From the NCBI GenBank assembly GCA_022360055.1, contig JAKSDO010000263.1:1-62866 (forward strand): a stretch of DNA of 62,866 nucleotides, written 5' to 3'. Origin of the DNA: Cytophagales bacterium (GTDB lineage Bacteria > Bacteroidota > Bacteroidia > Cytophagales > Cyclobacteriaceae). Positions 1 through 62,866 of the stretch are shown piece after piece. The notes under the pieces are model-generated. The model ran no database searches. It was not told where the DNA came from and saw only the letters and a list, made by a program, of their open reading frames with translations. Numbering within the stretch: position 1 is the first letter of the stretch; the number at the start of each line of letters is the position of its first letter. Both the position numbers and the translations under genes were made by a program.

Positions 1-2
1 CC

Positions 3-1028
3 AATGCATATACTGAATGGTTGAAGGGAAAAGGCGTCGAACCTGCTGATATATTTCAAAAGTAGAATCAAAAAGAAGGATCATATAGCGTCTATAAACC
101 AGATGCTGACCCCAAATACCACCAGACTACCTGGTGTGTGGATCGCGCTATTGAATTTATCGGAGAGAAAAGGACAAAGCCGTGGTTGATGTGTGTGAAT
201 ATATTTGATCCTCATGTGCCTTTCGATGGATTGGATGTTTTCCGTCGCAATTATCCAGAAGAAAATATGCCTTCTCCATTAATCGGTTCGGATGACTGCA
301 ACGTGCAAACCAGACTCAAAGAAGCTTTCTTTCAGAATGAATGTGATACGGATCAACCTAATATCAAATCCACTATAAGTCACTATTACGCCATGATCGA
401 GCTGATCGATAATCAACTGGGAAGGCTGTTCGAATACCTCGATAAGATGGAATTGCGCGATAACACCATGATCATCTTTACTTCTGATCATGGCGAAATG
501 CTGGGTGATCATGGATTATTATTAAAAGGGTGTAGATTTTATGAAGGCCTCGTCCGTGTACCGTTGATAATTTCCTGGCCAGGAAAAGTAGAACAAGGAC
601 TCGTCAGCAATGCTCTGGTAGAACTTATCGATATAGTACCAACCATTGCTGATGCGGTACAACTTGATCCGTTCTGGGTGCAGGGCAAAAGTCTCCTTCC
701 CCTTTTGGAAGGCAGCGCTCCTTCCGACTTCCATAAACCCTATGTGCGGACAGAGTATTACGATGTGCTCAATATGTTTGCTCCCTACGAACCGGAAAAA
801 AATACGCCGGATTATGCGACCATGTACAGGGATGAGCAATACAAGTTAGTCAACTACCATAATCTGGACTACGGAGAATTGTATGACCTTATTGCAGACC
901 CAAATGAGTTTGTCAATCTGTGGGAAAGTGAACAACATAAGGATATCAAACTGGAGTTGATTAAGAAGAGTTTTGATGCGAGCATGGTGATTACAGATCC
1001 CGGACCAAAAAGAATTGGCAGGTATTAA
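3..1028 (+). pseudogene. Sulfatase fragment with in-frame TAG; 5' part outside window
   Basis: One reading frame runs from the window edge to the TAA at 1026-1028, but a TAG at 63-65 interrupts it. Sequence on both sides of the stop looks like S1 sulfatase: before it comes a segment ending in ADIFQK, after it NQKEGSYSVYKPDAD, then PWLMCVNIFDPHVPFD, TSDHGEMLGDHG and the C-terminal GELYDLIADPNEFVNLW. The FGly motif lies upstream of the window. The first start codon after the stop is a GTG at 138, which would remove the whole catalytic N-terminus. A single base change (for example from CAG or AAG) would restore the frame, so this is a recent nonsense mutation, a sequencing error or, less likely, readthrough. 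If full length it would hydrolyse sulfate esters on a glycan in the periplasm or outside the cell. Confidence 0.75.
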
Positions 1029-1231
1029 GCTGAACAGAATTTACGCGCTAGTAATTACATTGAGATTTCATTTTGGACAAGTAAAATTTATAAAGCACAT
1101 CAACAAAAATTTCACCCATAGAGCATAATTAGCTCAAAACTAAAACAATAAATTGTTGATTAAATTCTTTTTATGTGATACATATATACTTTTTTTGTGT
1201 GTATAATTGTTCTGTAGTAAGATTATTAGTT

Positions 1232-2131
1232 ATGAAACTTTATCTGGCAATTCAGCTAAATCAACAAGAAAAAGCTCATATAAATAAAAACTGGAAAGGG
1301 GATATTCTTAGGATATGGGGTATCATTGGAAATGAATACCAAACAGGAAAATGTCATTATTATATTATGGATAGGACTCCACTGACGGATCACATTTCAC
1401 CTGATTCATACGACTGGCCACTTGTAAGCGGCTTTGATTGTAATGCTCTCGAACCACGTCTTGCAAACTGGAAAAATCATGCCATTCAGTGTAGTGGCGG
1501 TTCTGTGTTCCAGCACGCTACTTACCTCCGTGGTATGGATAGCCTCATGATGGACATGATGATTGATATTGAAAAAGCAGAATACATTCTGGATAGATTT
1601 TCAGAGTTCTATTATACTTTTTTTGAAAATATCTTTAAATCTTCAGGGCATCTGATCGACATCTTTGCATTAGCAGATGATCTGGCTGCACAAAACAATT
1701 TGATGATCAGCCCTGATATGTTTGAGCAATATGTTGCCCCTCGGATAAAGAGAATGGCAGATCTTGCACATCAATATGACATAAAACTTTTGCTGCATAC
1801 TGATGGTAATGTAAGATCATTGATACCAAGATTTATCGAACTCGGGGTAGATATTCTCGACCCGATCCAGCCTGAAGCCGATGAGATGGATCCTATCTCC
1901 ATAAAACATGAATTCGGACGCGATATTTGCTTAAGAGGCGGTATCAGTGCTCAAAAAATAATGGCTCATGGATCGAAAAGTGATGTGAGAGATGAGACAA
2001 GAAGGATATTGGACGAACTGGCTCCGGGTGGAGGTTACATATTATCTCCAGGACATCCGGTTCTTCAAGATGATATTTCTATCGAAAACATCATCACGAT
2101 GTATGAAACAGGGCTTGAATACTTTCAATAG
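1232..2131 (+). CDS. Uroporphyrinogen-decarboxylase-like (URO-D superfamily) protein, N-terminally short
   Basis: About 299 residues from the ATG at 1232; a GTG at 1175 would add 19 unlikely residues. The body matches the URO-D/MtaA TIM-barrel family: RIWGI near residue 30, YDWP near 65, an internal LLHTDGNV strand-loop, LRGGIS and the C-terminal GGGYILSPGHPVLQDD. Family members normally carry about 90-100 more N-terminal residues with the first barrel strand, and nothing like that is visible in 1029-1231. The gene therefore appears 5'-truncated and may be inactive. URO-D homologues outside haem synthesis often act as corrinoid-linked methyltransferases; the substrate here is unknown. The gene converges with the FadR-type regulator, with a 3 bp gap between stop codons. 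Confidence 0.6.
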   Translation: MKLYLAIQLNQQEKAHINKNWKGDILRIWGIIGNEYQTGKCHYYIMDRTPLTDHISPDSYDWPLVSGFDCNALEPRLANWKNHAIQCSGGSVFQHATYLRGMDSLMMDMMIDIEKAEYILDRFSEFYYTFFENIFKSSGHLIDIFALADDLAAQNNLMISPDMFEQYVAPRIKRMADLAHQYDIKLLLHTDGNVRSLIPRFIELGVDILDPIQPEADEMDPISIKHEFGRDICLRGGISAQKIMAHGSKSDVRDETRRILDELAPGGGYILSPGHPVLQDDISIENIITMYETGLEYFQ

Positions 2132-2134
2132 TAG

Positions 2135-2869
2135 TTATAGATTACCATTCTTCCATTGCTTAAGCATCTCAAAATGAGGCTCCAGATGCTTCTTCATTGC
2201 AGTTCTAAAACTCTCCGGTGTTCCTGTCTTTAGTTCCCTAACAATATCTTCGTGTGTAGCTGTTCCTGTCCTTGGGGCTTTGAGTTCAGATTCATACTCT
2301 ATTACATGTTCAAAGACTGGCAGTAGCAAATACTGAAACTTCTTCATGGTTTCATTCCTTGAAATTTCATACAATTTGCCATGGAATTCAATTTCAAATT
2401 CCAGCTTAAATAGTGTTTTATCTTTCTTTTTCTTTTTTGCTATGATCCTTTCGAGATCCTTAATGTCTTGATCAGTTTTATAAATGAATAATAAATCGGA
2501 CATTCCCATTTCAAGCACCAGTCTCAGCTTGAAGATATCCATTAAAGATTTCTTATCCATAAACTTGGGATGAAGCACTCGCTCCATTCCACCCAAGATA
2601 TTGGGAGAAGTCAGGATCATGCCTCGTTTTTTTCGGCTTTCTATCAGACCAAGCATCCTAAACCTACTTAATGCTTCACGAATCACATTTCTGCTAACAC
2701 CCAATGCCTCAGCCAATTCCATTTCTTTAGGTAGTGCATCCCCTATTTTAAAATCTTGATTCTTAAAATACTCCTGAAGTTTTATTTCTACTGTCTCCGC
2801 CATTGATAACGGCATTACCGGATCTAATCCTAAGCGGCTTGAAATATCTGTAGTTGACTCTTTTTCCAT
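2135..2869 (-). CDS. FadR-subfamily GntR transcriptional regulator (wHTH + FCD)
   Basis: 244 residues. The N-terminal winged helix (about residues 25-95) has the typical GntR pattern, with LPKEMELAEALGVSRNVIREAL followed by the wing ESRKKRGMIL. The C-terminal all-alpha FCD domain (about 105-235) shows the conserved Arg of FKLRLVLE and the metal/ligand His positions of EFHGKLYEIS, THEDIV and MKKHLEPH. Such proteins are dimeric repressors released by a small acid or sugar acid. It has its own promoter (2926-2955) containing a TGTC-C-GACA palindrome typical of this subfamily, so autoregulation is likely. The targets may include the neighbouring broken sulfatase/URO-D cluster. The ligand is unknown. 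Confidence 0.85.
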   Translation of the reverse strand: MEKESTTDISSRLGLDPVMPLSMAETVEIKLQEYFKNQDFKIGDALPKEMELAEALGVSRNVIREALSRFRMLGLIESRKKRGMILTSPNILGGMERVLHPKFMDKKSLMDIFKLRLVLEMGMSDLLFIYKTDQDIKDLERIIAKKKKKDKTLFKLEFEIEFHGKLYEISRNETMKKFQYLLLPVFEHVIEYESELKAPRTGTATHEDIVRELKTGTPESFRTAMKKHLEPHFEMLKQWKNGNL

Positions 2870-2925
2870 GATTAGCTATTGTATAGAAATGCAAATTAAA
2901 TAATGATGAGGTTCAAAATTCCGAA

Positions 2926-2955
2926 CAAAGATAAATATGTCGGACATAAAATCAA
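2926..2955 (-). promoter_or_regulatory. Bacteroidota-type promoter of the FadR-type regulator
   Basis: On the minus strand a -33 TTG (2955-2953) is followed after exactly 19 bp by TATCTTTG (2933-2926), a perfect TAnnTTTG -7 element. The ATG follows about 55 bp downstream. The spacing and both boxes fit the Bacteroidota primary-sigma consensus. Confidence 0.65.
2936..2948. promoter_or_regulatory. Probable FadR-family operator (TATGTC-C-GACATA)
   Basis: A perfect 13 bp inverted repeat with a single central base lies between the -33 and -7 boxes of the regulator's promoter. Its core TGTCnGACA is the kind of site FadR-subfamily GntR proteins bind. Binding here would block RNA polymerase, giving negative autoregulation. 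I found no second copy in the first 4 kb. Confidence 0.55.
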
Positions 2956-3084
2956 ATTCAATCAATAACCGATACCAAGGTTTCTATCCCAAATCATTTT
3001 AGTCAAAGTCCTTTGCTAGCATTATTATATTTTGTATTTATGTATTACATATTAGTGTAAATATATTTTTTTTTGTCAGAACAC

Positions 3085-3276
3085 ATGAGGTCTAATAACA
3101 ATTATAGCATAATGCTCTCCATTTTAATTCTGTTTTTCTCAGTGCAATTAAGCGCACAAAAACTGGACGATGAGAAGGCATGTTTCAATTGGAATCAAAT
3201 GGCAGAGTTGCCAATATTTGGTTCACAGCAAGAAGCATTGGGAGTGGCAGGAGCAATTTCTGGCATATCCAAATGA
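3085..3276 (+). pseudogene. N-terminal remnant of a secreted kelch-type mutarotase
   Basis: The frame starts with a signal peptide (hydrophobic LSILILFFSVQLSAQ) and continues through FNWNQMAELPIFGSQQEALG and VAGAISGIS before a TGA. The order W-x-x-x-x-ELP, a short gap, then LGVAGxxxGxS is how cyclically permuted kelch mutarotases (NanM-like) begin. In that family the text continues into an AGGANFP-type blade, which is absent here. About 60 of roughly 350 residues remain. The frame runs directly into the antisense remnant of another gene (3270-3434), so a deletion or rearrangement joined them. Confidence 0.5.
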
Positions 3277-3434
3277 TGTCTTTGGAATTTTCAATGTCAA
3301 GCTTGTCGTAGACCTGCTCTGGTCCTATCCAATGAGCATTCCAATTAGAGTTTGATGGTGCGGTTTCTAAAGAACAAGCGAACAAGAAAAAAGCAAATAG
3401 TTGAATCAGAATTAGGTAAAAAAAGCTTCTTCAT
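3270..3434 (-). pseudogene. N-terminal remnant of a lipoprotein, rhamnosidase-like, with frameshift
   Basis: Starting from ATG at 3434 the frame is correct for MKKL, then a run of seven T puts it out of phase. Removing one T gives MKKLFYLILIQLFAFFLFAC, an ideal lipoprotein signal with an LFAC lipobox, followed by SLETAPSNSNWNAHWIGPEQ. The NWxAxWIGP segment resembles the start of family GH78 alpha-L-rhamnosidases. Only about 50 residues remain before the sequence merges with the mutarotase remnant. Broken twice: homopolymer frameshift and loss of the body. Confidence 0.45.
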
Positions 3435-3788
3435 GAGTGCTCAGTTTATCAAATTATTAGAACCATCGATCATATCCTTTTGCCTATCATCCAATTTTCA
3501 ACAACGATCGCTTTGAAATCTGAAGGTTCTTCACATATATAAAGTAAAAATTTTATTTGTAGCACATATTAACATATTAAATAGCTTAGCATCTCATATT
3601 TGACTTAAATATGCGTAACAAAAAGAGATCAAGGGCTAACCGACAATTTCTACTTAACATACTATCAACTGCCTTTTACAATTTTACCACAGTATCAAAA
3701 AAACTCTTTAACATTACAAAGCATATTCAGTCAACCTTGGATATTGGATGCAGAATCTGCGGGGGAAGCATCATTCTAAATATTATAG
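3435..3788. other. Gene-free AT-rich stretch
   Basis: About 350 bp, strongly AT-rich. A short open frame from 3611 on the + strand has no recognisable protein features. I see no repeat, terminator or RNA gene here. It sits between gene remnants, so it is probably decayed sequence. Confidence 0.5.
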
Positions 3789-3929
3789 TGGCAATTGAGA
3801 AAAACAGTGCTCAGTTTGGCAATGGGTACCTCATTTTTAAAACTGGCTGAGGAAATTGGAATTCGCCTAATTCCGGAAAGTTTTATCTTTCTTGAAAACC
3901 TAATTGAAGGAAAGAAGAAATTGAATTGA
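3789..3929 (+). pseudogene. Short fragment resembling 5-oxoprolinase subunit PxpA (LamB/YcsF)
   Basis: A 46-codon frame following a TAG at 3786 reads SLAMGTSFLKLAEEIGIR then LIPESF. The spacing G-x6-A-x3-G-[LI]-[KR]-x3-E-x-F fits the PxpA segment that normally reads GLAGSxLxxxAxxxGLxxxxEVFADR. The essential ADR that should follow is lost. It is a fragment at best, and the family assignment is tentative. Confidence 0.3.
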
Positions 3930-4098
3930 GTGAAGCAAATAAAAGCATAGCAAAACCTGCTGCCTAATGAGATTTACAAGTCAATTTAATCAAATAAACG
4001 AACATTTTCTTCTACAAAATTGACCTTAACAGCCTCTTTCGTTTCCCCCAAGAAAAAAACACTCACAAATTTTACTTCGTAAGTGCTTGATTTTTAAG

Positions 4099-4172
4099 TG
4101 ATTCCACAGGGACTCGAACCCCGAACCTACTGCTTAGAAGGCAGTTGCTCTATCCAGTTGAGCTATGGAACC
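4099..4172 (-). tRNA. tRNA-Arg (anticodon TCT)
   Basis: The minus strand folds as a full cloverleaf. The acceptor GGTTCCA pairs with TGGAATC (one G-U) and is followed by discriminator A. The D-arm lies around AGCTC..GAGC, and the anticodon stem ACTGC/GCAGT encloses loop CTTCTAA with anticodon TCT at the proper position. The T-arm is GGGGTTCGAGTCCC-like. CCA is not encoded, as is usual in Bacteroidota. Its 3' end faces the decayed 1-4098 segment, a typical arrangement for island insertion. Confidence 0.95.
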
Positions 4173-4196
4173 ATCTCGCAACGCATTTGCCGCCAA

Positions 4197-4226
4197 TCCG
4201 GACCCTGGTCCGGCCTGAAATCAGGC
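4197..4226. terminator. Two adjacent hairpins between hisIE and tRNA-Arg
   Basis: TCCGGACC/GGTCCGG (loop CT) and GCCTGA/TCAGGC (loop AA) lie side by side downstream of hisIE and just upstream of the tRNA 5' end. Neither is followed by a clean T-run. They may end or process the trp-his transcript or separate it from the tRNA. The assignment as a terminator is by position. Confidence 0.35.
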
Positions 4227-4280
4227 TGCAAATGTATAAATATTTTTGATAAATGTAAAACCGGATGTCTTCCGAATTTA

Positions 4281-4877
4281 TTACTGTTTATGGCGCTCCC
4301 TCAGCACGTCTACCACGTCACCAAGTTTTACCTGCTTTGCCTCCAGCAGCACGAGCAGATGAAAAAGAAGGTCCGCCGCCTCGTTCTTGAACAGATCCTC
4401 ATCGGAATCCTTGGCTTCAATGACCAACTCGACGGCTTCCTCCCCTACTTTTTGCGCAATTTTATTTATGCCCTTGTCAAAAAGCAGTTTTGTGTAAGAC
4501 TTGGCCGCTGTGCTCGCCTTCCTTTCCTCGATTACGGTTTGCAGGTAATGCAGGAACAGGGCATTGGTTTTGTTGGTCTCGCTAAAGCAGGTATCGGTTC
4601 CCGTATGGCAGACAGGGCCCTGCGGATCTGCCTTTATAAGAAGGGCATCACGATCGCAATCGGGTATAATTTCCTTTACGTGAAGAAAATTACCGGAAGT
4701 CTCCCCCTTGGTCCACAACCGTCCCTTCGTTCTGCTGTAAAAAGTCACTTTACCTTCGGCCCTGGTCTTTTTCAGGGACGCTTCATTCATATATCCCAAC
4801 ATCAAAACTTTATTGGTCGACCAATCCTGAACGATGGCCGGAACCAGTCCGTCTCCCTTCTCAAAATCGATTTTCAT
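4281..4877 (-). CDS. hisIE: Bifunctional phosphoribosyl-AMP cyclohydrolase / phosphoribosyl-ATP pyrophosphatase
   Basis: 198 residues carrying steps 2 and 3 of histidine synthesis in one chain. The HisI half (about 1-110) has the Zn/Mg-binding pattern CDxDALL near 73 and QxGPVCHTGTDTCF near 85-98. The HisE half (about 115-198) has the MazG-like KVGEEAVELVIEAK and EAADLLFHLLVLL helices. Length is normal for the fusion. Start ATG is 6 bp after the hisF stop, so it is translated as the last gene of the trp-DAHPS-his run. Confidence 0.96.
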   Translation of the reverse strand: MKIDFEKGDGLVPAIVQDWSTNKVLMLGYMNEASLKKTRAEGKVTFYSRTKGRLWTKGETSGNFLHVKEIIPDCDRDALLIKADPQGPVCHTGTDTCFSETNKTNALFLHYLQTVIEERKASTAAKSYTKLLFDKGINKIAQKVGEEAVELVIEAKDSDEDLFKNEAADLLFHLLVLLEAKQVKLGDVVDVLRERHKQ

Positions 4878-4883
4878 GTTATT

Positions 4884-5645
4884 TTAAATTTCTATTCGAA
4901 CTGAAATACCCTGCGCATCGAGGTATTTTTTGAGCGAAGGTATTGGAATTTCTTTAAAGTGAAAAATACTGGCCGCTAAAGCGGCATCTGCAGCGCCGTC
5001 CGTAAACACCTCATAGAAATGGCCCATCGTTCCTGCCCCGCCGGAAGCAATAACCGGAATATGAAGCTTCGTCGATATTTTCGATGTCAGTTCATTGGCG
5101 AAACCGGCTTTTGTTCCGTCATGATCCATGGAGGTGAGCAGAATCTCGCCTGCCCCGCGCTCCTGACACTCGTACGCCCAGGCTTCGGTTACAATCTCGG
5201 TAGGTGTTCGTCCTCCGTGGGTATGTACCATATTTCTGTTTCCGTAATCCTTGGTGTCGATGGCCACGACCACACATTGGCTGCCGAATTGCAGGGCAAG
5301 CTCATCGATAAGCCCGGGTCTGCGCACAGCCGACGAGTTGATTGAGATTTTATCGGCGCCGGCATTTAGCAGATCGCTCACATCCTGTACCGAAGAAATG
5401 CCGCCTCCGACCGTAAACGGAATGTTAATTTGTCTCGCCACATTTCTCACCAGTTCCACCAGTGTTTTTCTATTTTCAACCGTTGCGGTTATATCCAGAA
5501 ACACAAGCTCATCCGCGCCTTGCTCAGCATAGATTGCGCCCTGCTCCACCGCATCTCCGGCATCCCTCAATTCCACAAAATTGACCCCCTTGACGGTACG
5601 CCCGTCCTTAATATCCAGGCAGGGAATTATTCGTTTTGTCAGCAT
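4884..5645 (-). CDS. hisF: Imidazole glycerol phosphate synthase, cyclase subunit
   Basis: 253-residue half-barrel-duplicated TIM barrel. The catalytic Asp of CLDIKDG (D11) and that of VVAIDTKDY (D130) are both present, as are the phosphate loops FTVGGGI and VIASGGAG. It uses ammonia from HisH to turn PRFAR into imidazole glycerol phosphate and AICAR. The start codon is 309 bp downstream of hisA, the largest gap in the his part. That gap contains a type A leader unit (5713-5798). Confidence 0.97.
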
Positions 5646-5712
5646 CAGCCTTTATTTTGTCTTTTATATAATTGAATTACATTGTTGCCCACACAAATTG
5701 CGATTATTTCAT

Positions 5713-5798
5713 CCGCGTATATTTTGGTTGCTGACACACAGAGCAATATAATCGTGCTCGTGCGTATCCTGAATTCACTCCGGCCCTGCCGGTTTCAT
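5713..5798 (-). repeat. Type A leader unit, copy 1 (86 bp) between hisA and hisF
   Basis: Read on the minus strand it begins ATGAAA, then the perfect hairpin CCGGC-AGG-GCCGG. It continues to a long second stem in which GATACGCA pairs with TGTGTGTC, and GAGCA with TGCTC, using G-U pairs where the sequence differs from other copies. It ends next to another ATG triplet (5712-5710). Unlike the other sites, that ATG is not a gene start; hisF begins 65 bp further on. The rest of the 5646-5954 gap shows no gene; its purine-rich minus strand has only short open frames. Other copies: 12904-12992, 35019-35108, 41042-41129, 42621-42708. Confidence 0.8.
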
Positions 5799-5954
5799 CT
5801 GCCTTTAAAGCAAAATCAATCCGCCTGTCATCCTGACCGGACGTCCTTTCAGTCAGTCCCATATACGATGGATATTCTTTATTTCCCATCCCTCTTTCTC
5901 CATGCTTCATCCCTCCTTCCGCATTCCCTGTTCTCCATTATCAACTCCCAGCCC

Positions 5955-6674
5955 CTACATCAGAAATCCTTCCAGCTCTTTCAGGCTTATTCTGTTTTCG
6001 TAAATGGCTTTCCCGACGATTACTCCGTGGAGCGGAAGCCGGTCCAACGCAAGTATATCCGCCATTTCGGATACGCCGCCGCTGGCGATAATTTCCAGTG
6101 ACGGGAATTTACGCGACATGTCTTTATAGAGATCTACCGCCGGTCCGGCCAAGACGCCGTCTTTACTCACATCCGTTGAAATCACATACCGGATTCCCTT
6201 TGCCATATATTCCTCCAAAAAAGCATCCAGTTCCCGTGAACTGTCTTCTTGCCAGCCACTTATAGCAATTTTTCCATGCAGGACGTCCGCACCCAGAATA
6301 ATTTTTTCAGCCCCGTATTTTTCAAGCCACGCTTCAAATAATCCCGGATTTTTCACCGCTACGCTCCCTCCCGTCACCTGGCTGGCGCCCGAGTCAAAGG
6401 CAAGCCGAATGTCACGATCGGATTGCACCCCTCCGCCGAAATCAATTCGTAGCCGGGTATGTGTGGCAATCCGTTCGAGCACCTTCCGGTTAACTATTCT
6501 TTTTTGCTTTGCCCCGTCCAGGTCGACGAGATGTAACCGGCGAACGCCGGCTCCCTCGAATGCTTTAGCAACCTCCAGCGGGTCCTCGTTATAAATTTTT
6601 TTTTGGCTGTAGTCGCCTTTTGTGAGGCGAACAGCTTTTCCACCGATAATATCGATCGCAGGAATTATGATCAT
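5955..6674 (-). CDS. hisA: 1-(5-phosphoribosyl)-5-[(5-phosphoribosylamino)methylideneamino]imidazole-4-carboxamide isomerase
   Basis: 239 residues, a TIM barrel homologous to HisF. It catalyses the Amadori rearrangement of ProFAR to PRFAR. The general base Asp is in IPAIDIIGG (D8) and the acid in ISTDVSKDGVL (about D128). Phosphate loops are FGGGVQS and IIASGGVS. Its ATG follows the hisH stop with no gap (TAA-ATG), so the two are likely translationally coupled. Confidence 0.97.
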   Translation of the reverse strand: MIIIPAIDIIGGKAVRLTKGDYSQKKIYNEDPLEVAKAFEGAGVRRLHLVDLDGAKQKRIVNRKVLERIATHTRLRIDFGGGVQSDRDIRLAFDSGASQVTGGSVAVKNPGLFEAWLEKYGAEKIILGADVLHGKIAISGWQEDSSRELDAFLEEYMAKGIRYVISTDVSKDGVLAGPAVDLYKDMSRKFPSLEIIASGGVSEMADILALDRLPLHGVIVGKAIYENRISLKELEGFLM

Positions 6675-7259
6675 TTACGTCCGTTTTAAAAAATTCTCTA
6701 AAAACTGTTGCCCGGTCTTTCCGCTTTTCTCCGGGTGTCCCTGGATGGCATAAAAATTGTCCTTCCGCAACGCGGCGCTAAACTCATTTACATAATCGGA
6801 TTTCGCAATAGTTTCATCACCAATTTCACAGTAATAGCTGTGCACAAAATAGATAAATGCATCTTCCGGCAATCCGCGGAACATGTCGCCCCGCATGTCG
6901 GACAGCTTGTTCCAGCCCATGTGAGGGACTTTTAGTTTTGGTTCAAACCGGATCACATTTAAATCAAATATTCCCAGGCATTCCGTGTCATTCTCTTCCG
7001 AGTGCCTGCACATCAATTGCTGACCGAGGCAAATCCCCAAAAACGGTTGCCTGAGCGCGACGATCAATTCATCGAGCTTCCTGACTTTCAGATAGTCCAT
7101 TGCGGTGCTGGCCTCCCCAACACCGGGAAATATCACTTTATCGGCTCCCCGGATCACTTCCGGATCATCGCTGATAACCGGACGGACCCCCAAACGATTT
7201 AGGGTGTTGATTACGGAAACCACATTACCGGCGTTGTATTTAATAATGACTATGTTCAT
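6675..7259 (-). CDS. hisH: Imidazole glycerol phosphate synthase, glutamine amidotransferase subunit
   Basis: 194-residue class I glutamine amidotransferase that feeds ammonia to HisF. The nucleophile Cys is in LGICLGQQLM (about C78) and the His/Glu pair in IQGHPEKSG (about 176-178). The oxyanion-type motif FPGVGEA is present. It starts 38 bp after the DAHP synthase stop, marking where the trp part passes into the his part. Confidence 0.96.
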   Translation of the reverse strand: MNIVIIKYNAGNVVSVINTLNRLGVRPVISDDPEVIRGADKVIFPGVGEASTAMDYLKVRKLDELIVALRQPFLGICLGQQLMCRHSEENDTECLGIFDLNVIRFEPKLKVPHMGWNKLSDMRGDMFRGLPEDAFIYFVHSYYCEIGDETIAKSDYVNEFSAALRKDNFYAIQGHPEKSGKTGQQFLENFLKRT

Positions 7260-7297
7260 AACTTAAGGTTTTGACATGAGAGGACGTACGGCGGCCG

Positions 7298-8308
7298 CTA
7301 AAACGACCTCAACAATTCATACGATGCCCTCATTTTTTTTACAAGTGCTTCCGACTCTTTGAAATCAATGGTTTGCTGTCCGTCCGAAAATGCCTTATAC
7401 GGATTCGAATGGGTTTCGTAAATCACACCGTCGGCGCCAGCCATTACCGAAGCCAGGGCTATTGCCTCCACATGTCTTCGGATCCCAATTCCGTGGGAAG
7501 GATCGGCGATGACAGGCAAATGGGTCTTCTCCTTTAGAATGGGAATCGCATTCAGGTCCATCGTATTTCGACTCGCTTTCTCGTAGGTGCGAATCCCCCG
7601 CTCGCAAAGTATTAATCTTTCATTACCGCCTGAAAATACATATTCGGCCGAGTAGAGCAATTCATCGATGGTTCCGGAGATTCCCCTTTTGATCATTACG
7701 GGCTTGTCTACTTTGCCCAGCGCATCGAGCAAATTAAAATTCTGTGTATTTCTCGCTCCCACCTGGAAAATATCGACATATTCCAGCATCGGTTCGATCT
7801 GCGATACCTGCATGACCTCCGTCACGATCTTGATCCCGGCCGCCCGGGCATGTTTATACCACAGCTCGAGCCCTTCAATTCCCAACCCCCGGAAAGCATA
7901 GGGCGAGCTTCTCGGTTTGTAAACGCCTCCCCGCATCATTCGAATACCACTGGCCTTCAGATGGGCAATCGTCTCATAAATTTGCGCTTCACCTTCAATG
8001 GAACAGGGACCGGCCATGATCGCCAGCTCTCCGTTTCCTACGATGACGCCGTCTCCGAGGTCAATTATTGTCGGGCGCACTTTCCATTTTCTTGAAACCA
8101 GTTTGTAACTGTCCGAAACAATATGGATGTCGTCTATCCCGGGCATATTGCCAATCTGGCGAATGTCAAAGTCCGAGCTGCCAATCCCAATAAGGTAAGT
8201 TCCTTTTTGCGTCCTCACCTCGTTGGCTTCGTACTTTAAGCCATTCACTTTTTTGACAATCGCATCTTTTTCTGCCGGTTTGATATTTTTGTTTAACTGA
8301 ATGATCAT
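7298..8308 (-). CDS. aroF: 3-deoxy-7-phosphoheptulonate (DAHP) synthase, type I-beta
   Basis: 336 residues from ATG at 8308, 2 bp after the trpA stop. An earlier in-frame start would add 38 non-homologous residues lying over trpA. The N-terminal ferredoxin/ACT-like regulatory domain (about 1-75) is that of the I-beta class. The barrel has MAGPCSIE, the PEP-binding GGVYKPRSSPYAF, the VGARNTQNF strand, PVMIKRG and IADPSHGIG. It condenses PEP and erythrose 4-phosphate, the first step towards chorismate and so Trp. Placement after trpA puts the supply step under the trp attenuator. Confidence 0.93.
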   Translation of the reverse strand: MIIQLNKNIKPAEKDAIVKKVNGLKYEANEVRTQKGTYLIGIGSSDFDIRQIGNMPGIDDIHIVSDSYKLVSRKWKVRPTIIDLGDGVIVGNGELAIMAGPCSIEGEAQIYETIAHLKASGIRMMRGGVYKPRSSPYAFRGLGIEGLELWYKHARAAGIKIVTEVMQVSQIEPMLEYVDIFQVGARNTQNFNLLDALGKVDKPVMIKRGISGTIDELLYSAEYVFSGGNERLILCERGIRTYEKASRNTMDLNAIPILKEKTHLPVIADPSHGIGIRRHVEAIALASVMAGADGVIYETHSNPYKAFSDGQQTIDFKESEALVKKMRASYELLRSF

Positions 8309-8310
8309 CG

Positions 8311-9102
8311 CTATTCTTTTACAGACTTTACAAATGTACGTATATCCTGCCGAAGGTTTTCCGCATTTTTGAGCACATGGATAAACGCGGAACCAATGAT
8401 GGCGCCCGACGCATACCGGCAAGCCGTGTTAAATGTTTCTTTGTTCGAGATCCCGAATCCAATCAAAGCGGGATTATCCAGCTTCATTTCCTTAATTCTT
8501 TCAAAATATCGGACCTGATCCTGAGAAATACCTGTTTTGGCGCCCGTTGTGCTTGCCGACGACACCATATAAATAAATCCCCGTGAATTCCGGTCGATCG
8601 CTCGAATTCGCTCCCCGGATGTTTGCGGGGTGATCAAAAAAATGTTTAACAATCCATGCGCTTCAAAGCTCGATTTATAATTTTCCAGGTATTCCTGCAT
8701 GGGCAAATCCGGAAGAATTAATCCGTCAATTCCGACTTCACGGCAATTCCTGCAAAAAGCTTCGACACCGAATCGAATGACCGGATTTATATATCCCATA
8801 AGAATTATCGGGGTGTCGACGTGTTCTCTTATTTCCGCTAATTGCTCGAAGATGAGCTTTACCGAGATGCCGTTGTCCAACGCGATTTTATTGCTTTCCT
8901 GGATCGTTGGCCCGTCGGCCACAGGGTCCGAAAAGGGGATCCCAACTTCGATCAGATCTGCTCCGGAGTCACTTAGGGACCGGATAATCTGGGCCGTATC
9001 ATTCAAATTCGGGTAACCGGCCGAAAAATAAACAGATAAGATCCTGCTCCGCTTTTTTTCGAATAACTTCAATATTCTGTTTTCAGTCAATATCATTTGC
9101 AT
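8311..9102 (-). CDS. trpA: Tryptophan synthase alpha subunit
   Basis: 263 residues, TIM barrel. The catalytic Glu is in DLIEVGIPFSDPVADGP (about E54) and the catalytic Asp in LILPDLPMQEY. The phosphate site SGAIIGSAFI is near the C-terminus. It cleaves indole-3-glycerol phosphate to indole, which passes to TrpB. It starts 19 bp after trpB. An alternative ATG lies two codons downstream (9096). Confidence 0.97.
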   Translation of the reverse strand: MQMILTENRILKLFEKKRSRILSVYFSAGYPNLNDTAQIIRSLSDSGADLIEVGIPFSDPVADGPTIQESNKIALDNGISVKLIFEQLAEIREHVDTPIILMGYINPVIRFGVEAFCRNCREVGIDGLILPDLPMQEYLENYKSSFEAHGLLNIFLITPQTSGERIRAIDRNSRGFIYMVSSASTTGAKTGISQDQVRYFERIKEMKLDNPALIGFGISNKETFNTACRYASGAIIGSAFIHVLKNAENLRQDIRTFVKSVKE

Positions 9103-9121
9103 TATAGATCTCTTTTTATAA

Positions 9122-10303
9122 TCAGTATTTTCCCCACTTGATGTATGTTTCCAAATCCTTATCTCCCCTTCCTGAAAGGTTCAGCACAACAATATCATCC
9201 GGCGAAAAGGTAATGTTGTCCAGCACTGCAAGGGCGTGCGCAGATTCGATTGCCGGAATTATGCCTTCAAGCTTGCTCAATAAAATTCCGGCCTGCATGG
9301 CTTCCTCATCCGTAGCGCTGTAGAACGCCGCTCTGCCGGATTCGAACAGGTGGGCATGGATAGGGCCGATGCCGGGATAGTCCAGACCGGCAGAAATCGA
9401 ATACGGCTCCACCACCTGCCCGTCATCGGTCTGCATAAGAAGTGTTTTTGATCCGTGCAAAACCCCGGCCTTTCCCAGCACGGTGGTAGCGGCAGATTCC
9501 CCTGTTTCATTCCCATGCCCTGCCGCTTCGACAGCCAGAAGCTTTACCCGGTCCCGGTCAAAAAAATGATAGAATGCGCCGGCCGCATTGCTTCCGCCTC
9601 CAACGCAAGCGATCACGTAATCGGGATCTTCGACATGCTCTGTTTCTTTCAATTGCCACTTGATCTCCTCGCTGATTACGGACTGAAACCGGGCCACCAT
9701 ATCCGGGTACGGGTGAGGCCCTACCACAGACCCGATGACGTAATGCGTATCGACGGGATCATTAATCCAATGTCGCATGGCTTCGTTCGTGGCATCTTTC
9801 AACGTTTTACTTCCACTCGTGGCGGGCCGCACTCCGGCGCCCAAAATACGCATCCGCTCCACATTGGGCTTTTGCCTCGCCATATCGATCTCGCCCATGT
9901 AAACGACACATTCCATGCCCATAAGCGCGCACACGGTAGCTGTCGCAACGCCATGTTGCCCCGCTCCAGTTTCGGCAATTATTTTTTGCTTTCCCAATCG
10001 TTTGGCCAGCAGGATCTGGCCGATGGTATTGTTTACCTTATGGGCCCCGGTATGGCATAAATCCTCGCGTTTCAAATATACCTTTGCACCATATTTTTCC
10101 GAAAGGCGGTTCGCAAAATACAAGGGGGTCGGCCTGCCCACATAAGTTTTCAGCAAATGATCAAACTCTTTTTTAAAGCCATCCTCTTCCATTACGGATA
10201 GGTAGTTTTGCCGCAATTCCTCTACATTGGGATACAGCATTTCCGGGATGTATGCCCCCCCATAGTTTCCGTAGTATCCGCGGTCGTCGACTTTTATCTT
10301 CAT
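9122..10303 (-). CDS. trpB: Tryptophan synthase beta subunit (PLP)
   Basis: 393 residues, normal for TrpB1. The PLP Lys is in [14 protein letters not shown] (about K89), the catalytic Glu in AETGAGQHG (about E111), the phosphate-binding glycine loop is [11 protein letters not shown], and the C-terminal part is NLSGRGDKD. It joins indole and serine to make Trp. The 156 bp between trpF and trpB holds no visible gene or leader unit. Confidence 0.98.
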
Positions 10304-10459
10304 TTTTTAAATTCTTTCAAATGTTAAATGTTAAAATCTCAGCAGCAAATCATAAAATCCGCTCCACTTACTTCCTTTCAAACGGAAAGGTCCTCTTTCC
10401 GGACACATGGGGTTATGCAATTGGATATCATGAATCGTTTTTGAATTCATACCTGAGAT

Positions 10460-11104
10460 TTATTTGATTATTGTGTTTTGGTATCCGGAATTTAGTATTC
10501 CGATTTTTTGTTTTAGCAATTGGATTGCCTGTGTATCCTTCAAGCCCGGCCTTAATTCAAACCGGCTGTTGACATCCAGCGCATGCACCTTACTCAGATC
10601 AATCTGCGCTATTTCGCCTACGTTGTCCAGGCCGATGCCGCCACTTAAGAAGTATGATTTTTCAAGCGTGTATTTCTTGAGTATTTCCCAGTCGAAGGTT
10701 TTACCGGAGCCTCCGAACGCTTCGGTCTTCGTATCAAAAAGGAAATAGTCCGCAGCTCTTTCGTAGTCCTCCAGCAATCGAAAGTCAAAGCGTTCGTCCA
10801 TGGGAAATGCTTTGATTATTCCGGCTCCGGCGCCTTTAAGCTCCCGGCAATATTCGGGTGATTCGGTGCCATGAAGCTGCACAAGATCCAATTGATAATT
10901 ATCAATGCGCCTTTTAACTTCCCCGGTCGATGCGTTTACAAATACACCGACCTTTTTAATCGTTTTATCCAGGACCGGCATTTTGAAATCAATTCCGACA
11001 TATCTCGGTGATTTTTCGTAAAATATGAACCCCGCGTAATCGGGACCGAGGTCCGCCACCTCCTCAATATTATCTCTTAATCCACAAATTTTAAGACCGG
11101 CCAT
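10460..11104 (-). CDS. trpF: Phosphoribosylanthranilate isomerase
   Basis: 214 residues. The catalytic Cys is in LKICGLRD (C7) and the Asp in YFLFDTKTEAFGGSGKTFDW. The barrel has VGVFVNAS, LVQLHG and FLSGGIGLDNV. It converts PRA to CdRP. It starts 12 bp after trpC. It is a separate gene here, unlike the enterobacterial trpC-F fusion. Confidence 0.95.
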   Translation of the reverse strand: MAGLKICGLRDNIEEVADLGPDYAGFIFYEKSPRYVGIDFKMPVLDKTIKKVGVFVNASTGEVKRRIDNYQLDLVQLHGTESPEYCRELKGAGAGIIKAFPMDERFDFRLLEDYERAADYFLFDTKTEAFGGSGKTFDWEILKKYTLEKSYFLSGGIGLDNVGEIAQIDLSKVHALDVNSRFELRPGLKDTQAIQLLKQKIGILNSGYQNTIIK

Positions 11105-11116
11105 ATGATCTTTTCT

Positions 11117-11914
11117 TTACAGTTGTGCTTGCGTGATTTTTTTAACGAAATCCGCGCATGCGGCACCAGGCCTTCCGTGGGACATAAAATATTCTCCGAT
11201 AAGAAATCCCCGGAAGCCGTATCTCATCAATTGGATCACTGCCTCCGGATCGGAGATGCCGCTTTCGGATATTTTTACAAATTGATCCGGAATGGCTTCC
11301 GCCAGGTCCATGGAAGTTTCAATGCGGACCTCAAATGTCTTTAAGTTCCGGTTATTTACACCCACGACATCCAGATACTCGTTAAGATGGCTTTTCAGCT
11401 CTTCCGAATTGTGAACTTCCATCAGAACTTCGAGGCCAAGCGACCGGGCGAATCGCGCCAGTCCTTTCAACTTTTCCGGCGTCAACGCCGCCGCGATAAG
11501 CAATATTGCATCCGCGCCAATGGACTTTGCCTCTATGATCTGGTATTCATCAATTGTGAAGTCTTTCCGTAATATCGGACAGTAATTAAATCTCCTTGCC
11601 GTGGTCAGGTCTTCATTATTACCTCCGAAGAATTCGGTATCCGTCAGAATCGACAGCGCCGACGCTCCCCCCTGCATGTAACTGATCGATGTCTGCTCGA
11701 TGCTTACATATTCGTGAATCATTCCTTTTGAGGGGGATTTGCGCTTGATCTCCGCTATGATTCCAACCTTGTCTTCCCGCAATAAATATTTTCTCAGCGA
11801 CACGGTGTCTGACGTGAAATAGATGCTTTTTTCCAGCAATTTGGCCGGATACAGGCTTTTCCTTTCCGCAACTTCTTTTTCCTTATGCGCTATGATCTTA
11901 TCAAGTATATTCAT
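11117..11914 (-). CDS. trpC: Indole-3-glycerol phosphate synthase
   Basis: 265 residues. Key parts are AEIKRKSPSKG (catalytic Lys), SILTDTEFFGGN, ILRKDFTIDEYQI (second Lys), VLMEVHN, VGVNNRNLKTF, SESGI and GFLIGEYFM. It closes the indole ring from CdRP. Its ATG overlaps the trpD stop codon by one base (TAATG), so coupled translation is expected. Confidence 0.97.
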   Translation of the reverse strand: MNILDKIIAHKEKEVAERKSLYPAKLLEKSIYFTSDTVSLRKYLLREDKVGIIAEIKRKSPSKGMIHEYVSIEQTSISYMQGGASALSILTDTEFFGGNNEDLTTARRFNYCPILRKDFTIDEYQIIEAKSIGADAILLIAAALTPEKLKGLARFARSLGLEVLMEVHNSEELKSHLNEYLDVVGVNNRNLKTFEVRIETSMDLAEAIPDQFVKISESGISDPEAVIQLMRYGFRGFLIGEYFMSHGRPGAACADFVKKITQAQL

Positions 11915-12903
11915 TAAATATCCATTAGTTTCTTAAAACTGTTCAAAGCTTTTCCCGATTCCAGCGATGCCCTGGCTTTTTCAACAGCCCCCCGCAGGCC
12001 CAATTTGTTATCGGCGCAATACAAAGCCATTCCCGCATTTGCAACGGCTACTTCCTTCTGCGCCCGGGTCGACCGGTTTTCCAGCACCGCTTTGAAAATT
12101 TCAGCCGCATCTTCGACCGTAGTACCCCCGGACAGTTCCTCGGGATCAAATGTGTGCAATCCCAGATCGGACGGACTTACGATCCGCTCGTCCGTCGGAG
12201 TGAGAATTTTAAAATTCCCGGTAAGTGAAACCTCATCATATCCGTCCAGCGCGTAAACAACCATAAAATCGGCATCTGTTTGCTGGAATAAATAGGCGTA
12301 AAGTCTGGCCAATTCAAGACTGAATACTCCGGTCATTTGCTTCTTTGGGAACGAAGGGTTCACCATGGGCCCCAGCATATTGAAAAATGTCTTTACACCC
12401 AATTCTTTCCGGACAGGAGCCACATTTTTCATGGCCGGATGAAACAGCGGAGCATGCATATAGCATATGCCACTCACATCCAGGGATCTCTTTAAAACAT
12501 CCGGCTTATTTGTAAACTCATATCCGAAATACGACAGGACATTTGACGATCCGCATACGGATGAAACGCTGTTATTTCCATGTTTTGCAACATGTTGACC
12601 GGCTCCCGCAACAATAAAGGAGGCCAGGGTGGAAATATTGAACGTATCTTTGCCATCGCCACCGGTTCCGCAAAGATCGATGGCATCGTATTCGGAAATA
12701 TCGACGGGAACACACAACTCCAGCATGGCTTCCCGGAATCCGGTCAGCTCTTCTACGGTTATGCTCCGCATGAGGTACACCGTCAGAAAGGCGGCCATTT
12801 CGGAATGGTTGTATCTGCCCTGCGCCAGGTTGCTCAGAATCTCCTTTGCAGTAGCCCTGTCCAAAGATTTGTACTCAAATAATCTGTTCAGTATCTCTTT
12901 CAT
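11914..12903 (-). CDS. trpD: Anthranilate phosphoribosyltransferase
   Basis: 329 residues from ATG at 12903 (MKEIL). Ten further codons are open upstream but lie in the repeat unit. Family landmarks are DLCGTGGDGKDTFNIS, AKHGNNSVSS, FFNMLGPMVNP and the DGYDEVS region. It transfers the phosphoribosyl group of PRPP to anthranilate. The start codon is exactly the downstream boundary of leader unit A2, which follows unit B1. The gene thus carries two stacked units between itself and trpG. Confidence 0.96.
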   Translation of the reverse strand: MKEILNRLFEYKSLDRATAKEILSNLAQGRYNHSEMAAFLTVYLMRSITVEELTGFREAMLELCVPVDISEYDAIDLCGTGGDGKDTFNISTLASFIVAGAGQHVAKHGNNSVSSVCGSSNVLSYFGYEFTNKPDVLKRSLDVSGICYMHAPLFHPAMKNVAPVRKELGVKTFFNMLGPMVNPSFPKKQMTGVFSLELARLYAYLFQQTDADFMVVYALDGYDEVSLTGNFKILTPTDERIVSPSDLGLHTFDPEELSGGTTVEDAAEIFKAVLENRSTRAQKEVAVANAGMALYCADNKLGLRGAVEKARASLESGKALNSFKKLMDI

Positions 12904-12992
12904 GTGTTTATATTTTTCAGGTCGCTGACACACAGAGAAATACAGCCATGCTCGTGTGTGTCCTGAATTTGCTCCGGCCGTGCCTGTTTCAT
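12904..12992 (-). repeat. Type A leader unit, copy 2 (89 bp), ends on the trpD start codon
   Basis: In the sense of trpD the unit starts ATGAAACAGGC and ends AAAAATATAAACAC directly before the trpD ATG, so the words AAACACATGAAA flank it on both sides. GACACACA pairs with TGTGTGTC across the middle. The first hairpin has one mismatch. An open frame of 30 codons crosses the unit and its TGA overlaps the trpD ATG (ATGA), which could couple translation. The A-rich end resembles Bacteroidota translation-initiation regions. Confidence 0.85.
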
Positions 12993-13083
12993 GTGTTTAA
13001 AATTTGCAGAAACCTCACCATGTGCCATTGATCATCATGATCTTGTATATCTCAATAATTATCTCAGGCATCGCCTGTTTCAT
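12993..13083 (-). repeat. Type B leader unit, copy 1 (91 bp), upstream of the type A unit
   Basis: Starts with the same TTTAAACACATGAAACAGGC border as type A, then the perfect hairpin CAGGC-GAT-GCCTG. After that it differs from type A: GAGATAATTATTGAG, a GATCA-TGA-TGATC stem and GTTTCTGCAAATTT at the end. It abuts A2 through the shared border. About 80% identical by eye to the copy at 40951-41041, with differences spread along its length. Confidence 0.8.
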
Positions 13084-13147
13084 GTGTTTAAAGTTTTGAG
13101 TCGGAATCCGGAGGGCCCGTGAATTGAGTACCTCAGCTCTTCCGCTT

Positions 13148-13720
13148 TCATACTTCCAGCCAATTCTTTATTAACTGTTTCCCGTTTTCCGTCAAAATGG
13201 ATTCGGGGTGGAATTGCAGTCCCCTCACCTTAAATTCTTTATGACGAAGCCCCATCACAATCCCATCATCGTCCAGCGCATTTGTTTCCAGCATACCATT
13301 TACCGTATTGGCGGCTACCGCCCAGGAATGGTATCGGCAAACCGTAAATCGCTCCGGGATGTCCCTGAAGAGGTAATCGTCTTTCAGTTTCAACGTCACC
13401 TTGGTTCCCACTCCGTGCAATACCTCCTGCATATTGTATAGCTCGGCACCGTAAACTTCTCCGATGGCCTGGTGTCCCAGGCAAATCCCGAGGATATTTT
13501 TAGTCGGGCCGTATCTTCTAATCAGTTGCAGCAGGATACCGGCTTCGGATGGAATTCCAGGCCCCGGAGACAAGAGAATTTTATGGTACCTGTCCACGTG
13601 ATCGAGTGTGATTTTGTCATTTCGATAGACATCCGTTGCTTCACCATAGCCAAATTCACGAATCATATGAACGAGATTATAGGTAAACGAATCGTAATTA
13701 TCCAATACAAGTATTCGCAT
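13148..13720 (-). CDS. trpG: Anthranilate synthase, glutamine amidotransferase component
   Basis: 190 residues, class I amidotransferase. The triad is Cys in ILGICLGHQAIG (about C79) and His/Glu in LQFHPESIL (about 170-172). LVLDNYDSFTYNL at the N-terminus and the oxyanion LSPGPGIP are typical. It supplies ammonia to TrpE. Its ATG directly follows the trpE stop (TAA-ATG). The gap to trpD (244 bp) holds the B1 and A2 repeat units. Confidence 0.96.
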   Translation of the reverse strand: MRILVLDNYDSFTYNLVHMIREFGYGEATDVYRNDKITLDHVDRYHKILLSPGPGIPSEAGILLQLIRRYGPTKNILGICLGHQAIGEVYGAELYNMQEVLHGVGTKVTLKLKDDYLFRDIPERFTVCRYHSWAVAANTVNGMLETNALDDDGIVMGLRHKEFKVRGLQFHPESILTENGKQLIKNWLEV

Positions 13721-15139
13721 TTAGCTATCCATTTTATCCGCTTCTTCAATTGCCGTTCGCAATGCGGCCAATTTGTTGTTAACTTCCTGCAATTCGTTTT
13801 CTTCCCTGGACTTGGCGACGACACCGGCACCCGCCTGGTAATACAGCGTATTATTTTTACTCAAGAAAGACCGGATCATGATGGCGTGATTAAATTCTCC
13901 GTTAAATCCCAGAAAACCAATGGCGCCTCCGTAGTATCCCCTTCCCGTGTTTTCATACCGGTCGATCAATTCCATTGCCTTGTGCTTTGGCGCCCCGGAA
14001 AGCGTACCTGCCGGAAAGGTATCGGCCACCATCCGGATCGTATTTGTTCCTTCCTCCAGCTTGCCGACCACTTTCGATACCAGGTGAATGACATGAGAAT
14101 AATACTGAATCTCCTTAAAGGTCTCGACCCGCACATCCGTCCCGTTTCTGCTGAGGTCATTTCGCGCCAGGTCGACCAGCATTACATGCTCGGAGGTCTC
14201 TTTTTCATCTTCGGAAAGCTTCTGAGCCAAGGCCGCATCTGCCTGATCGTTCCCTGTTCTCCTAAAAGTACCGGCAATAGGATAGATGATGGCTTTGTCG
14301 TCTTTGATCACGATCTGCGCTTCCGGAGAAGAGCCGAATATCTTAAAGCTTCCGTAATCGAAATAGAACAGGTAGGGCGACGGATTCACGGATCTCAAGG
14401 AGCGATATACATTAAACTCATCCCCCTGAAAACCCGAATGGAAGCGCCTCGACAATACAATCTGAAATACATCTCCTCTGTGGCAATGATCTTTACCCCT
14501 GGAAACCATGTTCAAAAATTCTGCATCCGTAACATTTGATGTTTCATCGTTATTCCATTTAAACCGGTAATCCGGGAAGTTTTTACTCCTTACCAGGTCC
14601 GTAATTTCCTGAAGGTTTGTCCCGGAAGCATCCTCCTGAAACAGATGATCAAAAATATACATCTCATTTTTGAAGTGATCGATCACAATGATATTCCTGT
14701 AAACCGTGTACAAAATATCCGGAATGGCGTATTGATCCTCCTTGGAATCCGAAAACTTGATATCCTCAAAATACTGTACCGCATCGTACCCGACATATCC
14801 GAATAGTCCTGAAGTTATGAACTTAAAATCCGATGGCGCTACCGTAAATGCTCCCATGAAGGCACTTAATTCCAAAATGGCCTGCCTGGGATCTTCGAGT
14901 ATTTTTGATTCCGATGATTTGTCCGGCCATTCAATTGAAATGACGTTATTTTTCAAACTGAATGTCGCTATGGGGTTGCAACATACATAGCTGTAGCTGT
15001 TTTCCGATCCGTGGTAGTCCGAACTTTCCAGGAGGATCGAATTGGCAAAATTATCTCGCAACTTCAAATAAATGCTCACCGGTGTAATGACATCGGCCAG
15101 CATTTTGGAATAATGACTTTTAAGCGTGAAATTTTTCAA
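13721..15139 (-). CDS. trpE: Anthranilate synthase component I
   Basis: About 472 residues if it begins at TTG 15139, giving MKNFTLKSHYSKMLAD, which matches the usual Bacteroidota TrpE N-terminus. The next ATG (15103) would cut conserved residues, and the longest open frame (15175) starts inside the attenuator hairpin. The N-terminal LLESSDYH region carries the Trp feedback site. The chorismate-binding half has SPEAQIVI, PIAGTFRR, LARNDLSRNG, VSKVVGKL, FPAGTLSGAPK and YYGGAIGFLG. It makes anthranilate with TrpG. First structural gene after the attenuator. Confidence 0.95.
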   Translation of the reverse strand: MKNFTLKSHYSKMLADVITPVSIYLKLRDNFANSILLESSDYHGSENSYSYVCCNPIATFSLKNNVISIEWPDKSSESKILEDPRQAILELSAFMGAFTVAPSDFKFITSGLFGYVGYDAVQYFEDIKFSDSKEDQYAIPDILYTVYRNIIVIDHFKNEMYIFDHLFQEDASGTNLQEITDLVRSKNFPDYRFKWNNDETSNVTDAEFLNMVSRGKDHCHRGDVFQIVLSRRFHSGFQGDEFNVYRSLRSVNPSPYLFYFDYGSFKIFGSSPEAQIVIKDDKAIIYPIAGTFRRTGNDQADAALAQKLSEDEKETSEHVMLVDLARNDLSRNGTDVRVETFKEIQYYSHVIHLVSKVVGKLEEGTNTIRMVADTFPAGTLSGAPKHKAMELIDRYENTGRGYYGGAIGFLGFNGEFNHAIMIRSFLSKNNTLYYQAGAGVVAKSREENELQEVNNKLAALRTAIEEADKMDS

Positions 15140-15160
15140 GATATCAATATTTAAACAAAT

Positions 15161-15185
15161 AAAAAGGCTCGCCAAACGACGAGCC
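15161..15185 (-). terminator. trp attenuator terminator hairpin
   Basis: On the minus strand GGCTCG (15185-15180) and CGAGCC (15171-15166) form a perfect 6 bp stem with an 8 nt loop. TTTTTATTTG follows immediately. It lies between the leader-peptide stop and trpE, 21 bp before the chosen TTG start. This is an intrinsic terminator in the attenuator position (segments 3:4). Confidence 0.85.
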
Positions 15186-15202
15186 CAGTATAATTTTTTA
15201 CA

Positions 15203-15256
15203 ATAGGTCTCTGTTTAGCCCGGGATCTTAATCCTGTGCCACCACCAAAGACCTAT
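15203..15256 (-). promoter_or_regulatory. Attenuator segments 1 and 2 (alternative pairing)
   Basis: ATAGGTCT (minus strand, 15256-15249) inside the leader ORF is the perfect complement of AGACCTAT (15210-15203), which starts 4 nt after the leader stop codon. This is segment 1:2 of a classical attenuator. GAGACC of segment 2 can also pair with GGGCTC of the terminator's first arm with one A-G mismatch, giving an antiterminator 2:3. A ribosome held at the Trp or His codons covers segment 1; one at the stop covers segment 2. Confidence 0.7.
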
Positions 15257-15277
15257 ATGATGTATTCCGTTTTTCAT
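15215..15277 (-). CDS. trpL: trp leader peptide with WWW and three His codons
   Basis: A 20-codon frame reading MKNGIHHIGLWWWHRIKIPG then TAA. Codons 11-13 are TGG-TGG-TGG, the hallmark of a Trp-sensing leader. Codons 6-7 are His-His and codon 14 is a third His. The frame lies upstream of a perfect 1:2 stem and an intrinsic terminator before trpE. It is the control peptide of attenuation: scarcity of charged tRNA stalls the ribosome and opens the operon. The His codons matter because hisH-A-F-IE lie at the end of the same run. A -7-like TGTATTTG lies at 15306-15313, but without a well-placed -33 box. Confidence 0.85.
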   Translation of the reverse strand: MKNGIHHIGLWWWHRIKIPG

Positions 15278-15561
15278 TGCGGCCCAAAATTAGAAAAGGG
15301 TATTTCAAATACAAAGTCTTTTATCTTTTTTATTTTCAAGGCAAATCAAAATATTATTTGCATTCGGGCGCGGACGCAAAACTTTATTAATGAAAGGGTT
15401 AGAGGTACCCGCGCCTTACCCGAAAGAAATAAATAAGCGATCAATGCGTTTTAAAAGCAGGTTTTTACTAAATTCAGGCATACTTTTAACTCAAGTTTTG
15501 GAAGATTATTTCGAACACCTTTTTTTTATCCCAATATCTATTTTGAAAAAAAACAAATATC

Positions 15562-16458
15562 ATGGAATTCACTTACAGTAAGTTTTTAGCGATATGGCAA
15601 GTGTTTGCATTAGTGCTCTCCGGTCTGGCTATTGTCACCGGTATCGTGATCTTTATTTTACATAAACTCAGATTTTCCTCCATTAGAGACTATAAGCAGA
15701 AATACGACTATCTGGCCGCGAATGACTCCAAAATGATTTATTATGTGATCATAAGTTTTGCGGTTGCCCTAACCCTGTTCATTAACACGGTCTACAATGC
15801 TACGGTACAAATAAGCTATGTATGGTTTTTCGTAAGGATGTTTATCGCGATTTGTCTGGGAACCCTGATCATATACATCTCTTACTTAATGATGAAGTTT
15901 GCCTACCCGTCAACTTTGGAAAAAAAGATGAAAAAATGGCGATACAAGCCGAGAGTCAATAAAAAGACCGGAAACGTCATGAAGTTACTGAGCGAAGAGG
16001 AAGAAGATGTTCATTTGGACGAGGGAATGCAGGCGGAAGAAAACGTATTTTCCGTGGACTATGATGTATGGGTAGACGAAGAAAGCGGGGATGTGCAAAT
16101 CGAGAAATATCCGGGGCATCTTATTGCTCATCAATGCAATTCTTGTGGTTTTAAAACGATGAAACTGGTAAAAGAAGAGATTATTCTAGCTCCTACGGAG
16201 CATACGGATGGCGAGATGATAAAAAATTACCAATGCTCCTATTGCAAGGCAAAACGGACCAAAACCGTGAAAGTTGCAAAGTTATCGCAAACCGAATCGC
16301 ATTACGAACTCCCTGTCCATCTGCATTTCAAGGAAGAAGAGAAGGTAAATATGGTTACTATCGAACTGAATATCAGCAACGGAAAGACAAAGATTTACGA
16401 GTTTACTTCTACAAAACAGGCCAGCGAGTTTTTGAAGGAGTATAAACTTGAGGATTGA
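15562..16458 (+). CDS. Membrane protein with C-terminal zinc-ribbon-like Cys pairs, function unknown
   Basis: 298 residues, not recognised as a named family. Three hydrophobic segments (about 8-33, 58-78, 85-112) are followed by a basic stretch and a soluble C-terminal part. That part has QCNSCGF near 191 and QCSYCKAKRTK near 226, two CxxC knuckles about 35 residues apart that could bind one zinc. The tail repeats a short SNGKTKIYEFTS element and ends acidic. The Cys region would face the cytoplasm if the N-terminus is outside. A strong terminator follows (16483-16505). It points away from trpL, with a shared upstream region of about 285 bp. Confidence 0.7.
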   Translation: MEFTYSKFLAIWQVFALVLSGLAIVTGIVIFILHKLRFSSIRDYKQKYDYLAANDSKMIYYVIISFAVALTLFINTVYNATVQISYVWFFVRMFIAICLGTLIIYISYLMMKFAYPSTLEKKMKKWRYKPRVNKKTGNVMKLLSEEEEDVHLDEGMQAEENVFSVDYDVWVDEESGDVQIEKYPGHLIAHQCNSCGFKTMKLVKEEIILAPTEHTDGEMIKNYQCSYCKAKRTKTVKVAKLSQTESHYELPVHLHFKEEEKVNMVTIELNISNGKTKIYEFTSTKQASEFLKEYKLED

Positions 16459-16482
16459 CGCTCCAACGGACATAACATGTTT

Positions 16483-16505
16483 GAGGGCCTTCGGGCTCTT
16501 TTTTT
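16483..16505 (+). terminator. Intrinsic terminator with TTCG loop
   Basis: GAGGGCC-TTCG-GGCTCT stem (one G-U) followed by TTTTTTT. It ends the transcript of the zinc-ribbon membrane protein and lies before the start of the hydrolase, so the hydrolase needs its own promoter. Confidence 0.85.
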
Positions 16506-16563
16506 ATGTTCAAACAATTCGTACATTGCTTTGTTCATAATTTCACTATCAAATACTTCAAAC

Positions 16564-17502
16564 TTGAAGATCAGGCTGTTATTCGCTGTCAAAATATTGG
16601 CCGCAATATTTGTTTCATTGATTGTATTACTTCGTCTCGAGATCATAGGAAGTCCAATGCAGAATATGTCGTTTCGATATTCCGACAAACAAATTATAAA
16701 GCAGTTCATAAATTCCGGTCAAAAACCACAGTTAAAATACCATGCATTCAACGACCGTACAATCAGGTACCTGGTACGGAAAAATCGTCCCGGTTTGCCC
16801 ACGGTGGTATTTATCCATGGAGCTCCCGGGTCCCTGTCCGATTATTCGAGATATTTTGGAAATGAGGCGTTGTTTGCAAAAGCAAATCTAATAAGCGTAG
16901 ACCGGCTGGGTTATGGCTATTCGGGGTTTGGCAAATCCGAAACATCGATCCGCCTCCAGGGCAAGGCAATCCATTCGATTATACGGAATGAATGTGAAAA
17001 CAGTGAAATTATACTGGTGGGGCATTCCTATGGCGGACCTGTCGCCATTCAAATGGCGATGGACTTCGGAGACGGATACAAGGCCGTAATTTTGTTGGCT
17101 CCCGCCCTTGATCCCGGACACGAAAAGAAAATAATGCTTGCCCGCCTGCCGGCATATCAGCCCATTCGATGGCTGACACCGCCGGCGCTCCGGGTGGCCG
17201 CGGATGAAAAGAACACGCATGTTGCCGAACTAAAAAAAATGCTGGGCAGATATGATCTGATTAAAATCCCCGTTTGCCATATTCACGGGACTTCGGACTC
17301 CCTGGTGCCCTATGAAAATGTAGCGTTTTCCCGGAGAACCATCTCTCCGAAATGGCTCGAAACGATATCCCTGGAAAATGTTGATCACTTTTTGCCCTGG
17401 TCACACTATGATCTGGTCGTCGACAAAATACTGGAGATCGCATCCGGCCACGGACTAAGCTCCGAGCAGGTTGGTAATGGCAATTTTTCCTATACCAATT
17501 AA
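16564..17502 (+). CDS. Alpha/beta hydrolase, membrane-anchored
   Basis: About 313 residues from TTG 16564 (MKIRLLFAVKILAAIF), which gives a clean signal anchor. The frame is open further upstream, but that would start inside the terminator. The fold is shown by the oxyanion motif FIHGAPGSLSDY, the nucleophile elbow VGHSYGGP (Ser), LLAPALDP, the acid Asp in HGTSDSLVPYEN and the catalytic His in LENVDHFLPW. The substrate is unknown. It faces the periplasm. Its last 48 bp overlap the 3' end of the convergent GH2 gene. Confidence 0.8.
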   Translation: MKIRLLFAVKILAAIFVSLIVLLRLEIIGSPMQNMSFRYSDKQIIKQFINSGQKPQLKYHAFNDRTIRYLVRKNRPGLPTVVFIHGAPGSLSDYSRYFGNEALFAKANLISVDRLGYGYSGFGKSETSIRLQGKAIHSIIRNECENSEIILVGHSYGGPVAIQMAMDFGDGYKAVILLAPALDPGHEKKIMLARLPAYQPIRWLTPPALRVAADEKNTHVAELKKMLGRYDLIKIPVCHIHGTSDSLVPYENVAFSRRTISPKWLETISLENVDHFLPWSHYDLVVDKILEIASGHGLSSEQVGNGNFSYTN

Positions 17503-19752
17503 AAGGGAAGTGGTAAACAGGATAACGAATACCGCCCACATGACCAGCCTTTTCAGTTTATGCCGTTTCCGGATATTTCTGATCCCGAAAAACCAAACGA
17601 GTATTGAAAGCACCATACCCCCACCCGCTACGGGATAAGCGATCGACATAAAATCAAAAACCTTAATAAAGAGGTTCATTCCGGTGTACGGATTCTCCAG
17701 CACCCATACGCAATCGTCTGTGTATGCGATGCCATCTTTTTCGGCTTTCACAATGATCCCATTATTTCCTTCGTTGAGTTCGATGCCTTCCCACAGGATG
17801 ATCCCTTTTTCCGGTGATCTCACCGGATATTCTTTTCCGTTGACGGTCAGGCTCACCTCACTCAGGTTTGTATAGACTTTGACATTTGTTTTTGCCTGAT
17901 CCCTGAATACGTAACGCGAAGAAGTAATATGCAATACAGGCGCATCGGACCAATTTGCTTTGTAAAAATAAAATGCATCTTTTTTTGTCTTCCGGTCGTA
18001 GGTGATCATTCCTTTATCGTTGATCCCATAGCGATCTCCTTCCCGTCTGAAATGGGATCCGAAATCAAACATATTCCATATAAATGTCCCCCACACAAAA
18101 GGCCGTTCATCAAATATTTTTAAATTTTCTTCATGGTAGTAGGATTGCCATTCTTCGGGGTGGGGCGATCCCATCGGGTTGGGCGCCTCCAACTCGTCGG
18201 AATGCTGATGGATACTTCCTCCGGCTCCATATTCGCTGATGCCGATTTTATATTCCGGAAAATCCGAATGCGTTTGATCGAGAAATTTTCCCATATCTTC
18301 CGGCTCCTTGTAATACCAGCCATAATACCTGTTCCATGCAATTAAATCCGTGATTTCATGGAGGTTGGCGTGCTCTTGCGGATTGAGCATACTGGCGCCC
18401 ACACTTAACCTATCGGGGTCTTCCTCTTTTACAATCGAATTCAGTTCTTCCACAAATTCCGTAGGCTCGGCTCCTTCCGGGTTTTGAATTTCATTGAAAA
18501 TGCTCCACATTAAAATGGACGGATGGTTGTAATTTTGGCGTATTAGCTCGTATAGCTGCTGTTTGGCGATTTGATGAAAAACATCCGTGTTCTCATAACC
18601 GTTTGAAGTCCCCATAAAACCACCCGGGCCTCCTACCCATGGCAATTCGGCCCAAACGATAAGACCTGCAGAATCCGCAAGATCGTAGACAATCTCAGCA
18701 TGTTGGTAATGGGCGAGGCGCAAGGCATTGATCCCCATTTCGAGCATCAACTCCATGTCTTCCCGATGATCCGCATCCGAGAGTGCGGATCCTTTGCCCA
18801 ACCGGTCCTGGTGTCTGCTTACTCCTCTTACATCGACCGGCACTCCATTTAAAAAAAATCCCTCATCGGCATCCGCATGAAAAAATCTCAGACCCAGCGG
18901 CTCTGTTTTCGAGTCGATTACCTCATCATTTTGTAAAAGGTCCACTTTTACCTGATACATATACGGATCCTTCCTACCGTTCCATAAATGCGGATTATTG
19001 ATGATATAGGAATGCGACAATTCATGCGCTCCGACATCGATTTCAATCTCATTGATTTGAGCATCGATCACTTTGCCGGCCTCATCAAGAATCGTCGTTT
19101 GGTAGGATATCGTTTGCTCTGCGCCCGATCCATTTGAGATTTTTGTAAGCACGGTAACATCTGCATTTTCTTTGCTTACATTTTGCTGTCTCAGGTAAAT
19201 CCCCGAAGAGGCAAAATCAAGCGGAGTAATGCAAATCGGATGTGTAAATAATAAATTCACCGGGCGGTAAATTCCTCCGTAATTATTGAAATCGCCGACG
19301 AGTGGGATTACTTCAAGATTCTCTTCATTATTCACGATCACTTCAATCGTATTTTTTTGATTGTACAGGATGTGCTCCGTAATCTCAAAACAAAATGCGG
19401 CATAACCTCCTCTGTGCTCACCCAGTTCGTGCCCGTTAATCGTAACTTTTGAGGAAATATTCACACCTTCGAACCGGATAAAAATGCGCTGCCCGGACCA
19501 GGTATCGTCGACATCAAAATTCTTTATATATGTTCCGGATCCCCGATAATAATCGAGTCCCCGCTGGGCATCCGTTGCATTCCAGGTATGGGGGAGGTTA
19601 ACAATCTCATCCCGCTTAAGTCCCGTTACGGAATGTCCCTGAAAATTCCATTGCTTATTAAAAGGAATTTCCCTGCGATTTTGAGCGTTCAGATCCGATA
19701 ATACGCAAAAGGTGCCCAAAGCAAAAAGGGCAAGAAAAATCAGTCGTCTCAT
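17455..19752 (-). CDS. Glycoside hydrolase family 2 enzyme with C-terminal membrane hairpin
   Basis: 765 residues. A signal peptide (to about LNAQ, 24) is followed by the GH2 sugar-binding domain (jelly roll, RGSGTYIKNF, NNYGGIYRPV), the Ig-like domain and the TIM barrel. Barrel motifs are RGVSRHQDR, RLAHYQHAE, the acid/base in WSIFNEIQ (about 415) and the nucleophile in GISEYGAGG (about 500). The class is beta-galactosidase/glucuronidase-like. Unusually, residues after about 700 contain two transmembrane helices around the basic RNIRKRHKLKR. This would tie the enzyme to the inner membrane with the catalytic part in the periplasm. A TAAATTTG -7 box lies at 19778-19785. Confidence 0.88.
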   Translation of the reverse strand: MRRLIFLALFALGTFCVLSDLNAQNRREIPFNKQWNFQGHSVTGLKRDEIVNLPHTWNATDAQRGLDYYRGSGTYIKNFDVDDTWSGQRIFIRFEGVNISSKVTINGHELGEHRGGYAAFCFEITEHILYNQKNTIEVIVNNEENLEVIPLVGDFNNYGGIYRPVNLLFTHPICITPLDFASSGIYLRQQNVSKENADVTVLTKISNGSGAEQTISYQTTILDEAGKVIDAQINEIEIDVGAHELSHSYIINNPHLWNGRKDPYMYQVKVDLLQNDEVIDSKTEPLGLRFFHADADEGFFLNGVPVDVRGVSRHQDRLGKGSALSDADHREDMELMLEMGINALRLAHYQHAEIVYDLADSAGLIVWAELPWVGGPGGFMGTSNGYENTDVFHQIAKQQLYELIRQNYNHPSILMWSIFNEIQNPEGAEPTEFVEELNSIVKEEDPDRLSVGASMLNPQEHANLHEITDLIAWNRYYGWYYKEPEDMGKFLDQTHSDFPEYKIGISEYGAGGSIHQHSDELEAPNPMGSPHPEEWQSYYHEENLKIFDERPFVWGTFIWNMFDFGSHFRREGDRYGINDKGMITYDRKTKKDAFYFYKANWSDAPVLHITSSRYVFRDQAKTNVKVYTNLSEVSLTVNGKEYPVRSPEKGIILWEGIELNEGNNGIIVKAEKDGIAYTDDCVWVLENPYTGMNLFIKVFDFMSIAYPVAGGGMVLSILVWFFGIRNIRKRHKLKRLVMWAVFVILFTTSLLIGIGKIAITNLLGA

Positions 19753-19777
19753 TTCAATTGTTTGGATTAATAGTTGT

Positions 19778-19785
19778 CAAATTTA
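19778..19785 (-). promoter_or_regulatory. Candidate -7 element (TAAATTTG) of the GH2 gene
   Basis: Perfect TAnnTTTG about 25 bp upstream of the GH2 start codon. No TTG at the expected -33 distance, so support is partial. Confidence 0.35.
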
Positions 19786-19851
19786 TATACCTGAAAATTT
19801 CCATGCGTCCCGGTCGCATAACCTGGACGAAAAATATATCCGTACGAATTG

Positions 19852-20670
19852 CTATTTTAAGCTCTGCGCCTTAATAGCAGCGCCAATGGCTGTACCAAAT
19901 TCCGCGTGTTTTGGAACGATGAACGTGGTATGATACAGATTGCCAACTCCTTCCATAACTTTCCGGATCAGAGGAAGGGTCGATAATTTTCCGGTCAGCA
20001 CGATATCGCTGAGACTTTCCGATCTGGCAGCAGAAATACCGAGCAACGCAATTGTTTGTCCGACAAGGTTAATAATTGCCATTGCAATATCGCTCTCGTT
20101 CGCTTCATCGGACACTTTGCCAAAATTTGAAGCCGTGGCCGATTCCGGAAGACCGACCAGGGCTCCGCCGGCAATATCTCCGACCGTAAGGTCAATCATT
20201 CCCAATCTTCCTTTGGCAGCCTTATCCATCAGGGTTCTGATATGAGTAATATTGAGTAACTTTCTGGACAGACCTACCATGGTTCCTCCTCCGACACCGC
20301 TTCCTCCCCAGTGATGAATGCTGCCATTTTGCACATTTACTATTGCCGTACCCGTGCCCATGCTCACGACTATGGCTTCCCTCAACCCGGAAAGATAAGC
20401 TCCGGCCGTGCCAATGGAATCAAACTCATCAATTTTCTTTACCGGTATTCCCAACAGTTGATCCCTAATCTGCCCGGCCCCCACCCCTGTGGCCGCTATT
20501 AACCGAATCTCGGAAAGCGGTAATTCTCTCAGTTCAACAAACTTTCCCAGAGCACCTGCGGCAGAAGCGATCGGGTCATCCGCTTTGACAGAAACAGGAT
20601 TTAAAATTTTCCCGTCTTTCAAACCCACAATATCTGTGGTGGTTCCTCCAATATCAATTCCGATGATCAT
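19852..20670 (-). CDS. coaW: Type II pantothenate kinase
   Basis: 272 residues of the ASKHA fold. The phosphate-1 loop is IGIDIGGTTTDIVG, phosphate-2 VVSMGTGTAIV, and the characteristic GGSGVGGGTMVGLSRKLL is followed by DLTVGDI and the adenosine motif LTGKLS. It phosphorylates pantothenate, the first committed CoA step, in the cytoplasm. Type II enzymes are known from staphylococci and eukaryotes and are scattered in Bacteroidota. Monocistronic by position; about 100 bp separate it from the GH2 start. Confidence 0.85.
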   Translation of the reverse strand: MIIGIDIGGTTTDIVGLKDGKILNPVSVKADDPIASAAGALGKFVELRELPLSEIRLIAATGVGAGQIRDQLLGIPVKKIDEFDSIGTAGAYLSGLREAIVVSMGTGTAIVNVQNGSIHHWGGSGVGGGTMVGLSRKLLNITHIRTLMDKAAKGRLGMIDLTVGDIAGGALVGLPESATASNFGKVSDEANESDIAMAIINLVGQTIALLGISAARSESLSDIVLTGKLSTLPLIRKVMEGVGNLYHTTFIVPKHAEFGTAIGAAIKAQSLK

Positions 20671-20738
20671 TCGTATGTAATTTTGCTGTCCTAAAGGTAA
20701 ATAGAATGATTGGCATTCAAATCAAAAAAGCTGTTCGA

Positions 20739-21899
20739 TTACGATCTGTCAATCTTTCTCATTTTCAGAGTCCTGCCTGTCAGATAGCCCAAGCCAAAAG
20801 GCAGGCCCAATAATACGATGAGAATAAGCAATATCAGAGCCAGTGATTTTACCAGGAGCTCTTTAATATGCCTCCAGGATTGTTCGACCAATTCTTTTGA
20901 AAGTACGTTAAGGTCTCCCATAATGACCTCGCGCTCGGTGGCAACCGTCTCACCGATAGCTTTTCTCTGTTCATCCAAAGCTTCGATCAATGCGATTCTT
21001 TCTTCCCCGAGCCTCCACAATGTCTCGGACCATCTGTGATCGAGGCGATCGATCAAAGGCCCGAGCTGTTCATTGAGCTTTATGACGGCCGAATCGATTA
21101 ATTCGGGGCTATGTTCAGCCACATAGGAAATTTGGCTCGCCAGCAGAGCTATGCTGTCTGCCATGGCGCCGATATCGACACTATCCAGCCCCGCCTCATA
21201 CCAATATGCCTGCATGCTCCATCTCGCTATTTTGGGCATGTTGTTTGAATAGTCGTTCATTCTGGAAGAAAGGTCGGATACGGCTTCGGGCATCGTTCCG
21301 ATGGTCGTAACAGCAACACTGTCGGAAAGCCCCAAAGCGGCATTCAGCTCCGAAAGAACGGATCCCCGGCTGAAAAAGATGTCTTCGAACGGGTGTTCTT
21401 TCGTGTAATTGTCGACAAAGTCCTTGTACGTATGGTAATCATTGGCGGTGGATACCATACGTGCAATCCGTGCTACTTCATCTTCGAGCTGTTCGGCAAC
21501 TCTGTTGACCACGGGCTGATATTCGCCGAACAATTCCCTCCCGGCCCCTTGATTCAGAAAATGTGATTGCTGCCTGCAAAAGATCCACGTATCTACTAGG
21601 GATGCGTAGGGCACGGTCTGAAAGATCGCCTGCCTGCTCATGGAAATCGCACCGATCTTCCAGTATAGGGCATTGAGCTTTATGTTTTTTTCACCGGTCG
21701 AGCCGATTATGGAATCGGCGAGTTGCTCCACTTCATTCGAAAAATCATGGGCAAATTCATGCAGCAAAATCCTGGTATTCAATTCTTTGGATGGGAGCGG
21801 CTCCATGCCGGTATTGAGATCGACATTAAACAGCGAGCACGAGGAAAGCGACAAGAGCAATGTGCCGGCAATAAAAGCACTTGTTAATACATTATTCAT
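20739..21899 (-). CDS. Lipoprotein with C-terminal membrane anchor, function unknown
   Basis: 386 residues, not recognised. The N-terminus has an SSCS lipobox (Cys about 21). The body is almost entirely helical with heptad-like stretches. Residues about 345-370 form a strong transmembrane segment (LALILLILIVLLGLPFGLG) followed by a short basic tail. A HEFAHDF sequence near 47 looks like a zinc-protease HExxH only partly (HEFAH). Without a third ligand or protease fold I do not call it a peptidase. Confidence 0.65.
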   Translation of the reverse strand: MNNVLTSAFIAGTLLLSLSSCSLFNVDLNTGMEPLPSKELNTRILLHEFAHDFSNEVEQLADSIIGSTGEKNIKLNALYWKIGAISMSRQAIFQTVPYASLVDTWIFCRQQSHFLNQGAGRELFGEYQPVVNRVAEQLEDEVARIARMVSTANDYHTYKDFVDNYTKEHPFEDIFFSRGSVLSELNAALGLSDSVAVTTIGTMPEAVSDLSSRMNDYSNNMPKIARWSMQAYWYEAGLDSVDIGAMADSIALLASQISYVAEHSPELIDSAVIKLNEQLGPLIDRLDHRWSETLWRLGEERIALIEALDEQRKAIGETVATEREVIMGDLNVLSKELVEQSWRHIKELLVKSLALILLILIVLLGLPFGLGYLTGRTLKMRKIDRS

Positions 21900-22022
21900 A
21901 AGGCAGTTGGTTACTACTGTGAGGATTACAAGATATCAATTCTCTCGAAAAAATAGCATATCTCATCAAGAATAAACTATTTTTGCTGTCGAATTTTGAT
22001 TATCGATTTAACAAGTATTAGA

Positions 22023-22397
22023 ATGGAATTCAGGGCATTAGAACAACTTATTTCCGATACGGCCGCACTCAAGGGAATCGACAAAAATACGATCGTAGAA
22101 GATCTGGCCGATTTTTTAAAAATGAAATACAGTGTCGCGATCATGGAAAAAGAAAGGGATCTGATAGATGAAGTAAAAAATAAAGTCCTTACCAAATTGT
22201 ATAATGCAGACAATCACAGTGTAAGCTCCAGTAAGGACCTGCAAAAAACCTTTAAGCTTGATCTGCTGGAAATAGATTATCTCGATACCGGAATAGATGA
22301 ACTGATACAGGAGGGAATCGTAAAATCATCCAAGGCAGCATATGTACTGACAAAAGAAGGGGTAATGAAATTTAAGGAGTTTTACGGGGAGATCTGA
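22023..22397 (+). CDS. Small helical protein, function unknown
   Basis: About 124 residues from ATG 22023 (MEFRALEQL); a TTG at 21996 is the alternative. Predicted mostly helical, with a C-terminal part (YLDTGIDELIQEGIVKSSKAAYVLTKEG) that reads like a winged-helix hairpin. It carries no signal peptide. It stands alone between divergent and convergent neighbours. Confidence 0.6.
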   Translation: MEFRALEQLISDTAALKGIDKNTIVEDLADFLKMKYSVAIMEKERDLIDEVKNKVLTKLYNADNHSVSSSKDLQKTFKLDLLEIDYLDTGIDELIQEGIVKSSKAAYVLTKEGVMKFKEFYGEI

Positions 22398-22413
22398 TCT
22401 CTCCCCGGCCTGG

Positions 22414-22458
22414 GTGTCAAGTCAAGCCTAAACCTACGGGTAAGGCCTGACTTGACAC
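22414..22458. terminator. 16 bp inverted repeat between convergent genes
   Basis: GTGTCAAGTCAAGCCT (22414-22429) faces AGGCCTGACTTGACAC (22443-22458) with one mismatch and a 13 nt loop. It occupies the whole gap between two convergent genes and touches the stop codon of the downstream one. There is no T-run in either direction. It probably ends or protects both transcripts. Confidence 0.55.
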
Positions 22459-23714
22459 TAGAAATTCTCCTTAACTCCGATCAGGTTTATCGCCTTTTCA
22501 CGGGATAATTTTTGTTGGTCATATTGTTTTAAAGTAGACATTTTCACAGACACCTCTACGGATTCCGGGATCTCGCAATCGCGGCAGTTACCGAGTTGAA
22601 TGTCCAGCATTACAATTTCATCGTCATTCAAAGACCGTATAGTACGGCCGTAATCCAGCATAAAGGCCTTGATGTCATCTTTGAATTTCCGATATGTTTC
22701 TGCATTGTTCGGGCTTTCACTTTCGGATTTTATGGCGAGGTTCCGGTCTCCCGATGACCTGTAGACCGTCCGGGCAAAGGCCCTCGGGCCACTTGAGGTT
22801 TTAATATGGAAGACAGCTCCGTATCCGTCCAGTACCTCATACCTCGGTTTACCCTGGCAATAGTACGTTTCCGAAAGATCATGACTGTAAAATCTGTCGA
22901 AAATGTTGGCGAACATTTCCAGATCCGCTACTTTTTTTTGCGGTTCATCTTTTTCGATCTTAATGCGGTCGATAAACGCTTCCCGTTTAATTTTCCCGGA
23001 TTTAAAAGCCGCAACATCTTTCCTGAAAACTTCCGCGGATATATTACTCACGCGCTGCTCATTAATTTGTTCCGAGCCCTTTCGGGACCAGACAAATACC
23101 ATGTCGTTGTACGGTGATTTCTGCTTGATTACAATTTTTTCCTCAGGTTTGAGCTGGCCAATGAGGTCTGCATAATCGGTCATGAAGGTAATCATCACCT
23201 CCTCCCAGTTAATTTCATCGTCAACGCCGGGTTTGATGTTGTATGTGTAGGTGGTGGCTATTTTGGCTTTTTCTTTGACCTGTTTTATTTCCTCCTTGTG
23301 TTTTTCAATCTCCTGCCTGTGCTTTTCAAGCTCTTTCTTTTGAACTTCCAGCTTTTCCTTTTGTCGTTTCATTTCTTCTTTTGACAGTTCATCCACGGAA
23401 ACCTCGAGCTCATTATCAATGTCAAGATCCACATCAATATCCGGAATCGGCGGAATATCGGGGATTACGATATCCCTCGCACCATGGAAATAAACCAGAT
23501 GCTCGGGAATTGTAAACACCACACCGTAGTCCTTAATGTAGGTGGCGTCGATGGAAGTACCTCCGAACCAATGGTCCGAACCGGAACTGATCAGGGTTGA
23601 AAGAATGTTTTTTGCAATCTCGAGATCGCGGTTCATTCTTTTTTCATCGATCTCATCGCCGGTCTTAAAACCGAAGCATACCGGCATTATTAATAATATC
23701 ATTAACTTTTTCAT
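22458..23714 (-). CDS. Secreted coiled-coil protein, last gene of an ECF-sigma operon
   Basis: 418 residues, not recognised. It has a signal peptide (MKKLMILLIMPVCFG). A proline/aspartate-rich stretch (residues about 85-105, IPDIPPIPDIDVDLDID) precedes a long charged coiled coil (about 108-155). Two similar halves flank it: both contain a FxxxYSxDL/ILSTLISSG-type start and YGxVFxI strands, suggesting an internal duplication. It follows the anti-sigma gene by 45 bp, so it is a likely output or partner of that sigma system in the periplasm. Confidence 0.65.
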   Translation of the reverse strand: MKKLMILLIMPVCFGFKTGDEIDEKRMNRDLEIAKNILSTLISSGSDHWFGGTSIDATYIKDYGVVFTIPEHLVYFHGARDIVIPDIPPIPDIDVDLDIDNELEVSVDELSKEEMKRQKEKLEVQKKELEKHRQEIEKHKEEIKQVKEKAKIATTYTYNIKPGVDDEINWEEVMITFMTDYADLIGQLKPEEKIVIKQKSPYNDMVFVWSRKGSEQINEQRVSNISAEVFRKDVAAFKSGKIKREAFIDRIKIEKDEPQKKVADLEMFANIFDRFYSHDLSETYYCQGKPRYEVLDGYGAVFHIKTSSGPRAFARTVYRSSGDRNLAIKSESESPNNAETYRKFKDDIKAFMLDYGRTIRSLNDDEIVMLDIQLGNCRDCEIPESVEVSVKMSTLKQYDQQKLSREKAINLIGVKENF

Positions 23715-23759
23715 ATCAGAATTTTGTTTCTCCTTAATGTTTTATCGTAATCCAAAGAA

Positions 23760-24593
23760 TTAATTATTGCCCTGTTGATTCACAGAGGTATATAAGCTTG
23801 CAATTGCTTTTTCAGTTTCCTGCTTCTGAAGCTCCTGTTTATGATTTATTTCATACAAACTGTTTTGAATGAATGTGAGGTCATCATCGCGCTGCTGCTG
23901 GTAGAAATTATTAAATTGGGTAAACATGGCCTTGAAATATTCCTGCTGCTGTGCGGATGTCAGTTTTAAGTACTCCTTTACCGCTTCGGCATTCTTGTTT
24001 TCGGCATTTGTGAAAAAATTCTGAAGATCGCGGCGACTAATTTCATCTTCTTTCTTATCGTCGGAGGCCTCTTGCAGTTCGGTCTTTAACATCGCCAGCC
24101 TTGTATTGAATTCTTGTTCGGCATCAGCCAATTGAGCCAGCAACTTTTCGCTGCTTTTTTGCAATTCGTCCCGGACGATGGCATGAACCTCTTCCTCTGT
24201 AAAATAATTCCGGTCATCCATGGCCGGGTTGTCGCCAAACCCTAACTGTACGCTCCGATCGGTTATTGCTACTGAAAAATTCGTAAAATAGCCAACAAGC
24301 ATCAAAATGAGTAAAGATGCCGCAACGGCTGTTACCGGTTTGAAAACAATTATTTTTCTCCGCTTTGCGTGAAACCAGCTCGACGACCTGGACCTGCCCC
24401 ATGTTGAAAATGGTTCCATGACTTCTTTATCCTTCAGGGTTTCAAGCTCGTTTCTCACCGACGTCAGCTCTTCCAATTCTTTCCGGAGTTTCTCATCCTC
24501 CTTAAGTTTTTTCTCAAAGTCCTTCTTTTCGCCCGCATTCATTTCTCCATAGAGATAGTCCAGCAAATCCTTGTTAAAATCCTGAGTTTCCAT
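23760..24593 (-). CDS. Anti-sigma factor with periplasmic coiled coil
   Basis: 277 residues from ATG 24593, 2 bp after the sigma stop. The N-terminus (LLDYLYGEMNAGEKKDFEKKL) is the short helical segment common in Bacteroidota anti-sigma proteins. One transmembrane segment lies around 85-108 (FKPVTAVAASLLILMLVGYF). The rest is periplasmic and dominated by Q/E-rich coiled coil. It probably holds the adjacent ECF sigma factor at the membrane and responds to an envelope signal. Confidence 0.75.
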   Translation of the reverse strand: METQDFNKDLLDYLYGEMNAGEKKDFEKKLKEDEKLRKELEELTSVRNELETLKDKEVMEPFSTWGRSRSSSWFHAKRRKIIVFKPVTAVAASLLILMLVGYFTNFSVAITDRSVQLGFGDNPAMDDRNYFTEEEVHAIVRDELQKSSEKLLAQLADAEQEFNTRLAMLKTELQEASDDKKEDEISRRDLQNFFTNAENKNAEAVKEYLKLTSAQQQEYFKAMFTQFNNFYQQQRDDDLTFIQNSLYEINHKQELQKQETEKAIASLYTSVNQQGNN

Positions 24594-24595
24594 AT

Positions 24596-25192
24596 TCAAC
24601 CTTCGATTTTGTAGTTCAATTCACTTTTTTCCAGTATTTTTCTCATGGCCTTTAATCCATAGTACAGTCTGGACTTGGCCGTGTTTTCCGATATATTCAA
24701 GGTTTCCGAGATCTCCCTGAATTTCAATCCTTCAAATTCTTTCATAATGATTACCGTCTTCTGTTCTTCCGGCAATCTCCTCAGTATATCGGCGATCATT
24801 TCTTCCTTCTCTTGTTTCTGGTATTCGTATTCCGGAAGGCCGTAATTCGATTCGACATCGCGGACATCCTCGTCCATAAAAATCGAATACCACTTCTTCC
24901 GCTTTTGACGCCGGTCCTCCTCCCTGCAATAATTCAAGGCTATTTTATAGAGCCAATATTTAAAACTGTCGACATCCTTGAGCCGGTCAATCTTCTGGTA
25001 TACAGCGATAAATGTTTGCTGGGTAGCTTCCATAGCATAATCATGATCTCCAAAATACTTCAAAGCGAAATTATAAATGCGCTTGAACCATAAACCTACC
25101 AGCTTGCCATAAGCGTGCTCATCCCCTTTTTTGGACTTTTCGATAAGACTTTTGCTATGGTAAATCGCTATATTTTCAAGGACCTCGGCCAT
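24596..25192 (-). CDS. ECF (sigma-70 family) RNA polymerase sigma factor
   Basis: 198 residues. Region 2 (about 25-95) includes DYAMEATQQTFIAVYQKI and FKYWLYKIALNYCRE. Region 4 (about 125-185) includes LPEEQKTVIIMKEFEGLKFREIS and LNISENTAKSRLYYGL, the DNA-reading helix. It directs polymerase to envelope-stress-type promoters and is likely controlled by the anti-sigma gene just downstream. First gene of a three-gene minus-strand operon. Confidence 0.92.
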   Translation of the reverse strand: MAEVLENIAIYHSKSLIEKSKKGDEHAYGKLVGLWFKRIYNFALKYFGDHDYAMEATQQTFIAVYQKIDRLKDVDSFKYWLYKIALNYCREEDRRQKRKKWYSIFMDEDVRDVESNYGLPEYEYQKQEKEEMIADILRRLPEEQKTVIIMKEFEGLKFREISETLNISENTAKSRLYYGLKAMRKILEKSELNYKIEG

Positions 25193-25337
25193 TCAATTTT
25201 CAATGTTCTATATCAAGGATGAACGGCAAGGTAAAAAAGTTTTAAAAGGAGTGAAAAATTTAAGCGCTCATACTTATTTCAACCTGAAATACTCCGGACA
25301 CGGATCTTCGGCAGGTGGTTCGATTCCATATAATGGA

Positions 25338-26057
25338 TTACAGCCCGAGGAACATTATGGCAAGACCGGAAAAACAAATGGTCCCTCCGGCTATGGCATG
25401 CGTGTATCTTTCCAGCTTCCCCAATTTGGCAAAACCTATGCCCCAGGTGCCGAGCATCACAATGCCGAGCATCGTGACGATCGTAACGGCGGCAAATATG
25501 CCGGTTACCAGAAACATTCCGCCCAAGCTGCTTTTTGCAGCCGGGTACATGAGAAGCGGGATTAACGGCTCGCAAGGGCCGAGCACAAAAACCGTAAATA
25601 ATATCCAGGGCGTAAGGTCCCGGGCTGTCGATTCATGATCATGTACGTGAGCATGATCGGATACATGTGTGTGCGGGTGGTCGTGAACGATGCCCCCTTC
25701 GTGGGTATGAAGGTGGCTGTGGGGCTTGTTTTTAACGGCCCTGTGGATTCCCCATATTCCATAAGCCAATCCAAATCCGATCAACAACCATGCGGCGATC
25801 TCGCCCCGGTAGCTCTCCAGCAGCTCCAGCTTCATCAATTCGGCCCCGAGAAAAACACCCAAAAGCCCGAGAACGATCGAACTCAAAACATGCCCTCCGC
25901 CACACAAAATGGTGATCCACGATGTCTTGGCAAAAGACCAGTTCCGCACTCTTGCCATCATGACAAAAGGCAAATAATGATCCGGGCCGAGGGCGGTATG
26001 CACAAAACCTATTGTAGCTGCTGTCCAGCACAAAACTATGATTTCCGAATCGATCAA
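25338..26057 (-). CDS. UreH/TauE-like membrane protein with His-rich loop, probable metal transporter
   Basis: 239 residues, about six transmembrane segments. It starts at TTG 26057 since no ATG is available in frame. The first helix pair carries HTALGPDHYLPF, and the second has GGGHVLSSI. A hydrophilic loop around 110-147 contains more than ten His in repeats such as HSHLHTHEGG and HDHPHTHVSDHAHVHDHE. The order resembles HupE/UreJ and UreH-type Ni/Co permeases that share the TauE/SafE fold. Ni, Co or Zn movement across the inner membrane is inferred. No urease or hydrogenase genes are nearby. Confidence 0.75.
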   Translation of the reverse strand: MIDSEIIVLCWTAATIGFVHTALGPDHYLPFVMMARVRNWSFAKTSWITILCGGGHVLSSIVLGLLGVFLGAELMKLELLESYRGEIAAWLLIGFGLAYGIWGIHRAVKNKPHSHLHTHEGGIVHDHPHTHVSDHAHVHDHESTARDLTPWILFTVFVLGPCEPLIPLLMYPAAKSSLGGMFLVTGIFAAVTIVTMLGIVMLGTWGIGFAKLGKLERYTHAIAGGTICFSGLAIMFLGL

Positions 26058-26409
26058 TTGGAGCGTATTAAAAAATCCTAAAACTCGAGTTTTTGTTTAC
26101 AACAGTAAAAATAACTATTTAAACACAATTTGTAACAATTAGAGCATAAAATTATAAGGACAAAGGTTTCGGTTAACCGATCCAATGTGATCAAAGGCCA
26201 TCTTTCGGAGATCATTTAATAGCAAACCACGGAGGATTTGTTAAAAAATATTCCAAATGCGATTGCCCTGCATAACCGGTCATCGGACAATGCGATAGCC
26301 CATCGAAAAAGTCATCAACAATCTTATGAGACGGCCTGCTCCGGTCAGACAAACCTGATCCCGGAAGCTATTTTTAACGAAGCAGTGCCGGAATACTTGA
26401 AGAGCGCGG
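26058..26409. other. Gene-free stretch
   Basis: 352 bp between the metal-transporter-like gene and the next minus-strand gene. It contains a 14 bp palindrome AAAACTCGAGTTTT about 25 bp upstream of the transporter start. That may be a regulator site, but nothing identifies the regulator. No convincing gene is seen. Confidence 0.45.
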
Positions 26410-27162
26410 TTAATTTATTTCTTTTAAAATCGCTCTGGCTTTGGAAGATTTCGAAGTGTTGGAATCCGACAGATCTTCCAATAGCGGGACCGCGAGGTCT
26501 TTATTTTCTTTTGATAAGTAACACAGCGCTAAATACCATTGCGCGCCGGATTTATAGATATTATCGGAGCTCACCAAATCCTTATAGATTTCGATCGCTT
26601 CATCAAACCTGCCCGTCGCCTGGTAAGCATTTGCCAGCACATATTTGCTGTGATCTGTCCGGGAAGCCACATCCATCCGATTGATCAAGTCGATGGTCTC
26701 TTCATACCTCTTTTGATCATATACGCGATAAATGTGATCAAAAGAATTTTCATCGGCTTTCGCCCCTCTGGATGTTTCGGGCAGGATATCATAAGGCGTA
26801 TAATAATCCGCAACGATTCGCTGATAGCTGTTGTCGAGTCGATTATAAACAACCGCGGTGGTCACCAAAAAGAATACGACGACAGCGGCAATGAAATACC
26901 TGTAAAAATTCCGCTCTTTAGCCGCATGTCCCCCGGCCTCAAAATTACCCGGCATCTCACTTTCCCATTGCTGTATTTTTTCCACGAGGTCATTTCTGCC
27001 GGCATATTTAATGCCATCCAGCAATGTCCTGTAGCCTTTCATCATCTTTTGAAGTTCTTTGTCACCGGATAAACTTGCCTCAAACTCATTCTTTTCTTCC
27101 TCGCTCAGGGCGCCTTCCAGGTAATTCTCGATTTGATCAATTTTATTTTCAAATTTTTTCAT
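26410..27162 (-). CDS. Membrane-anchored TPR protein, probable anti-sigma factor
   Basis: 250 residues. The N-terminus (IENYLEGALSEEEKNEFEASLS) matches the anti-sigma-like segment. A transmembrane helix lies at about 90-110 (FIAAVVVFFLVTTAVVY). The periplasmic part has tetratricopeptide-like repeats: YDQKRYEETIDLI, YVLANAYQATGRFDEAIEIY and AQWYLALCYLSKENKDLAV. It follows an ECF sigma gene by 27 bp. Bacteroidota often use TPR-bearing anti-sigma factors in this position. Confidence 0.75.
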   Translation of the reverse strand: MKKFENKIDQIENYLEGALSEEEKNEFEASLSGDKELQKMMKGYRTLLDGIKYAGRNDLVEKIQQWESEMPGNFEAGGHAAKERNFYRYFIAAVVVFFLVTTAVVYNRLDNSYQRIVADYYTPYDILPETSRGAKADENSFDHIYRVYDQKRYEETIDLINRMDVASRTDHSKYVLANAYQATGRFDEAIEIYKDLVSSDNIYKSGAQWYLALCYLSKENKDLAVPLLEDLSDSNTSKSSKARAILKEIN

Positions 27163-27189
27163 GTTCCCGGTCTTCTTAATTTACCATTG

Positions 27190-27735
27190 CTAAGACTTAA
27201 AAATCTGTCGTAATCTTTGCAAACATTTATACTTCAAATTCTTAACCGTATCACTGTTTTTATAATCAAGGATCTCAGCTATTTCCTTCATCGATCTTTT
27301 ATGATAATAGTAGTTTTTGAGAATGTCCGAACAGGGATTTCCCAGCATGTTTAGACTGCGTTCCACTTTCTTGAGTTCTTCTTCATAATCTTCATCAAAA
27401 TCGCTGTATAAATAATCCGTATCAAAATAGTCTATTCGAGTATAATGCGCCGGATTTTTAGCCTTTTGCCTTATGAGTTCAAGTATCTTGTTTTTCCCGA
27501 TACTAAACAGATAAGTTTTTATCTGTGATGTCAACTCCGTTACTCTTCCATATCTAATATTCTCATAAAAAATTACAACCGTCTGCTGAAAAATATCTTT
27601 GGCCTCTTCCAGCGAACACAAATGTTTGTTTACGGCCCACTGGAAAAATTCATTTCTGTAATTTTTATAAATTTCTTCTAAAGCTCTTTCACTGTCCGTA
27701 CTTCTGATCCTTTCGATCAAGGAATGATTCTTCAT
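27190..27735 (-). CDS. ECF sigma factor
   Basis: 181 residues. Region 2 includes CSLEEAKDIFQQTVVIFYENI and IKTYLFSIGKNKILELI. Region 4 includes LKNYYYHKRSMKEIAEIL and SDTVKNLKYKCLQRLRQI. It is the second sigma gene within 2.5 kb and differs from the 24596 one in sequence, so it is not a simple tandem copy. An AGGAGG lies about 35 bp upstream of the start, too far to act as a ribosome site. Confidence 0.88.
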   Translation of the reverse strand: MKNHSLIERIRSTDSERALEEIYKNYRNEFFQWAVNKHLCSLEEAKDIFQQTVVIFYENIRYGRVTELTSQIKTYLFSIGKNKILELIRQKAKNPAHYTRIDYFDTDYLYSDFDEDYEEELKKVERSLNMLGNPCSDILKNYYYHKRSMKEIAEILDYKNSDTVKNLKYKCLQRLRQIFKS

Positions 27736-28082
27736 TCGATACTCTATGATTTATTTTATAATAAGTAACCTCCTTTTAACAAAAATTTTATGAAATATTC
27801 ACAGATGGGTTCACCGCTTGAATATAATTTAAAAAAAAATAATCTTACGGATCCTGCAAATTCTTTTTCATAAACATTTTATGACTAAAGTTTGATCTGA
27901 TACAATATTATCAAATGCTGTCATTATTTTCACATATTATACCATGTAAAACGCTTACCGCTTATCATTTTCCTGTCTGCAATACACTACAATCAATGGC
28001 AAAAATCATCATTTTTCATTATATTGAGTAAGGCTTGTACCTGCCGGCGTTTATCAATTTGATCAATTTAAATACACAAGTC
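27736..28082. other. Divergent intergenic region, AT-rich
   Basis: 347 bp separating a sigma gene (minus) from a sugar-binding lipoprotein (plus). Both promoters must lie here, but I find no TTG/TAnnTTTG pair with good spacing. No repeat or RNA gene is seen. Confidence 0.4.
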
Positions 28083-29090
28083 ATGAAAAAAACAGTTTGT
28101 AAATTACTCGCCTTAATCGTTATTTCAATGAGTGTTTTTTCCTGTACGCCAAAAGATCGGATAAAAATCGGAATTAGTCTTGGCCCATTGCATGAGCGAT
28201 GGGAAAAAGACCGGGATTATTTGGTTGAAAACCTGGAAGAAAAAGGCGTTAAGGTGATCGTCAGAGAGGCAAACAATGACGAATCTACTCAGAAAGAACA
28301 ATTCCTGAGCCTTATAAAGGATAAGGTGGATGTAATCATTATGGTGGCTATCAACAGCGACGCAGCGGGCGCATTGGTGCAGGTCGCCAAAAAAAATGGC
28401 GTGAAGGTGATCGCGTACGACAGGCTTATTAAAAACTGCGACCTGGATTATTACGTATCTTTCGACAATATCAAGGTGGGCGAAATGCAGGCCGATTACC
28501 TCACCAGAATTACTCCTAAAGGAAATTATGCAATTCTAGGCGGATCATTGCAGGATCAGAACTCAACCTTTCTCAGACTTGGGCAAATGAATATTTTGCA
28601 ACCGCTTATCACTAGAAATGATATAAAAATTGTGCTCGATAAGAATGTGGATAACTGGGACCCCGAGGTGGCCTACAATATTGTAAATGAATACCTGGCG
28701 GAATCAAAAGATCTCGATGCCATCATTTCATCGAACGATCAAATATCCGAAGGTGTTTGCAGGGCGCTGAAAGAGCATGAATTATGCGGCAAGATACTGG
28801 TCTCCGGACAAGACGCCGAAACCGAAGCTTGCAGGCGGATTGTAGACGGCCGTCAAACCATGACGGTGTACAAATACATTGAATCGTTGGCAAATGCAAC
28901 AACCAATATAGCAATCGCACTGGCACAGGACGGATCTTTACCTTATTCTCAGACAACGGTCAGCAATGGAAAAATCATGGTCCCCTCCATCCAGTTGCCC
29001 AATATGATCCAGGTAACCAAAGAAAATATGAGGATGACCGTAATCGCGGACGGTTATCTGGACGAAAAAGTTGTATTTAACGGAATATAA
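28083..29090 (+). CDS. Xylose-type periplasmic sugar-binding lipoprotein
   Basis: 335 residues from ATG 28083 (MKKTVCKLL). Lipobox VFSC near 20. The rest is a type I periplasmic binding fold (Peripla_BP_4): IGISLGPLHERWEKDRD, VIIMVAINSDAAGAL, VIAYDRLI, YYVSFDNIKVGEMQA, ISSNDQISEGV and VSGQDAE match XylF-like D-xylose binding proteins. No ABC permease or ATPase gene is adjacent. It may therefore be a sensor or use a distant transporter. A shared hairpin terminator separates it from fumarase. Confidence 0.82.
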   Translation: MKKTVCKLLALIVISMSVFSCTPKDRIKIGISLGPLHERWEKDRDYLVENLEEKGVKVIVREANNDESTQKEQFLSLIKDKVDVIIMVAINSDAAGALVQVAKKNGVKVIAYDRLIKNCDLDYYVSFDNIKVGEMQADYLTRITPKGNYAILGGSLQDQNSTFLRLGQMNILQPLITRNDIKIVLDKNVDNWDPEVAYNIVNEYLAESKDLDAIISSNDQISEGVCRALKEHELCGKILVSGQDAETEACRRIVDGRQTMTVYKYIESLANATTNIAIALAQDGSLPYSQTTVSNGKIMVPSIQLPNMIQVTKENMRMTVIADGYLDEKVVFNGI

Positions 29091-29099
29091 GGAATACAA

Positions 29100-29139
29100 A
29101 AACCCGGCCGACGGGTATTCGGCCTGTCAGACCGGGTTT
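29100..29139. terminator. Bidirectional terminator between sugar-binding gene and fumarase
   Basis: AAACCCGG (29100-29107) and CCGGGTTT (29132-29139) form an 8 bp outer stem. Inside are GGCCGA/TCGGCC-like pairings. It sits 9 bp after one stop codon and 5 bp from the other, in a convergent gap. Confidence 0.65.
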
Positions 29140-29144
29140 CCGAA

Positions 29145-30749
29145 TTACAGATCGGCAAAGAAATCATTGCCCTTATCGTCCACGATTATAAAGGCGGGGA
29201 AATTCTCTACTTCAATTTTTCTTACGGCTTCCATGCCCAGCTCTTCAAAATCAACGATCTCGACGGATTTTATACTTTCTTTCGCTAAAATCGCCGCAGG
29301 CCCTCCGACGGAACCCAGATAAAAACCGCCGTGTTTCTTGCAGGCGTCGGTCACCTGCCGGGATCTGTTCCCTTTTGCCAACATCACCATGGATCCGCCA
29401 AGGCTTTGAAAGTCATCCACATAAGGATCCATTCTGCCGGCGGTAGTCGGACCGAAACTGCCGGATGGCATTCCTTCAGGCGTCTTGGCAGGTCCGGCGT
29501 AGTAAACCGGGTGATTTTTGAAATATTCCGGCATAGGCTTGCCCTCGTCGATCATCTGCTTGATCCGGGCATGCGCGATATCTCTGGCGACAATCAAGGT
29601 TCCTTTAAGGTTCAACCTCGTTTTGACCGGATACTTCGAAAGCGCTTTCAGGATATCTTCCATCGGTTGGTTCAGATCGATCTCGACGGGTTTTTGAAGC
29701 TGAGGTTCTACCTCCGGCAGGAACCTCGCCGGGTTCCGCTCCAATTCCTCCAGGAAAATGCCTTCTTCGGTGATCTTGCCTTTTATATTTCTGTCGGCGC
29801 TGCAACTTACGCCTAATCCAACGGGACAGGAAGCTGCGTGTCGAGGCAATCGGATTACGCGCACGTCGTGCGTCAGGTACTTGCCTCCAAACTGCGCTCC
29901 CACCTGACTTTCCTGGCAAATCTTCTGTACTTTCTCTTCCCATTCCAGGTCTCTGAATGCCTGGCCGCCCTCATTTCCTTCGGTGGGTAAGGAATCCAGG
30001 TTTCCCGTCGACGCTTCTTTGACGGTTTTCAACGTAGCTTCGGCCGATGTACCTCCGATCACCAGCGCCAGATGATACGGCGGGCACGCGGCGGTCCCCA
30101 GGTCTCTGATTTTTTCTTTTACAAACCTGGCCAGGTTTTCCTCGGTAAGAAGAGCCTTTGTTTGCTGGTATAAAAATGTCTTGTTGGCAGATCCGCCTCC
30201 TTTTGCAAGGAATAAGAAATCGTATGTATCCCCTGTTTTGGCATAAATATCAATTTGCGCCGGAAGGTTTGTACCTGTATTCTTTTCCTTTGTCATCGTG
30301 AATGGCACCACCTGGGAATATCTCAGGTTTCTTGTTTTGTAGGTTTCAAAAATACCTCTGGACAAGTGTTCGGCATCGTCAGCACCTGTCCATATATTTT
30401 CCCCTTTTTTGCCTATGACAATGGCTGTCCCCGTATCCTGGCAGGTCGGCAACTGGCCTTCTGCAGACACTACCTGGTTTTTAATTAACGTATGAGCCAC
30501 AAAACGGTCATTATCCGTAGCCTCCGGATCATCCAGGATGCCGGAAAGCTTTTCAAGGTGGGCAGCCCTGAGATAGAATCCAACATCGGCCATTGCTTCT
30601 TTTGCCAACAACTCCAATCCCTCGGGCGCAACCTTCAATATCTTTCTCCCCTCAACTTCAATCGTGGATACATGGTCTGAAGATAGTTTTCTATATTTGG
30701 TTTTATCTTCACCAACCGGAAACGGTTTTTGATACTTAAATTCTGCCAT
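29145..30749 (-). CDS. fumA: Class I (iron-sulfur) fumarate hydratase
   Basis: 534 residues from ATG 30749 ([10 protein letters not shown]). The alternative start 63 bp upstream adds non-conserved residues. Two-domain class I fumarase: N-terminal domain with [42 protein letters not shown] and [13 protein letters not shown], giving the three cluster Cys. The C-terminal swivelling domain starts about 370 with [14 protein letters not shown] and includes [14 protein letters not shown]. It interconverts fumarate and malate in the TCA cycle. It has a Cys-ligated 4Fe-4S cluster and is oxygen-sensitive. Confidence 0.93.
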
Positions 30750-30932
30750 GACTGTGAAATCTGTTATTTTATACGAATTACAATAAATGAACTTATTCAA
30801 AAGCGGCTGCAAATATAGTTAATCATCGACTCGAAAAAGATGACTTTTTGCAGGTTTCAAAAACAATTTTCATTTATAACCATAACTATTTGTATCTTGA
30901 TCTGTTATTCATAAATCAATCCGACTCAAGTT

Positions 30933-31616
30933 ATGATCGCACAAGTATTGCTTATATTATTGACATTCAATTCCGTCGTAATCGAACCTTCAAACAGTTC
31001 AAAAATCCAGGGGGCCTGGCAATCCGGTGAAGGCGTCGCTATTTTCTCCGGAGATTATTTTTCGTATGCCGCGTTCAGCGCAGAAGAATTCGGTTTTACA
31101 TACGGAGGGTCCTTTGTGACCGACGGGGATAAGGTGATGCTATCCTTTGAATTCCATACTTCAAAACCGGAATTGGTTGGCACGACTTCGGACGCCGCAT
31201 TGGCAGTAAAAAAGAACGCCATGCATTTTATGAACAGCGAATTTAAAAAGATCGATGACGGCAGCCCGGGAAAATTGGCGGGCGCCTGGCTTTTTTCCAA
31301 TCGCATTCGAAATGGCACACCTGGGACCCCCAGGGCCCCTGAGAACCCCAGAAAAACCATGAAGATTTTATCGGGAAAACGGTTTCAATGGATTGCCTAT
31401 AACGTAGAAACCGGGGAGTTTATGGGAACCGGGGGAGGCACCTATACGACTGCCGAAGGAAAATACATCGAAAACATCGATTTCTTTTCCAGAGATCATT
31501 CGCGAGTCGGCGCTTCTCTTGAGTTTGACTTTGAACTGCAGGACGGCGACTGGCACCATAAAGGACTCAGCAGCAAAGGCGATCCGATCTATGAGATCTG
31601 GCGCTTAAGAGAATAA
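30933..31616 (+). CDS. Secreted two-domain protein, function unknown
   Basis: 227 residues. A signal peptide ends around 20. Two similar segments begin KIQGAWQSGEG and KLAGAWLFSNR and each continues with an aromatic beta pattern (FSYAAFSAEEFGF and FQWIAYNVETGEF, both followed by G-rich GGSFVTDGDK / GGTYTTAEGK). This is a tandem duplication of a lipocalin-like small beta domain. No catalytic residues are evident. It stands alone on the plus strand between fumarase and the sulfatase cluster. Confidence 0.65.
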   Translation: MIAQVLLILLTFNSVVIEPSNSSKIQGAWQSGEGVAIFSGDYFSYAAFSAEEFGFTYGGSFVTDGDKVMLSFEFHTSKPELVGTTSDAALAVKKNAMHFMNSEFKKIDDGSPGKLAGAWLFSNRIRNGTPGTPRAPENPRKTMKILSGKRFQWIAYNVETGEFMGTGGGTYTTAEGKYIENIDFFSRDHSRVGASLEFDFELQDGDWHHKGLSSKGDPIYEIWRLRE

Positions 31617-31835
31617 AAACCTTTCGTTGTCGGGGCTTGCGCGGAAGCTTTGCCGGCCTCAACGTCAAAGTCCGGACTCCCGGTTGTTATCCGTTATGAG
31701 TTGCTTGTTTATTATTGACCGGCCGTTCGCTGCCGGATGTGCGTTTCATTTGGGAAATAGAAGCTGCCGCAGGCTCCTCCGTATATTTACATCGGATCCT
31801 GCGCAACAAAAGCCAACTCAAAATAGAGCTCTTTA

Positions 31836-33305
31836 TTATTTTTCCGCATCGTAGGTTGCGGCCCGGAATTGAAATACCTCCGAATCTGTTCGGGCATCCT
31901 TTATCAGGGACTTCAATTCATCCAAAATCGCCCCTTGCTCATCGGCCAAGTCATTCTCTTCTCCGGGATCCGCGCTCAAATTATATAATTCGCACGGCCT
32001 TTCCGGATGCCGGTTGACGTCGTATTGAACGAGCTTCCAATCACCCCTTCGCAAGGCCTGCCTTCCTCCGCGCTCATGAAACTCCCAATACAAATACGGG
32101 TGCTGTGCCTGTGGACCACCGGTCAACGTGGGGAAGAAGGAAATGCCGTCTATGCTTTCGGGCACATCGACTCCTATGATCTCCGCCACGGTAGGCATTA
32201 CATCCCAGAAAGCTGACGCATGGTCGGTTTGCGATCCCGCTTTAATTTTACCCGGCCACCAGGCGATCATGGGCACACGGATGCCTCCTTCGTACAGATC
32301 CCGTTTATAGCCCTTTAAGCCTCCGTTACTGTTGAAATATTCCGGGTCGGCGCCGCCCTCCAGGTGCGGTCCGTTGTCCGAAGAAAATATAATGACGGTA
32401 TGACGCTCTATTCCAAGCTCTTCGAGCTTCGCAACTATTTCTCCTACCTGATCATCCAGATAATTTATCATTGCAACAAACGCGGCATGTGCTTCCGGCT
32501 GCGAGCCATAAGGACCCAATTTTAGCCGCTCCCCGTCGTCAACTCCCACGTATTCCTTCTCCGGCATAAATTTCCCCCGATATTTTTCCATATAACTTTC
32601 CGGAGCAAAGAGCTCGGCATGAGGAATCGCCGAGGGATAAAACATAAAAAACTCTTTGTCTTTGTTGACTTCCATAAACCTCAGCGCCTGTTTATGAATC
32701 GGATCAGGGCCGTAGACTGCTCTGCCCTTTCCTTCATTTCCTTCAAGCACCACTTTCTTTTGATTGTGCCACATATGAAAGGGATAGTAATGATGCGCAA
32801 TACGCTGACAATTGTAGCCGTAGAATTCATCAAATCCCTGATTGTTCGGGTCGCCTTCGGATCCCGGATATCCCAAACCCCACTTTCCGAAAGCGCCGGT
32901 TGTGTAACCCGCTTCTTTCAGCATTTCGGCTATGGTGTAGGTCCCGGCAGGCATGGGCCACTGGCCTTCGGGCTTCCACTCTTTATTGCCCCTGATCGGT
33001 GTATGGCCCGTATGGAGACCGGTCATAAGCGATGATCTTGACGGAGCGCATACCGTAGAACCGGAGTAATGCTGGGTAAACCGGATCCCCTCTTCCGCCA
33101 AGCGGTCTATATTGGGCGTTGAAAACTTTTTTTGGCCGTAGCAGCTCAAATCTCCGTAACCCAGATCATCGGCTAATATATAAATGATGTTTGGCCTTCT
33201 TTCCCCGGTTACTTCGGCTTTTTTAGTGCTGCAAAACATCGACAAGACCGAAAGCGACGCCAGGAATAAAATTGTAATCAAATTACGGTGTATTTTCTTA
33301 ACCAT
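31836..33305 (-). CDS. Sulfatase (S1 family), N-acetylgalactosamine-6-sulfatase-like
   Basis: 489 residues from ATG 33305. Lipoprotein signal (SMFC, Cys about 25). Calcium ligands are in LADDLGYGD. The formylglycine motif CAPSRSSLMTG starts at about C86, followed by GHTPIRGN. Second metal site SSDNGPHLEGG. A C-terminal WKLVQYDV and LYNLSADPGEENDLA segment completes the fold. The GHxxIRGN variant is shared with the gene at 41184, so the two are close paralogues. It cleaves a sulfate ester on a glycan. Cys must be oxidised by a maturase not found in this window. Confidence 0.93.
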   Translation of the reverse strand: MVKKIHRNLITILFLASLSVLSMFCSTKKAEVTGERRPNIIYILADDLGYGDLSCYGQKKFSTPNIDRLAEEGIRFTQHYSGSTVCAPSRSSLMTGLHTGHTPIRGNKEWKPEGQWPMPAGTYTIAEMLKEAGYTTGAFGKWGLGYPGSEGDPNNQGFDEFYGYNCQRIAHHYYPFHMWHNQKKVVLEGNEGKGRAVYGPDPIHKQALRFMEVNKDKEFFMFYPSAIPHAELFAPESYMEKYRGKFMPEKEYVGVDDGERLKLGPYGSQPEAHAAFVAMINYLDDQVGEIVAKLEELGIERHTVIIFSSDNGPHLEGGADPEYFNSNGGLKGYKRDLYEGGIRVPMIAWWPGKIKAGSQTDHASAFWDVMPTVAEIIGVDVPESIDGISFFPTLTGGPQAQHPYLYWEFHERGGRQALRRGDWKLVQYDVNRHPERPCELYNLSADPGEENDLADEQGAILDELKSLIKDARTDSEVFQFRAATYDAEK

Positions 33306-33374
33306 TTTTAACAAAAATTAAATAAGTAACAGTTTAATAAATCCTTTTAATACAATGGGCCCCAAAGATAATTC

Positions 33375-35018
33375 TTACCTTTTCCCGGTTACATCCGCTT
33401 TAATCCTATCTCCCCAACCCAATCCATTTAACGGATAAACATGATTTTCTTCGGCCCACTTTTCCCAAAGCAAACGCAGTTCTTCGGCAATCTGAGGTTG
33501 CTCTCCGATCAGATCAACTGTTTCTGTCCGGTCTGCGGATATGTCATACAATTCCCAAGGACCTTCGTAAGGCGCTTCCCTCGTACCGATCGAAACCAGC
33601 TTCCACTTCCCATCGATCACCGCCCGATGTGCTTCGTGCTCAAAAAACAATGGCCCCCGTTCAAATGCATCTCCGGTCATGCCGGTGACCAGGCTCATCC
33701 CCTGTACGGGAAGTATTGGTTTCCCGTTAAATTCCGACGGATATTCTACACCGGCGACATCCAGAATTGTCGGCATCAGGTCGATGACATGGCCGACCTG
33801 ATCGGTTATTCTTCCGCCGGACCGGATCTTCTCGGGCCAATACACGATCATCGGAGTGGCGATCCCTCCTTCATGATTATAATGTTTGTACATTCTGAAA
33901 GGCGTATTGCTAACATTTGCCCAATGTATCCGATAACTTTGAGCGGGTCGTTCATTGCCAAGCAATGGCAACTGCTCAAGGGATAATCTCCCTCCCTGCC
34001 CCTCGGCGCACCCTCCGTTGTCGGAAAGGAATACGATCATGGTATTATCCAGTGCACCGTGTCTTTCGATCGTTGAAATTATGTCTCCGATCCCCTGATC
34101 CATACAATCCATTTGTGCGGCATAAACCGCCATTCTCGCCTCCCATATTTGCCGCTCTTCACCGGTAAGGTCTTCCCAGGCCGGCACGGAGGGATCGCGG
34201 TCAGACAAAGACCAGGCAGAGTCAATAAATCCTATTTCTACCAGTTTTTCATATCTGCGCTTTCGGTGCTCATCCCATCCATCCATGAATTTTCCCCGGT
34301 ATTTTGATATATCTTTCCGGAGGGCATGCAGCGGCCGGTGGGGGGCATAATAAGCTACGTAAAAGAAAAATGGCCGGTCTTTTTTCTCTTTGAAATGATT
34401 TTCCAGAAAACTGACCGTGGAATCGGTGATGGCGGTTGTCAAATAGAATTCTTCCGGAGCTTCAATCCGTTCATTATTATAAGTAAGTGTCTCGGGGTTA
34501 TAATACCCTCCGCCACCGGACAAATGGCCATAATATCTATCAAATCCGCGCTGCAAAGGCCAATTGTGCTTTGGCCCGTCTGCTTTCATATAATCATCAT
34601 ACATAATGTGCAGTTTACCGGTCATGTAGGTTGAGTAATCGGCTTGTTTGAGTGCTTGTGCAATAGTAATGCACCGGTCATTCATATCTCCGGTGTAGCC
34701 GGGCGCACCAAGGTTCGAAACGGTCATCCAGCCGAGACCTGTGTTATGCGCATAAAGCCCGGTCAATAAAGATGCGCGCGTCGGGCAACATCTGCCCGTA
34801 TTGTAGAAACGGCTGAACATCAAACCCTCCCGAGCAAGTTTATCGATATTGGGTGTTTCAATTCCCGACCCCATGAAACCGGGGTCGGAAAATCCCATAT
34901 CATCTACCAGGATCAGGATGATATTTGGCTTTTTAGCAGGATCATCCGAATTACTGCACGAAAGCAAACCGGCAATTACAAACAACAATAAAATACGTTT
35001 TGTCCATGTATATTTCAT
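33375..35018 (-). CDS. Sulfatase (S1 family), arylsulfatase-like
   Basis: 547 residues from ATG 35018. The frame is open for 30 more codons, but those are leader unit A3, not sulfatase. Lipobox LLSC at 21. Metal ligands VDDMGFSD, FGly motif CCPTRASLLTG (Cys about 77), FLSDNGGCAEGQGG and the C-terminal WKLVSIGT with LYDISADRTETVDL. The Thr in CxPTR is an accepted variant. If translation began at 35108 the lipoprotein signal would be buried, which argues for 35018. TATCTTTG (33363-33370) near its 3' end could be a -7 box for the gene at 31836. Confidence 0.92.
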   Translation of the reverse strand: MKYTWTKRILLLFVIAGLLSCSNSDDPAKKPNIILILVDDMGFSDPGFMGSGIETPNIDKLAREGLMFSRFYNTGRCCPTRASLLTGLYAHNTGLGWMTVSNLGAPGYTGDMNDRCITIAQALKQADYSTYMTGKLHIMYDDYMKADGPKHNWPLQRGFDRYYGHLSGGGGYYNPETLTYNNERIEAPEEFYLTTAITDSTVSFLENHFKEKKDRPFFFYVAYYAPHRPLHALRKDISKYRGKFMDGWDEHRKRRYEKLVEIGFIDSAWSLSDRDPSVPAWEDLTGEERQIWEARMAVYAAQMDCMDQGIGDIISTIERHGALDNTMIVFLSDNGGCAEGQGGRLSLEQLPLLGNERPAQSYRIHWANVSNTPFRMYKHYNHEGGIATPMIVYWPEKIRSGGRITDQVGHVIDLMPTILDVAGVEYPSEFNGKPILPVQGMSLVTGMTGDAFERGPLFFEHEAHRAVIDGKWKLVSIGTREAPYEGPWELYDISADRTETVDLIGEQPQIAEELRLLWEKWAEENHVYPLNGLGWGDRIKADVTGKR

Positions 35019-35108
35019 CTGCTTACATTTTCTTAGATTGTAGACAAACAGAGCAATATAATCATGCTCGTGTGTGCCCTGAGTTCGCTCCGGCCATACC
35101 GGTTTCAT
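35019..35108 (-). repeat. Type A leader unit, copy 3 (90 bp), ends on a sulfatase start codon
   Basis: Sense-strand start ATGAAA then CCGGT-ATG-GCCGG (stem with one G-U). GGCACACA faces TGTTTGTC with a single mismatch, and GAGCA faces TGCTC. The last base touches the ATG at 35018. Because its length is a multiple of three and no stop occurs, the unit's mini-frame (MKPVWPERTQGTHEHDYIAL...) runs in phase into the sulfatase. Confidence 0.85.
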
Positions 35109-35119
35109 CGGATTGACCT

Positions 35120-36634
35120 TTACTCCAAATTCATCCCCCGCTTCTGCATTTCACTCCACAGTTTTTTAAATTTATCCAAGGAGGGTTGGTCCGCATCGAC
35201 AATATTATGAAGCGTTTTACCCTGCATAACCAATGGCGCTTCCGTCGCCGGAAGATACTTTTTCAACTCATTCTTAATTTGATGATACTCCGGGTTTTCA
35301 GCCAGATTGTCCCATTCGTACGGATCATTTTGATGGTTGTACAATTCCTCGGAACCGTCAAAGTAGACGGTGTATCTCCAGTTGAACGAGCGCAAAGAAT
35401 AATTCCCTCGACCCCAGGTCGTAAGCGCAGGAATTTTGCGGCCCGTATCCGGAGATTGAAGCAATTCTGTCAAATCCAGTCCATCGCTGTATTCCGGTAT
35501 TTCGATTCCGGCATAGTTCAATAACGTCGGATAAATGTCGATCAATGAAACCGGCGCATCACACACTTTTCCATTCGATGCATTTTCCGGATCCAGAATG
35601 ATAAACGGCACGCGGGTCGATTCTTCCCACAATGAAAATTTGCGATGACTCCGCTTTTCCCCGAAATGATAGCCGTGATCCGACCAAAGTACGATTATTG
35701 TATTGTCTTTGTAAGGACTGCTGTTCAGTGCTTCCACTACCCTTCCGACATTTTCATCGGTGTAGGCATTGCAAGCCAGGTAAGCGCGTATCCAGTCTTC
35801 CCAGGTATTTTTTGACCTGTAGTTGTAATCATCGTTCAGCTTTGCATTGCTCCGCGCCACCCATGGCAGGTCGGCCAGATCGTCGTCTCTGACCTGTGTT
35901 TTTCGAATCTCTTCTCTCGGAAACATATCAAAATATTTCTTAGGGGCAACGAAGGGTAAATGGGGCTTAATAAAACCGACCGCCAGGAAAAACGGTTTTT
36001 CATGCTTTCGTTTTAAAACCTCAACACCGAATTTTGATATATTGTAATCCACATGATCTTCCAATGGCGACAGAGAGGGGCGTGCGCACATTTTCCGAAA
36101 CTCCTTCGAGCCGGTACCCACGGTCGAATCAACTACCGGATCAGGTAATTCCAACAGTTGTGTATTGATACTTTCCGTAAATTCCAGCGAATCGAATCTT
36201 TCGATTGACGCTCGTTTCATATTCCCATGATGGATTTTTCCGGCCCCGTAGGTGTTGTAGCCGTTGGCTCTAAAGAGCTCCATCAGACTTTTGTGCTTTT
36301 CAAAAAATTCCGGTTCCAGCTTATTCCGGTCGTAGAACGGATACAGACCGGAATTATGAGGCTGCATACCGTAAAGAATGGCATTCCTGCAAGGGGAACA
36401 GGCGGGCGCCGGGGTGTGTGCATTGGTGAACAATACCCCCTGCCCTGCCAGTTTGTCTATATTCGGTGTTCTGGCCATAGGATGTCCGCCAAGGACACCG
36501 ATCCAGTCGTTCATATCATCTATGGCGATGAACAGGATGTTCGGCTTTTGTCCGGAAGTTCTTTCCATACACGAATTGAATATCAAGATAAGTGACATTG
36601 ATGCCAGGACCGAAATCGTGTGTTTCCTATTCAT
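35120..36634 (-). CDS. Sulfatase (S1 family), iduronate-2-sulfatase-like
   Basis: 504 residues from ATG 36634 (MNRKHTISVL). Lipobox FNSC near 22. Metal ligands AIDDMNDWIG, FGly motif CSPCRNAILYG (Cys about 79) with a Cys where most sulfatases have Ser, followed by NSGLYPFYDRN. LWSDHGYHFGEKRSHRKF is the second metal/substrate site typical of iduronate-sulfatase-type enzymes. C-terminal YNHQNDPYEWDNLAENP. Its stop codon is 12 bp from unit A3. It may form one transcript with the sulfatases on either side. Confidence 0.93.
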   Translation of the reverse strand: MNRKHTISVLASMSLILIFNSCMERTSGQKPNILFIAIDDMNDWIGVLGGHPMARTPNIDKLAGQGVLFTNAHTPAPACSPCRNAILYGMQPHNSGLYPFYDRNKLEPEFFEKHKSLMELFRANGYNTYGAGKIHHGNMKRASIERFDSLEFTESINTQLLELPDPVVDSTVGTGSKEFRKMCARPSLSPLEDHVDYNISKFGVEVLKRKHEKPFFLAVGFIKPHLPFVAPKKYFDMFPREEIRKTQVRDDDLADLPWVARSNAKLNDDYNYRSKNTWEDWIRAYLACNAYTDENVGRVVEALNSSPYKDNTIIVLWSDHGYHFGEKRSHRKFSLWEESTRVPFIILDPENASNGKVCDAPVSLIDIYPTLLNYAGIEIPEYSDGLDLTELLQSPDTGRKIPALTTWGRGNYSLRSFNWRYTVYFDGSEELYNHQNDPYEWDNLAENPEYHQIKNELKKYLPATEAPLVMQGKTLHNIVDADQPSLDKFKKLWSEMQKRGMNLE

Positions 36635-36751
36635 AATTTGAAATTTTTCAGTATGATCTGTTGCTGCTTTGACGAATGACCGGGCTGTAATTTCCGGGTA
36701 TTTCGAAATGGCGTTCGCATCATAAAACATGTTTGACGGCATTCGACAGGG

Positions 36752-38356
36752 CTAATCAACGGTCACTTCGCTTCCCCACCAGTTGTTGTCCGGATCAAAG
36801 TCCGGCGATAGGAAATTCTTTCGTTGCCGCTCAAGTCTCGGCAGGCGTACCTCCCTTACATGATCCAGGTATTGCTTTTCCTTTTCAGCATCGTATTCGG
36901 GGTCCCTGGCAGGAAAACGGGCGCCCATTTCATCGAGCAGGGCAAACAGTTTTTCACTCATTGCTTTTACCAGTTCCGGATGCTCTCCGGAAACGTCCGT
37001 CGTTTCTTCCAAATCATTTTTTAAATGATACAATTCTTCTCTCCCGTCTTCGTAGTAATGGATCAGCTTCCAGGCGCCCTCACGAATGATCGACGAAGGT
37101 TCCCCGCCCTGGTTCCCGTAGTGCGGATAATGCCAGATCAAAGGACGGTCTTCAAGTGTCCCGCCTTCGAGTATGGGAACAAGGCTTTTTCCGTCCAAAT
37201 GTTGCTCCGGCTTCAACTCCAAACCTGCCAATTCCAAAATTGTCGGGTAGAAGTCTGTGCCGGTGGCGGGAGTTGAGGTAGATCCACCGCCGTCGGTAAC
37301 GCCCGGCACTTTGATGAAATAGGGCTCCCGGATGCCGCCTTCAAACTGATATCCTTTCCCGGCCCGCAACGGCAAATTGGAGGTAGCGAAGGCATCCCCT
37401 GCGGCAACACCGCCATTATCCGATGTAAATACGATAACCGTATTGTCCGCTAACCCGAGTGCATCCACGGCTTTCAATACTTCACCGACAGCATCGTCCA
37501 TGGCTTCGACCAACCCGGCATAGACCGGGTTGTCCTGTACCTGGCGAATCGGCAGAAAATGTCCCATTTCAAAACCTGTCTCTGCAATTCCGGCTGCTTC
37601 CGCTTTCCGTTGATACTTTGCCCATTTTTCTTTGGTGGTCTGAATCGGCCCATGAACCGCATAAAAAGCCAGATAAGCAAAAAACGGCTGTCCGGTGACC
37701 TTCGGATCATTATGTCTCATAAACTCCACCGTCTCAAGCGCCAGGCGCATCGATAGGTTCTCACCGTCCGGACCACTTTCCAGATTGGGATTATTCCACG
37801 GCGCAAAATATCCGCCATGAGGACTGCCGACGTCCCATCCGCCTTTGTTTACATCGAATCCATGGTGTTCGGGCCAGGAAGTCGAATCGCCCAAATGCCA
37901 TTTGCCTGCAAAGAACGTCTTATAGCCGCCTTCCTTCATCGCTTCCGGCAGGGTAAGGGCTTCGGCCGAAAGTTTGCGCACGTATTCGGGGGGCAAGAGT
38001 TGATTAAACCGGCCGGCTTTTCTCCATTCCTCGCCTGTTTTTGCCCCAATCCAGTCCGTAATCCCATGTCGCGCCGGAAAAGTTCCAAGCATGATGCTGG
38101 CTCTTGAAGGACTGCATACCTGGCAGGTAGCATAGCCTTCCCGGAAGACCATACCTTCGTTGGCGATCCTGTCTATGTTCGGAGTTTCATAATATTTACT
38201 GCCTGTCACGCCCAGATCATGATATCCAAGGTCGTCGGCAAGAATAAAAATAAAATTGGGCCTTACTGTATTTCCCGGTTTTCTTTCGTCCTTATTAACA
38301 CAACCGGCCATAAAGAAAACCACGACCCCCAGGATTGAAAAAATTTTATAAGTCAT
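36752..38356 (-). CDS. Sulfatase (S1 family)
   Basis: 534 residues. Lipobox MAGC at 19. LADDLGYHDLG, FGly motif CSPSRASIMLG (Cys about 81) followed by ARHGITDWIG, KWHLGD, FTSDNGGVAAG and the C-terminal LIHYYEDGREELYHLKNDLE. The tail has a typical extra helix (EKEKQYLDHVREV). It is the first gene of the four-sulfatase block and has a TACATTTG box upstream. Confidence 0.93.
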   Translation of the reverse strand: MTYKIFSILGVVVFFMAGCVNKDERKPGNTVRPNFIFILADDLGYHDLGVTGSKYYETPNIDRIANEGMVFREGYATCQVCSPSRASIMLGTFPARHGITDWIGAKTGEEWRKAGRFNQLLPPEYVRKLSAEALTLPEAMKEGGYKTFFAGKWHLGDSTSWPEHHGFDVNKGGWDVGSPHGGYFAPWNNPNLESGPDGENLSMRLALETVEFMRHNDPKVTGQPFFAYLAFYAVHGPIQTTKEKWAKYQRKAEAAGIAETGFEMGHFLPIRQVQDNPVYAGLVEAMDDAVGEVLKAVDALGLADNTVIVFTSDNGGVAAGDAFATSNLPLRAGKGYQFEGGIREPYFIKVPGVTDGGGSTSTPATGTDFYPTILELAGLELKPEQHLDGKSLVPILEGGTLEDRPLIWHYPHYGNQGGEPSSIIREGAWKLIHYYEDGREELYHLKNDLEETTDVSGEHPELVKAMSEKLFALLDEMGARFPARDPEYDAEKEKQYLDHVREVRLPRLERQRKNFLSPDFDPDNNWWGSEVTVD

Positions 38357-38385
38357 TTGTTTTTAGATTAGGTATTTGACACCCT

Positions 38386-38393
38386 CAAATGTA
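38386..38393 (-). promoter_or_regulatory. Candidate -7 element (TACATTTG) upstream of the four-sulfatase block
   Basis: Perfect TAnnTTTG about 30 bp upstream of the 36752-38356 start codon, in a 146 bp gap after the GH2 gene. No clear -33 TTG. It suggests that the four sulfatases can be transcribed separately from the SusCD part. Confidence 0.35.
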
Positions 38394-38502
38394 ACTAGAT
38401 TCATTTGAAAAAAGAGGAAAATAAGATCCATAAATCATAGTTTAAACTCACTTACACCGGTCTACCCGGACCTTAGCGGTTAGACGGCTTTACGATCAGA
38501 CG

Positions 38503-40950
38503 CTAAATCCCGGTCTTTATCGCAATCTCTTCGGACAGCAGGCCTTCGCTCTCGGCGACCAGCTTAATATTTCCCGGGGTTTCGGAAGACTGAATAATCG
38601 CCATACATTTTCCGTTAAAAGCTTTCCGGTACGGCTTTACAAATGATTCCAGGCTCGTCGGATCGCCGTTCCCAACAGCTTTTACAACACCTTCGCCTTC
38701 CACGGAAAAATTAATTAAATTGTTTGCGCGCGGGCAAAGCACACCGTTTTCATCCACTACCGAGACGGTAACAAATGCCAGCTCTTTTCCGTCGGCAGGT
38801 ATTTCCCGGCGGTCCGATTCCAATACAATTTTCGCCGGTTGGCCCGCTGTTTTCACAACAGTTTCCCTTACCGGATTATTGTTTTCGTCAAGCGCCACCA
38901 CTTTTAACTCCCCGGGGACGTAGGTTATGTCATCCCAGACCAGGCGATAGGTCGTATACAATCCGGACGGATCTTTTTCCCGAACGCCCAGGCTTTCGCC
39001 ATTCAAAAAAAGTTCCCCTTTGTCGAAACTGCTGTAACAGTGTACCGATACTTTCTGTCCTTTGTCCCAATTCCAGTGCGGCAATACATGAAGCACTTCC
39101 TCGTCCGTCCATTTGGCCTGATAGAGGTAAAAACGGTCTTTGGGGATGCCACAAAGGTCAATGATCCCAAAATACGAACTGCGCGCAGGCCACTCGATGT
39201 TGTATGGCGTCGGTTCTCCGAGATAGTCGAAACCGGTCCAGACATATTCGCCGGCGATGTATTTGAACGAGTCCTGCGCCACAAATTCCCGGTCCGGTGA
39301 GGTTGCCCAACGCGGGAATTCGTTGTCGAACGAACTGGAATGATAAGGATCGCGGGTAAAATGCACTTTTTCAACAGCCGGGAAGAAGTATTCTCCCCGC
39401 GAGCTTACGGTGGAGGCAGTTTCGCTGCCATACATTTTCCAATGTGGAAATTTATTGTGAATAAAGTCGTAATGTTGAGGTTTGTAGTTCCAGCCGGCCA
39501 CATCCACAATATCTGCAAATCCGTTTTTGATTGCTCCCTGCCATTGGTTAAAACCGGCTGTTGTCGGCCGGGTCGGGTCTTCGCGTTTGCAAATATCTAC
39601 CAGGAATTGGCAATATTTCGCCCCGTCCGCAATTCCCTGCTCCCGGATTTCATTTCCTATACTCCACATAATCACCGAGGGGTGGTTGCGGTCGCGACGG
39701 ATGAATGCAACCATATCTTTCTCCGCCCATTCATCCCATAATTTATTGTAACCGTTTTCGGTTTTTGCCATTTTCCATTCATCAAAAGCTTCGTTGATCA
39801 CCAGAAAGCCCATTTCATCTGCGAGATCCAGCATCTCCGGCGCCGGAGGATTGTGACTCGTACGGATCGAATTACAGCCCATTTCCTTCAACAGCTTCAT
39901 CCGGTGGCGCAAAGAAGAGACGTTAACTGCCGCACCTAACGGCCCTAAATCGTGGTGCAGGCAAACACCGTTGAGCTGAACGCGCTTCCCGTTCAGGAAA
40001 AAACCTTTATCGCTGGTGAATTCAAAATAACGAAACCCAAAGGGAGTCTCGTACCTGTCCAATTCTTTGTCCCCGTCCAGGATTCTGGTGACCGCAGTAT
40101 ACAATACCGGAGCATCCACAGACCACAGGTCCGGCGCAACCACTTCCAGGTTTTGTTCCACCGTCGTTTCTTCATCGATATGTACTGCTTCCGAACCGGT
40201 TGACACAAGCACTCCTGCCGCCGAAAGTATCTGGGTTTCGACCGTTACCTCCTTTGATTCACCCGATTTGTTTAATACCGTCGTTTTCAAATCCACTGTT
40301 CCTTTTCCATTCCGGATCCCGGGAGTAGTAAGATACGTTCCCCATTGTTTCACAAAGACCGGATTGGTGACGACAAGACGCACATTCCTGTAAATGCCCG
40401 CGCCGGGATACCACCGCGAGGAGAACGGTTTATTTTCCAGGCGGACTGCCAGTATGTTTTCCTCACCAAATTGTACCTTTTCGGTCAGATCAAAGCCAAA
40501 CGAAGCGTAACCATAAGGCCATTCGCCGATAAATTCACCGTTGAGATATATCCTCGCATGGCTCATGGCGCCGTCAAACTCCACGTGCACGCGTTTATTT
40601 CCGTATGAAGACGGGATGTCCAGGGCCTTGCGATACCATCCGATTCCGAGGTGCGGCAATCCTCCGGTACGCCCGGTACGCATTTTGGGCACCCGCTCGC
40701 CATCTTCGAGCACCATGATCTCCTGTGCGTCAATGGATGAATCAAACTCCCCTGAAATTGCCCAATCATGGGGAACCGTAACGTCTTCCCAATCTTCGGT
40801 ACTGGTTTCGGGCCGGGCTCCTCCCTCCACTTCCGAATTGATAAATTGCCAACCGGTATCCAAAAGCGTCGTCCTGCGCGATTCATGGGTGCCGGTGGTA
40901 CAACCTGCCAGGTAAATGAGGAGTAGGTTAAAAAAAATCAGTCTTTTCAT
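38503..40950 (-). CDS. Glycoside hydrolase family 2, beta-galactosidase-like lipoprotein
   Basis: 815 residues from ATG 40950 (MKRLIFFNLL). Fourteen upstream codons belong to unit B2. Lipobox LAGC at 17. Domains in order: GH2 N-terminal jelly roll (VPHDWAISGEF, WYPGAGIYRNV), Ig-like, TIM barrel with GVCLHHDLGPLG, SIRTSHNPPAPE, acid/base in MWSIGNEIREQ and nucleophile in MYGSETASTV. C-terminal beta domains (DUF4982/Big-like) follow from about 600. It is surface or periplasmic by its lipoprotein signal. Its place among sulfatases suggests it removes a beta-linked sugar after desulfation. Confidence 0.92.
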   Translation of the reverse strand: MKRLIFFNLLLIYLAGCTTGTHESRRTTLLDTGWQFINSEVEGGARPETSTEDWEDVTVPHDWAISGEFDSSIDAQEIMVLEDGERVPKMRTGRTGGLPHLGIGWYRKALDIPSSYGNKRVHVEFDGAMSHARIYLNGEFIGEWPYGYASFGFDLTEKVQFGEENILAVRLENKPFSSRWYPGAGIYRNVRLVVTNPVFVKQWGTYLTTPGIRNGKGTVDLKTTVLNKSGESKEVTVETQILSAAGVLVSTGSEAVHIDEETTVEQNLEVVAPDLWSVDAPVLYTAVTRILDGDKELDRYETPFGFRYFEFTSDKGFFLNGKRVQLNGVCLHHDLGPLGAAVNVSSLRHRMKLLKEMGCNSIRTSHNPPAPEMLDLADEMGFLVINEAFDEWKMAKTENGYNKLWDEWAEKDMVAFIRRDRNHPSVIMWSIGNEIREQGIADGAKYCQFLVDICKREDPTRPTTAGFNQWQGAIKNGFADIVDVAGWNYKPQHYDFIHNKFPHWKMYGSETASTVSSRGEYFFPAVEKVHFTRDPYHSSSFDNEFPRWATSPDREFVAQDSFKYIAGEYVWTGFDYLGEPTPYNIEWPARSSYFGIIDLCGIPKDRFYLYQAKWTDEEVLHVLPHWNWDKGQKVSVHCYSSFDKGELFLNGESLGVREKDPSGLYTTYRLVWDDITYVPGELKVVALDENNNPVRETVVKTAGQPAKIVLESDRREIPADGKELAFVTVSVVDENGVLCPRANNLINFSVEGEGVVKAVGNGDPTSLESFVKPYRKAFNGKCMAIIQSSETPGNIKLVAESEGLLSEEIAIKTGI

Positions 40951-41041
40951 CAGTTTAAAATTTGCGGAAACCTCGCCATGCGCCGTTGACAATCATGATC
41001 TTGTGTGCCTCAATAATTATCTCAGGCATGGCCTGTTTCAT
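40951..41041 (-). repeat. Type B leader unit, copy 2 (91 bp), ends on the GH2 start codon
   Basis: Sense ATGAAACAGGC followed by the perfect hairpin CAGGC-CAT-GCCTG. The loop differs from copy 1 but the stem is identical. It ends GCAAATTTTAAACTG directly at the GH2 ATG. A 28-codon mini-frame ends in TAA shortly before that ATG. The next unit upstream is type A4, so the order A-B here is the reverse of B-A at trpD. Confidence 0.82.
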
Positions 41042-41129
41042 GTGTTTATATTTTTTTAGTTTGCTGACACCCAGAGAAGTATTATCATGCCTGTGTGTCC
41101 TGAATTTGCTCCGGTCCTACCGGTTTCAT
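41042..41129 (-). repeat. Type A leader unit, copy 4 (88 bp)
   Basis: Sense ATGAAA then the perfect hairpin CCGGT-AGG-ACCGG. The second stem GACAC/GTGTC is kept although two or three bases are missing from its apical part relative to other copies. It joins unit B2 through AAACACATGAAA. The unit starts 54 bp after the stop of the sulfatase at 41184. Confidence 0.82.
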
Positions 41130-41183
41130 TGCATAAAAATTTAAATGTTTGTCTTTTGAAGACCCCAAAAGACGGTATTGCCC

Positions 41184-42620
41184 TTATTTGTTTGCCATTA
41201 AATTTGCATTGTATCTGTCTCTTGCCATATAATCCTGGATTTTACCGCCATATGGGAAACCTCTGGTATCCGTTCGCACATCTCGAAAAATTCGATTCAT
41301 TTGCCGAACCAGCTCAGGATAATCGGCAGCGAGATCTTCGGCCTCACAGACGTCTTCTTCCAGGTTGTAAAGTTCTGTGCGCGAATCAACCCCATAGCGG
41401 ACAGCTTTCCAGTTTCCTTTCCGGACCGCTTGCCTGAAACCGCCCTTTGGCAGCTTCCTGTTCCAGCCATCCAACTGCAATTCCCAATAAAGATAGTCAT
41501 GTTTGCCTTGTTTGTTTCCCAGGAGCTCAGGTAAAACAGAAATACCATCTGTCCCGGGAGATCGAATGCCGGCGACTTCGGCCAGGGTCGGCATAAAATC
41601 GTAAAAGGCTCCCGGATGACCGGAAACCCTGCCCTGCTCAATTTTATCTTTCCAAAAAGCAATGAAAGGCGTCCGGATCCCTCCTTCATACAAATCGCGC
41701 TTGAATCCTCTAAGTCCACCGGTGCTTTCAAAAAACAAATGGTCATGGCCTTCATGATGCGCACCATTGTCGCTCGTAAATAAAACCAAGGTATGGTCCA
41801 AATCGCCATCCTGCTCCAACCGCTTTAGAAGTCTTCCAATCTGGCCGTCGAGCAGCGTGATTTTAGCCGCATGTCTGCGCTCGCGCTCCTCCCAGCCCTG
41901 ATCGGCATATAATGCTTTATTGCGAATATAGCGTTCATGGCCATGAGGAATCCGGTAGGACATGAAAAGAAAGAAGGGCTTTTCTTTATCTTTCCGATCC
42001 AGGTATTCCAATGCAAAGTTGGTTCGGAATACATCGATGCAATCGTATTTTTCCTGATCGTAATAGATGGAATCTTTGTCGACGTTGACCCAGTGAACCT
42101 TTTCATCGAACTTTTTCCCTCCAAAGCGGGATTCCCATTGTTCCTGGACCGCATAATCAAATCCGCGGTTCATCGCCCAGGTCGATTCGTCGTTTGGATC
42201 ATCGAGATGCCATTTTCCGATAAAAGCCGTCTGATAACCTGCGTCTTTCATCATTTCTCCCAATGTGATTTCATCCTTTCTCAACGGAACACGTTTCCAA
42301 ACATCATTTTCAAAAATTCCACTGTTGCCGCGAATCGTGGCATGCCCGGCGTGCTTTCCCGTCATGAGTACCGCTCGCGAAGGCGAGCAGACCGATGTGC
42401 CTGCGTAAAAATCGGTGAACCGCATGCCTTGCTCGGCCAGATGATCAAGAACAGGAGTTTTTATCACTTCCTGACCATAAGAGCCCAACTCCCCATATCC
42501 GAGGTCGTCGGCCAGCAAAAACAATATGTTGGGTTTTGCACGTTCAGGCAATTTGGTCTGGCATCCATAGGCTGCCATGATAAAACATAGGATTATAGCG
42601 AAAAGAATTTTATTTTTCAT
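41184..42620 (-). CDS. Sulfatase (S1 family), N-acetylgalactosamine-6-sulfatase-like
   Basis: 478 residues. Lipobox AYGC at 20. LADDLGYGELG, FGly motif CSPSRAVLMTG (Cys about 78) followed by GHATIRGN, KWHLDDPND, FTSDNGAHHEGHD and C-terminal WKAVRYGVD with LYNLEEDVCEAEDLA. Close paralogue of 31836-33305 by the GHxxIRGN and HHEGG/HLEGG surroundings. ATG 42620 is exactly the boundary of leader unit A5. Confidence 0.93.
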   Translation of the reverse strand: MKNKILFAIILCFIMAAYGCQTKLPERAKPNILFLLADDLGYGELGSYGQEVIKTPVLDHLAEQGMRFTDFYAGTSVCSPSRAVLMTGKHAGHATIRGNSGIFENDVWKRVPLRKDEITLGEMMKDAGYQTAFIGKWHLDDPNDESTWAMNRGFDYAVQEQWESRFGGKKFDEKVHWVNVDKDSIYYDQEKYDCIDVFRTNFALEYLDRKDKEKPFFLFMSYRIPHGHERYIRNKALYADQGWEERERRHAAKITLLDGQIGRLLKRLEQDGDLDHTLVLFTSDNGAHHEGHDHLFFESTGGLRGFKRDLYEGGIRTPFIAFWKDKIEQGRVSGHPGAFYDFMPTLAEVAGIRSPGTDGISVLPELLGNKQGKHDYLYWELQLDGWNRKLPKGGFRQAVRKGNWKAVRYGVDSRTELYNLEEDVCEAEDLAADYPELVRQMNRIFRDVRTDTRGFPYGGKIQDYMARDRYNANLMANK

Positions 42621-42708
42621 ATGTTTATTTTTTTAGTTAGCTGACGCAAAGAGAAATATAGTCATGCCCTTGTATGTCCTAAAATTGCTCCGGTCCTGCT
42701 GGTTTCAT
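42621..42708 (-). repeat. Type A leader unit, copy 5 (88 bp), ends on a sulfatase start codon
   Basis: Sense ATGAAACCAGC-AGG-ACCGG. The first stem is weakened in this strand but still pairs with G-U on the complementary strand. The second stem is also weaker, so this is the most diverged copy. Its mini-frame has two stops. The unit ends at the ATG of the sulfatase at 41184-42620. Confidence 0.78.
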
Positions 42709-42947
42709 AACGATTAGTTTACTATTCGACATCGATTTACGAAATGACGGCTACTCGCAAAACACCTCATAGCCATCAAAAAGTTCCCAAAATACCGATC
42801 CACCCATCTTCCGAATCCTCCTGCGATGGTGGGGAAGCTCTGCCCGGGCCCTTTTTCAACCGGGTATCGCCGTAGCTTTGACTGAGCTGCCGTGAAGATT
42901 TGAGGCCCCCGATAACTTTCTGCAAAAAAGTCCATGTACACATCCAC
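42709..42947 (-). other. Gene-free gap, possibly a decayed coding fragment
   Basis: 239 bp between a sulfatase stop and unit A5. A 77-codon frame on the minus strand begins right after the sulfatase stop, and another frame ends in ELFDGYEVFCE. Base composition is coding-like, but no family is recognisable and the frames switch. It may be the remainder of a lost gene. Confidence 0.35.
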
Positions 42948-44369
42948 TTATTTTCCGGGAGGGATTGGCAGCGGGACCACATCGCGATAAATGATCATCC
43001 ACCGATTCAACTGTGTCTTGTATTTATGTTCAATTTCTTTATATGCTTCGCTTCCCGAGAGGTTATGGAGCTCATAAGGGTCCTTCTTCAGGTCGAAAAA
43101 TTCGAACATAGGTCGCTCCTCCTCAAATAGGATCGTGTTCGAAAATTTTTCATCGAGCTTCCCCTCTTTTTCCAACTGAACCAAATCCTTCCACATTTTT
43201 CCTCCTGCGAAATCGACCGGCCGGTATGGGAGATGAAAAAGGGGATTGTAAATAAAGCGGTACTCCTTGTTAAACACCGTTCTGGACAAATCGAAAACTG
43301 CGGAATTGCCAGGAAGGCCCGAAGCATGCGAACCGCGAACGGCAAAGAGGTATTCGTGGTTCTCCGTTTCATCTCCGGCCATGGCATGTCTGAAACTTTT
43401 ACCGGTCATCTCCTCGCACGGTTCAATACCTGCCACATCAAGTATCGTTGGCCCGACATCGCTGCCCGAAATCAAAATATCTGAAACAGTGTTGGCAGGG
43501 ATCAATTTTGGATATCGGGCGATCAATGGTACGTGCAGGCCGCAATCGTACAGCGTCCCCTTGCCTCGAAGGAGCGCTGCGCCATTGTCGCCCATAAAAA
43601 TGATCAATGTATTTTCGTACAGGTTCCGCCTTTTCAGCTCCTCAAATACCCGACCGATCCGGGCGTCGAGCCGATTGATCTCCCCAAAATGTGCGGCGAG
43701 ATCTTCTCTCAACAATTTGGTGTCGGGCATTCCTTCCGGAACGGTAATTTTCTGCGGATCCGGCTCATATTCCTTTGCCGTAAACGCCCTGTGCGGATCA
43801 CTGTAATTGGCCCACATAAAAAAGGGTTTTCCGTCCGGAACCAGATCTAAAAACTCCGTGATCTGGGCCAATACCTCGTCGCCAATTCCTTTGTTCAGGT
43901 AATCCACCCGGCTTTTAAAGGTGCGCATGCCGAACTCCTCAAAGACCTTTTGCGTTTCGGCCGGCGCTCGCGATGAACCGTCAAGGTGATAGCTCCTCCC
44001 GCAAATGCCCGTATAATAACCGGCGCCCCTCAGCAATTCGGGAAAAGTAATGATGTTTTTGTCTAATGGAGCGGAGAATCTCAACATTTGTACATCCACC
44101 ACATTTCGTCCGGTCAAAAGCGACGAACGGGAGGGCACACATTGCGGGGCCGTGGTATAAGCATGATTAAACCGCACACCTTCCGCAGCAAGTCCGTCGA
44201 GGTTAGGCGTGGCCAAATTCTCATTCCCGTAACACCCGAGATGCGGGACGCTGTGGTCGTCGGACAGTAAAAACAGGATGTTGGGCCGCTCTTTATCACT
44301 TTGGCCCACGACCAGGTTGAACGATAATATAAGGACGGCGATCAAAAATTTAGCGTTGGTCGATACCAT
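42948..44369 (-). CDS. Sulfatase (S1 family), heparan N-sulfatase-like
   Basis: 473 residues from ATG 44369; a TTG two codons earlier is possible. It has a standard signal peptide (ending near VVGQ) rather than a lipobox. LSDDHSVPHLGCYGN, FGly motif CVPSRSSLLTG (Cys about 77) followed by GRNVVDVQML, FMGDNGAALLRGKGTLYDCG (second metal site) and C-terminal FFDLKKDPYELHNLSG. The GKGTLYDxG pattern is typical of sulfamidase-like S1_8 members. The stop of the GH gene upstream is 8 bp away, so both are probably co-transcribed. Confidence 0.92.
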   Translation of the reverse strand: MVSTNAKFLIAVLILSFNLVVGQSDKERPNILFLLSDDHSVPHLGCYGNENLATPNLDGLAAEGVRFNHAYTTAPQCVPSRSSLLTGRNVVDVQMLRFSAPLDKNIITFPELLRGAGYYTGICGRSYHLDGSSRAPAETQKVFEEFGMRTFKSRVDYLNKGIGDEVLAQITEFLDLVPDGKPFFMWANYSDPHRAFTAKEYEPDPQKITVPEGMPDTKLLREDLAAHFGEINRLDARIGRVFEELKRRNLYENTLIIFMGDNGAALLRGKGTLYDCGLHVPLIARYPKLIPANTVSDILISGSDVGPTILDVAGIEPCEEMTGKSFRHAMAGDETENHEYLFAVRGSHASGLPGNSAVFDLSRTVFNKEYRFIYNPLFHLPYRPVDFAGGKMWKDLVQLEKEGKLDEKFSNTILFEEERPMFEFFDLKKDPYELHNLSGSEAYKEIEHKYKTQLNRWMIIYRDVVPLPIPPGK

Positions 44370-44377
44370 TTGCAATA

Positions 44378-45787
44378 TTATTTAAGTTTAAAGATTATCT
44401 TGTTAACCGACCAGGGCTGAAGAAGCAAACTAAAATACCCGGAATCTGCTTCTCCTCTGATGTCCTCCACAAGAATATTTCCGGAAATATCAAAAGCTTC
44501 GATGGTCGCGGCGATATAATCACCGCCCAATCCGCTTACCTCAATCTTCGACGCTCCCACCGACTTATGCATCAGAAATAGCTGGACCGACAAATCCTGT
44601 TCGTCAATCGCTGAAAAACCGTACACCTCCTTGCGGGAGCAATCGACCCTCAATAATCTCTTCCCCATGGCGGAAGCGTACATCTCAAAAATTCCGGCAG
44701 TAGGATTCAGTCCCAACAACTGCTTCTTATCGTCTGTGGTATCCAGGATTTTGGTTTGTGCAGGTCCCATGTTTAAGTTCCAGTAATTTGCCATGTACAC
44801 ATCGTTTCTGAATATCTCGATCAAATAATCGGCAACCAGCACTGCATTTTCATTTTTGTTGCTCCCTGTCACATTTCCCAGTCCCCATTCGTTTAATCCG
44901 AACTTGATGTTCGGTTTTCCTATTTGCTCCATCTGCTCATGGAAGCGCCGGATGTACATCCCCAACTTTCCATCATAGATTGGAAACTCACTTTTCCAAT
45001 CTTCCATACTTTGCCCGGAAGTCATTCCCCATTCATTGCCCCATTTTTCATGGACTTCCAACACATCGAGATGCTCGGACATTTTCGCGATCTCTATACA
45101 TTCGTTGAAACGGTCTTTCCATATTGGTCCCAATTTCCAGTCTCCGATAACTACAATATCCGGGATCACGGATTTCAGCACCCCGGCGTACTTATCGACA
45201 TATGCAGCGTAAGCTTTTGCAGTGAAGCCTTTGGCATATCCTTCATTCCCGATATACCAAAACTTCACGTCATACCCCCGGTTTTTACAATGTTCGATCA
45301 ACCTCCTTGCTTCATCCAGCGCTTCTTTCTCCCGGTCGTATCTTCTGCCGGAAAGAATATTTATGCCGATCATAGGTTCGGCCTTCACCTTGCTGCAATA
45401 AGCAATGTACTCATCCACATCCATGAAATCGACCGGGTCTTTTGCTTCGCTATTGTACTCAGGGTCCCAACTATCTGTCCGAAACGGGATGCCGTTCAAA
45501 GCATCCCAATGATACGCCATGACTACCGTGCCTCCCGGATATCGAATCGTACCCACTTTACTTTCAAGCATCCATCGGGCAATGCGCTCATCTTTATACA
45601 GCTCATCGGATTCTACGGCATACACAAAGTGTGATCCCGTTAAATATTTCGAAATGGTATTTAACGGATTGTCCAGGTCAATATGCGCGTGAATTTTAGC
45701 TCCGGGCGGCTCGCTTTGAGCATCCGCAAAAAAAGTACAGTAAACGGAGCACACCAGGTAAAAAATAACCGTTAAATTAAACTTCAT
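44378..45787 (-). CDS. Clan GH-A glycosidase, GH51 alpha-L-arabinofuranosidase-like
   Basis: 469 residues with signal peptide (cleavage near FADAQ). The TIM-barrel part has KVGTIRYPGGTVV, an acid/base candidate in WYIGNEGYAKG (about 190), VLEVHEKWGN and a nucleophile candidate in FGLNEWGLGN. A small C-terminal beta domain ends in LLLQPWSVNKIIFKL, as in arabinofuranosidases. The family number is inferred from motif order; GH39/GH30-type relatives are possible. It is the first gene after susD, separated by a long hairpin. It probably acts in the periplasm. Confidence 0.7.
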   Translation of the reverse strand: MKFNLTVIFYLVCSVYCTFFADAQSEPPGAKIHAHIDLDNPLNTISKYLTGSHFVYAVESDELYKDERIARWMLESKVGTIRYPGGTVVMAYHWDALNGIPFRTDSWDPEYNSEAKDPVDFMDVDEYIAYCSKVKAEPMIGINILSGRRYDREKEALDEARRLIEHCKNRGYDVKFWYIGNEGYAKGFTAKAYAAYVDKYAGVLKSVIPDIVVIGDWKLGPIWKDRFNECIEIAKMSEHLDVLEVHEKWGNEWGMTSGQSMEDWKSEFPIYDGKLGMYIRRFHEQMEQIGKPNIKFGLNEWGLGNVTGSNKNENAVLVADYLIEIFRNDVYMANYWNLNMGPAQTKILDTTDDKKQLLGLNPTAGIFEMYASAMGKRLLRVDCSRKEVYGFSAIDEQDLSVQLFLMHKSVGASKIEVSGLGGDYIAATIEAFDISGNILVEDIRGEADSGYFSLLLQPWSVNKIIFKLK

Positions 45788-45841
45788 CGGTTGCTTTCTT
45801 TTAAAAAAAACGCTTTGAGAAAGAGGCCATAACGTTTAGAT

Positions 45842-45872
45842 ACAACCCCGGGCGTCGTCCGCCCGGGATTGT
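45842..45872 (-). terminator. 13 bp hairpin after susD
   Basis: ACAACCCCGGGCG / CGCCCGGGATTGT around a 5 nt loop. The one non-complementary position is G-U in minus-strand RNA but C-A in plus-strand RNA, which favours a role in the minus transcript. There is no T-run on the minus side. As in many PULs it may lower expression of the downstream enzyme genes or shield susCD mRNA. Confidence 0.6.
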
Positions 45873-45886
45873 TTTTATATTGTCGC

Positions 45887-47440
45887 CTACCATCCGGCGT
45901 TCTGTTTTAGAGACGGATTGGCTTGCATTGCATCAAAAGGTATGGGGTAAATGTAGTGGCGCTGGGTTGCTTCGGCCCTGCGCCCGCTATTGGGGTATAA
46001 TGCAAACTCATCCAATAACCTTCCCGTTCGCTGACAATCAAAGTAATGCAAACCTTCGAAACACAACTCCCATTTTCGTTCTTTCCAGATGGCTTCCCTG
46101 AGGTCCTCTTTGGAGATCGGCAATGTAATCGGATCTTTACCTGCCCGTTCCCGCACCTGGTTGATTCCATTGATCGTATTCGCGTCCGGTGTGTCGCCCG
46201 ATTCGTTCAGCGCTTCGGAGTTCATCAATAAAACGTCGGCATATCTCATAATGATCCAATCCGCTCCGTAATCCGTCGATCCCTGTGCCTGAGTGTCGGG
46301 GCCGACGTCGGTCAGGAATTTTCTGACGTGAGGTCTTCTGAATGTATTTGATGATCCATGCCAGACCGTATCGCCGTCGGCTTTTACATAATACTCGAGG
46401 AAAGTCCTCCAATATCGATGATCATCTTTCGAGTTGTTGGCAATGAAATCCTGCCAGAACACCTCGTTTACCGAGCATTGAAGCCATGAATACGGCGTAA
46501 AATCCTTTGCTCCCCGGATCCCGGTCCTCGCCACGATCTGGTTGCCTTCTCCCGTAACACCCGCCACAGCAGATTCCAGATATTGAATTGAAAACAGAAT
46601 CTCCTTATTATTATCATTCTCATAAATATCTGCATAGTTTTCCATCAGGGAATATCCCGCGCTCATAAGTTCATCTGTTTTTGTTACTGCCCTGGCGTAC
46701 ATGGCTGGATCTCCCTGTTTCAGCTCTCCGGAATTATAGTCGTACTGCATCCCGGCCATGGTCAGATAAACGCGCGCCAGCAGACCGCTTGCAGCACCGC
46801 TGGTAGCTCTTCCCGCGTCATTATCTCCGTGAGCGTCCGGCAGGCTGGCCTCGGCAAATTCCAAATCATCGATGATAAAGGCGTATATTTCATTGCGGTC
46901 CACCTGCTTCATAAACTCACTCTCGAAGGCTTCCGTGTTGGTAGAGTCCGGCACGACAACATCGCTGAGGCTTGACGGCGGGTTGGTTACCAGTGGGATC
47001 CGGCCAAACAGCCGAACCAGATTAAAATATACGTATCCTCTGATGAACCGGACTTCGGCAGCATACCTGTTTTTCAATGATTCTTCAAGGTCCGACGCTT
47101 CCATTACGCTCAACACGGCGTTTGCCCTTCCTATTGCGCCATAATTCCTCCACCACAAATTCCAAACATCCCCGGCGTCATTTTCATATACCATGGTCTG
47201 CTGCATCGGATTCCAGTTGTGCTTCATAATGCCACCCGTAAGTTCGGTGGTATAAAACAATCTGTACCAGATGTTTAGATTCTGAATTCCGTCGTACACC
47301 CCATTGACGGCCGTGGCCACATCTCTTTCGTTCTGGAAAAAGTTATTGGGTGTAATTGTGGAAAAAACCTCCTCCTCAACAAGATCATCGCAAGATCCCA
47401 GAAATACAGTTATCATGAATATATATGCAATTTTTTTCAT
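45887..47440 (-). CDS. susD: SusD/RagB-like glycan-binding lipoprotein
   Basis: 517 residues from ATG 47440 (MKKIAYIFMI). Lipobox LGSC at 14. The SusD fold is shown by TITPNNFFQNERDVATAVNGVY, AEVRFIRGYVYFNLVRLFG, the TPR helices (RATSGAASGLLARVYLTM), YADVLLMNSEALNESG and the C-terminal LREAIWKERKWELCFEGLHYFDCQRTGR with YPIPFDAMQANPSLKQNAGW. It binds glycan at the outer surface and forms the lid of the SusC transporter. Eighteen bases separate it from susC. Confidence 0.95.
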   Translation of the reverse strand: MKKIAYIFMITVFLGSCDDLVEEEVFSTITPNNFFQNERDVATAVNGVYDGIQNLNIWYRLFYTTELTGGIMKHNWNPMQQTMVYENDAGDVWNLWWRNYGAIGRANAVLSVMEASDLEESLKNRYAAEVRFIRGYVYFNLVRLFGRIPLVTNPPSSLSDVVVPDSTNTEAFESEFMKQVDRNEIYAFIIDDLEFAEASLPDAHGDNDAGRATSGAASGLLARVYLTMAGMQYDYNSGELKQGDPAMYARAVTKTDELMSAGYSLMENYADIYENDNNKEILFSIQYLESAVAGVTGEGNQIVARTGIRGAKDFTPYSWLQCSVNEVFWQDFIANNSKDDHRYWRTFLEYYVKADGDTVWHGSSNTFRRPHVRKFLTDVGPDTQAQGSTDYGADWIIMRYADVLLMNSEALNESGDTPDANTINGINQVRERAGKDPITLPISKEDLREAIWKERKWELCFEGLHYFDCQRTGRLLDEFALYPNSGRRAEATQRHYIYPIPFDAMQANPSLKQNAGW

Positions 47441-47458
47441 GGCTTCCATTATTTAAAA

Positions 47459-50400
47459 TTAGAAAGTGATATTTAATCCTAAGGTATAACCTCTTGGAAT
47501 CGGGTAGGAAGAACGGTCAATTCCAAAGTCCTGATTTGTATTTACCGAACTTACGTCCGGGTCCCATCCCGTATAATCCGTTATCGTAAAGACATTTTGA
47601 ACGCTGAAATACACGGCGGCATTATTCAGAATACCTGTTGTGGGAATATTGTATGTCAACATCACATTTTGTAATCGAAGGAACGAACCGTCTTCCACAT
47701 AAACCTGGGTTTCTGGCTCCGCTCCCAACCTGGCATATTCGGCATTTGTATTTTCAGGCGTCCAAAAGTTCCTCGTTATTTGTCCCCCTTCGATCGATAG
47801 CAATTCGCGCGACATGTTGTTTCGGACATTCAGCAAATTGACCATATAGCTCTTTGTCCGGTTCAATACCTGGTTGCCCATGGTTCCGTAGAAAAATACG
47901 TCCAACGCAAAGTTTTTCCATGTCAGGGTATTGTTGAAACTGAATGCATAGTCGGGCTCGGGATTAAAGATGATGTCCCGGTCTTCGCCGGTAATCTTCC
48001 CGTCCGGAACACCGTCGGGGCCGGAAAAATCCAACAGCCTGTAATCTCCCAACTGGGCGCCGTTTATCGGCTTTCCATCGGCATCTACATAGGCATCCAA
48101 TTCTTCCTGGGTTCGCAGAATACCGTCCACGATGTAATCTCTGTCGGATCCGATAGGATGACCGATTTTCCAGTCCTGGGTAGGGTCTCCGTTCAACTCG
48201 GTAATTTTGTTGCGGTTAAACCAAACGGCGAAATTTGCATTCCATTGAAATTCCTTATCCAGTACCTTGGCATCGAGCATAAACTCCATGCCCCTGTTTT
48301 CCATTTTTCCGACATTCATTAATGCGTCGTTGAAGCCGGAAGTTTCTACGAGCGCGACATTCATCAACAGGTCGCGGGTCTTTTTATGATAATAGTTTAT
48401 GGTAAAATCAAGCCGGTCCCATAAGCTAAATTCCAGGGCAATATCGATCGTTTCGGTAGTTTCCCATTTTAAATCACTGTTTTGAAGGCTGCTTGCATAA
48501 ACTCCCGATTGAATGGCCGTTCCGAACGGATAATTGGCCAGGCCAAACTTTGCAAGTGATCTGTACAGCCCGATATTCTGGTTGCCTGTTTCGCCCCAGC
48601 TCGCTCTAAGCTTCATAAATGAAATTGTATTTGAGACTCCGCTCATGAAAGATTCGTTGGAGATTCTCCAGGCCCCGGCTACGGAAGGGAAAAATCCCCA
48701 CTTGTTGCCCTCTCCGAATTTCGAACTTCCGTCGTAACGGCCCGTAGCCGTGAGCAGATACCTGTCGTTAAATATGTAGTTGATCCTGCCGAGTCCGGAG
48801 GCGAGAGACCATTTTGTTTTTTCAGAAGTGGGAGCATCATATGTACTTGCCGCTTCGAGGTTATTATAAAGGTAAGCATCCGTAAAGAAATTCGTCGCTC
48901 CCGCGCCTACATGCTCGTAGATGTTTTGCTCATAGGTGAAGCCTCCAACGACATCAAAACTGTGCCGGTTTATAGTCTTCTTGTAAGACAGTATATTCTC
49001 ATTGATAATGTATGCGTTGGTATTTACCCTTAATCTTGCCGTACCTCCGGCAAGGCCGCCGTAAATCGTGGTCGTAGGATCGTAATAATACGATTTGTTA
49101 TCCCTCATATCTCCCCCTAAACTCACCTTGAAATTGAGGTCTTTAACGGGTTTGAAATTCAGATAAATATTTCCGAAAACCCGATTCAAGCGATTATAAT
49201 CCTCTTGCTCCAGGGCCTGAGCGACCGGGTTTTCCAACGTCTGAGTAGCCGGAAGATTGTTGATCTGATAGGCGCCCTCTTCATCGTATACCGGAAGCGC
49301 CGGCGACATTTTAATTGCCTGATTAATAATACCGCCCCTCCCTTCCATGGCGCTGTTTGCCCCGGAACTGTACGTCTTATCATGGCTCACAAACAAATCG
49401 AGACCACCTTCGAGCCAATCGGTCAAATCGGAAACATTCGAGGCCTTGACGGTAAACCGATTGTATTTGCCGGCGATCATCATTCCTTTCTGATCCAGGT
49501 AACCGGCAGACAGTGAATACCTGTTCCTTTCGCCGCCTCCGGTGATGCTTATATTATGATTTTGAATGAAACCGGCCTGTGTGATTTCGTCGAACCAATC
49601 GGTTCCCTCACCGGCCTCGGACGGTGAAGGCCTGTCATAGGAGCTGCCGTTGTACCAGACATTGGCCGGGTCCAGGTCAGGGTCCCGCGCCAATTCCCAT
49701 TCGGTATAAAACGTCGTAAACTCTTCGGCGTTCATAAGATTTAAATCAGTAGGAATTTTTTCCCACGTAAACCTGTTGCTGTACGTGATCTGTGGCTTCG
49801 AACTCCTGGAACCTTTCTTTGTGGTTATAAGTACTACCCCGTTGGCTCCCCTTGATCCGTAAATGGCCGTAGAAGAAGCATCTTTTAACACTTCGACCGA
49901 TTCCACATCATCTGTCGGTATGGTCGAAACGTCTCCCAGAGGCACACCGTCCACGACGTATAATGGTTGGGAACCGCTCGATACGGAGTTGTGTCCCCGG
50001 ATAATAATCGAGACATCACCGCCCGGTGCCGCTGATGTGGTGCGCACCAATACACCGGGAGCCTTCCCCTGCAAGGCCTGGGTAACCGAAGGTAGCGGCC
50101 TGTCGGTCAAATCCTTTGATTTTACGGAAACGACCGAGCCTGTAAGGTCACTTTTTTTGGCGGTGCCATAACCGATGACGACAATTTCTTCGAGAGCCGT
50201 AATATCCGGCACCATGACTATGTCGATGATCGATGACGAACCCACCTCAATCTCTTCACTTACATACCCTACGGAACTGAATACCAGGGTAGCTCCTTCC
50301 GAAGGTACGGAAAGCCTGTAATTGCCTTCAACGTCCGTGACCGTCCCCGTGGAGGTTCCCTTAAGAACGACATTTACCCCCGGGAGTCCTTGTCCGTCTT

Positions 50401-50572
50401 CTTCGGAGGTAACTTTACCGGTAATGGCAACGTCCTGGGCCAATTCGTTCCCGGGAGCACCGGGCAACTTCTCAGTTGATCGTGAAGCGTATCCGGGCGG
50501 CAATGCCAGAATACATGTTAACAGTAAAGCAAGAAAAAAACTGCTTTGCCGAAAGCGTAGTCCTGTTTTCAT
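47459..50572 (-). CDS. susC: SusC/RagA TonB-dependent outer-membrane transporter
   Basis: 1037 residues. The signal peptide is followed by a carboxypeptidase-D-like beta domain (about 48-125: GKVTSEEDGQGLPGVNVV ... GYVSEEIEVG), the TonB box in LEEIVVIGYGT, the plug (LTGSVVSVKSKDL, VVDGVPLGDVSTIP, VEVLKDASSTAIYGSRGANG) and the 22-strand barrel ending GYTLGLNITF. It pumps oligosaccharides across the outer membrane with energy from TonB. First large gene of the PUL transcript; a 35-codon ORF lies in its leader. Confidence 0.97.
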   Translation of the reverse strand: MKTGLRFRQSSFFLALLLTCILALPPGYASRSTEKLPGAPGNELAQDVAITGKVTSEEDGQGLPGVNVVLKGTSTGTVTDVEGNYRLSVPSEGATLVFSSVGYVSEEIEVGSSSIIDIVMVPDITALEEIVVIGYGTAKKSDLTGSVVSVKSKDLTDRPLPSVTQALQGKAPGVLVRTTSAAPGGDVSIIIRGHNSVSSGSQPLYVVDGVPLGDVSTIPTDDVESVEVLKDASSTAIYGSRGANGVVLITTKKGSRSSKPQITYSNRFTWEKIPTDLNLMNAEEFTTFYTEWELARDPDLDPANVWYNGSSYDRPSPSEAGEGTDWFDEITQAGFIQNHNISITGGGERNRYSLSAGYLDQKGMMIAGKYNRFTVKASNVSDLTDWLEGGLDLFVSHDKTYSSGANSAMEGRGGIINQAIKMSPALPVYDEEGAYQINNLPATQTLENPVAQALEQEDYNRLNRVFGNIYLNFKPVKDLNFKVSLGGDMRDNKSYYYDPTTTIYGGLAGGTARLRVNTNAYIINENILSYKKTINRHSFDVVGGFTYEQNIYEHVGAGATNFFTDAYLYNNLEAASTYDAPTSEKTKWSLASGLGRINYIFNDRYLLTATGRYDGSSKFGEGNKWGFFPSVAGAWRISNESFMSGVSNTISFMKLRASWGETGNQNIGLYRSLAKFGLANYPFGTAIQSGVYASSLQNSDLKWETTETIDIALEFSLWDRLDFTINYYHKKTRDLLMNVALVETSGFNDALMNVGKMENRGMEFMLDAKVLDKEFQWNANFAVWFNRNKITELNGDPTQDWKIGHPIGSDRDYIVDGILRTQEELDAYVDADGKPINGAQLGDYRLLDFSGPDGVPDGKITGEDRDIIFNPEPDYAFSFNNTLTWKNFALDVFFYGTMGNQVLNRTKSYMVNLLNVRNNMSRELLSIEGGQITRNFWTPENTNAEYARLGAEPETQVYVEDGSFLRLQNVMLTYNIPTTGILNNAAVYFSVQNVFTITDYTGWDPDVSSVNTNQDFGIDRSSYPIPRGYTLGLNITF

Positions 50573-50607
50573 AATAAACGTATTTAGATAAATGATAAAA
50601 TTCAGTG

Positions 50608-50715
50608 TTAAACGAACACCACGATGGCGATAAATCCTATCATCAGCACGATTAACATACCGTATAGAACATACTCCAGAATGATGTTTCGACGTATTTT
50701 TCTTTGCCGATTCAT
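50608..50715 (-). CDS. Candidate 35-residue single-pass membrane protein upstream of susC
   Basis: ATG 50715 to TAA 50608: MNRQRKIRRNIILEYVLYG then MLIVLMIGFIAIVVFV. Seven of the first nine residues after Met are polar or basic, followed by about 23 hydrophobic residues, an ideal N-in transmembrane helix. The stop is 35 bp before susC. It reads in the direction of susC and lies between it and the HTCS gene. It could be an inner-membrane helper for the PUL or a leader ORF that influences susC translation. No homologue is known to me. Confidence 0.5.
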   Translation of the reverse strand: MNRQRKIRRNIILEYVLYGMLIVLMIGFIAIVVFV

Positions 50716-50951
50716 TTAAGTGATGCGCTTAACATAATTCCGGGATAAAATTAAAAGCGCGACATTTTGAGGAATGACCGAGATTCGTATTTTATGACCA
50801 CAAATTCGTAAATGCTCCGGCGAGGGTCCGGAATCGCGACTGCGAACAAACCAATGCCCCTTACAATGCATCCTGTTTCCGTGCCTGCGTAGGGCCGGAG
50901 CCCAACGGATACCCGGGCCGACGGAAAATTGATTGTGTTTGTGTCGGAAAA
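50716..50951. other. Gap between the HTCS gene and the susC leader
   Basis: 236 bp on the minus strand that must contain the HTCS-controlled promoter of the susCD operon. It has no exact TAnnTTTG box, consistent with activator dependence. No clear direct-repeat operator is visible to me. Confidence 0.4.
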
Positions 50952-53900
50952 TCAGGTGTTCGCCCGGGAGGCAAACTGCTTCGGGGTCATGCCGTGCATC
51001 TCCTGAAAGCATTTGGAGAAATACGACCTGTTGTTAAAGCCGACCTGAAAGATCACTTCGGAGACATTCAGGCGCTTGGATTGCAACAATTGCGCCGCCC
51101 GTTTAAGCCGAATATTGCGTATGAACTCATTGCCTGAAAGGCCTGTTATTGCTTTTATCTTTTTGTAAATGGACGAATGGCTCATCGCCATATTTTTTGC
51201 GAGATAGACAATGCTGAGTTCGGGATCACCGATGTGTTTTTCAATAATACCGACCACGTTACCGATAAATTCTTCATCGAGATCGGAGCTGGCTATATCG
51301 GATGGTGTGACCACCGAACTTTTCTTGAATTTCTCCATAAGAAGCGATCTGGTGCGTACGAGGTTTTCGATTCTTGCCAGTAATTGCTTCACAAAAAACG
51401 GTTTGGTAATGTAATCATCGGCGCCTTCTTTTAATCCTTCCAAAACATTTTCCGGGGAAGTTTTGGCGGTCAGGAGAATTACGGGTATATGGCTTGTTTC
51501 AAAGGTAGATTTTATCTTATTGCACAATTCCAGGCCGTTCATTTTAGGCATCATAATGTCCGAAATTATGATGTCCGGATCGTGCGCTTCGGCGAGTTCA
51601 AATCCCTTTTTACCATCTTCCGCCTCTAGGATCCGGAATTGTATCTCCAGGTTGTCCCGGATAAAGTGCCGCATATCGTGATTGTCCTCGACGACCAGTA
51701 CCACCGGCAACTCGGTCCTTGCACCGGTGTCCTTTTCATTTTTATCTGCCGGCGACACAGGCTCAACACTTTCCGGAAATCCTATATGGCTTACTTCATT
51801 TTGCAGGGCCGGACATTCATTCGTTTCGAGCGGTTTCATGGGAATGTGGAGCCGGAAAGTACTTCCTGTGCCGACTTCACTTTCGACCAAGATGTCACCT
51901 CCGTGTAATCTGGCATAATCCCTGCTCAGCGAAAGTCCGATTCCGGTTCCCTTCACAGCATCGCTATCGCCGTCGTTGACCTGATAAAACCTGTCGAAAA
52001 TATGCGCCAGATGCTCTTCGCGGATTCCATTTCCCGAATCCCCGACAGCGATTTCTATGACTTCCGGCCCTTTGCTCATCACGGGAAAATTCAGTACGAC
52101 CGCTACCGCTCCCCGCTCCCCGCAAAACTTAAAGGCATTGGATAATAAGTTAAAAAGGATCTTGTCGATTTTATCTTTATCGAATTGGCAAAAAAGTTCC
52201 GAATGACTCGAGGAGAACGAATACTTTATACCATCCATTCTCGACAGTTCGGAAAAATAAGCGCATATTTCCTTTACCATTCCGACCAGGTCTCCGTTCT
52301 GCAAGGTCAACCTCAATTCTCCCTTCTCCAGCTTGCGCATGTCCATAATCTGATTTATAAGCCGCAACAACCTGGTCGCATTTCTTTTCATCATATTCAA
52401 CTGTCCCAAAAGCACTTTATCGGAAAACCTATGGATCATTTGATCCACAGGTCCGAGGATCAGCGTCAGCGGCGTTTTGATCTCATGTGAAATATTTGTG
52501 AAGAATCTCATTTTCAACTGATGCAACTCTTCATCTCGTTCGTGCTGAAGCTGCTCAAAACGCAATTCATTTTTAAGCCTGGTTCTTATGATGGTCTGCC
52601 GGGCAGCGAAAATACCAACCACAAGAATAGCTGTGAAATAGGATATGAAAGCCATTGGAGATGCCCACCAGGGGGGATCAATTGTAACCTTTACGGTACT
52701 GGCATGTTCGTTCCACACCCCATCCGGATTAGCTCCCTTTACTTTAAACAAGTACTCCCCGGGTTTCAGGTTCGAATATAGCGCATAGGGCTGATGCCCG
52801 TCCGTATATCTCCATTCGCTGTCAAAATGCTCCAGAAAATATGTAAATTGATTTGACTTCGGCGATACGTAGTGCAGGGGCGAGAATGAGAATTCAATAG
52901 AGTTTTCATCGTATTTCAACTTCAATTCATCCATCAGGTGGATGCTCTTTTCCACAACTGTCCGGCCATTTATTACCAGACCGGAAGCGAGGTCCGTATT
53001 ATCGACATTTATGCCGGTAATTAATGTTTTTGGGATGTAATCATCAATGTGAATATGCTTCGGATGAAAAGAGATATATCCGTCTATTCCGCCAAAATAG
53101 AGAAGCCCCTCTTCATCTGTAAACGTACTGTTCGGCACTAATCTTTTGATGGGCAGATCGGTTTCAACCATGTATTTATTTAACAATTTGCCCTCCTCGT
53201 CCAGCTCAACAATACTGTTGGCGGTCGACATCCAAAGCTTGCCGGCCGATCGATCTTCTTCTATGCCAAAGATTTCGATGTCCCCGATTTCCTCGACCCA
53301 TTCGAAATAACCGGAAGAAGGTTTTAGCCTGTATGCGCCATTTCTCGTGCCGGTCCAAAGCTGATCTTTAGAATCATAGTACAGACAATTTACGCTGTAC
53401 ACATCATTTTCCAACCGTTGGTTTTTTAAAAAGTATAATTCCAATTTGTCTTCATCGATCAGGTATTTATAAACTTCTCCGCTGTTGCTGGCAACCCAGA
53501 TTTCACCCGGCTTCCCTTCCGACATATCGTTTACGGTGATCTCTTTCAAAAAAACGAAGTCAACGTCTGCATTTATTCCGTCGATATTCCGAACGGAATT
53601 GATATCGAACTTCAAAAGGCCTTTGCCGCTCGATCCGACAATATATTTCCCCGGATCGTACTCAATGATCGACGAAACATATTTTGAGGCTCTCGGATCA
53701 TCCTGGATATCCAGATAAAGGAATTTATCACTTGCCGGCCGATACAGGTTTAATCCCCAACTGGTGCACGCCCACAGATTGGCGGATTGGTCTTCGTACA
53801 GGTCCAGGATTTTATTGCTGGCCAAACCTACTTTCATTTCCGCATGATACCATATCTGATCTCCTCGCGGGTCAATCCTGGCCATACCGGAAGTGCCTCC

Positions 53901-55031
53901 AATCCATGTGATCCCGTTTTTTTGCTTCAGCATGGCATTAATTTCCCCGCCGATGGCCGTTCCTTGCCGATCAATTTTTACGATCGGGTGAAATTCAAAC
54001 TGCTTGCGATTGAGATAGGTATATGAAAGACCGTCGTTGGTACCCATCCACAGCATTCCGGACCGGTCAATATGCGTATTGATCACGACATCATTTCCAA
54101 GCGAATTGTACCGATAGGGATCGTGCCTAAAGGTCTTAAAGGCTTCCTCATCCACATCCATCACGAGCAATCCCTCGTCCGTTCCCAGCCATAATTCCCC
54201 TTCAAAAGGACCGGAAATTGCTTTGATCGAATTATTCACGATCCCTTCAAAACCCAACTCCTTTCTGTACACCTTGTACGTATAGGTTTCGAGATCAAAT
54301 CTGGCGAGACCGGTTTGAGATCCTACCCACAGAACCGATGGGTCGTCTGCCAGATGCAAGGATATGATGAGGTTGTTAATCGGATCATTCACATATCGTT
54401 TCCTTACCTGAAAATGTCGAAAAACATTTGTTTCCGGATCAAAGCGATTCAACCCGTCAAAAGTTCCTATCCACAGAAACCCATTGGGACCTTCTACAAT
54501 GGAACGAACGATATCGTGCGATAAACCGAAACCTGTGGTATCTTTCGCAAAGCGGGCATACGTATCTCGTATGGGGTCGTACTTTATGAGGCCGACATTT
54601 GAGCCCAACCAGATCGCCGAATCCGAACCGACACAAATCGCCCGGATGAAATTCAACTGTCCCGATCTGTCAAAATTGACGGATCTGAATTTGCCGGTCT
54701 CCCGGATGTACGTACTTAACCCGTAAGCTGTCCCCAACCATAGATTGCCTTTACTGTCCATATCGATGCAGTGAACGGTTGAGTTGCCAATGGATGTGCT
54801 GTCTTTGGGGTCGTTATAATAGGTCTTAAAGGTATAGCCGTCATACCTGTTCAATCCCTTGTCGGTAGATATCCACAAAAACCCATCCTTATCCTGAAAC
54901 ACGGAATAAACAATCGGGTTTGATAATCCGTCTTTAATACTCAGATGATTAAAGGCCGGATTCTGAATCCCAAAGGAAGGCTGAAAAACAGCCGGGACAA
55001 AAAAACAGAAAATGAATATCGATCGCCTCAT
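50952..55031 (-). CDS. Hybrid two-component system regulator (HTCS)
   Basis: 1359 residues, all parts on one chain. Signal peptide (ends near PSFG), then two sets of Reg_prop beta-propeller repeats (e.g. GFLWISTDKGLNRYDGYTF, LWLGTDEGLLVMD) to about 700 and a Y_Y_Y domain (about 700-785). A transmembrane helix lies near 800, followed by HisKA with HEIKTPLTLILG (His about 847), HATPase (NAFKFCGE, GDSGNGI, GTGIGLSL), receiver (VVEDNHD, phospho-Asp in IIISDIMMPKMNG about 1157, TKPF Lys) and AraC-type DNA-binding domain (about 1255-1355). It senses an oligosaccharide in the periplasm and activates the adjacent susCD operon. Candidate -7 box at 55077. Confidence 0.97.
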   Translation of the reverse strand: MRRSIFIFCFFVPAVFQPSFGIQNPAFNHLSIKDGLSNPIVYSVFQDKDGFLWISTDKGLNRYDGYTFKTYYNDPKDSTSIGNSTVHCIDMDSKGNLWLGTAYGLSTYIRETGKFRSVNFDRSGQLNFIRAICVGSDSAIWLGSNVGLIKYDPIRDTYARFAKDTTGFGLSHDIVRSIVEGPNGFLWIGTFDGLNRFDPETNVFRHFQVRKRYVNDPINNLIISLHLADDPSVLWVGSQTGLARFDLETYTYKVYRKELGFEGIVNNSIKAISGPFEGELWLGTDEGLLVMDVDEEAFKTFRHDPYRYNSLGNDVVINTHIDRSGMLWMGTNDGLSYTYLNRKQFEFHPIVKIDRQGTAIGGEINAMLKQKNGITWIGGTSGMARIDPRGDQIWYHAEMKVGLASNKILDLYEDQSANLWACTSWGLNLYRPASDKFLYLDIQDDPRASKYVSSIIEYDPGKYIVGSSGKGLLKFDINSVRNIDGINADVDFVFLKEITVNDMSEGKPGEIWVASNSGEVYKYLIDEDKLELYFLKNQRLENDVYSVNCLYYDSKDQLWTGTRNGAYRLKPSSGYFEWVEEIGDIEIFGIEEDRSAGKLWMSTANSIVELDEEGKLLNKYMVETDLPIKRLVPNSTFTDEEGLLYFGGIDGYISFHPKHIHIDDYIPKTLITGINVDNTDLASGLVINGRTVVEKSIHLMDELKLKYDENSIEFSFSPLHYVSPKSNQFTYFLEHFDSEWRYTDGHQPYALYSNLKPGEYLFKVKGANPDGVWNEHASTVKVTIDPPWWASPMAFISYFTAILVVGIFAARQTIIRTRLKNELRFEQLQHERDEELHQLKMRFFTNISHEIKTPLTLILGPVDQMIHRFSDKVLLGQLNMMKRNATRLLRLINQIMDMRKLEKGELRLTLQNGDLVGMVKEICAYFSELSRMDGIKYSFSSSHSELFCQFDKDKIDKILFNLLSNAFKFCGERGAVAVVLNFPVMSKGPEVIEIAVGDSGNGIREEHLAHIFDRFYQVNDGDSDAVKGTGIGLSLSRDYARLHGGDILVESEVGTGSTFRLHIPMKPLETNECPALQNEVSHIGFPESVEPVSPADKNEKDTGARTELPVVLVVEDNHDMRHFIRDNLEIQFRILEAEDGKKGFELAEAHDPDIIISDIMMPKMNGLELCNKIKSTFETSHIPVILLTAKTSPENVLEGLKEGADDYITKPFFVKQLLARIENLVRTRSLLMEKFKKSSVVTPSDIASSDLDEEFIGNVVGIIEKHIGDPELSIVYLAKNMAMSHSSIYKKIKAITGLSGNEFIRNIRLKRAAQLLQSKRLNVSEVIFQVGFNNRSYFSKCFQEMHGMTPKQFASRANT

Positions 55032-55076
55032 TTACCAGCTTAATTTTTCCAATACCACGTTCCCGTGGAATTTTAT

Positions 55077-55084
55077 CAAAATTA
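55077..55084 (-). promoter_or_regulatory. Candidate -7 element (TAATTTTG) of the HTCS gene
   Basis: Perfect TAnnTTTG about 45 bp before the HTCS start codon. The leader between them contains CCACG-TTCC-CGTGG, a small hairpin (55057-55070). No properly spaced -33 TTG. Confidence 0.35.
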
Positions 55085-55248
55085 GTGAATTGCCATCAAG
55101 CCGAAAAATTATAAATTTTTCCCGGCTGCGGCAAGGCAGGCGCCCGATAAGCCTTTCTCCGGCCGCACACAACGGGTGAAGACGAAATGGGAACAGACGT
55201 TTCCATGCGTGACCGATCATCAAGTTTAGTTGATCGTCAAGCTGCTAA

Positions 55249-55428
55249 AAACCACGCACAGGCAATAATCTCCGGAATGATACTTTTTCGGGTGAAATGA
55301 ATGATGTACTGATGCGGAACCGATTACTCAGTCCGGCTGAGATCAAACAGATGAGCGAGATATCACCGGAAGAGCTGAAAACCATGCTGGTAAAAAACAG
55401 GACTATAATTAATTTTGATGCTCCGTAA
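55249..55428 (+). pseudogene. C-terminal gene fragment, unidentified
   Basis: A 59-residue open frame after a TAA reads NDTFSGEMNDVLMRN and LLSPAEIKQMSEISPEEL, ending VKNRTIINFDAP. It looks like genuine protein (helix-turn pattern, balanced charges) and lacks a plausible start, so it is probably the 3' end of a lost gene. I cannot name the family. Confidence 0.35.
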
Positions 55429-55448
55429 ACCATAAAAATTAATTGAAA

Positions 55449-55605
55449 ATGAAGAGAAACAAGTGTATAAGATCGGTGGCAAGCTTTGTGATGCTTATAC
55501 TTTCCATAGTTAGCCCGGCGCAAAAACCCATTCCCGGGTGAGGTTACTACATGGCATTTCTACAAATTAAAGACGACCGGTAAATGCGTGTATCGAGTCA
55601 ATTAA
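55449..55605 (+). pseudogene. Signal-peptide fragment of a secreted protein, frameshifted
   Basis: ATG 55449 begins MKRNKCIRSVASFVMLILSI, a normal signal peptide ending SPAQ, then KPIPG and a TGA. Reading on in another frame from 55540 gives EVTTWHFYKLKTTGKCVYRVN. The PIPG-E-x-x-TWHxF order resembles the start of secreted carbohydrate esterases. Only about 50 codons remain before a second stop. A decayed gene. Confidence 0.4.
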
Positions 55606-55650
55606 TCCTAAATAAAGAAAGCAAACAGATCAAAAATTGTCGTGCCTGAA

Positions 55651-56736
55651 ATGAAAAACGCCACAAAAAAAATGACCCTTGCTGCTATCTTAGTCAGCTT
55701 GACTATTTCAGCAAATGCCCAGCCGGGGCAGAGCCCATCCGATAAATACAAGGATGCCTATAAAAAATATATAAATAATAGCTGCCCTATCCCGAAAGAT
55801 AGTATACGACATTTTGTATACTTTTCTCGCGACAGGGAGGCAATTATTGGCCATCCCCTACTTACAAACCTTAGGTTTAAAGGTGCTCAAATAATGTATT
55901 CGTGGAAAGACCTTGAACCCAAAAAAGGTCAGTACGATTTCTCAAAAATCAGAAAAGATTACGAGTACTTAGGAAAATATAAAAAGAAGCTCTTTATACA
56001 GTTACAGGATGTTACATTTAATAAAAAATACAAGGCAATTCCCCCATACCTAAACTCCGATGAATATGATGGTGGAGCCATATTGGCTTATAGTGATCAT
56101 GGTTTGCCAGAAGGTTGGGTGGCAAAACGTTGGAACAAAAAGGTGAGAGAAAGATTTGCATTATTGTTAATAGCATTAGGGAAAGAATTTGATGGTAAAA
56201 TTGAAGGAATCAACCTTCAAGAAACATCTATTGGAGTAATTCCCAAAACGGATACCACTTTTTCCGAGCAAAAATATGTAGCTGGCTTAAAAGCGAATAT
56301 GCTTACTTTAAAAAAGGCATTTCCCAATTCAACAACCATAATTTACGCAAATTTCATCCCGGGAGAATTTTTGCCCTGGGTAGATAAAGGTTACCTGAAA
56401 GGAATTTACAAATACGGAGAAGAAATAGGTGTAGGACTTGGTGCGCCGGACTTAATGGTAACCAGAAAGGGGCAATTGAACCATGCTCTCACACAAATGC
56501 ATGAAGGGAAATATACCGTACCTCTTGGCATAGCGGTTCAAGATGGCAATTATATTGGGAAAACAGGTGCCGACGAAGATTACAATGAGCATATGGATAA
56601 GGGGAATAGAGCGCGCAGTAACATAGTTCCTATGCTTCATGGATTCGCAAAAGACTTCTTAAGAGTAAATTATATGTTTTGGGTTAATCAAGAGCCATAC
56701 TTTAAAGAAGATGTTTTGCCTTGTTTTACGAATTGA
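55651..56736 (+). CDS. Secreted TIM-barrel glycosidase-like protein
   Basis: 361 residues from ATG 55651 (MKNATKKMTL); a GTG three codons earlier is possible. Signal peptide to about ANAQ. A barrel start of the GH-A kind is seen: FKGAQIMYSWKDLEPKKGQYDFSKI, KKLFIQLQDVTF, then GKIEGINLQETSIGV with a likely acid/base Glu, and YMFWVNQEPYF near the end with a second Glu. It resembles GH42/GH5-type hypothetical proteins, but the family is not certain. Codon use is much more A-rich than in the PUL genes, suggesting separate origin. It converges with the intron-like segment. Confidence 0.6.
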   Translation: MKNATKKMTLAAILVSLTISANAQPGQSPSDKYKDAYKKYINNSCPIPKDSIRHFVYFSRDREAIIGHPLLTNLRFKGAQIMYSWKDLEPKKGQYDFSKIRKDYEYLGKYKKKLFIQLQDVTFNKKYKAIPPYLNSDEYDGGAILAYSDHGLPEGWVAKRWNKKVRERFALLLIALGKEFDGKIEGINLQETSIGVIPKTDTTFSEQKYVAGLKANMLTLKKAFPNSTTIIYANFIPGEFLPWVDKGYLKGIYKYGEEIGVGLGAPDLMVTRKGQLNHALTQMHEGKYTVPLGIAVQDGNYIGKTGADEDYNEHMDKGNRARSNIVPMLHGFAKDFLRVNYMFWVNQEPYFKEDVLPCFTN

Positions 56737-56750
56737 TGAAAAAATACCGG

Positions 56751-56865
56751 GTATGAGTAGACGGCAGGCGGTCATATGACCGCCTGTGCGCCGCTCACAC
56801 CATCATATTCCGGTTTCCTCGGGACAGGCTGTACGGTTCTCGTATACGGCGGTTCATCAAGTCAT
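56751..56865 (-). mobile_element. Group II intron 3' end (domains V-VI), disrupted relic
   Basis: The minus strand reads GATGAACCGCCGTATACGAG then AACCGTAC, the 5' half of a group II domain V of the ACCGCCGTAT type. Domain V should close with GTACGGTGGTGTGAGAGG. Instead about 28 bp of other sequence intervene before TGGTGTGAG. Then comes a domain VI-like hairpin, the palindrome CAGGCGGTCATATGACCGCC (plus TG), and an end CTACTCATAC close to the usual CCTACTCGAT. No reverse transcriptase gene is present. The 80 bp upstream up to the CRTAC1 stop may also belong to it. A 5'-truncated, inactive copy. Confidence 0.5.
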
Positions 56866-56945
56866 CGAAAAGTGAATCACGCTTTATCGGTGTGATGTGT
56901 CGGCAGGTGTCAGATAAAGGAGATGCTTCCTGTGGCTTGAACATT

Positions 56946-59900
56946 TTAATCCAATAAAAATATGCTGGCCGAATCATTATTCCGGGAAACGGCCAAAATA
57001 CGCTGTCCACTATTAAATGACAATATCTTCATGTCTCGCACATTTCCATCTATCCATATAGGGGTCAACACATCATGTGCCACCTTCATTTCTCGCTCAT
57101 AATACCGAAGAACAACCCCTTTTGAAGCATCCAACATTCCAATCTGCGGTTTGAAATCATGGAAATTACCCCCGGCTATGATCTCGACGTTGCCATCGCC
57201 GTCTATATCACTTTTAACAAAAGAATTTACTTGAGAAAACTGTACGAGTTCAGGTAATTTGCGCAATAAAAAGCTTCCATTATTGTTTTCCAACCAGCAA
57301 GATTCCAATAAATATGCTTGAGTGCGGTAGGTTTTTTCCAGCAATTCCGGTCCAAGGATATCATAGATGGTGGCACCTGCATAAGAAACATAATTTGGAA
57401 ATCTTTTCTCCAGTGGTTTAAGCTGACTTAATAGTTCATCCCGTGAATGAAATGGGTAACTTCTGCCCTGAATGTAGTAGCACATTATGGGGTCATTCAT
57501 TCCGTTATTATCAAAATCTTCAGCAAAAAGCTCGATCGGTTCATGAGCTGTTGCTTTTAATTGGAAATTGGTTCCTGCATTACCCAACAAATAATCCATA
57601 TCGCCATCTTCATCCAAATCAATTTGCTCAATGGACGTCCACCAACCATTACTCTTATCAAGTGATTTCTCTTCCCGCCTTACAAGTTTACCGTTCTCAT
57701 TTTTAAAGATTTCAACCCTCATCCATTCTCCGACAATAATAAGATCAAGCCAACTATCTCCATCATAGTCAGTCCACAATGCATCGGTCACCATTCCAAT
57801 CTTACTAAGGGATGCCGAAACTTCAGCTATAGCCTTAGTAAACAAAACTTTTCCCGATTTGCTGTCGTTCCTCAGAACAAAGCTTTCAGGTGAAAACGGA
57901 TACTTCAATCCCAGGTGTCTTCCTCCGACAAACAAATCCAGGTCTCCGTCTTTATCAAAATCGCCGGATGTAACACACGATCCACTGGTACTTTCCCGGG
58001 GCAGACTTTTAGTTGAATCCCGGAATCGACCTTTCCCGTCATTGAGATACAGCCTGTCCTGATACTGCCCGCTCCCGGCCTCAAATTCGATCCCACCGCT
58101 CACAATATACAAATCAGGATCTCCATCCGAATCTGCGTCAAAAAAAAAGGGCTTCATATCCTCCATACAGCTATCCTTTGACCAGGGCTGGGTTTTGCTT
58201 TTAACAAATGTGGCATTATCTGTTCCGAGATATAAGACAGAAGATTGGCCGGTAGCTGCGCCAAAAAACAGATCATCGTTTCCATCTCCATTTACATCGG
58301 CCGTAGCCATCTCGCCTCCCAATCTGGATAACTTATAATGCAACAGTTTTTCTTTGCCAAAATCATCATATTCATTTTCAACATGCTCAAAATCAATCCC
58401 CGAACCTGATGTCACATCAGTAGCAAAGGTCTTATTGGGTTTTGTTTTAATCTGACCCTCCGCAGGTTCGGCCTGATCAAATGATACTTCGATCAATTGA
58501 TTTGCTGCAATGTTCGAAAGCAACGATTCCCTACCCTCCGGCCAAACGACTCTTAAAGTTGTGATTTGCTCAGCTGAACCCAACCCAATGGTCGAAATGA
58601 AATCCGAACTTGACAGATATCCTCGCGTATTATATACCTCCTGGAATATGGTTCTATCTTCTGTTTCTATCCAGATCTTGGCACCGATCCCCTGAGCGTT
58701 GAGTTTGCTTCCGACCAAGCGAATTTTTATATAGTTGTGTTCCGAGAAAAACTCATGATCATTCCTTATCAGGGTTACTGTCTGATTAAGGTTATTTGTG
58801 ATTAAATCATAGTCACCGTCATTATCAAAATCAGCATAAGCGGCACCATTTGAAATGTTTTTCTGGTCCAAACCCCAATCCCCTGTCATATCGGAAAAAT
58901 TCAATCCATCCTCATTTTTGTAGATATAATTTTCCAATTTGGTTGTTGGCAATTCTTCAATGAGTCTGAGATAATTAACCTCTTGTCCGCGTTCTGCAGC
59001 CATTTTATATACATCTGAGGTATGGCGCATATAATCCATATTTGTAATATCTCTCAGGTATCCATTGGTAATAAAAATATCTCTTAACCCATCGTTATCA
59101 AGATCAACTATCAACGGCGACCAGCTCCAATCCGTATTTGATATTCCCGCCAATTGTCCGATCTCACTGAACCTCGGCAATCCATCCGGTGCCAGTCCGC
59201 GATTCAGCTGGAGCATATTTCTCAAAATTTGATGATGAAAACCACTGTCCACCGCCAACTGATATCTTTCGTAACGATCCTGTCCCCGCAATAATTTTTG
59301 CCTGTAATTCTCCTCAGGAAGCATGTCAAGCACCAGAATGTCCGTGTATCCATCATTATTGATATCGGCTATATCAGAACCCATACTCGATTTTGGCATA
59401 ATGGCAAAAACTTGCTTTGACACCTCTCTGAACGATCCATCCTGATTATTTATATAACAATAATCTTGTTCATCATAATCATTTGTTACCAGGATATCGG
59501 GCCAACTATCCTGGTTCATATCCGTGATGGAAGCACTTAAGCCAAAATTAAGTCCTCCTCCGTGGATGCCCGCATCTGTGCTTACCTCGACATAACTTAA
59601 ATTGTCGTTTCTAAACAATTTATTGCCAAAATAGGGGTGCCTGAGATTCCGTAGCTTCTTCGTATTGATAAATGGCGCATAAAAAGAATTTGCATGATTG
59701 AGCAATAGCATATCCAGATCACCATCCAAATCATAATCAAAAAAATATGCCTGATTGGAGAAGGTCCCCATTGCGTCCAATCCATATTCCCTGGCTTTGT
59801 CTTCAAATGTCGGAATTCCGCCGGGTTTGCATCCATTGTTAATGAAAAGTTGGTTTGCTCTATTCGGAAGATTTTTAATGACCGGCAAATTATATCCCTC

Positions 59901-60332
59901 CTTCTGAGAATTCCCGGAATAACAAACATATATATCCAGCCAATTATCTCCATTGATATCTACGATCGTCACTCCGGTTGCCCAATCGTTTCTTCCGGCT
60001 GTCGCGGACTGTCTTGTAATATCCTTAAATTCCCAGTCGCCCAAGTTCAGATATAATTTGTTGCTCACTGAATTACCGGAAAAATAAATATCTGCATATC
60101 CATCATTATTGATATCGCCAACGGCGACACCTCCTCCATTGTATGTGTATTCATTTCTCAGAATATTGTTGTGATGGGTTTCGGTAATGTCATTTTTAAA
60201 TGTAATTCCGGCAGCTATGGGGTCTATAATTGTAAATTCATTTTCCGGAGGAGCGCTACAACCCAATACCAGAATTGCAACGGAAGTGTAAAAAATTTGA
60301 AAATCGAACTTCATAGAGATGATTCTTTTCAT
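56946..60332 (-). CDS. CRTAC1-family FG-GAP/VCBS-repeat lipoprotein
   Basis: 1128 residues; ATG 60332, or 60314 which gives a shorter signal. Lipobox VLGC near 24. Repeated calcium-binding FG-GAP/VCBS units occur throughout: GDINNDGYADIYFSGN, VDINGDNWLDIYV, DYDLDGDLDMLLLNH, ADINNDGYTDILVLDM, then after a central ASPIC/UnbV domain (VGSKLNAQGIGAKIWIET ... VVWPEG) a second set with GDFDKDGDLDLFVGGRH. Two seven-blade propellers are likely. Such proteins are common beside SusCD and sulfatase genes in Bacteroidota; the molecular role is unknown, perhaps surface binding. The following gene upstream is a paralogue. Confidence 0.88.
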   Translation of the reverse strand: MKRIISMKFDFQIFYTSVAILVLGCSAPPENEFTIIDPIAAGITFKNDITETHHNNILRNEYTYNGGGVAVGDINNDGYADIYFSGNSVSNKLYLNLGDWEFKDITRQSATAGRNDWATGVTIVDINGDNWLDIYVCYSGNSQKEGYNLPVIKNLPNRANQLFINNGCKPGGIPTFEDKAREYGLDAMGTFSNQAYFFDYDLDGDLDMLLLNHANSFYAPFINTKKLRNLRHPYFGNKLFRNDNLSYVEVSTDAGIHGGGLNFGLSASITDMNQDSWPDILVTNDYDEQDYCYINNQDGSFREVSKQVFAIMPKSSMGSDIADINNDGYTDILVLDMLPEENYRQKLLRGQDRYERYQLAVDSGFHHQILRNMLQLNRGLAPDGLPRFSEIGQLAGISNTDWSWSPLIVDLDNDGLRDIFITNGYLRDITNMDYMRHTSDVYKMAAERGQEVNYLRLIEELPTTKLENYIYKNEDGLNFSDMTGDWGLDQKNISNGAAYADFDNDGDYDLITNNLNQTVTLIRNDHEFFSEHNYIKIRLVGSKLNAQGIGAKIWIETEDRTIFQEVYNTRGYLSSSDFISTIGLGSAEQITTLRVVWPEGRESLLSNIAANQLIEVSFDQAEPAEGQIKTKPNKTFATDVTSGSGIDFEHVENEYDDFGKEKLLHYKLSRLGGEMATADVNGDGNDDLFFGAATGQSSVLYLGTDNATFVKSKTQPWSKDSCMEDMKPFFFDADSDGDPDLYIVSGGIEFEAGSGQYQDRLYLNDGKGRFRDSTKSLPRESTSGSCVTSGDFDKDGDLDLFVGGRHLGLKYPFSPESFVLRNDSKSGKVLFTKAIAEVSASLSKIGMVTDALWTDYDGDSWLDLIIVGEWMRVEIFKNENGKLVRREEKSLDKSNGWWTSIEQIDLDEDGDMDYLLGNAGTNFQLKATAHEPIELFAEDFDNNGMNDPIMCYYIQGRSYPFHSRDELLSQLKPLEKRFPNYVSYAGATIYDILGPELLEKTYRTQAYLLESCWLENNNGSFLLRKLPELVQFSQVNSFVKSDIDGDGNVEIIAGGNFHDFKPQIGMLDASKGVVLRYYEREMKVAHDVLTPIWIDGNVRDMKILSFNSGQRILAVSRNNDSASIFLLD

Positions 60333-60467
60333 TTTATAGCATATCCATGCAAAATGTCCAATTTGATTACGGATGAACCTGGGAGCATGGGTAAAAAAAT
60401 CATTTTATAAATTGCATATCACATTCCGGCCAACATGGAGAGCAAGTTAATCTTCATCAACCTAGAT

Positions 60468-62866
60468 TCACTTTGTTGTCAATAACAGATCGGTAATGAT
60501 TTCTCTTGAGCTACCATCTTGGCTATACACGATAAGTTTCTCCGCTCGCTCCGGAATGAATATTGCACGCGAAGATTGAGTCAAATACCCGGCACCATGA
60601 TAAAACTCAATTTTTTCTACCTGTCCATTCCTGTAAATCAATTTTCCCCAGGTATCATCAGCCTGAGGTTGAAATTTTATTTGCTTAACATCATAGCCGG
60701 TATTTTTTTTATAAACTCTAAGGCTATCCCGGTTCTGGGTGGCGATATAATAATCCGAATGCCGGCCATTCAACCTAGCCAATGCTTTTGCATCCCCGGG
60801 GACCACAAATCCGCTTTCTAACGTAGTCAGAGCTTCAAAATTCCCTTTCCCGTCTCCAAGAAGTATTACTCCATTCAATGCATCATACCTTCCTGATATA
60901 ATCTCATTTCCAAAATCATTTCCGATCACCATTATATCCGGATTGCCATCATCGTCAAAATCGCCATTTTGAATACCATTTACAGGAGCTGTCTGCACCG
61001 CCCCAGGCAAGGCTTTTATTTTAAACTTGCCATCTCCTAAATTCTCAACATAACTGGTCATCGGATGATTTGCGACCAATACCAATAAACCAACAGGGTC
61101 ATATGGTTCCAACAAATCTTTCATCGATGCTTTGCCATAATCACTAAAACTTTCAAATTGGTTTCTAAACACCGGACTTTGTTCGCTCAGCTTGTTCCAG
61201 GCATGAACCGGATATTCTTCCATTTCTCCGGTAAGTGATTCATAGTAACAACTGAGTATGGGATCAATGGTGCCATTATTGTCAAAATCCTTACCATAAA
61301 CTCTGACCGGCCTTTTATAGGAGATATTATATATATTGTTTAAACCTAAATTTCCAACTACGTAGTCCGTATCTCCGTCTTTATCAAAATCCGCCCCGAC
61401 GATACTGTTCCACCATCCAGTATAGTTTTCAATTCCGGTATTCTTAACTTCTGAAAGCATCCCTTTTTCATTTTTAAAGATGGTAATGGCCATAAATTCT
61501 CCGACTACTATTAAATCCTGAGTTCCATTATTATCATAATCTGTCCAAACAGCATCTGTAACCATACCTACATTTCTTACCGACTTGCAAATGTCCTCTG
61601 TAACATCAGAAAAAACTCCTCCGTCATTTCTCAAAATATAGCTTTTCGGAGGGAAGGGGTAAATACCTGTCACAACTCTGCCACCGATAAAAAGATCCAA
61701 ATCTCCATCTCTCTCGATATCAGCGGCTCTCACGCAAGATCCGTTTGCCGATACATCCGGGAGGCTATGTTTACTCAATGAAAACTCTCCCTTGCCATTA
61801 TTAATATATAGGCGGTCCTTATTTCTATCTCCTCCGGATAATGATTCAAATCCGCCACTGGCAATATAAAGGTCCAAATCTTTGTCATCATCCGCATCGA
61901 ATAAAAGAAACCCCTCATCTTCACTATATCTTTCCCTTCCTTTTTTTAGCAAAGTCTCTTCAAAATGTCCTTCTTCTTTTTGGATAAAAACAGATGTATG
62001 AACCATGGATGAACCTCCGAGAATAAAATCCTCTAATCCATCACCATTGATATCCCCTACGGCAATTCCCGGGCCTGCTTGAGAAAACTTATGCGGCAGT
62101 GTTCGTTGGATATGAAAATCGATCTGATCTTTTTCTTCATGGAGGTATTGTGGTTTTTGATTGCCAATTATCTCCTTAAAAAGTCCGTCCTTAACCAAAT
62201 TTTGATCAAGAATGGTATTTGATGCGTCTTCCTTTCCCGCATCCTCGTACTTCAATTTTAAAACCTGATTTGTCTTAATGTTTTCAAGCTCCTGGTACCT
62301 GCCGTCTGGCCAGATAACCTCCAGCTTATCCACTACCTGATGACTACCCATGCCAAAGTGGACCATATCCTCAACCGTGGATAAATATCCTCTGTAGATA
62401 GAGTGATCATGATATTGTATCTGCTCCTCGCCGTAAGAAATTTTAATCTTTGTTCCCAGGCTACTCCCTTTCGATTTTCCTATTAACTCTATTCTCAAGT
62501 AGTTGGGTTCCGATTCGTCCGGACCTCCGGCATACAATGTATTTTCATAAAGGTGTACTTTTTCATCAATGTTTGTTATGATGTAATCCAGATCTCCGTC
62601 ATTGTCCAGATCTGCGAAAGCTGCACCATTGGAATAAGAAGGGGTATTGAGGCCCCACTCCTCCGTATTATCCGTAAACTCGAGATTCCCGTGGTTTTTG
62701 TAGCCATAATTGGGCAAATGTAAATCAGGGAGAATCATCAAAAGCTGTTCAGGCTTGGTAAAAGATCCTACGTCGCTCCTGAATCCGATGTAATCCATGT
62801 CTGTAAGATCCGATGGGAATCCATTTGTAATTAATAAATCGCGATAACCGTCATTATCCACATCAG
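60468..62866 (-). CDS. CRTAC1-family FG-GAP/VCBS-repeat protein, N-terminus beyond window
   Basis: About 798 residues are visible and the frame stays open to the window edge (reading DVDNDGYRDLLITNG), so roughly 300 N-terminal residues are missing. It has the same layout as the downstream paralogue: NGAAFADLDNDGDLDYI, the ASPIC/UnbV segment (GKSKGSSLGTKIKI, EVIWPDGRYQEL), GPGIAVGDINGDGLEDFILG, ADIERDGDLDLFIGG and VWTDYDNNGTQDLIVVGEF. The two proteins are clearly duplicates that have diverged. They are separated by 135 bp without a recognised element. Confidence 0.87.
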   Translation of the reverse strand, partial: DVDNDGYRDLLITNGFPSDLTDMDYIGFRSDVGSFTKPEQLLMILPDLHLPNYGYKNHGNLEFTDNTEEWGLNTPSYSNGAAFADLDNDGDLDYIITNIDEKVHLYENTLYAGGPDESEPNYLRIELIGKSKGSSLGTKIKISYGEEQIQYHDHSIYRGYLSTVEDMVHFGMGSHQVVDKLEVIWPDGRYQELENIKTNQVLKLKYEDAGKEDASNTILDQNLVKDGLFKEIIGNQKPQYLHEEKDQIDFHIQRTLPHKFSQAGPGIAVGDINGDGLEDFILGGSSMVHTSVFIQKEEGHFEETLLKKGRERYSEDEGFLLFDADDDKDLDLYIASGGFESLSGGDRNKDRLYINNGKGEFSLSKHSLPDVSANGSCVRAADIERDGDLDLFIGGRVVTGIYPFPPKSYILRNDGGVFSDVTEDICKSVRNVGMVTDAVWTDYDNNGTQDLIVVGEFMAITIFKNEKGMLSEVKNTGIENYTGWWNSIVGADFDKDGDTDYVVGNLGLNNIYNISYKRPVRVYGKDFDNNGTIDPILSCYYESLTGEMEEYPVHAWNKLSEQSPVFRNQFESFSDYGKASMKDLLEPYDPVGLLVLVANHPMTSYVENLGDGKFKIKALPGAVQTAPVNGIQNGDFDDDGNPDIMVIGNDFGNEIISGRYDALNGVILLGDGKGNFEALTTLESGFVVPGDAKALARLNGRHSDYYIATQNRDSLRVYKKNTGYDVKQIKFQPQADDTWGKLIYRNGQVEKIEFYHGAGYLTQSSRAIFIPERAEKLIVYSQDGSSREIITDLLLTTK

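Follow-up and report, generated by a model that had tools for sequence, protein, structure and literature searches.

IS110/IS1111 bridge-RNA elements have no simple terminal repeats and use a fixed short target. A different type of small mobile sequence is represented by the Rickettsia palindromic elements (RPEs), which are characterized, in the part of PMC2229807 that deals with them, as short non-autonomous repeats tolerated in conserved genes, and Table 1 of the same source gives terminal inverted repeats and TA termini for Correia/NEMIS, ERIC and RUP. REP/REPIN sequences with their RAYT are portrayed, in the relevant portions of PMC3116915 and PMC6006769, as short, high-copy, non-autonomous, hairpin-bearing and clustered. 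Also pertinent is the description, in a section of PMC6847099, of Bacteroidota as a phylum lacking Shine-Dalgarno sequences. For repeats that target start codons, literature searches, with subscription papers largely beyond reach, yielded no paper. The units considered here are very probably a non-autonomous miniature mobile element of a Cyclobacteriaceae genus, which inserts at ATGAAA and afterwards has ATGAAA at both borders.

Units and genes in the window

The stretch analyzed, here the window, comprises 62,866 nt (positions 1-62,866 of the forward strand of contig JAKSDO010000263.1, assembly GCA_022360055.1) from a Cytophagales bacterium (Cyclobacteriaceae). An earlier note claimed seven units of about 90 nt, of types A and B, and all seven are present where it placed them, all on the minus strand; gene identities are from NCBIfam/Pfam matches.

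5713-5798, minus strand: type A unit, 86 nt, located 67 bp upstream of hisF (4884-5645) at an ATGAAA that is not a start
11914-12903, minus strand: trpD, 329 aa, begins ATGAAAGAG right after the unit (TIGR01245, 316 bits)
12904-12992, minus strand: type A unit, 89 nt, final base abuts the trpD ATG
12993-13083, minus strand: type B unit, 91 nt, on the 5′ side of the A unit in the trpD chain
33375-35018, minus strand: sulfatase gene, 547 aa (PF00884)
35019-35108, minus strand: type A unit, 90 nt, abuts the sulfatase ATG
38503-40950, minus strand: GH2 beta-galactosidase GalB-like gene, 815 aa (NCBIfam/Pfam)
40951-41041, minus strand: type B unit, 91 nt, abuts the GH2 gene ATG
41042-41129, minus strand: type A unit, 88 nt, the 5′ one of the two units chained A-B at GH2
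41184-42620, minus strand: second sulfatase gene, 478 aa (PF00884)
42621-42708, minus strand: type A unit, 88 nt, abuts the second sulfatase ATG

Four chains are flush with the ATG of their gene, just as had been described (ATG at 12903 for trpD, 35018 for the sulfatase, 40950 for the GH2 beta-galactosidase and 42620 for the second sulfatase), and the chain orders, B-A at trpD and A-B at GH2, were also correctly given. The unit at 5713-5798 is followed by ATGAAATAA and is not flush with the hisF start. An Rfam scan of the window at the gathering score gave a tRNA as its sole match, with none on the units.

Genome-wide placement and the target word

The seven window units are members of a genome-wide family. 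Matches to the type-A core number 266 genome-wide versus 1 for the reversed control, which is not chance. A sample of 1,654,135 bp holds 102 units at E<1e-5, plus 3 weaker matches; its contigs were picked for having matches, and its density of 62/Mb is biased upward. In a hold-out of 181 kb of arbitrary contigs there are 6 units in 5 chains (33/Mb), three of the chains ending on ORFs of 400-541 aa. Units read head to tail, in one direction within chains, and the 102 form 71 chains, of which 49 terminate on an ORF start, 21 lie in intergenic sequence, one is at a contig edge and none is inside a gene. ORF starts are those of a simple in-house gene caller, which also underlies the 15% ATGAAA background given below. 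Each of the 49 border ATGs shares the frame of a called gene (ORFs of at least 96 codons), the caller's own start being the border ATG in 30, upstream in 11 and downstream in 8. The genes concerned, e.g. trpD, hisS, a carboxyltransferase, ElbB, a WcaF-type acetyltransferase and sulfatases, are unrelated, and the proposal that genes of unrelated function carry the units, which spread as such, is borne out by the genome-wide copies and the orthologue comparison below. No new unit type emerged from a border-pair search in 863 kb, and, with regard to a longer autonomous copy, every unit in the 1.65-Mb sample covers at least 75% of its model.

The 3′ hexamer is ATGAAA in 46 of the 49 start-class chains as against 159 of 1064 other ATG starts (15%; p=1e-34). 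Given ATGA, the figures are 46/48 and 28% (p=3e-23), and the enrichment would still have p=6e-21 were the true background 30%. The suggestion of insertion at ATGAAA, with the hexamer as target, is thereby supported. An extended target motif was not found, a comparison of 36 occupied with 159 empty starts showing no base within 20 nt on either side of ATGAAA that differs at p<0.02. Of the ATGAAA-starting genes in the sampled sequence some 17-23% carry a unit, hisS being one of the unit-bearing genes.

Among the 21 intergenic chains, 10 have a same-strand gene at most 300 nt downstream (3 of these at most 12 nt), and 6 of the 21 are antisense between two opposite-strand genes. Non-start insertions are found in both orientations and also on stop codons. 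Since non-start ATGAAA sites, including stop-codon overlaps, are also occupied, start codons as such are not chosen. Of the earlier contention that the units choose start codons, the flush placement stands and the choice does not, 21 of 71 chains not being at a start and the target being the hexamer. It might be argued that the machinery actively recognizes start codons, e.g. via mRNA or initiating ribosomes, and that starts are the true target, as 49 of 70 classified chains are at starts compared with about 40-46% of eligible ATGAAA sites (p=3e-7 to 5e-5; odds ratio 3.5 favoring starts over intergenic ATGAAA sites). However, the non-start insertions count against this decidedly unlikely reading, selection against intergenic insertions could yield the same excess, and selection alone could produce the 3.5-fold preference.

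The 5′ ATG is lost in 5 of 48 start-class chains and the 3′ ATG is kept in 47 of 48, the start-class chain C66 lacking it. On extension of the duplication upstream of the ATG, a match at position -1 is seen in 28 of 71 chains versus 19 expected (p=0.001), with no excess at positions -2 and -3. ATGAAA is at both unit borders, and aroQ and wcaF point different ways on whether this reflects target duplication or an element-borne copy.

Occupied and empty orthologous sites

Eight unit-bearing genes were matched at 48 places in genomes G001-G006, and 30 loci were fetched (for 7 genes, none being for yjbQ). By eye and by profile scan all 30 lack a unit at the gene concerned, most clearly for hisS and a carboxylase. 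This comparison of occupied with empty sites, which the earlier note had proposed, points to insertion rather than an ancestral leader. In the reverse test, 10 of 18 candidate genes with a unit in a congener were queried, and 7 had an own-genome orthologue with an identity of 60% or more; six are without a unit (padR, uxaC and a fadB-like gene are clear) and one, pfkB-type, has a unit. A shared ancestral leader was absent from the 30 loci, though the pfkB-type site is occupied in 3 of 5 genomes by different units.

Copies at the tested genes are lineage-specific and placed precisely on the start hexamer: the native leader runs on to the old ATG, the unit of about 90 nt comes next, and the gene resumes at the second ATGAAA. 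Dispersed lineage-specific insertions with empty orthologous sites, the generic mark of a miniature mobile element, are what is found here. Some of the empty sites could be losses. For the window's sulfatases and GH2 gene, congener matches are at the level of paralogues only (38-57% identity where read). A weak match in G006 resembles a decayed unit on the trpG start, which would make the family older than the present burst. Units are plentiful in G000 (the own genome), G001 and G005, and scarce in the congeners G002 and G006.

In the searches made, the family was found in this genus and at one locus elsewhere (G015). Beyond the genus, a pattern search in 32 genomes gave matches at control level (mostly with 3 mismatches) except for the one in G015. 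An order-wide model search left 290 genomes without a match among the 15 candidates scored per genome, where the own genome likewise shows just 15 and the inclusion of congeners is uncertain, which makes this a weak negative. A plasmid search with the core gave no match, and the four viral matches of the core all resemble, by eye, unrelated coding sequence.

Structure and initiation context

The type A termini, ATGAAACCGG and AAATATAAACGG, do not form inverted repeats; for B and some G005 forms the prediction is a pairing between GAAAC close to the 5′ end and GTTTC close to the 3′ end. A 5′ hairpin, CCGGYANGRCCGG, is directly 3′ of ATGAAA, and one of its 4 consensus pairs is kept via a double change in the two B sequences. 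For a second hairpin in 53 A copies, pairing in 88% of cells and a total of 21 double changes compare with column-shuffle averages of 87% and 12, and neither value is above the shuffle maximum (88%, 21), so that the covariation is not strong. The Bacteroidota promoter word, TTG-N17-20-TANNTTTG, is in none of the 102 units. These features bear on whether the units are regulatory leaders under selection, acting as a shared RNA switch or sRNA target and brought into a regulon, with mobility secondary. Conservation of the 5′ half of the unit across species, the presence of hairpins and the odds ratio favoring starts would accord with such a role, but the unrelatedness of the bearer genes, the lone tRNA match in Rfam, the shuffle result for the second hairpin and the missing promoter word make it quite improbable.

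The A tail is A-rich, ends about AAAATATAAACGG and is among the better start contexts of the genome: in 41 chains its median start-context score is at the 82nd percentile of native starts and the 96th of intergenic ATGs, in agreement with what had been claimed for the unit end. Median MFE around the rebuilt ATG of these chains is -5.5, compared with -5.7 for native starts and -9.2 for intergenic ATGs. B tails (8 chains) are average start contexts, at the 50th percentile. Shutting off of the old start by a hairpin is unsupported, predicted accessibility being 0.62 for the rebuilt and 0.58 for the 5′ ATG (p=0.24).

The 90-nt type A consensus is open in frame through the gene's ATG, as expected if, in the manner of RPEs, the insertion were protein-coding, with a start at the old ATG and a 30-residue N-terminal extension. 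Against this most improbable reading, 29 of 53 90-nt A copies have stops (19.5 simulated), the amino acid-changing fraction is 0.80 versus 0.76, the frame shows no purifying selection, a stop precedes the border in 20 of 21 B units, and the 5′ ATG can be lost, as noted above. An N-terminal extension is possible for the 10 of 49 start chains that consist of one A unit whose frame stays open from the old ATG. The unit as a coding frame was rejected, the 30-codon frame not being conserved. Given this, and the good context of the A tail, translation probably begins at the second, rebuilt ATG.

On the mobile-element reading, translation from the rebuilt ATG would make insertion at a start nearly harmless, so that it survives, and insertions inside genes would be purged by selection. 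At an ATGA stop/start overlap the old copy would retain the stop and the new copy the start. Each insertion recreates ATGAAAC, and chains may therefore arise through re-insertion or through exchange at the border that units have in common. A more specific formulation, which we advance tentatively and hold to be somewhat short of probable, is a start-codon cassette with ATGAAA as its site word, whose own initiation region replaces that of the gene at every gene insertion, and which is moved by a putative recombinase.

The mobilizing enzyme

As the units encode no conserved protein, the enzyme must act in trans. One candidate source is a Y1 (HUH/RAYT) transposase moving REP/REPIN- or IS200/IS605-derived units as single-stranded DNA, with ATGAAA as cleavage/target word and CCGGYANGRCCGG as recognition hairpin. 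Y1 genes are present in 7 of 7 genus genomes, the target word is short and fixed, type A has no terminal inverted repeats, and the hairpin is directly 3′ of ATGAAA with the one pair kept by double change in B. However, none of 29 Y1 loci (about 1.5 kb of flank each) carries a unit at E<0.01, and, of the own Y1 ORFs, the two longest (194 and 182 aa) adjoin what by eye are different palindromic repeats. The hairpin foot has neither GTAG nor GTGG, although 46 of 81 A units have one of them at another position, e.g. the loop. A replication-strand bias was not seen, contig GC3 skew giving 26:23 at starts and 11:10 at intergenic sites, a comparison of low power with one skew value per contig; unit-free ATGAAA genes split 94:65 by the same measure. 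Y1 mobilization is, overall, unlikely. The 3 IS110 and 3 reverse-transcriptase loci have no unit at E<0.01, and no transposase or longer element with unit ends was found among the Y1, IS110 and reverse-transcriptase loci and sampled contigs.

Significance and comparison with known systems

Many genes have apparently had their initiation region replaced by a single element, with no evident harm, and even essential genes seem tolerant. The units are in this respect a natural experiment on the start requirements of Bacteroidota ribosomes, and a test of how mobile DNA evolves harmlessness. Under the cassette formulation, the element would be fitted to the translation start in the way that introns are to splicing. 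The enzyme, once found, might serve to put leaders precisely at starts.

With IS110/IS1111 the units share the lack of simple terminal repeats and a short fixed target, but the own genome (G000) has 0 matches to the IS110 transposase (DEDD, PF01548). Like the bacterial MITEs Correia/NEMIS, ERIC and RUP they are miniature and non-autonomous with repeat-like borders; unlike these, type A has neither inverted repeats nor TA termini and the border word is a 6-nt start context. They resemble REP/REPIN in being short, high-copy, non-autonomous, hairpin-bearing and clustered, and differ in that the hairpin is preceded by ATGAAA with no GTAG/GTGG at its foot, and in chaining head to tail with precise ATGAAA borders and no Y1 neighbor in the 29 loci. 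As with RPEs, the units too are short, non-autonomous and tolerated in conserved genes; whereas RPEs are fused in frame within proteins, the units precede the coding region, their frame is unconserved, and they end on the start codon.

Units and chains

The seven units described in the earlier note are all present and all on the minus strand. Types A and B have the same border shape, beginning ATGAAAC and ending in about TAAAC plus two bases, after which comes the next ATGAAA, and four chains (a chain being one or more adjoining units) stop exactly at a gene's ATG, namely at trpD, at two sulfatase genes and at a GH2 beta-galactosidase gene. The fifth place is as follows.

5713-5798, minus strand: unit ending 67 bp upstream of hisF at ATGAAATAA, which starts no gene

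Separately, 39-nt motifs are repeated at 57582-62864 within large ORFs (56946-60332 and 60468-62861), presumably FG-GAP/VCBS-like repeats.

In the whole genome (7.55 Mb, 300 contigs) the type-A core, allowing up to 3 mismatches, has 266 matches versus 1 for a reversed control. At E<1e-5 a sample of 1,654,135 bp of its contigs, picked for having matches, holds 102 units (81 A, 21 B), with three weak matches beyond that threshold, and a hold-out of arbitrary contigs (20 stretches, 180,769 bp) holds 5 chains with 6 units, 3 of these chains ending on ORFs of 400-541 aa. Length is tight, 90 nt in 53/81 A and 91 nt in 19/21 B, and those 53 A copies are on average 9.9 bases off their consensus with 18% pairwise difference, the figures for 18 B copies being 6.4 bases and 12%. 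The 71 chains of the sample comprise A 46, AA 7, BA 6, AB 5, ABB 2, AAB 2, and one each of BB, ABA and BAA. The two bases before the ATG are identical between chain neighbors in 20 of its 31 adjacent pairs, where about 25% would be expected, hinting at exchange within chains.

Occupied and empty sites

That the units were inserted, rather than being ancestral leaders, is borne out by comparison with congeners. Eight unit-bearing genes were queried in six congeneric genomes, with 48 places matched and 30 loci fetched (hisS 6, carboxylase 7, ElbB 5, trpD 4, adh 4, WcaF 3, ggt 1 and yjbQ none), and in 30/30 there is no unit at the queried gene; one carboxylase row, of 64% identity, is likely a paralogue. 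For hisS the leader ...GTAGTTTTGCTGAAATTCTTATTTT is followed by the unit and then ATGAAAAAACAAAAACC, the congener counterpart being ...CTAGTTTTGTGAAAATTTTACATGC followed by ATGAAAATTGAAAAACC, without a unit. The carboxylase comparison is as clear, and with adh and wcaF the preceding gene's end is at matching distance in congeners. The reverse test drew on 18 genes that have a unit in a congener, 10 of which were queried; 30 of the 38 matching places were fetched. These showed orthologues in the genome under study, at 60% identity or more, for 7 genes, 6 of them without a unit, with padR, uxaC and a fadB-like gene giving flush, clear empty-site cases. The seventh, a pfkB-type gene, has different units in this genome and in congeners G001 and G005 and none in G003 and G004, which makes it either a hot spot for insertion or the site of an old insertion whose units have turned over. 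(Provisional names, judged from the proteins themselves, are padR, uxaC, fadB, aroQ, pfkB, trpG, adh, ggt and yjbQ.)

Borders are not always duplicates. The aroQ unit of G001 has ATGGAA 5′ and ATGAAA 3′ where empty congeners have ATGGCA, and the wcaF unit of the genome under study has ATGAAA 5′ and ATGAGA 3′, congeners having ATGGCA or a different start there. These mismatches speak against a simple duplication model, and therefore codon 2 may be element-borne in some cases.

Target and position

With a called gene being an ORF of 96 codons or more, 49 of the 71 chains end on an ATG in frame with one, 21 are intergenic, 1 touches the edge of a contig, and inside genes the 1.65-Mb sample has no chain at all. 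The gene caller's start is identical to the border ATG in 30 of the 49, downstream in 8 and upstream in 11, there often by 87-90 nt, which is the old, 5′ ATG. Ten of the 21 intergenic chains have a same-strand gene at most 300 nt downstream, 3 of them within 12 nt, and 6 are antisense between two opposite-strand genes. Stop codons of preceding genes are overlapped by two intergenic insertions (C123:33542, C178:20636), and two start-class insertions are on ATGA stop/start overlaps (C171:34090, a stretch coordinate, and C203:197753).

The hexamer ATGAAA begins 46/49 occupied starts versus 159/1064 other ATG starts (p=1e-34), and no surrounding base beyond it matters when 36 occupied and 159 empty starts are compared. 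Unit-free ATGAAA occurs at 158 called starts and over 2000 times within genes; between genes it occurs, apart from those starts, at 64 places that have an ORF of 60 codons or longer and at 336 that do not, the odds ratio of starts over intergenic sites being 3.5 (Fisher p=2e-6). Of the earlier proposal that the units choose start codons, inserting at ATGAAA, the target word and the abundance at starts (49/71) stand, but with 21/71 intergenic the target is the hexamer, starts being where insertions are tolerated or preferred.

The apparently rebuilt start

Scored as start contexts, the tails of A (41 chains) rank at percentile 82 among 925 native starts and at percentile 96 among 6286 intergenic ATGs; for the tails of B (8 chains) these percentiles are 50 and 81. 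The folding energy of the stretch -35 to +30 has a median of -5.5 for rebuilt (3′) starts and -5.7 for native ones (200 sampled), versus -9.2 for intergenic ATGs (200 sampled) and -9.6 for the unit's 5′ ATG. By pairing probability the contrast is weaker. Across 47 chains the predicted unpaired probability is 0.62 for the rebuilt ATG versus 0.56 for the modelled empty site (p=0.02); with the abandoned 5′ ATG at 0.58 there is no clear difference (p=0.24), and pairing therefore gives no demonstration that the old start is blocked. In start-class chains the 5′ ATG is lost in 5/48 and the 3′ ATG kept in 47/48, and in the 21 intergenic ones 16 keep the former and 18 the latter. The A consensus has an open 30-codon frame, which is not conserved, stops being present in 29/53 copies, and 20/21 B units terminate.

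Distribution and movement

At E≤0.001 a model search gave 30 matches in G001, 15 in G005, 11 in G003, 4 in G004, none in congeners G002 and G006, and a single one in G015, which belongs to another genus; 28 of the 30 loci fetched were placeable, with an ATG exactly at the unit end in 24. An exact congener core recurs in 7 stretches from three MAGs (Bacteroidia or Cyclobacteriaceae bacterium) of the genome_contigs collection, from which records close to the genome under study may be absent, and an order-wide search of 290 genomes, in which few candidates were scored, gave a weak negative. A profile scan of the 30 orthologue loci had three weak matches (E 0.0005-0.008), none at the queried gene: one inside the trpD coding sequence of G001, a B-like stretch in G005, and one in G006 (L121, about 2639-2707, minus strand) ending on ATGAGAATATTGGTATTGGAC, by eye the trpG start. 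The last looks like a decayed unit, in which case the family predates its present burst and G006 still has a trace of it.

The G015 case (C88:7364-7560; L208/L032) is a single A unit chained to a longer variant of about 100 nt, common to A only in part; the pair lies between a SusC-like and a SusD-like gene, both provisionally named, and ends on the ATG of the latter. A transferred polysaccharide locus may have brought it along. Some congener units (L036, L048, L053, L056 and L057, from G003 and G005) have an extra GC-rich palindrome in the 5′ hairpin loop, totaling 102-112 nt, suggestive of another small palindrome inserted at that place.

The units encode no conserved protein. The consensus of 19 units has one structure only, a hairpin immediately following ATGAAA, and GTAG is present in A-unit loops. 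Y1 transposases are present in 7/7 genomes of the genus, with a unit at 0/29 of their loci; the two longest Y1 ORFs of the genome under study (RAYT-like; L148 on C265, L154 on C59) are each beside their own, different REP-like palindromic repeats. IS110 has no match in this genome, the three reverse transcriptase matches are all partial, and none of three IS110 and three reverse transcriptase loci has a unit. Judged by the GC3 skew of the contigs, no preference of the units for one strand was seen.

Comparison with known systems

In Flavobacterium adenines upstream of the start and low structure tune initiation, according to PMC6847099, which fits the findings on the rebuilt start. A search of published literature found no repeat element with start-codon placement and an apparent self-made start. 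The units are a genuine miniature mobile element with an unusual placement, belonging to one Cytophagales-like genus whose named kin are Cyclobacteriaceae MAGs; the kind of element is known, the placement and the apparent self-made start being new to us.
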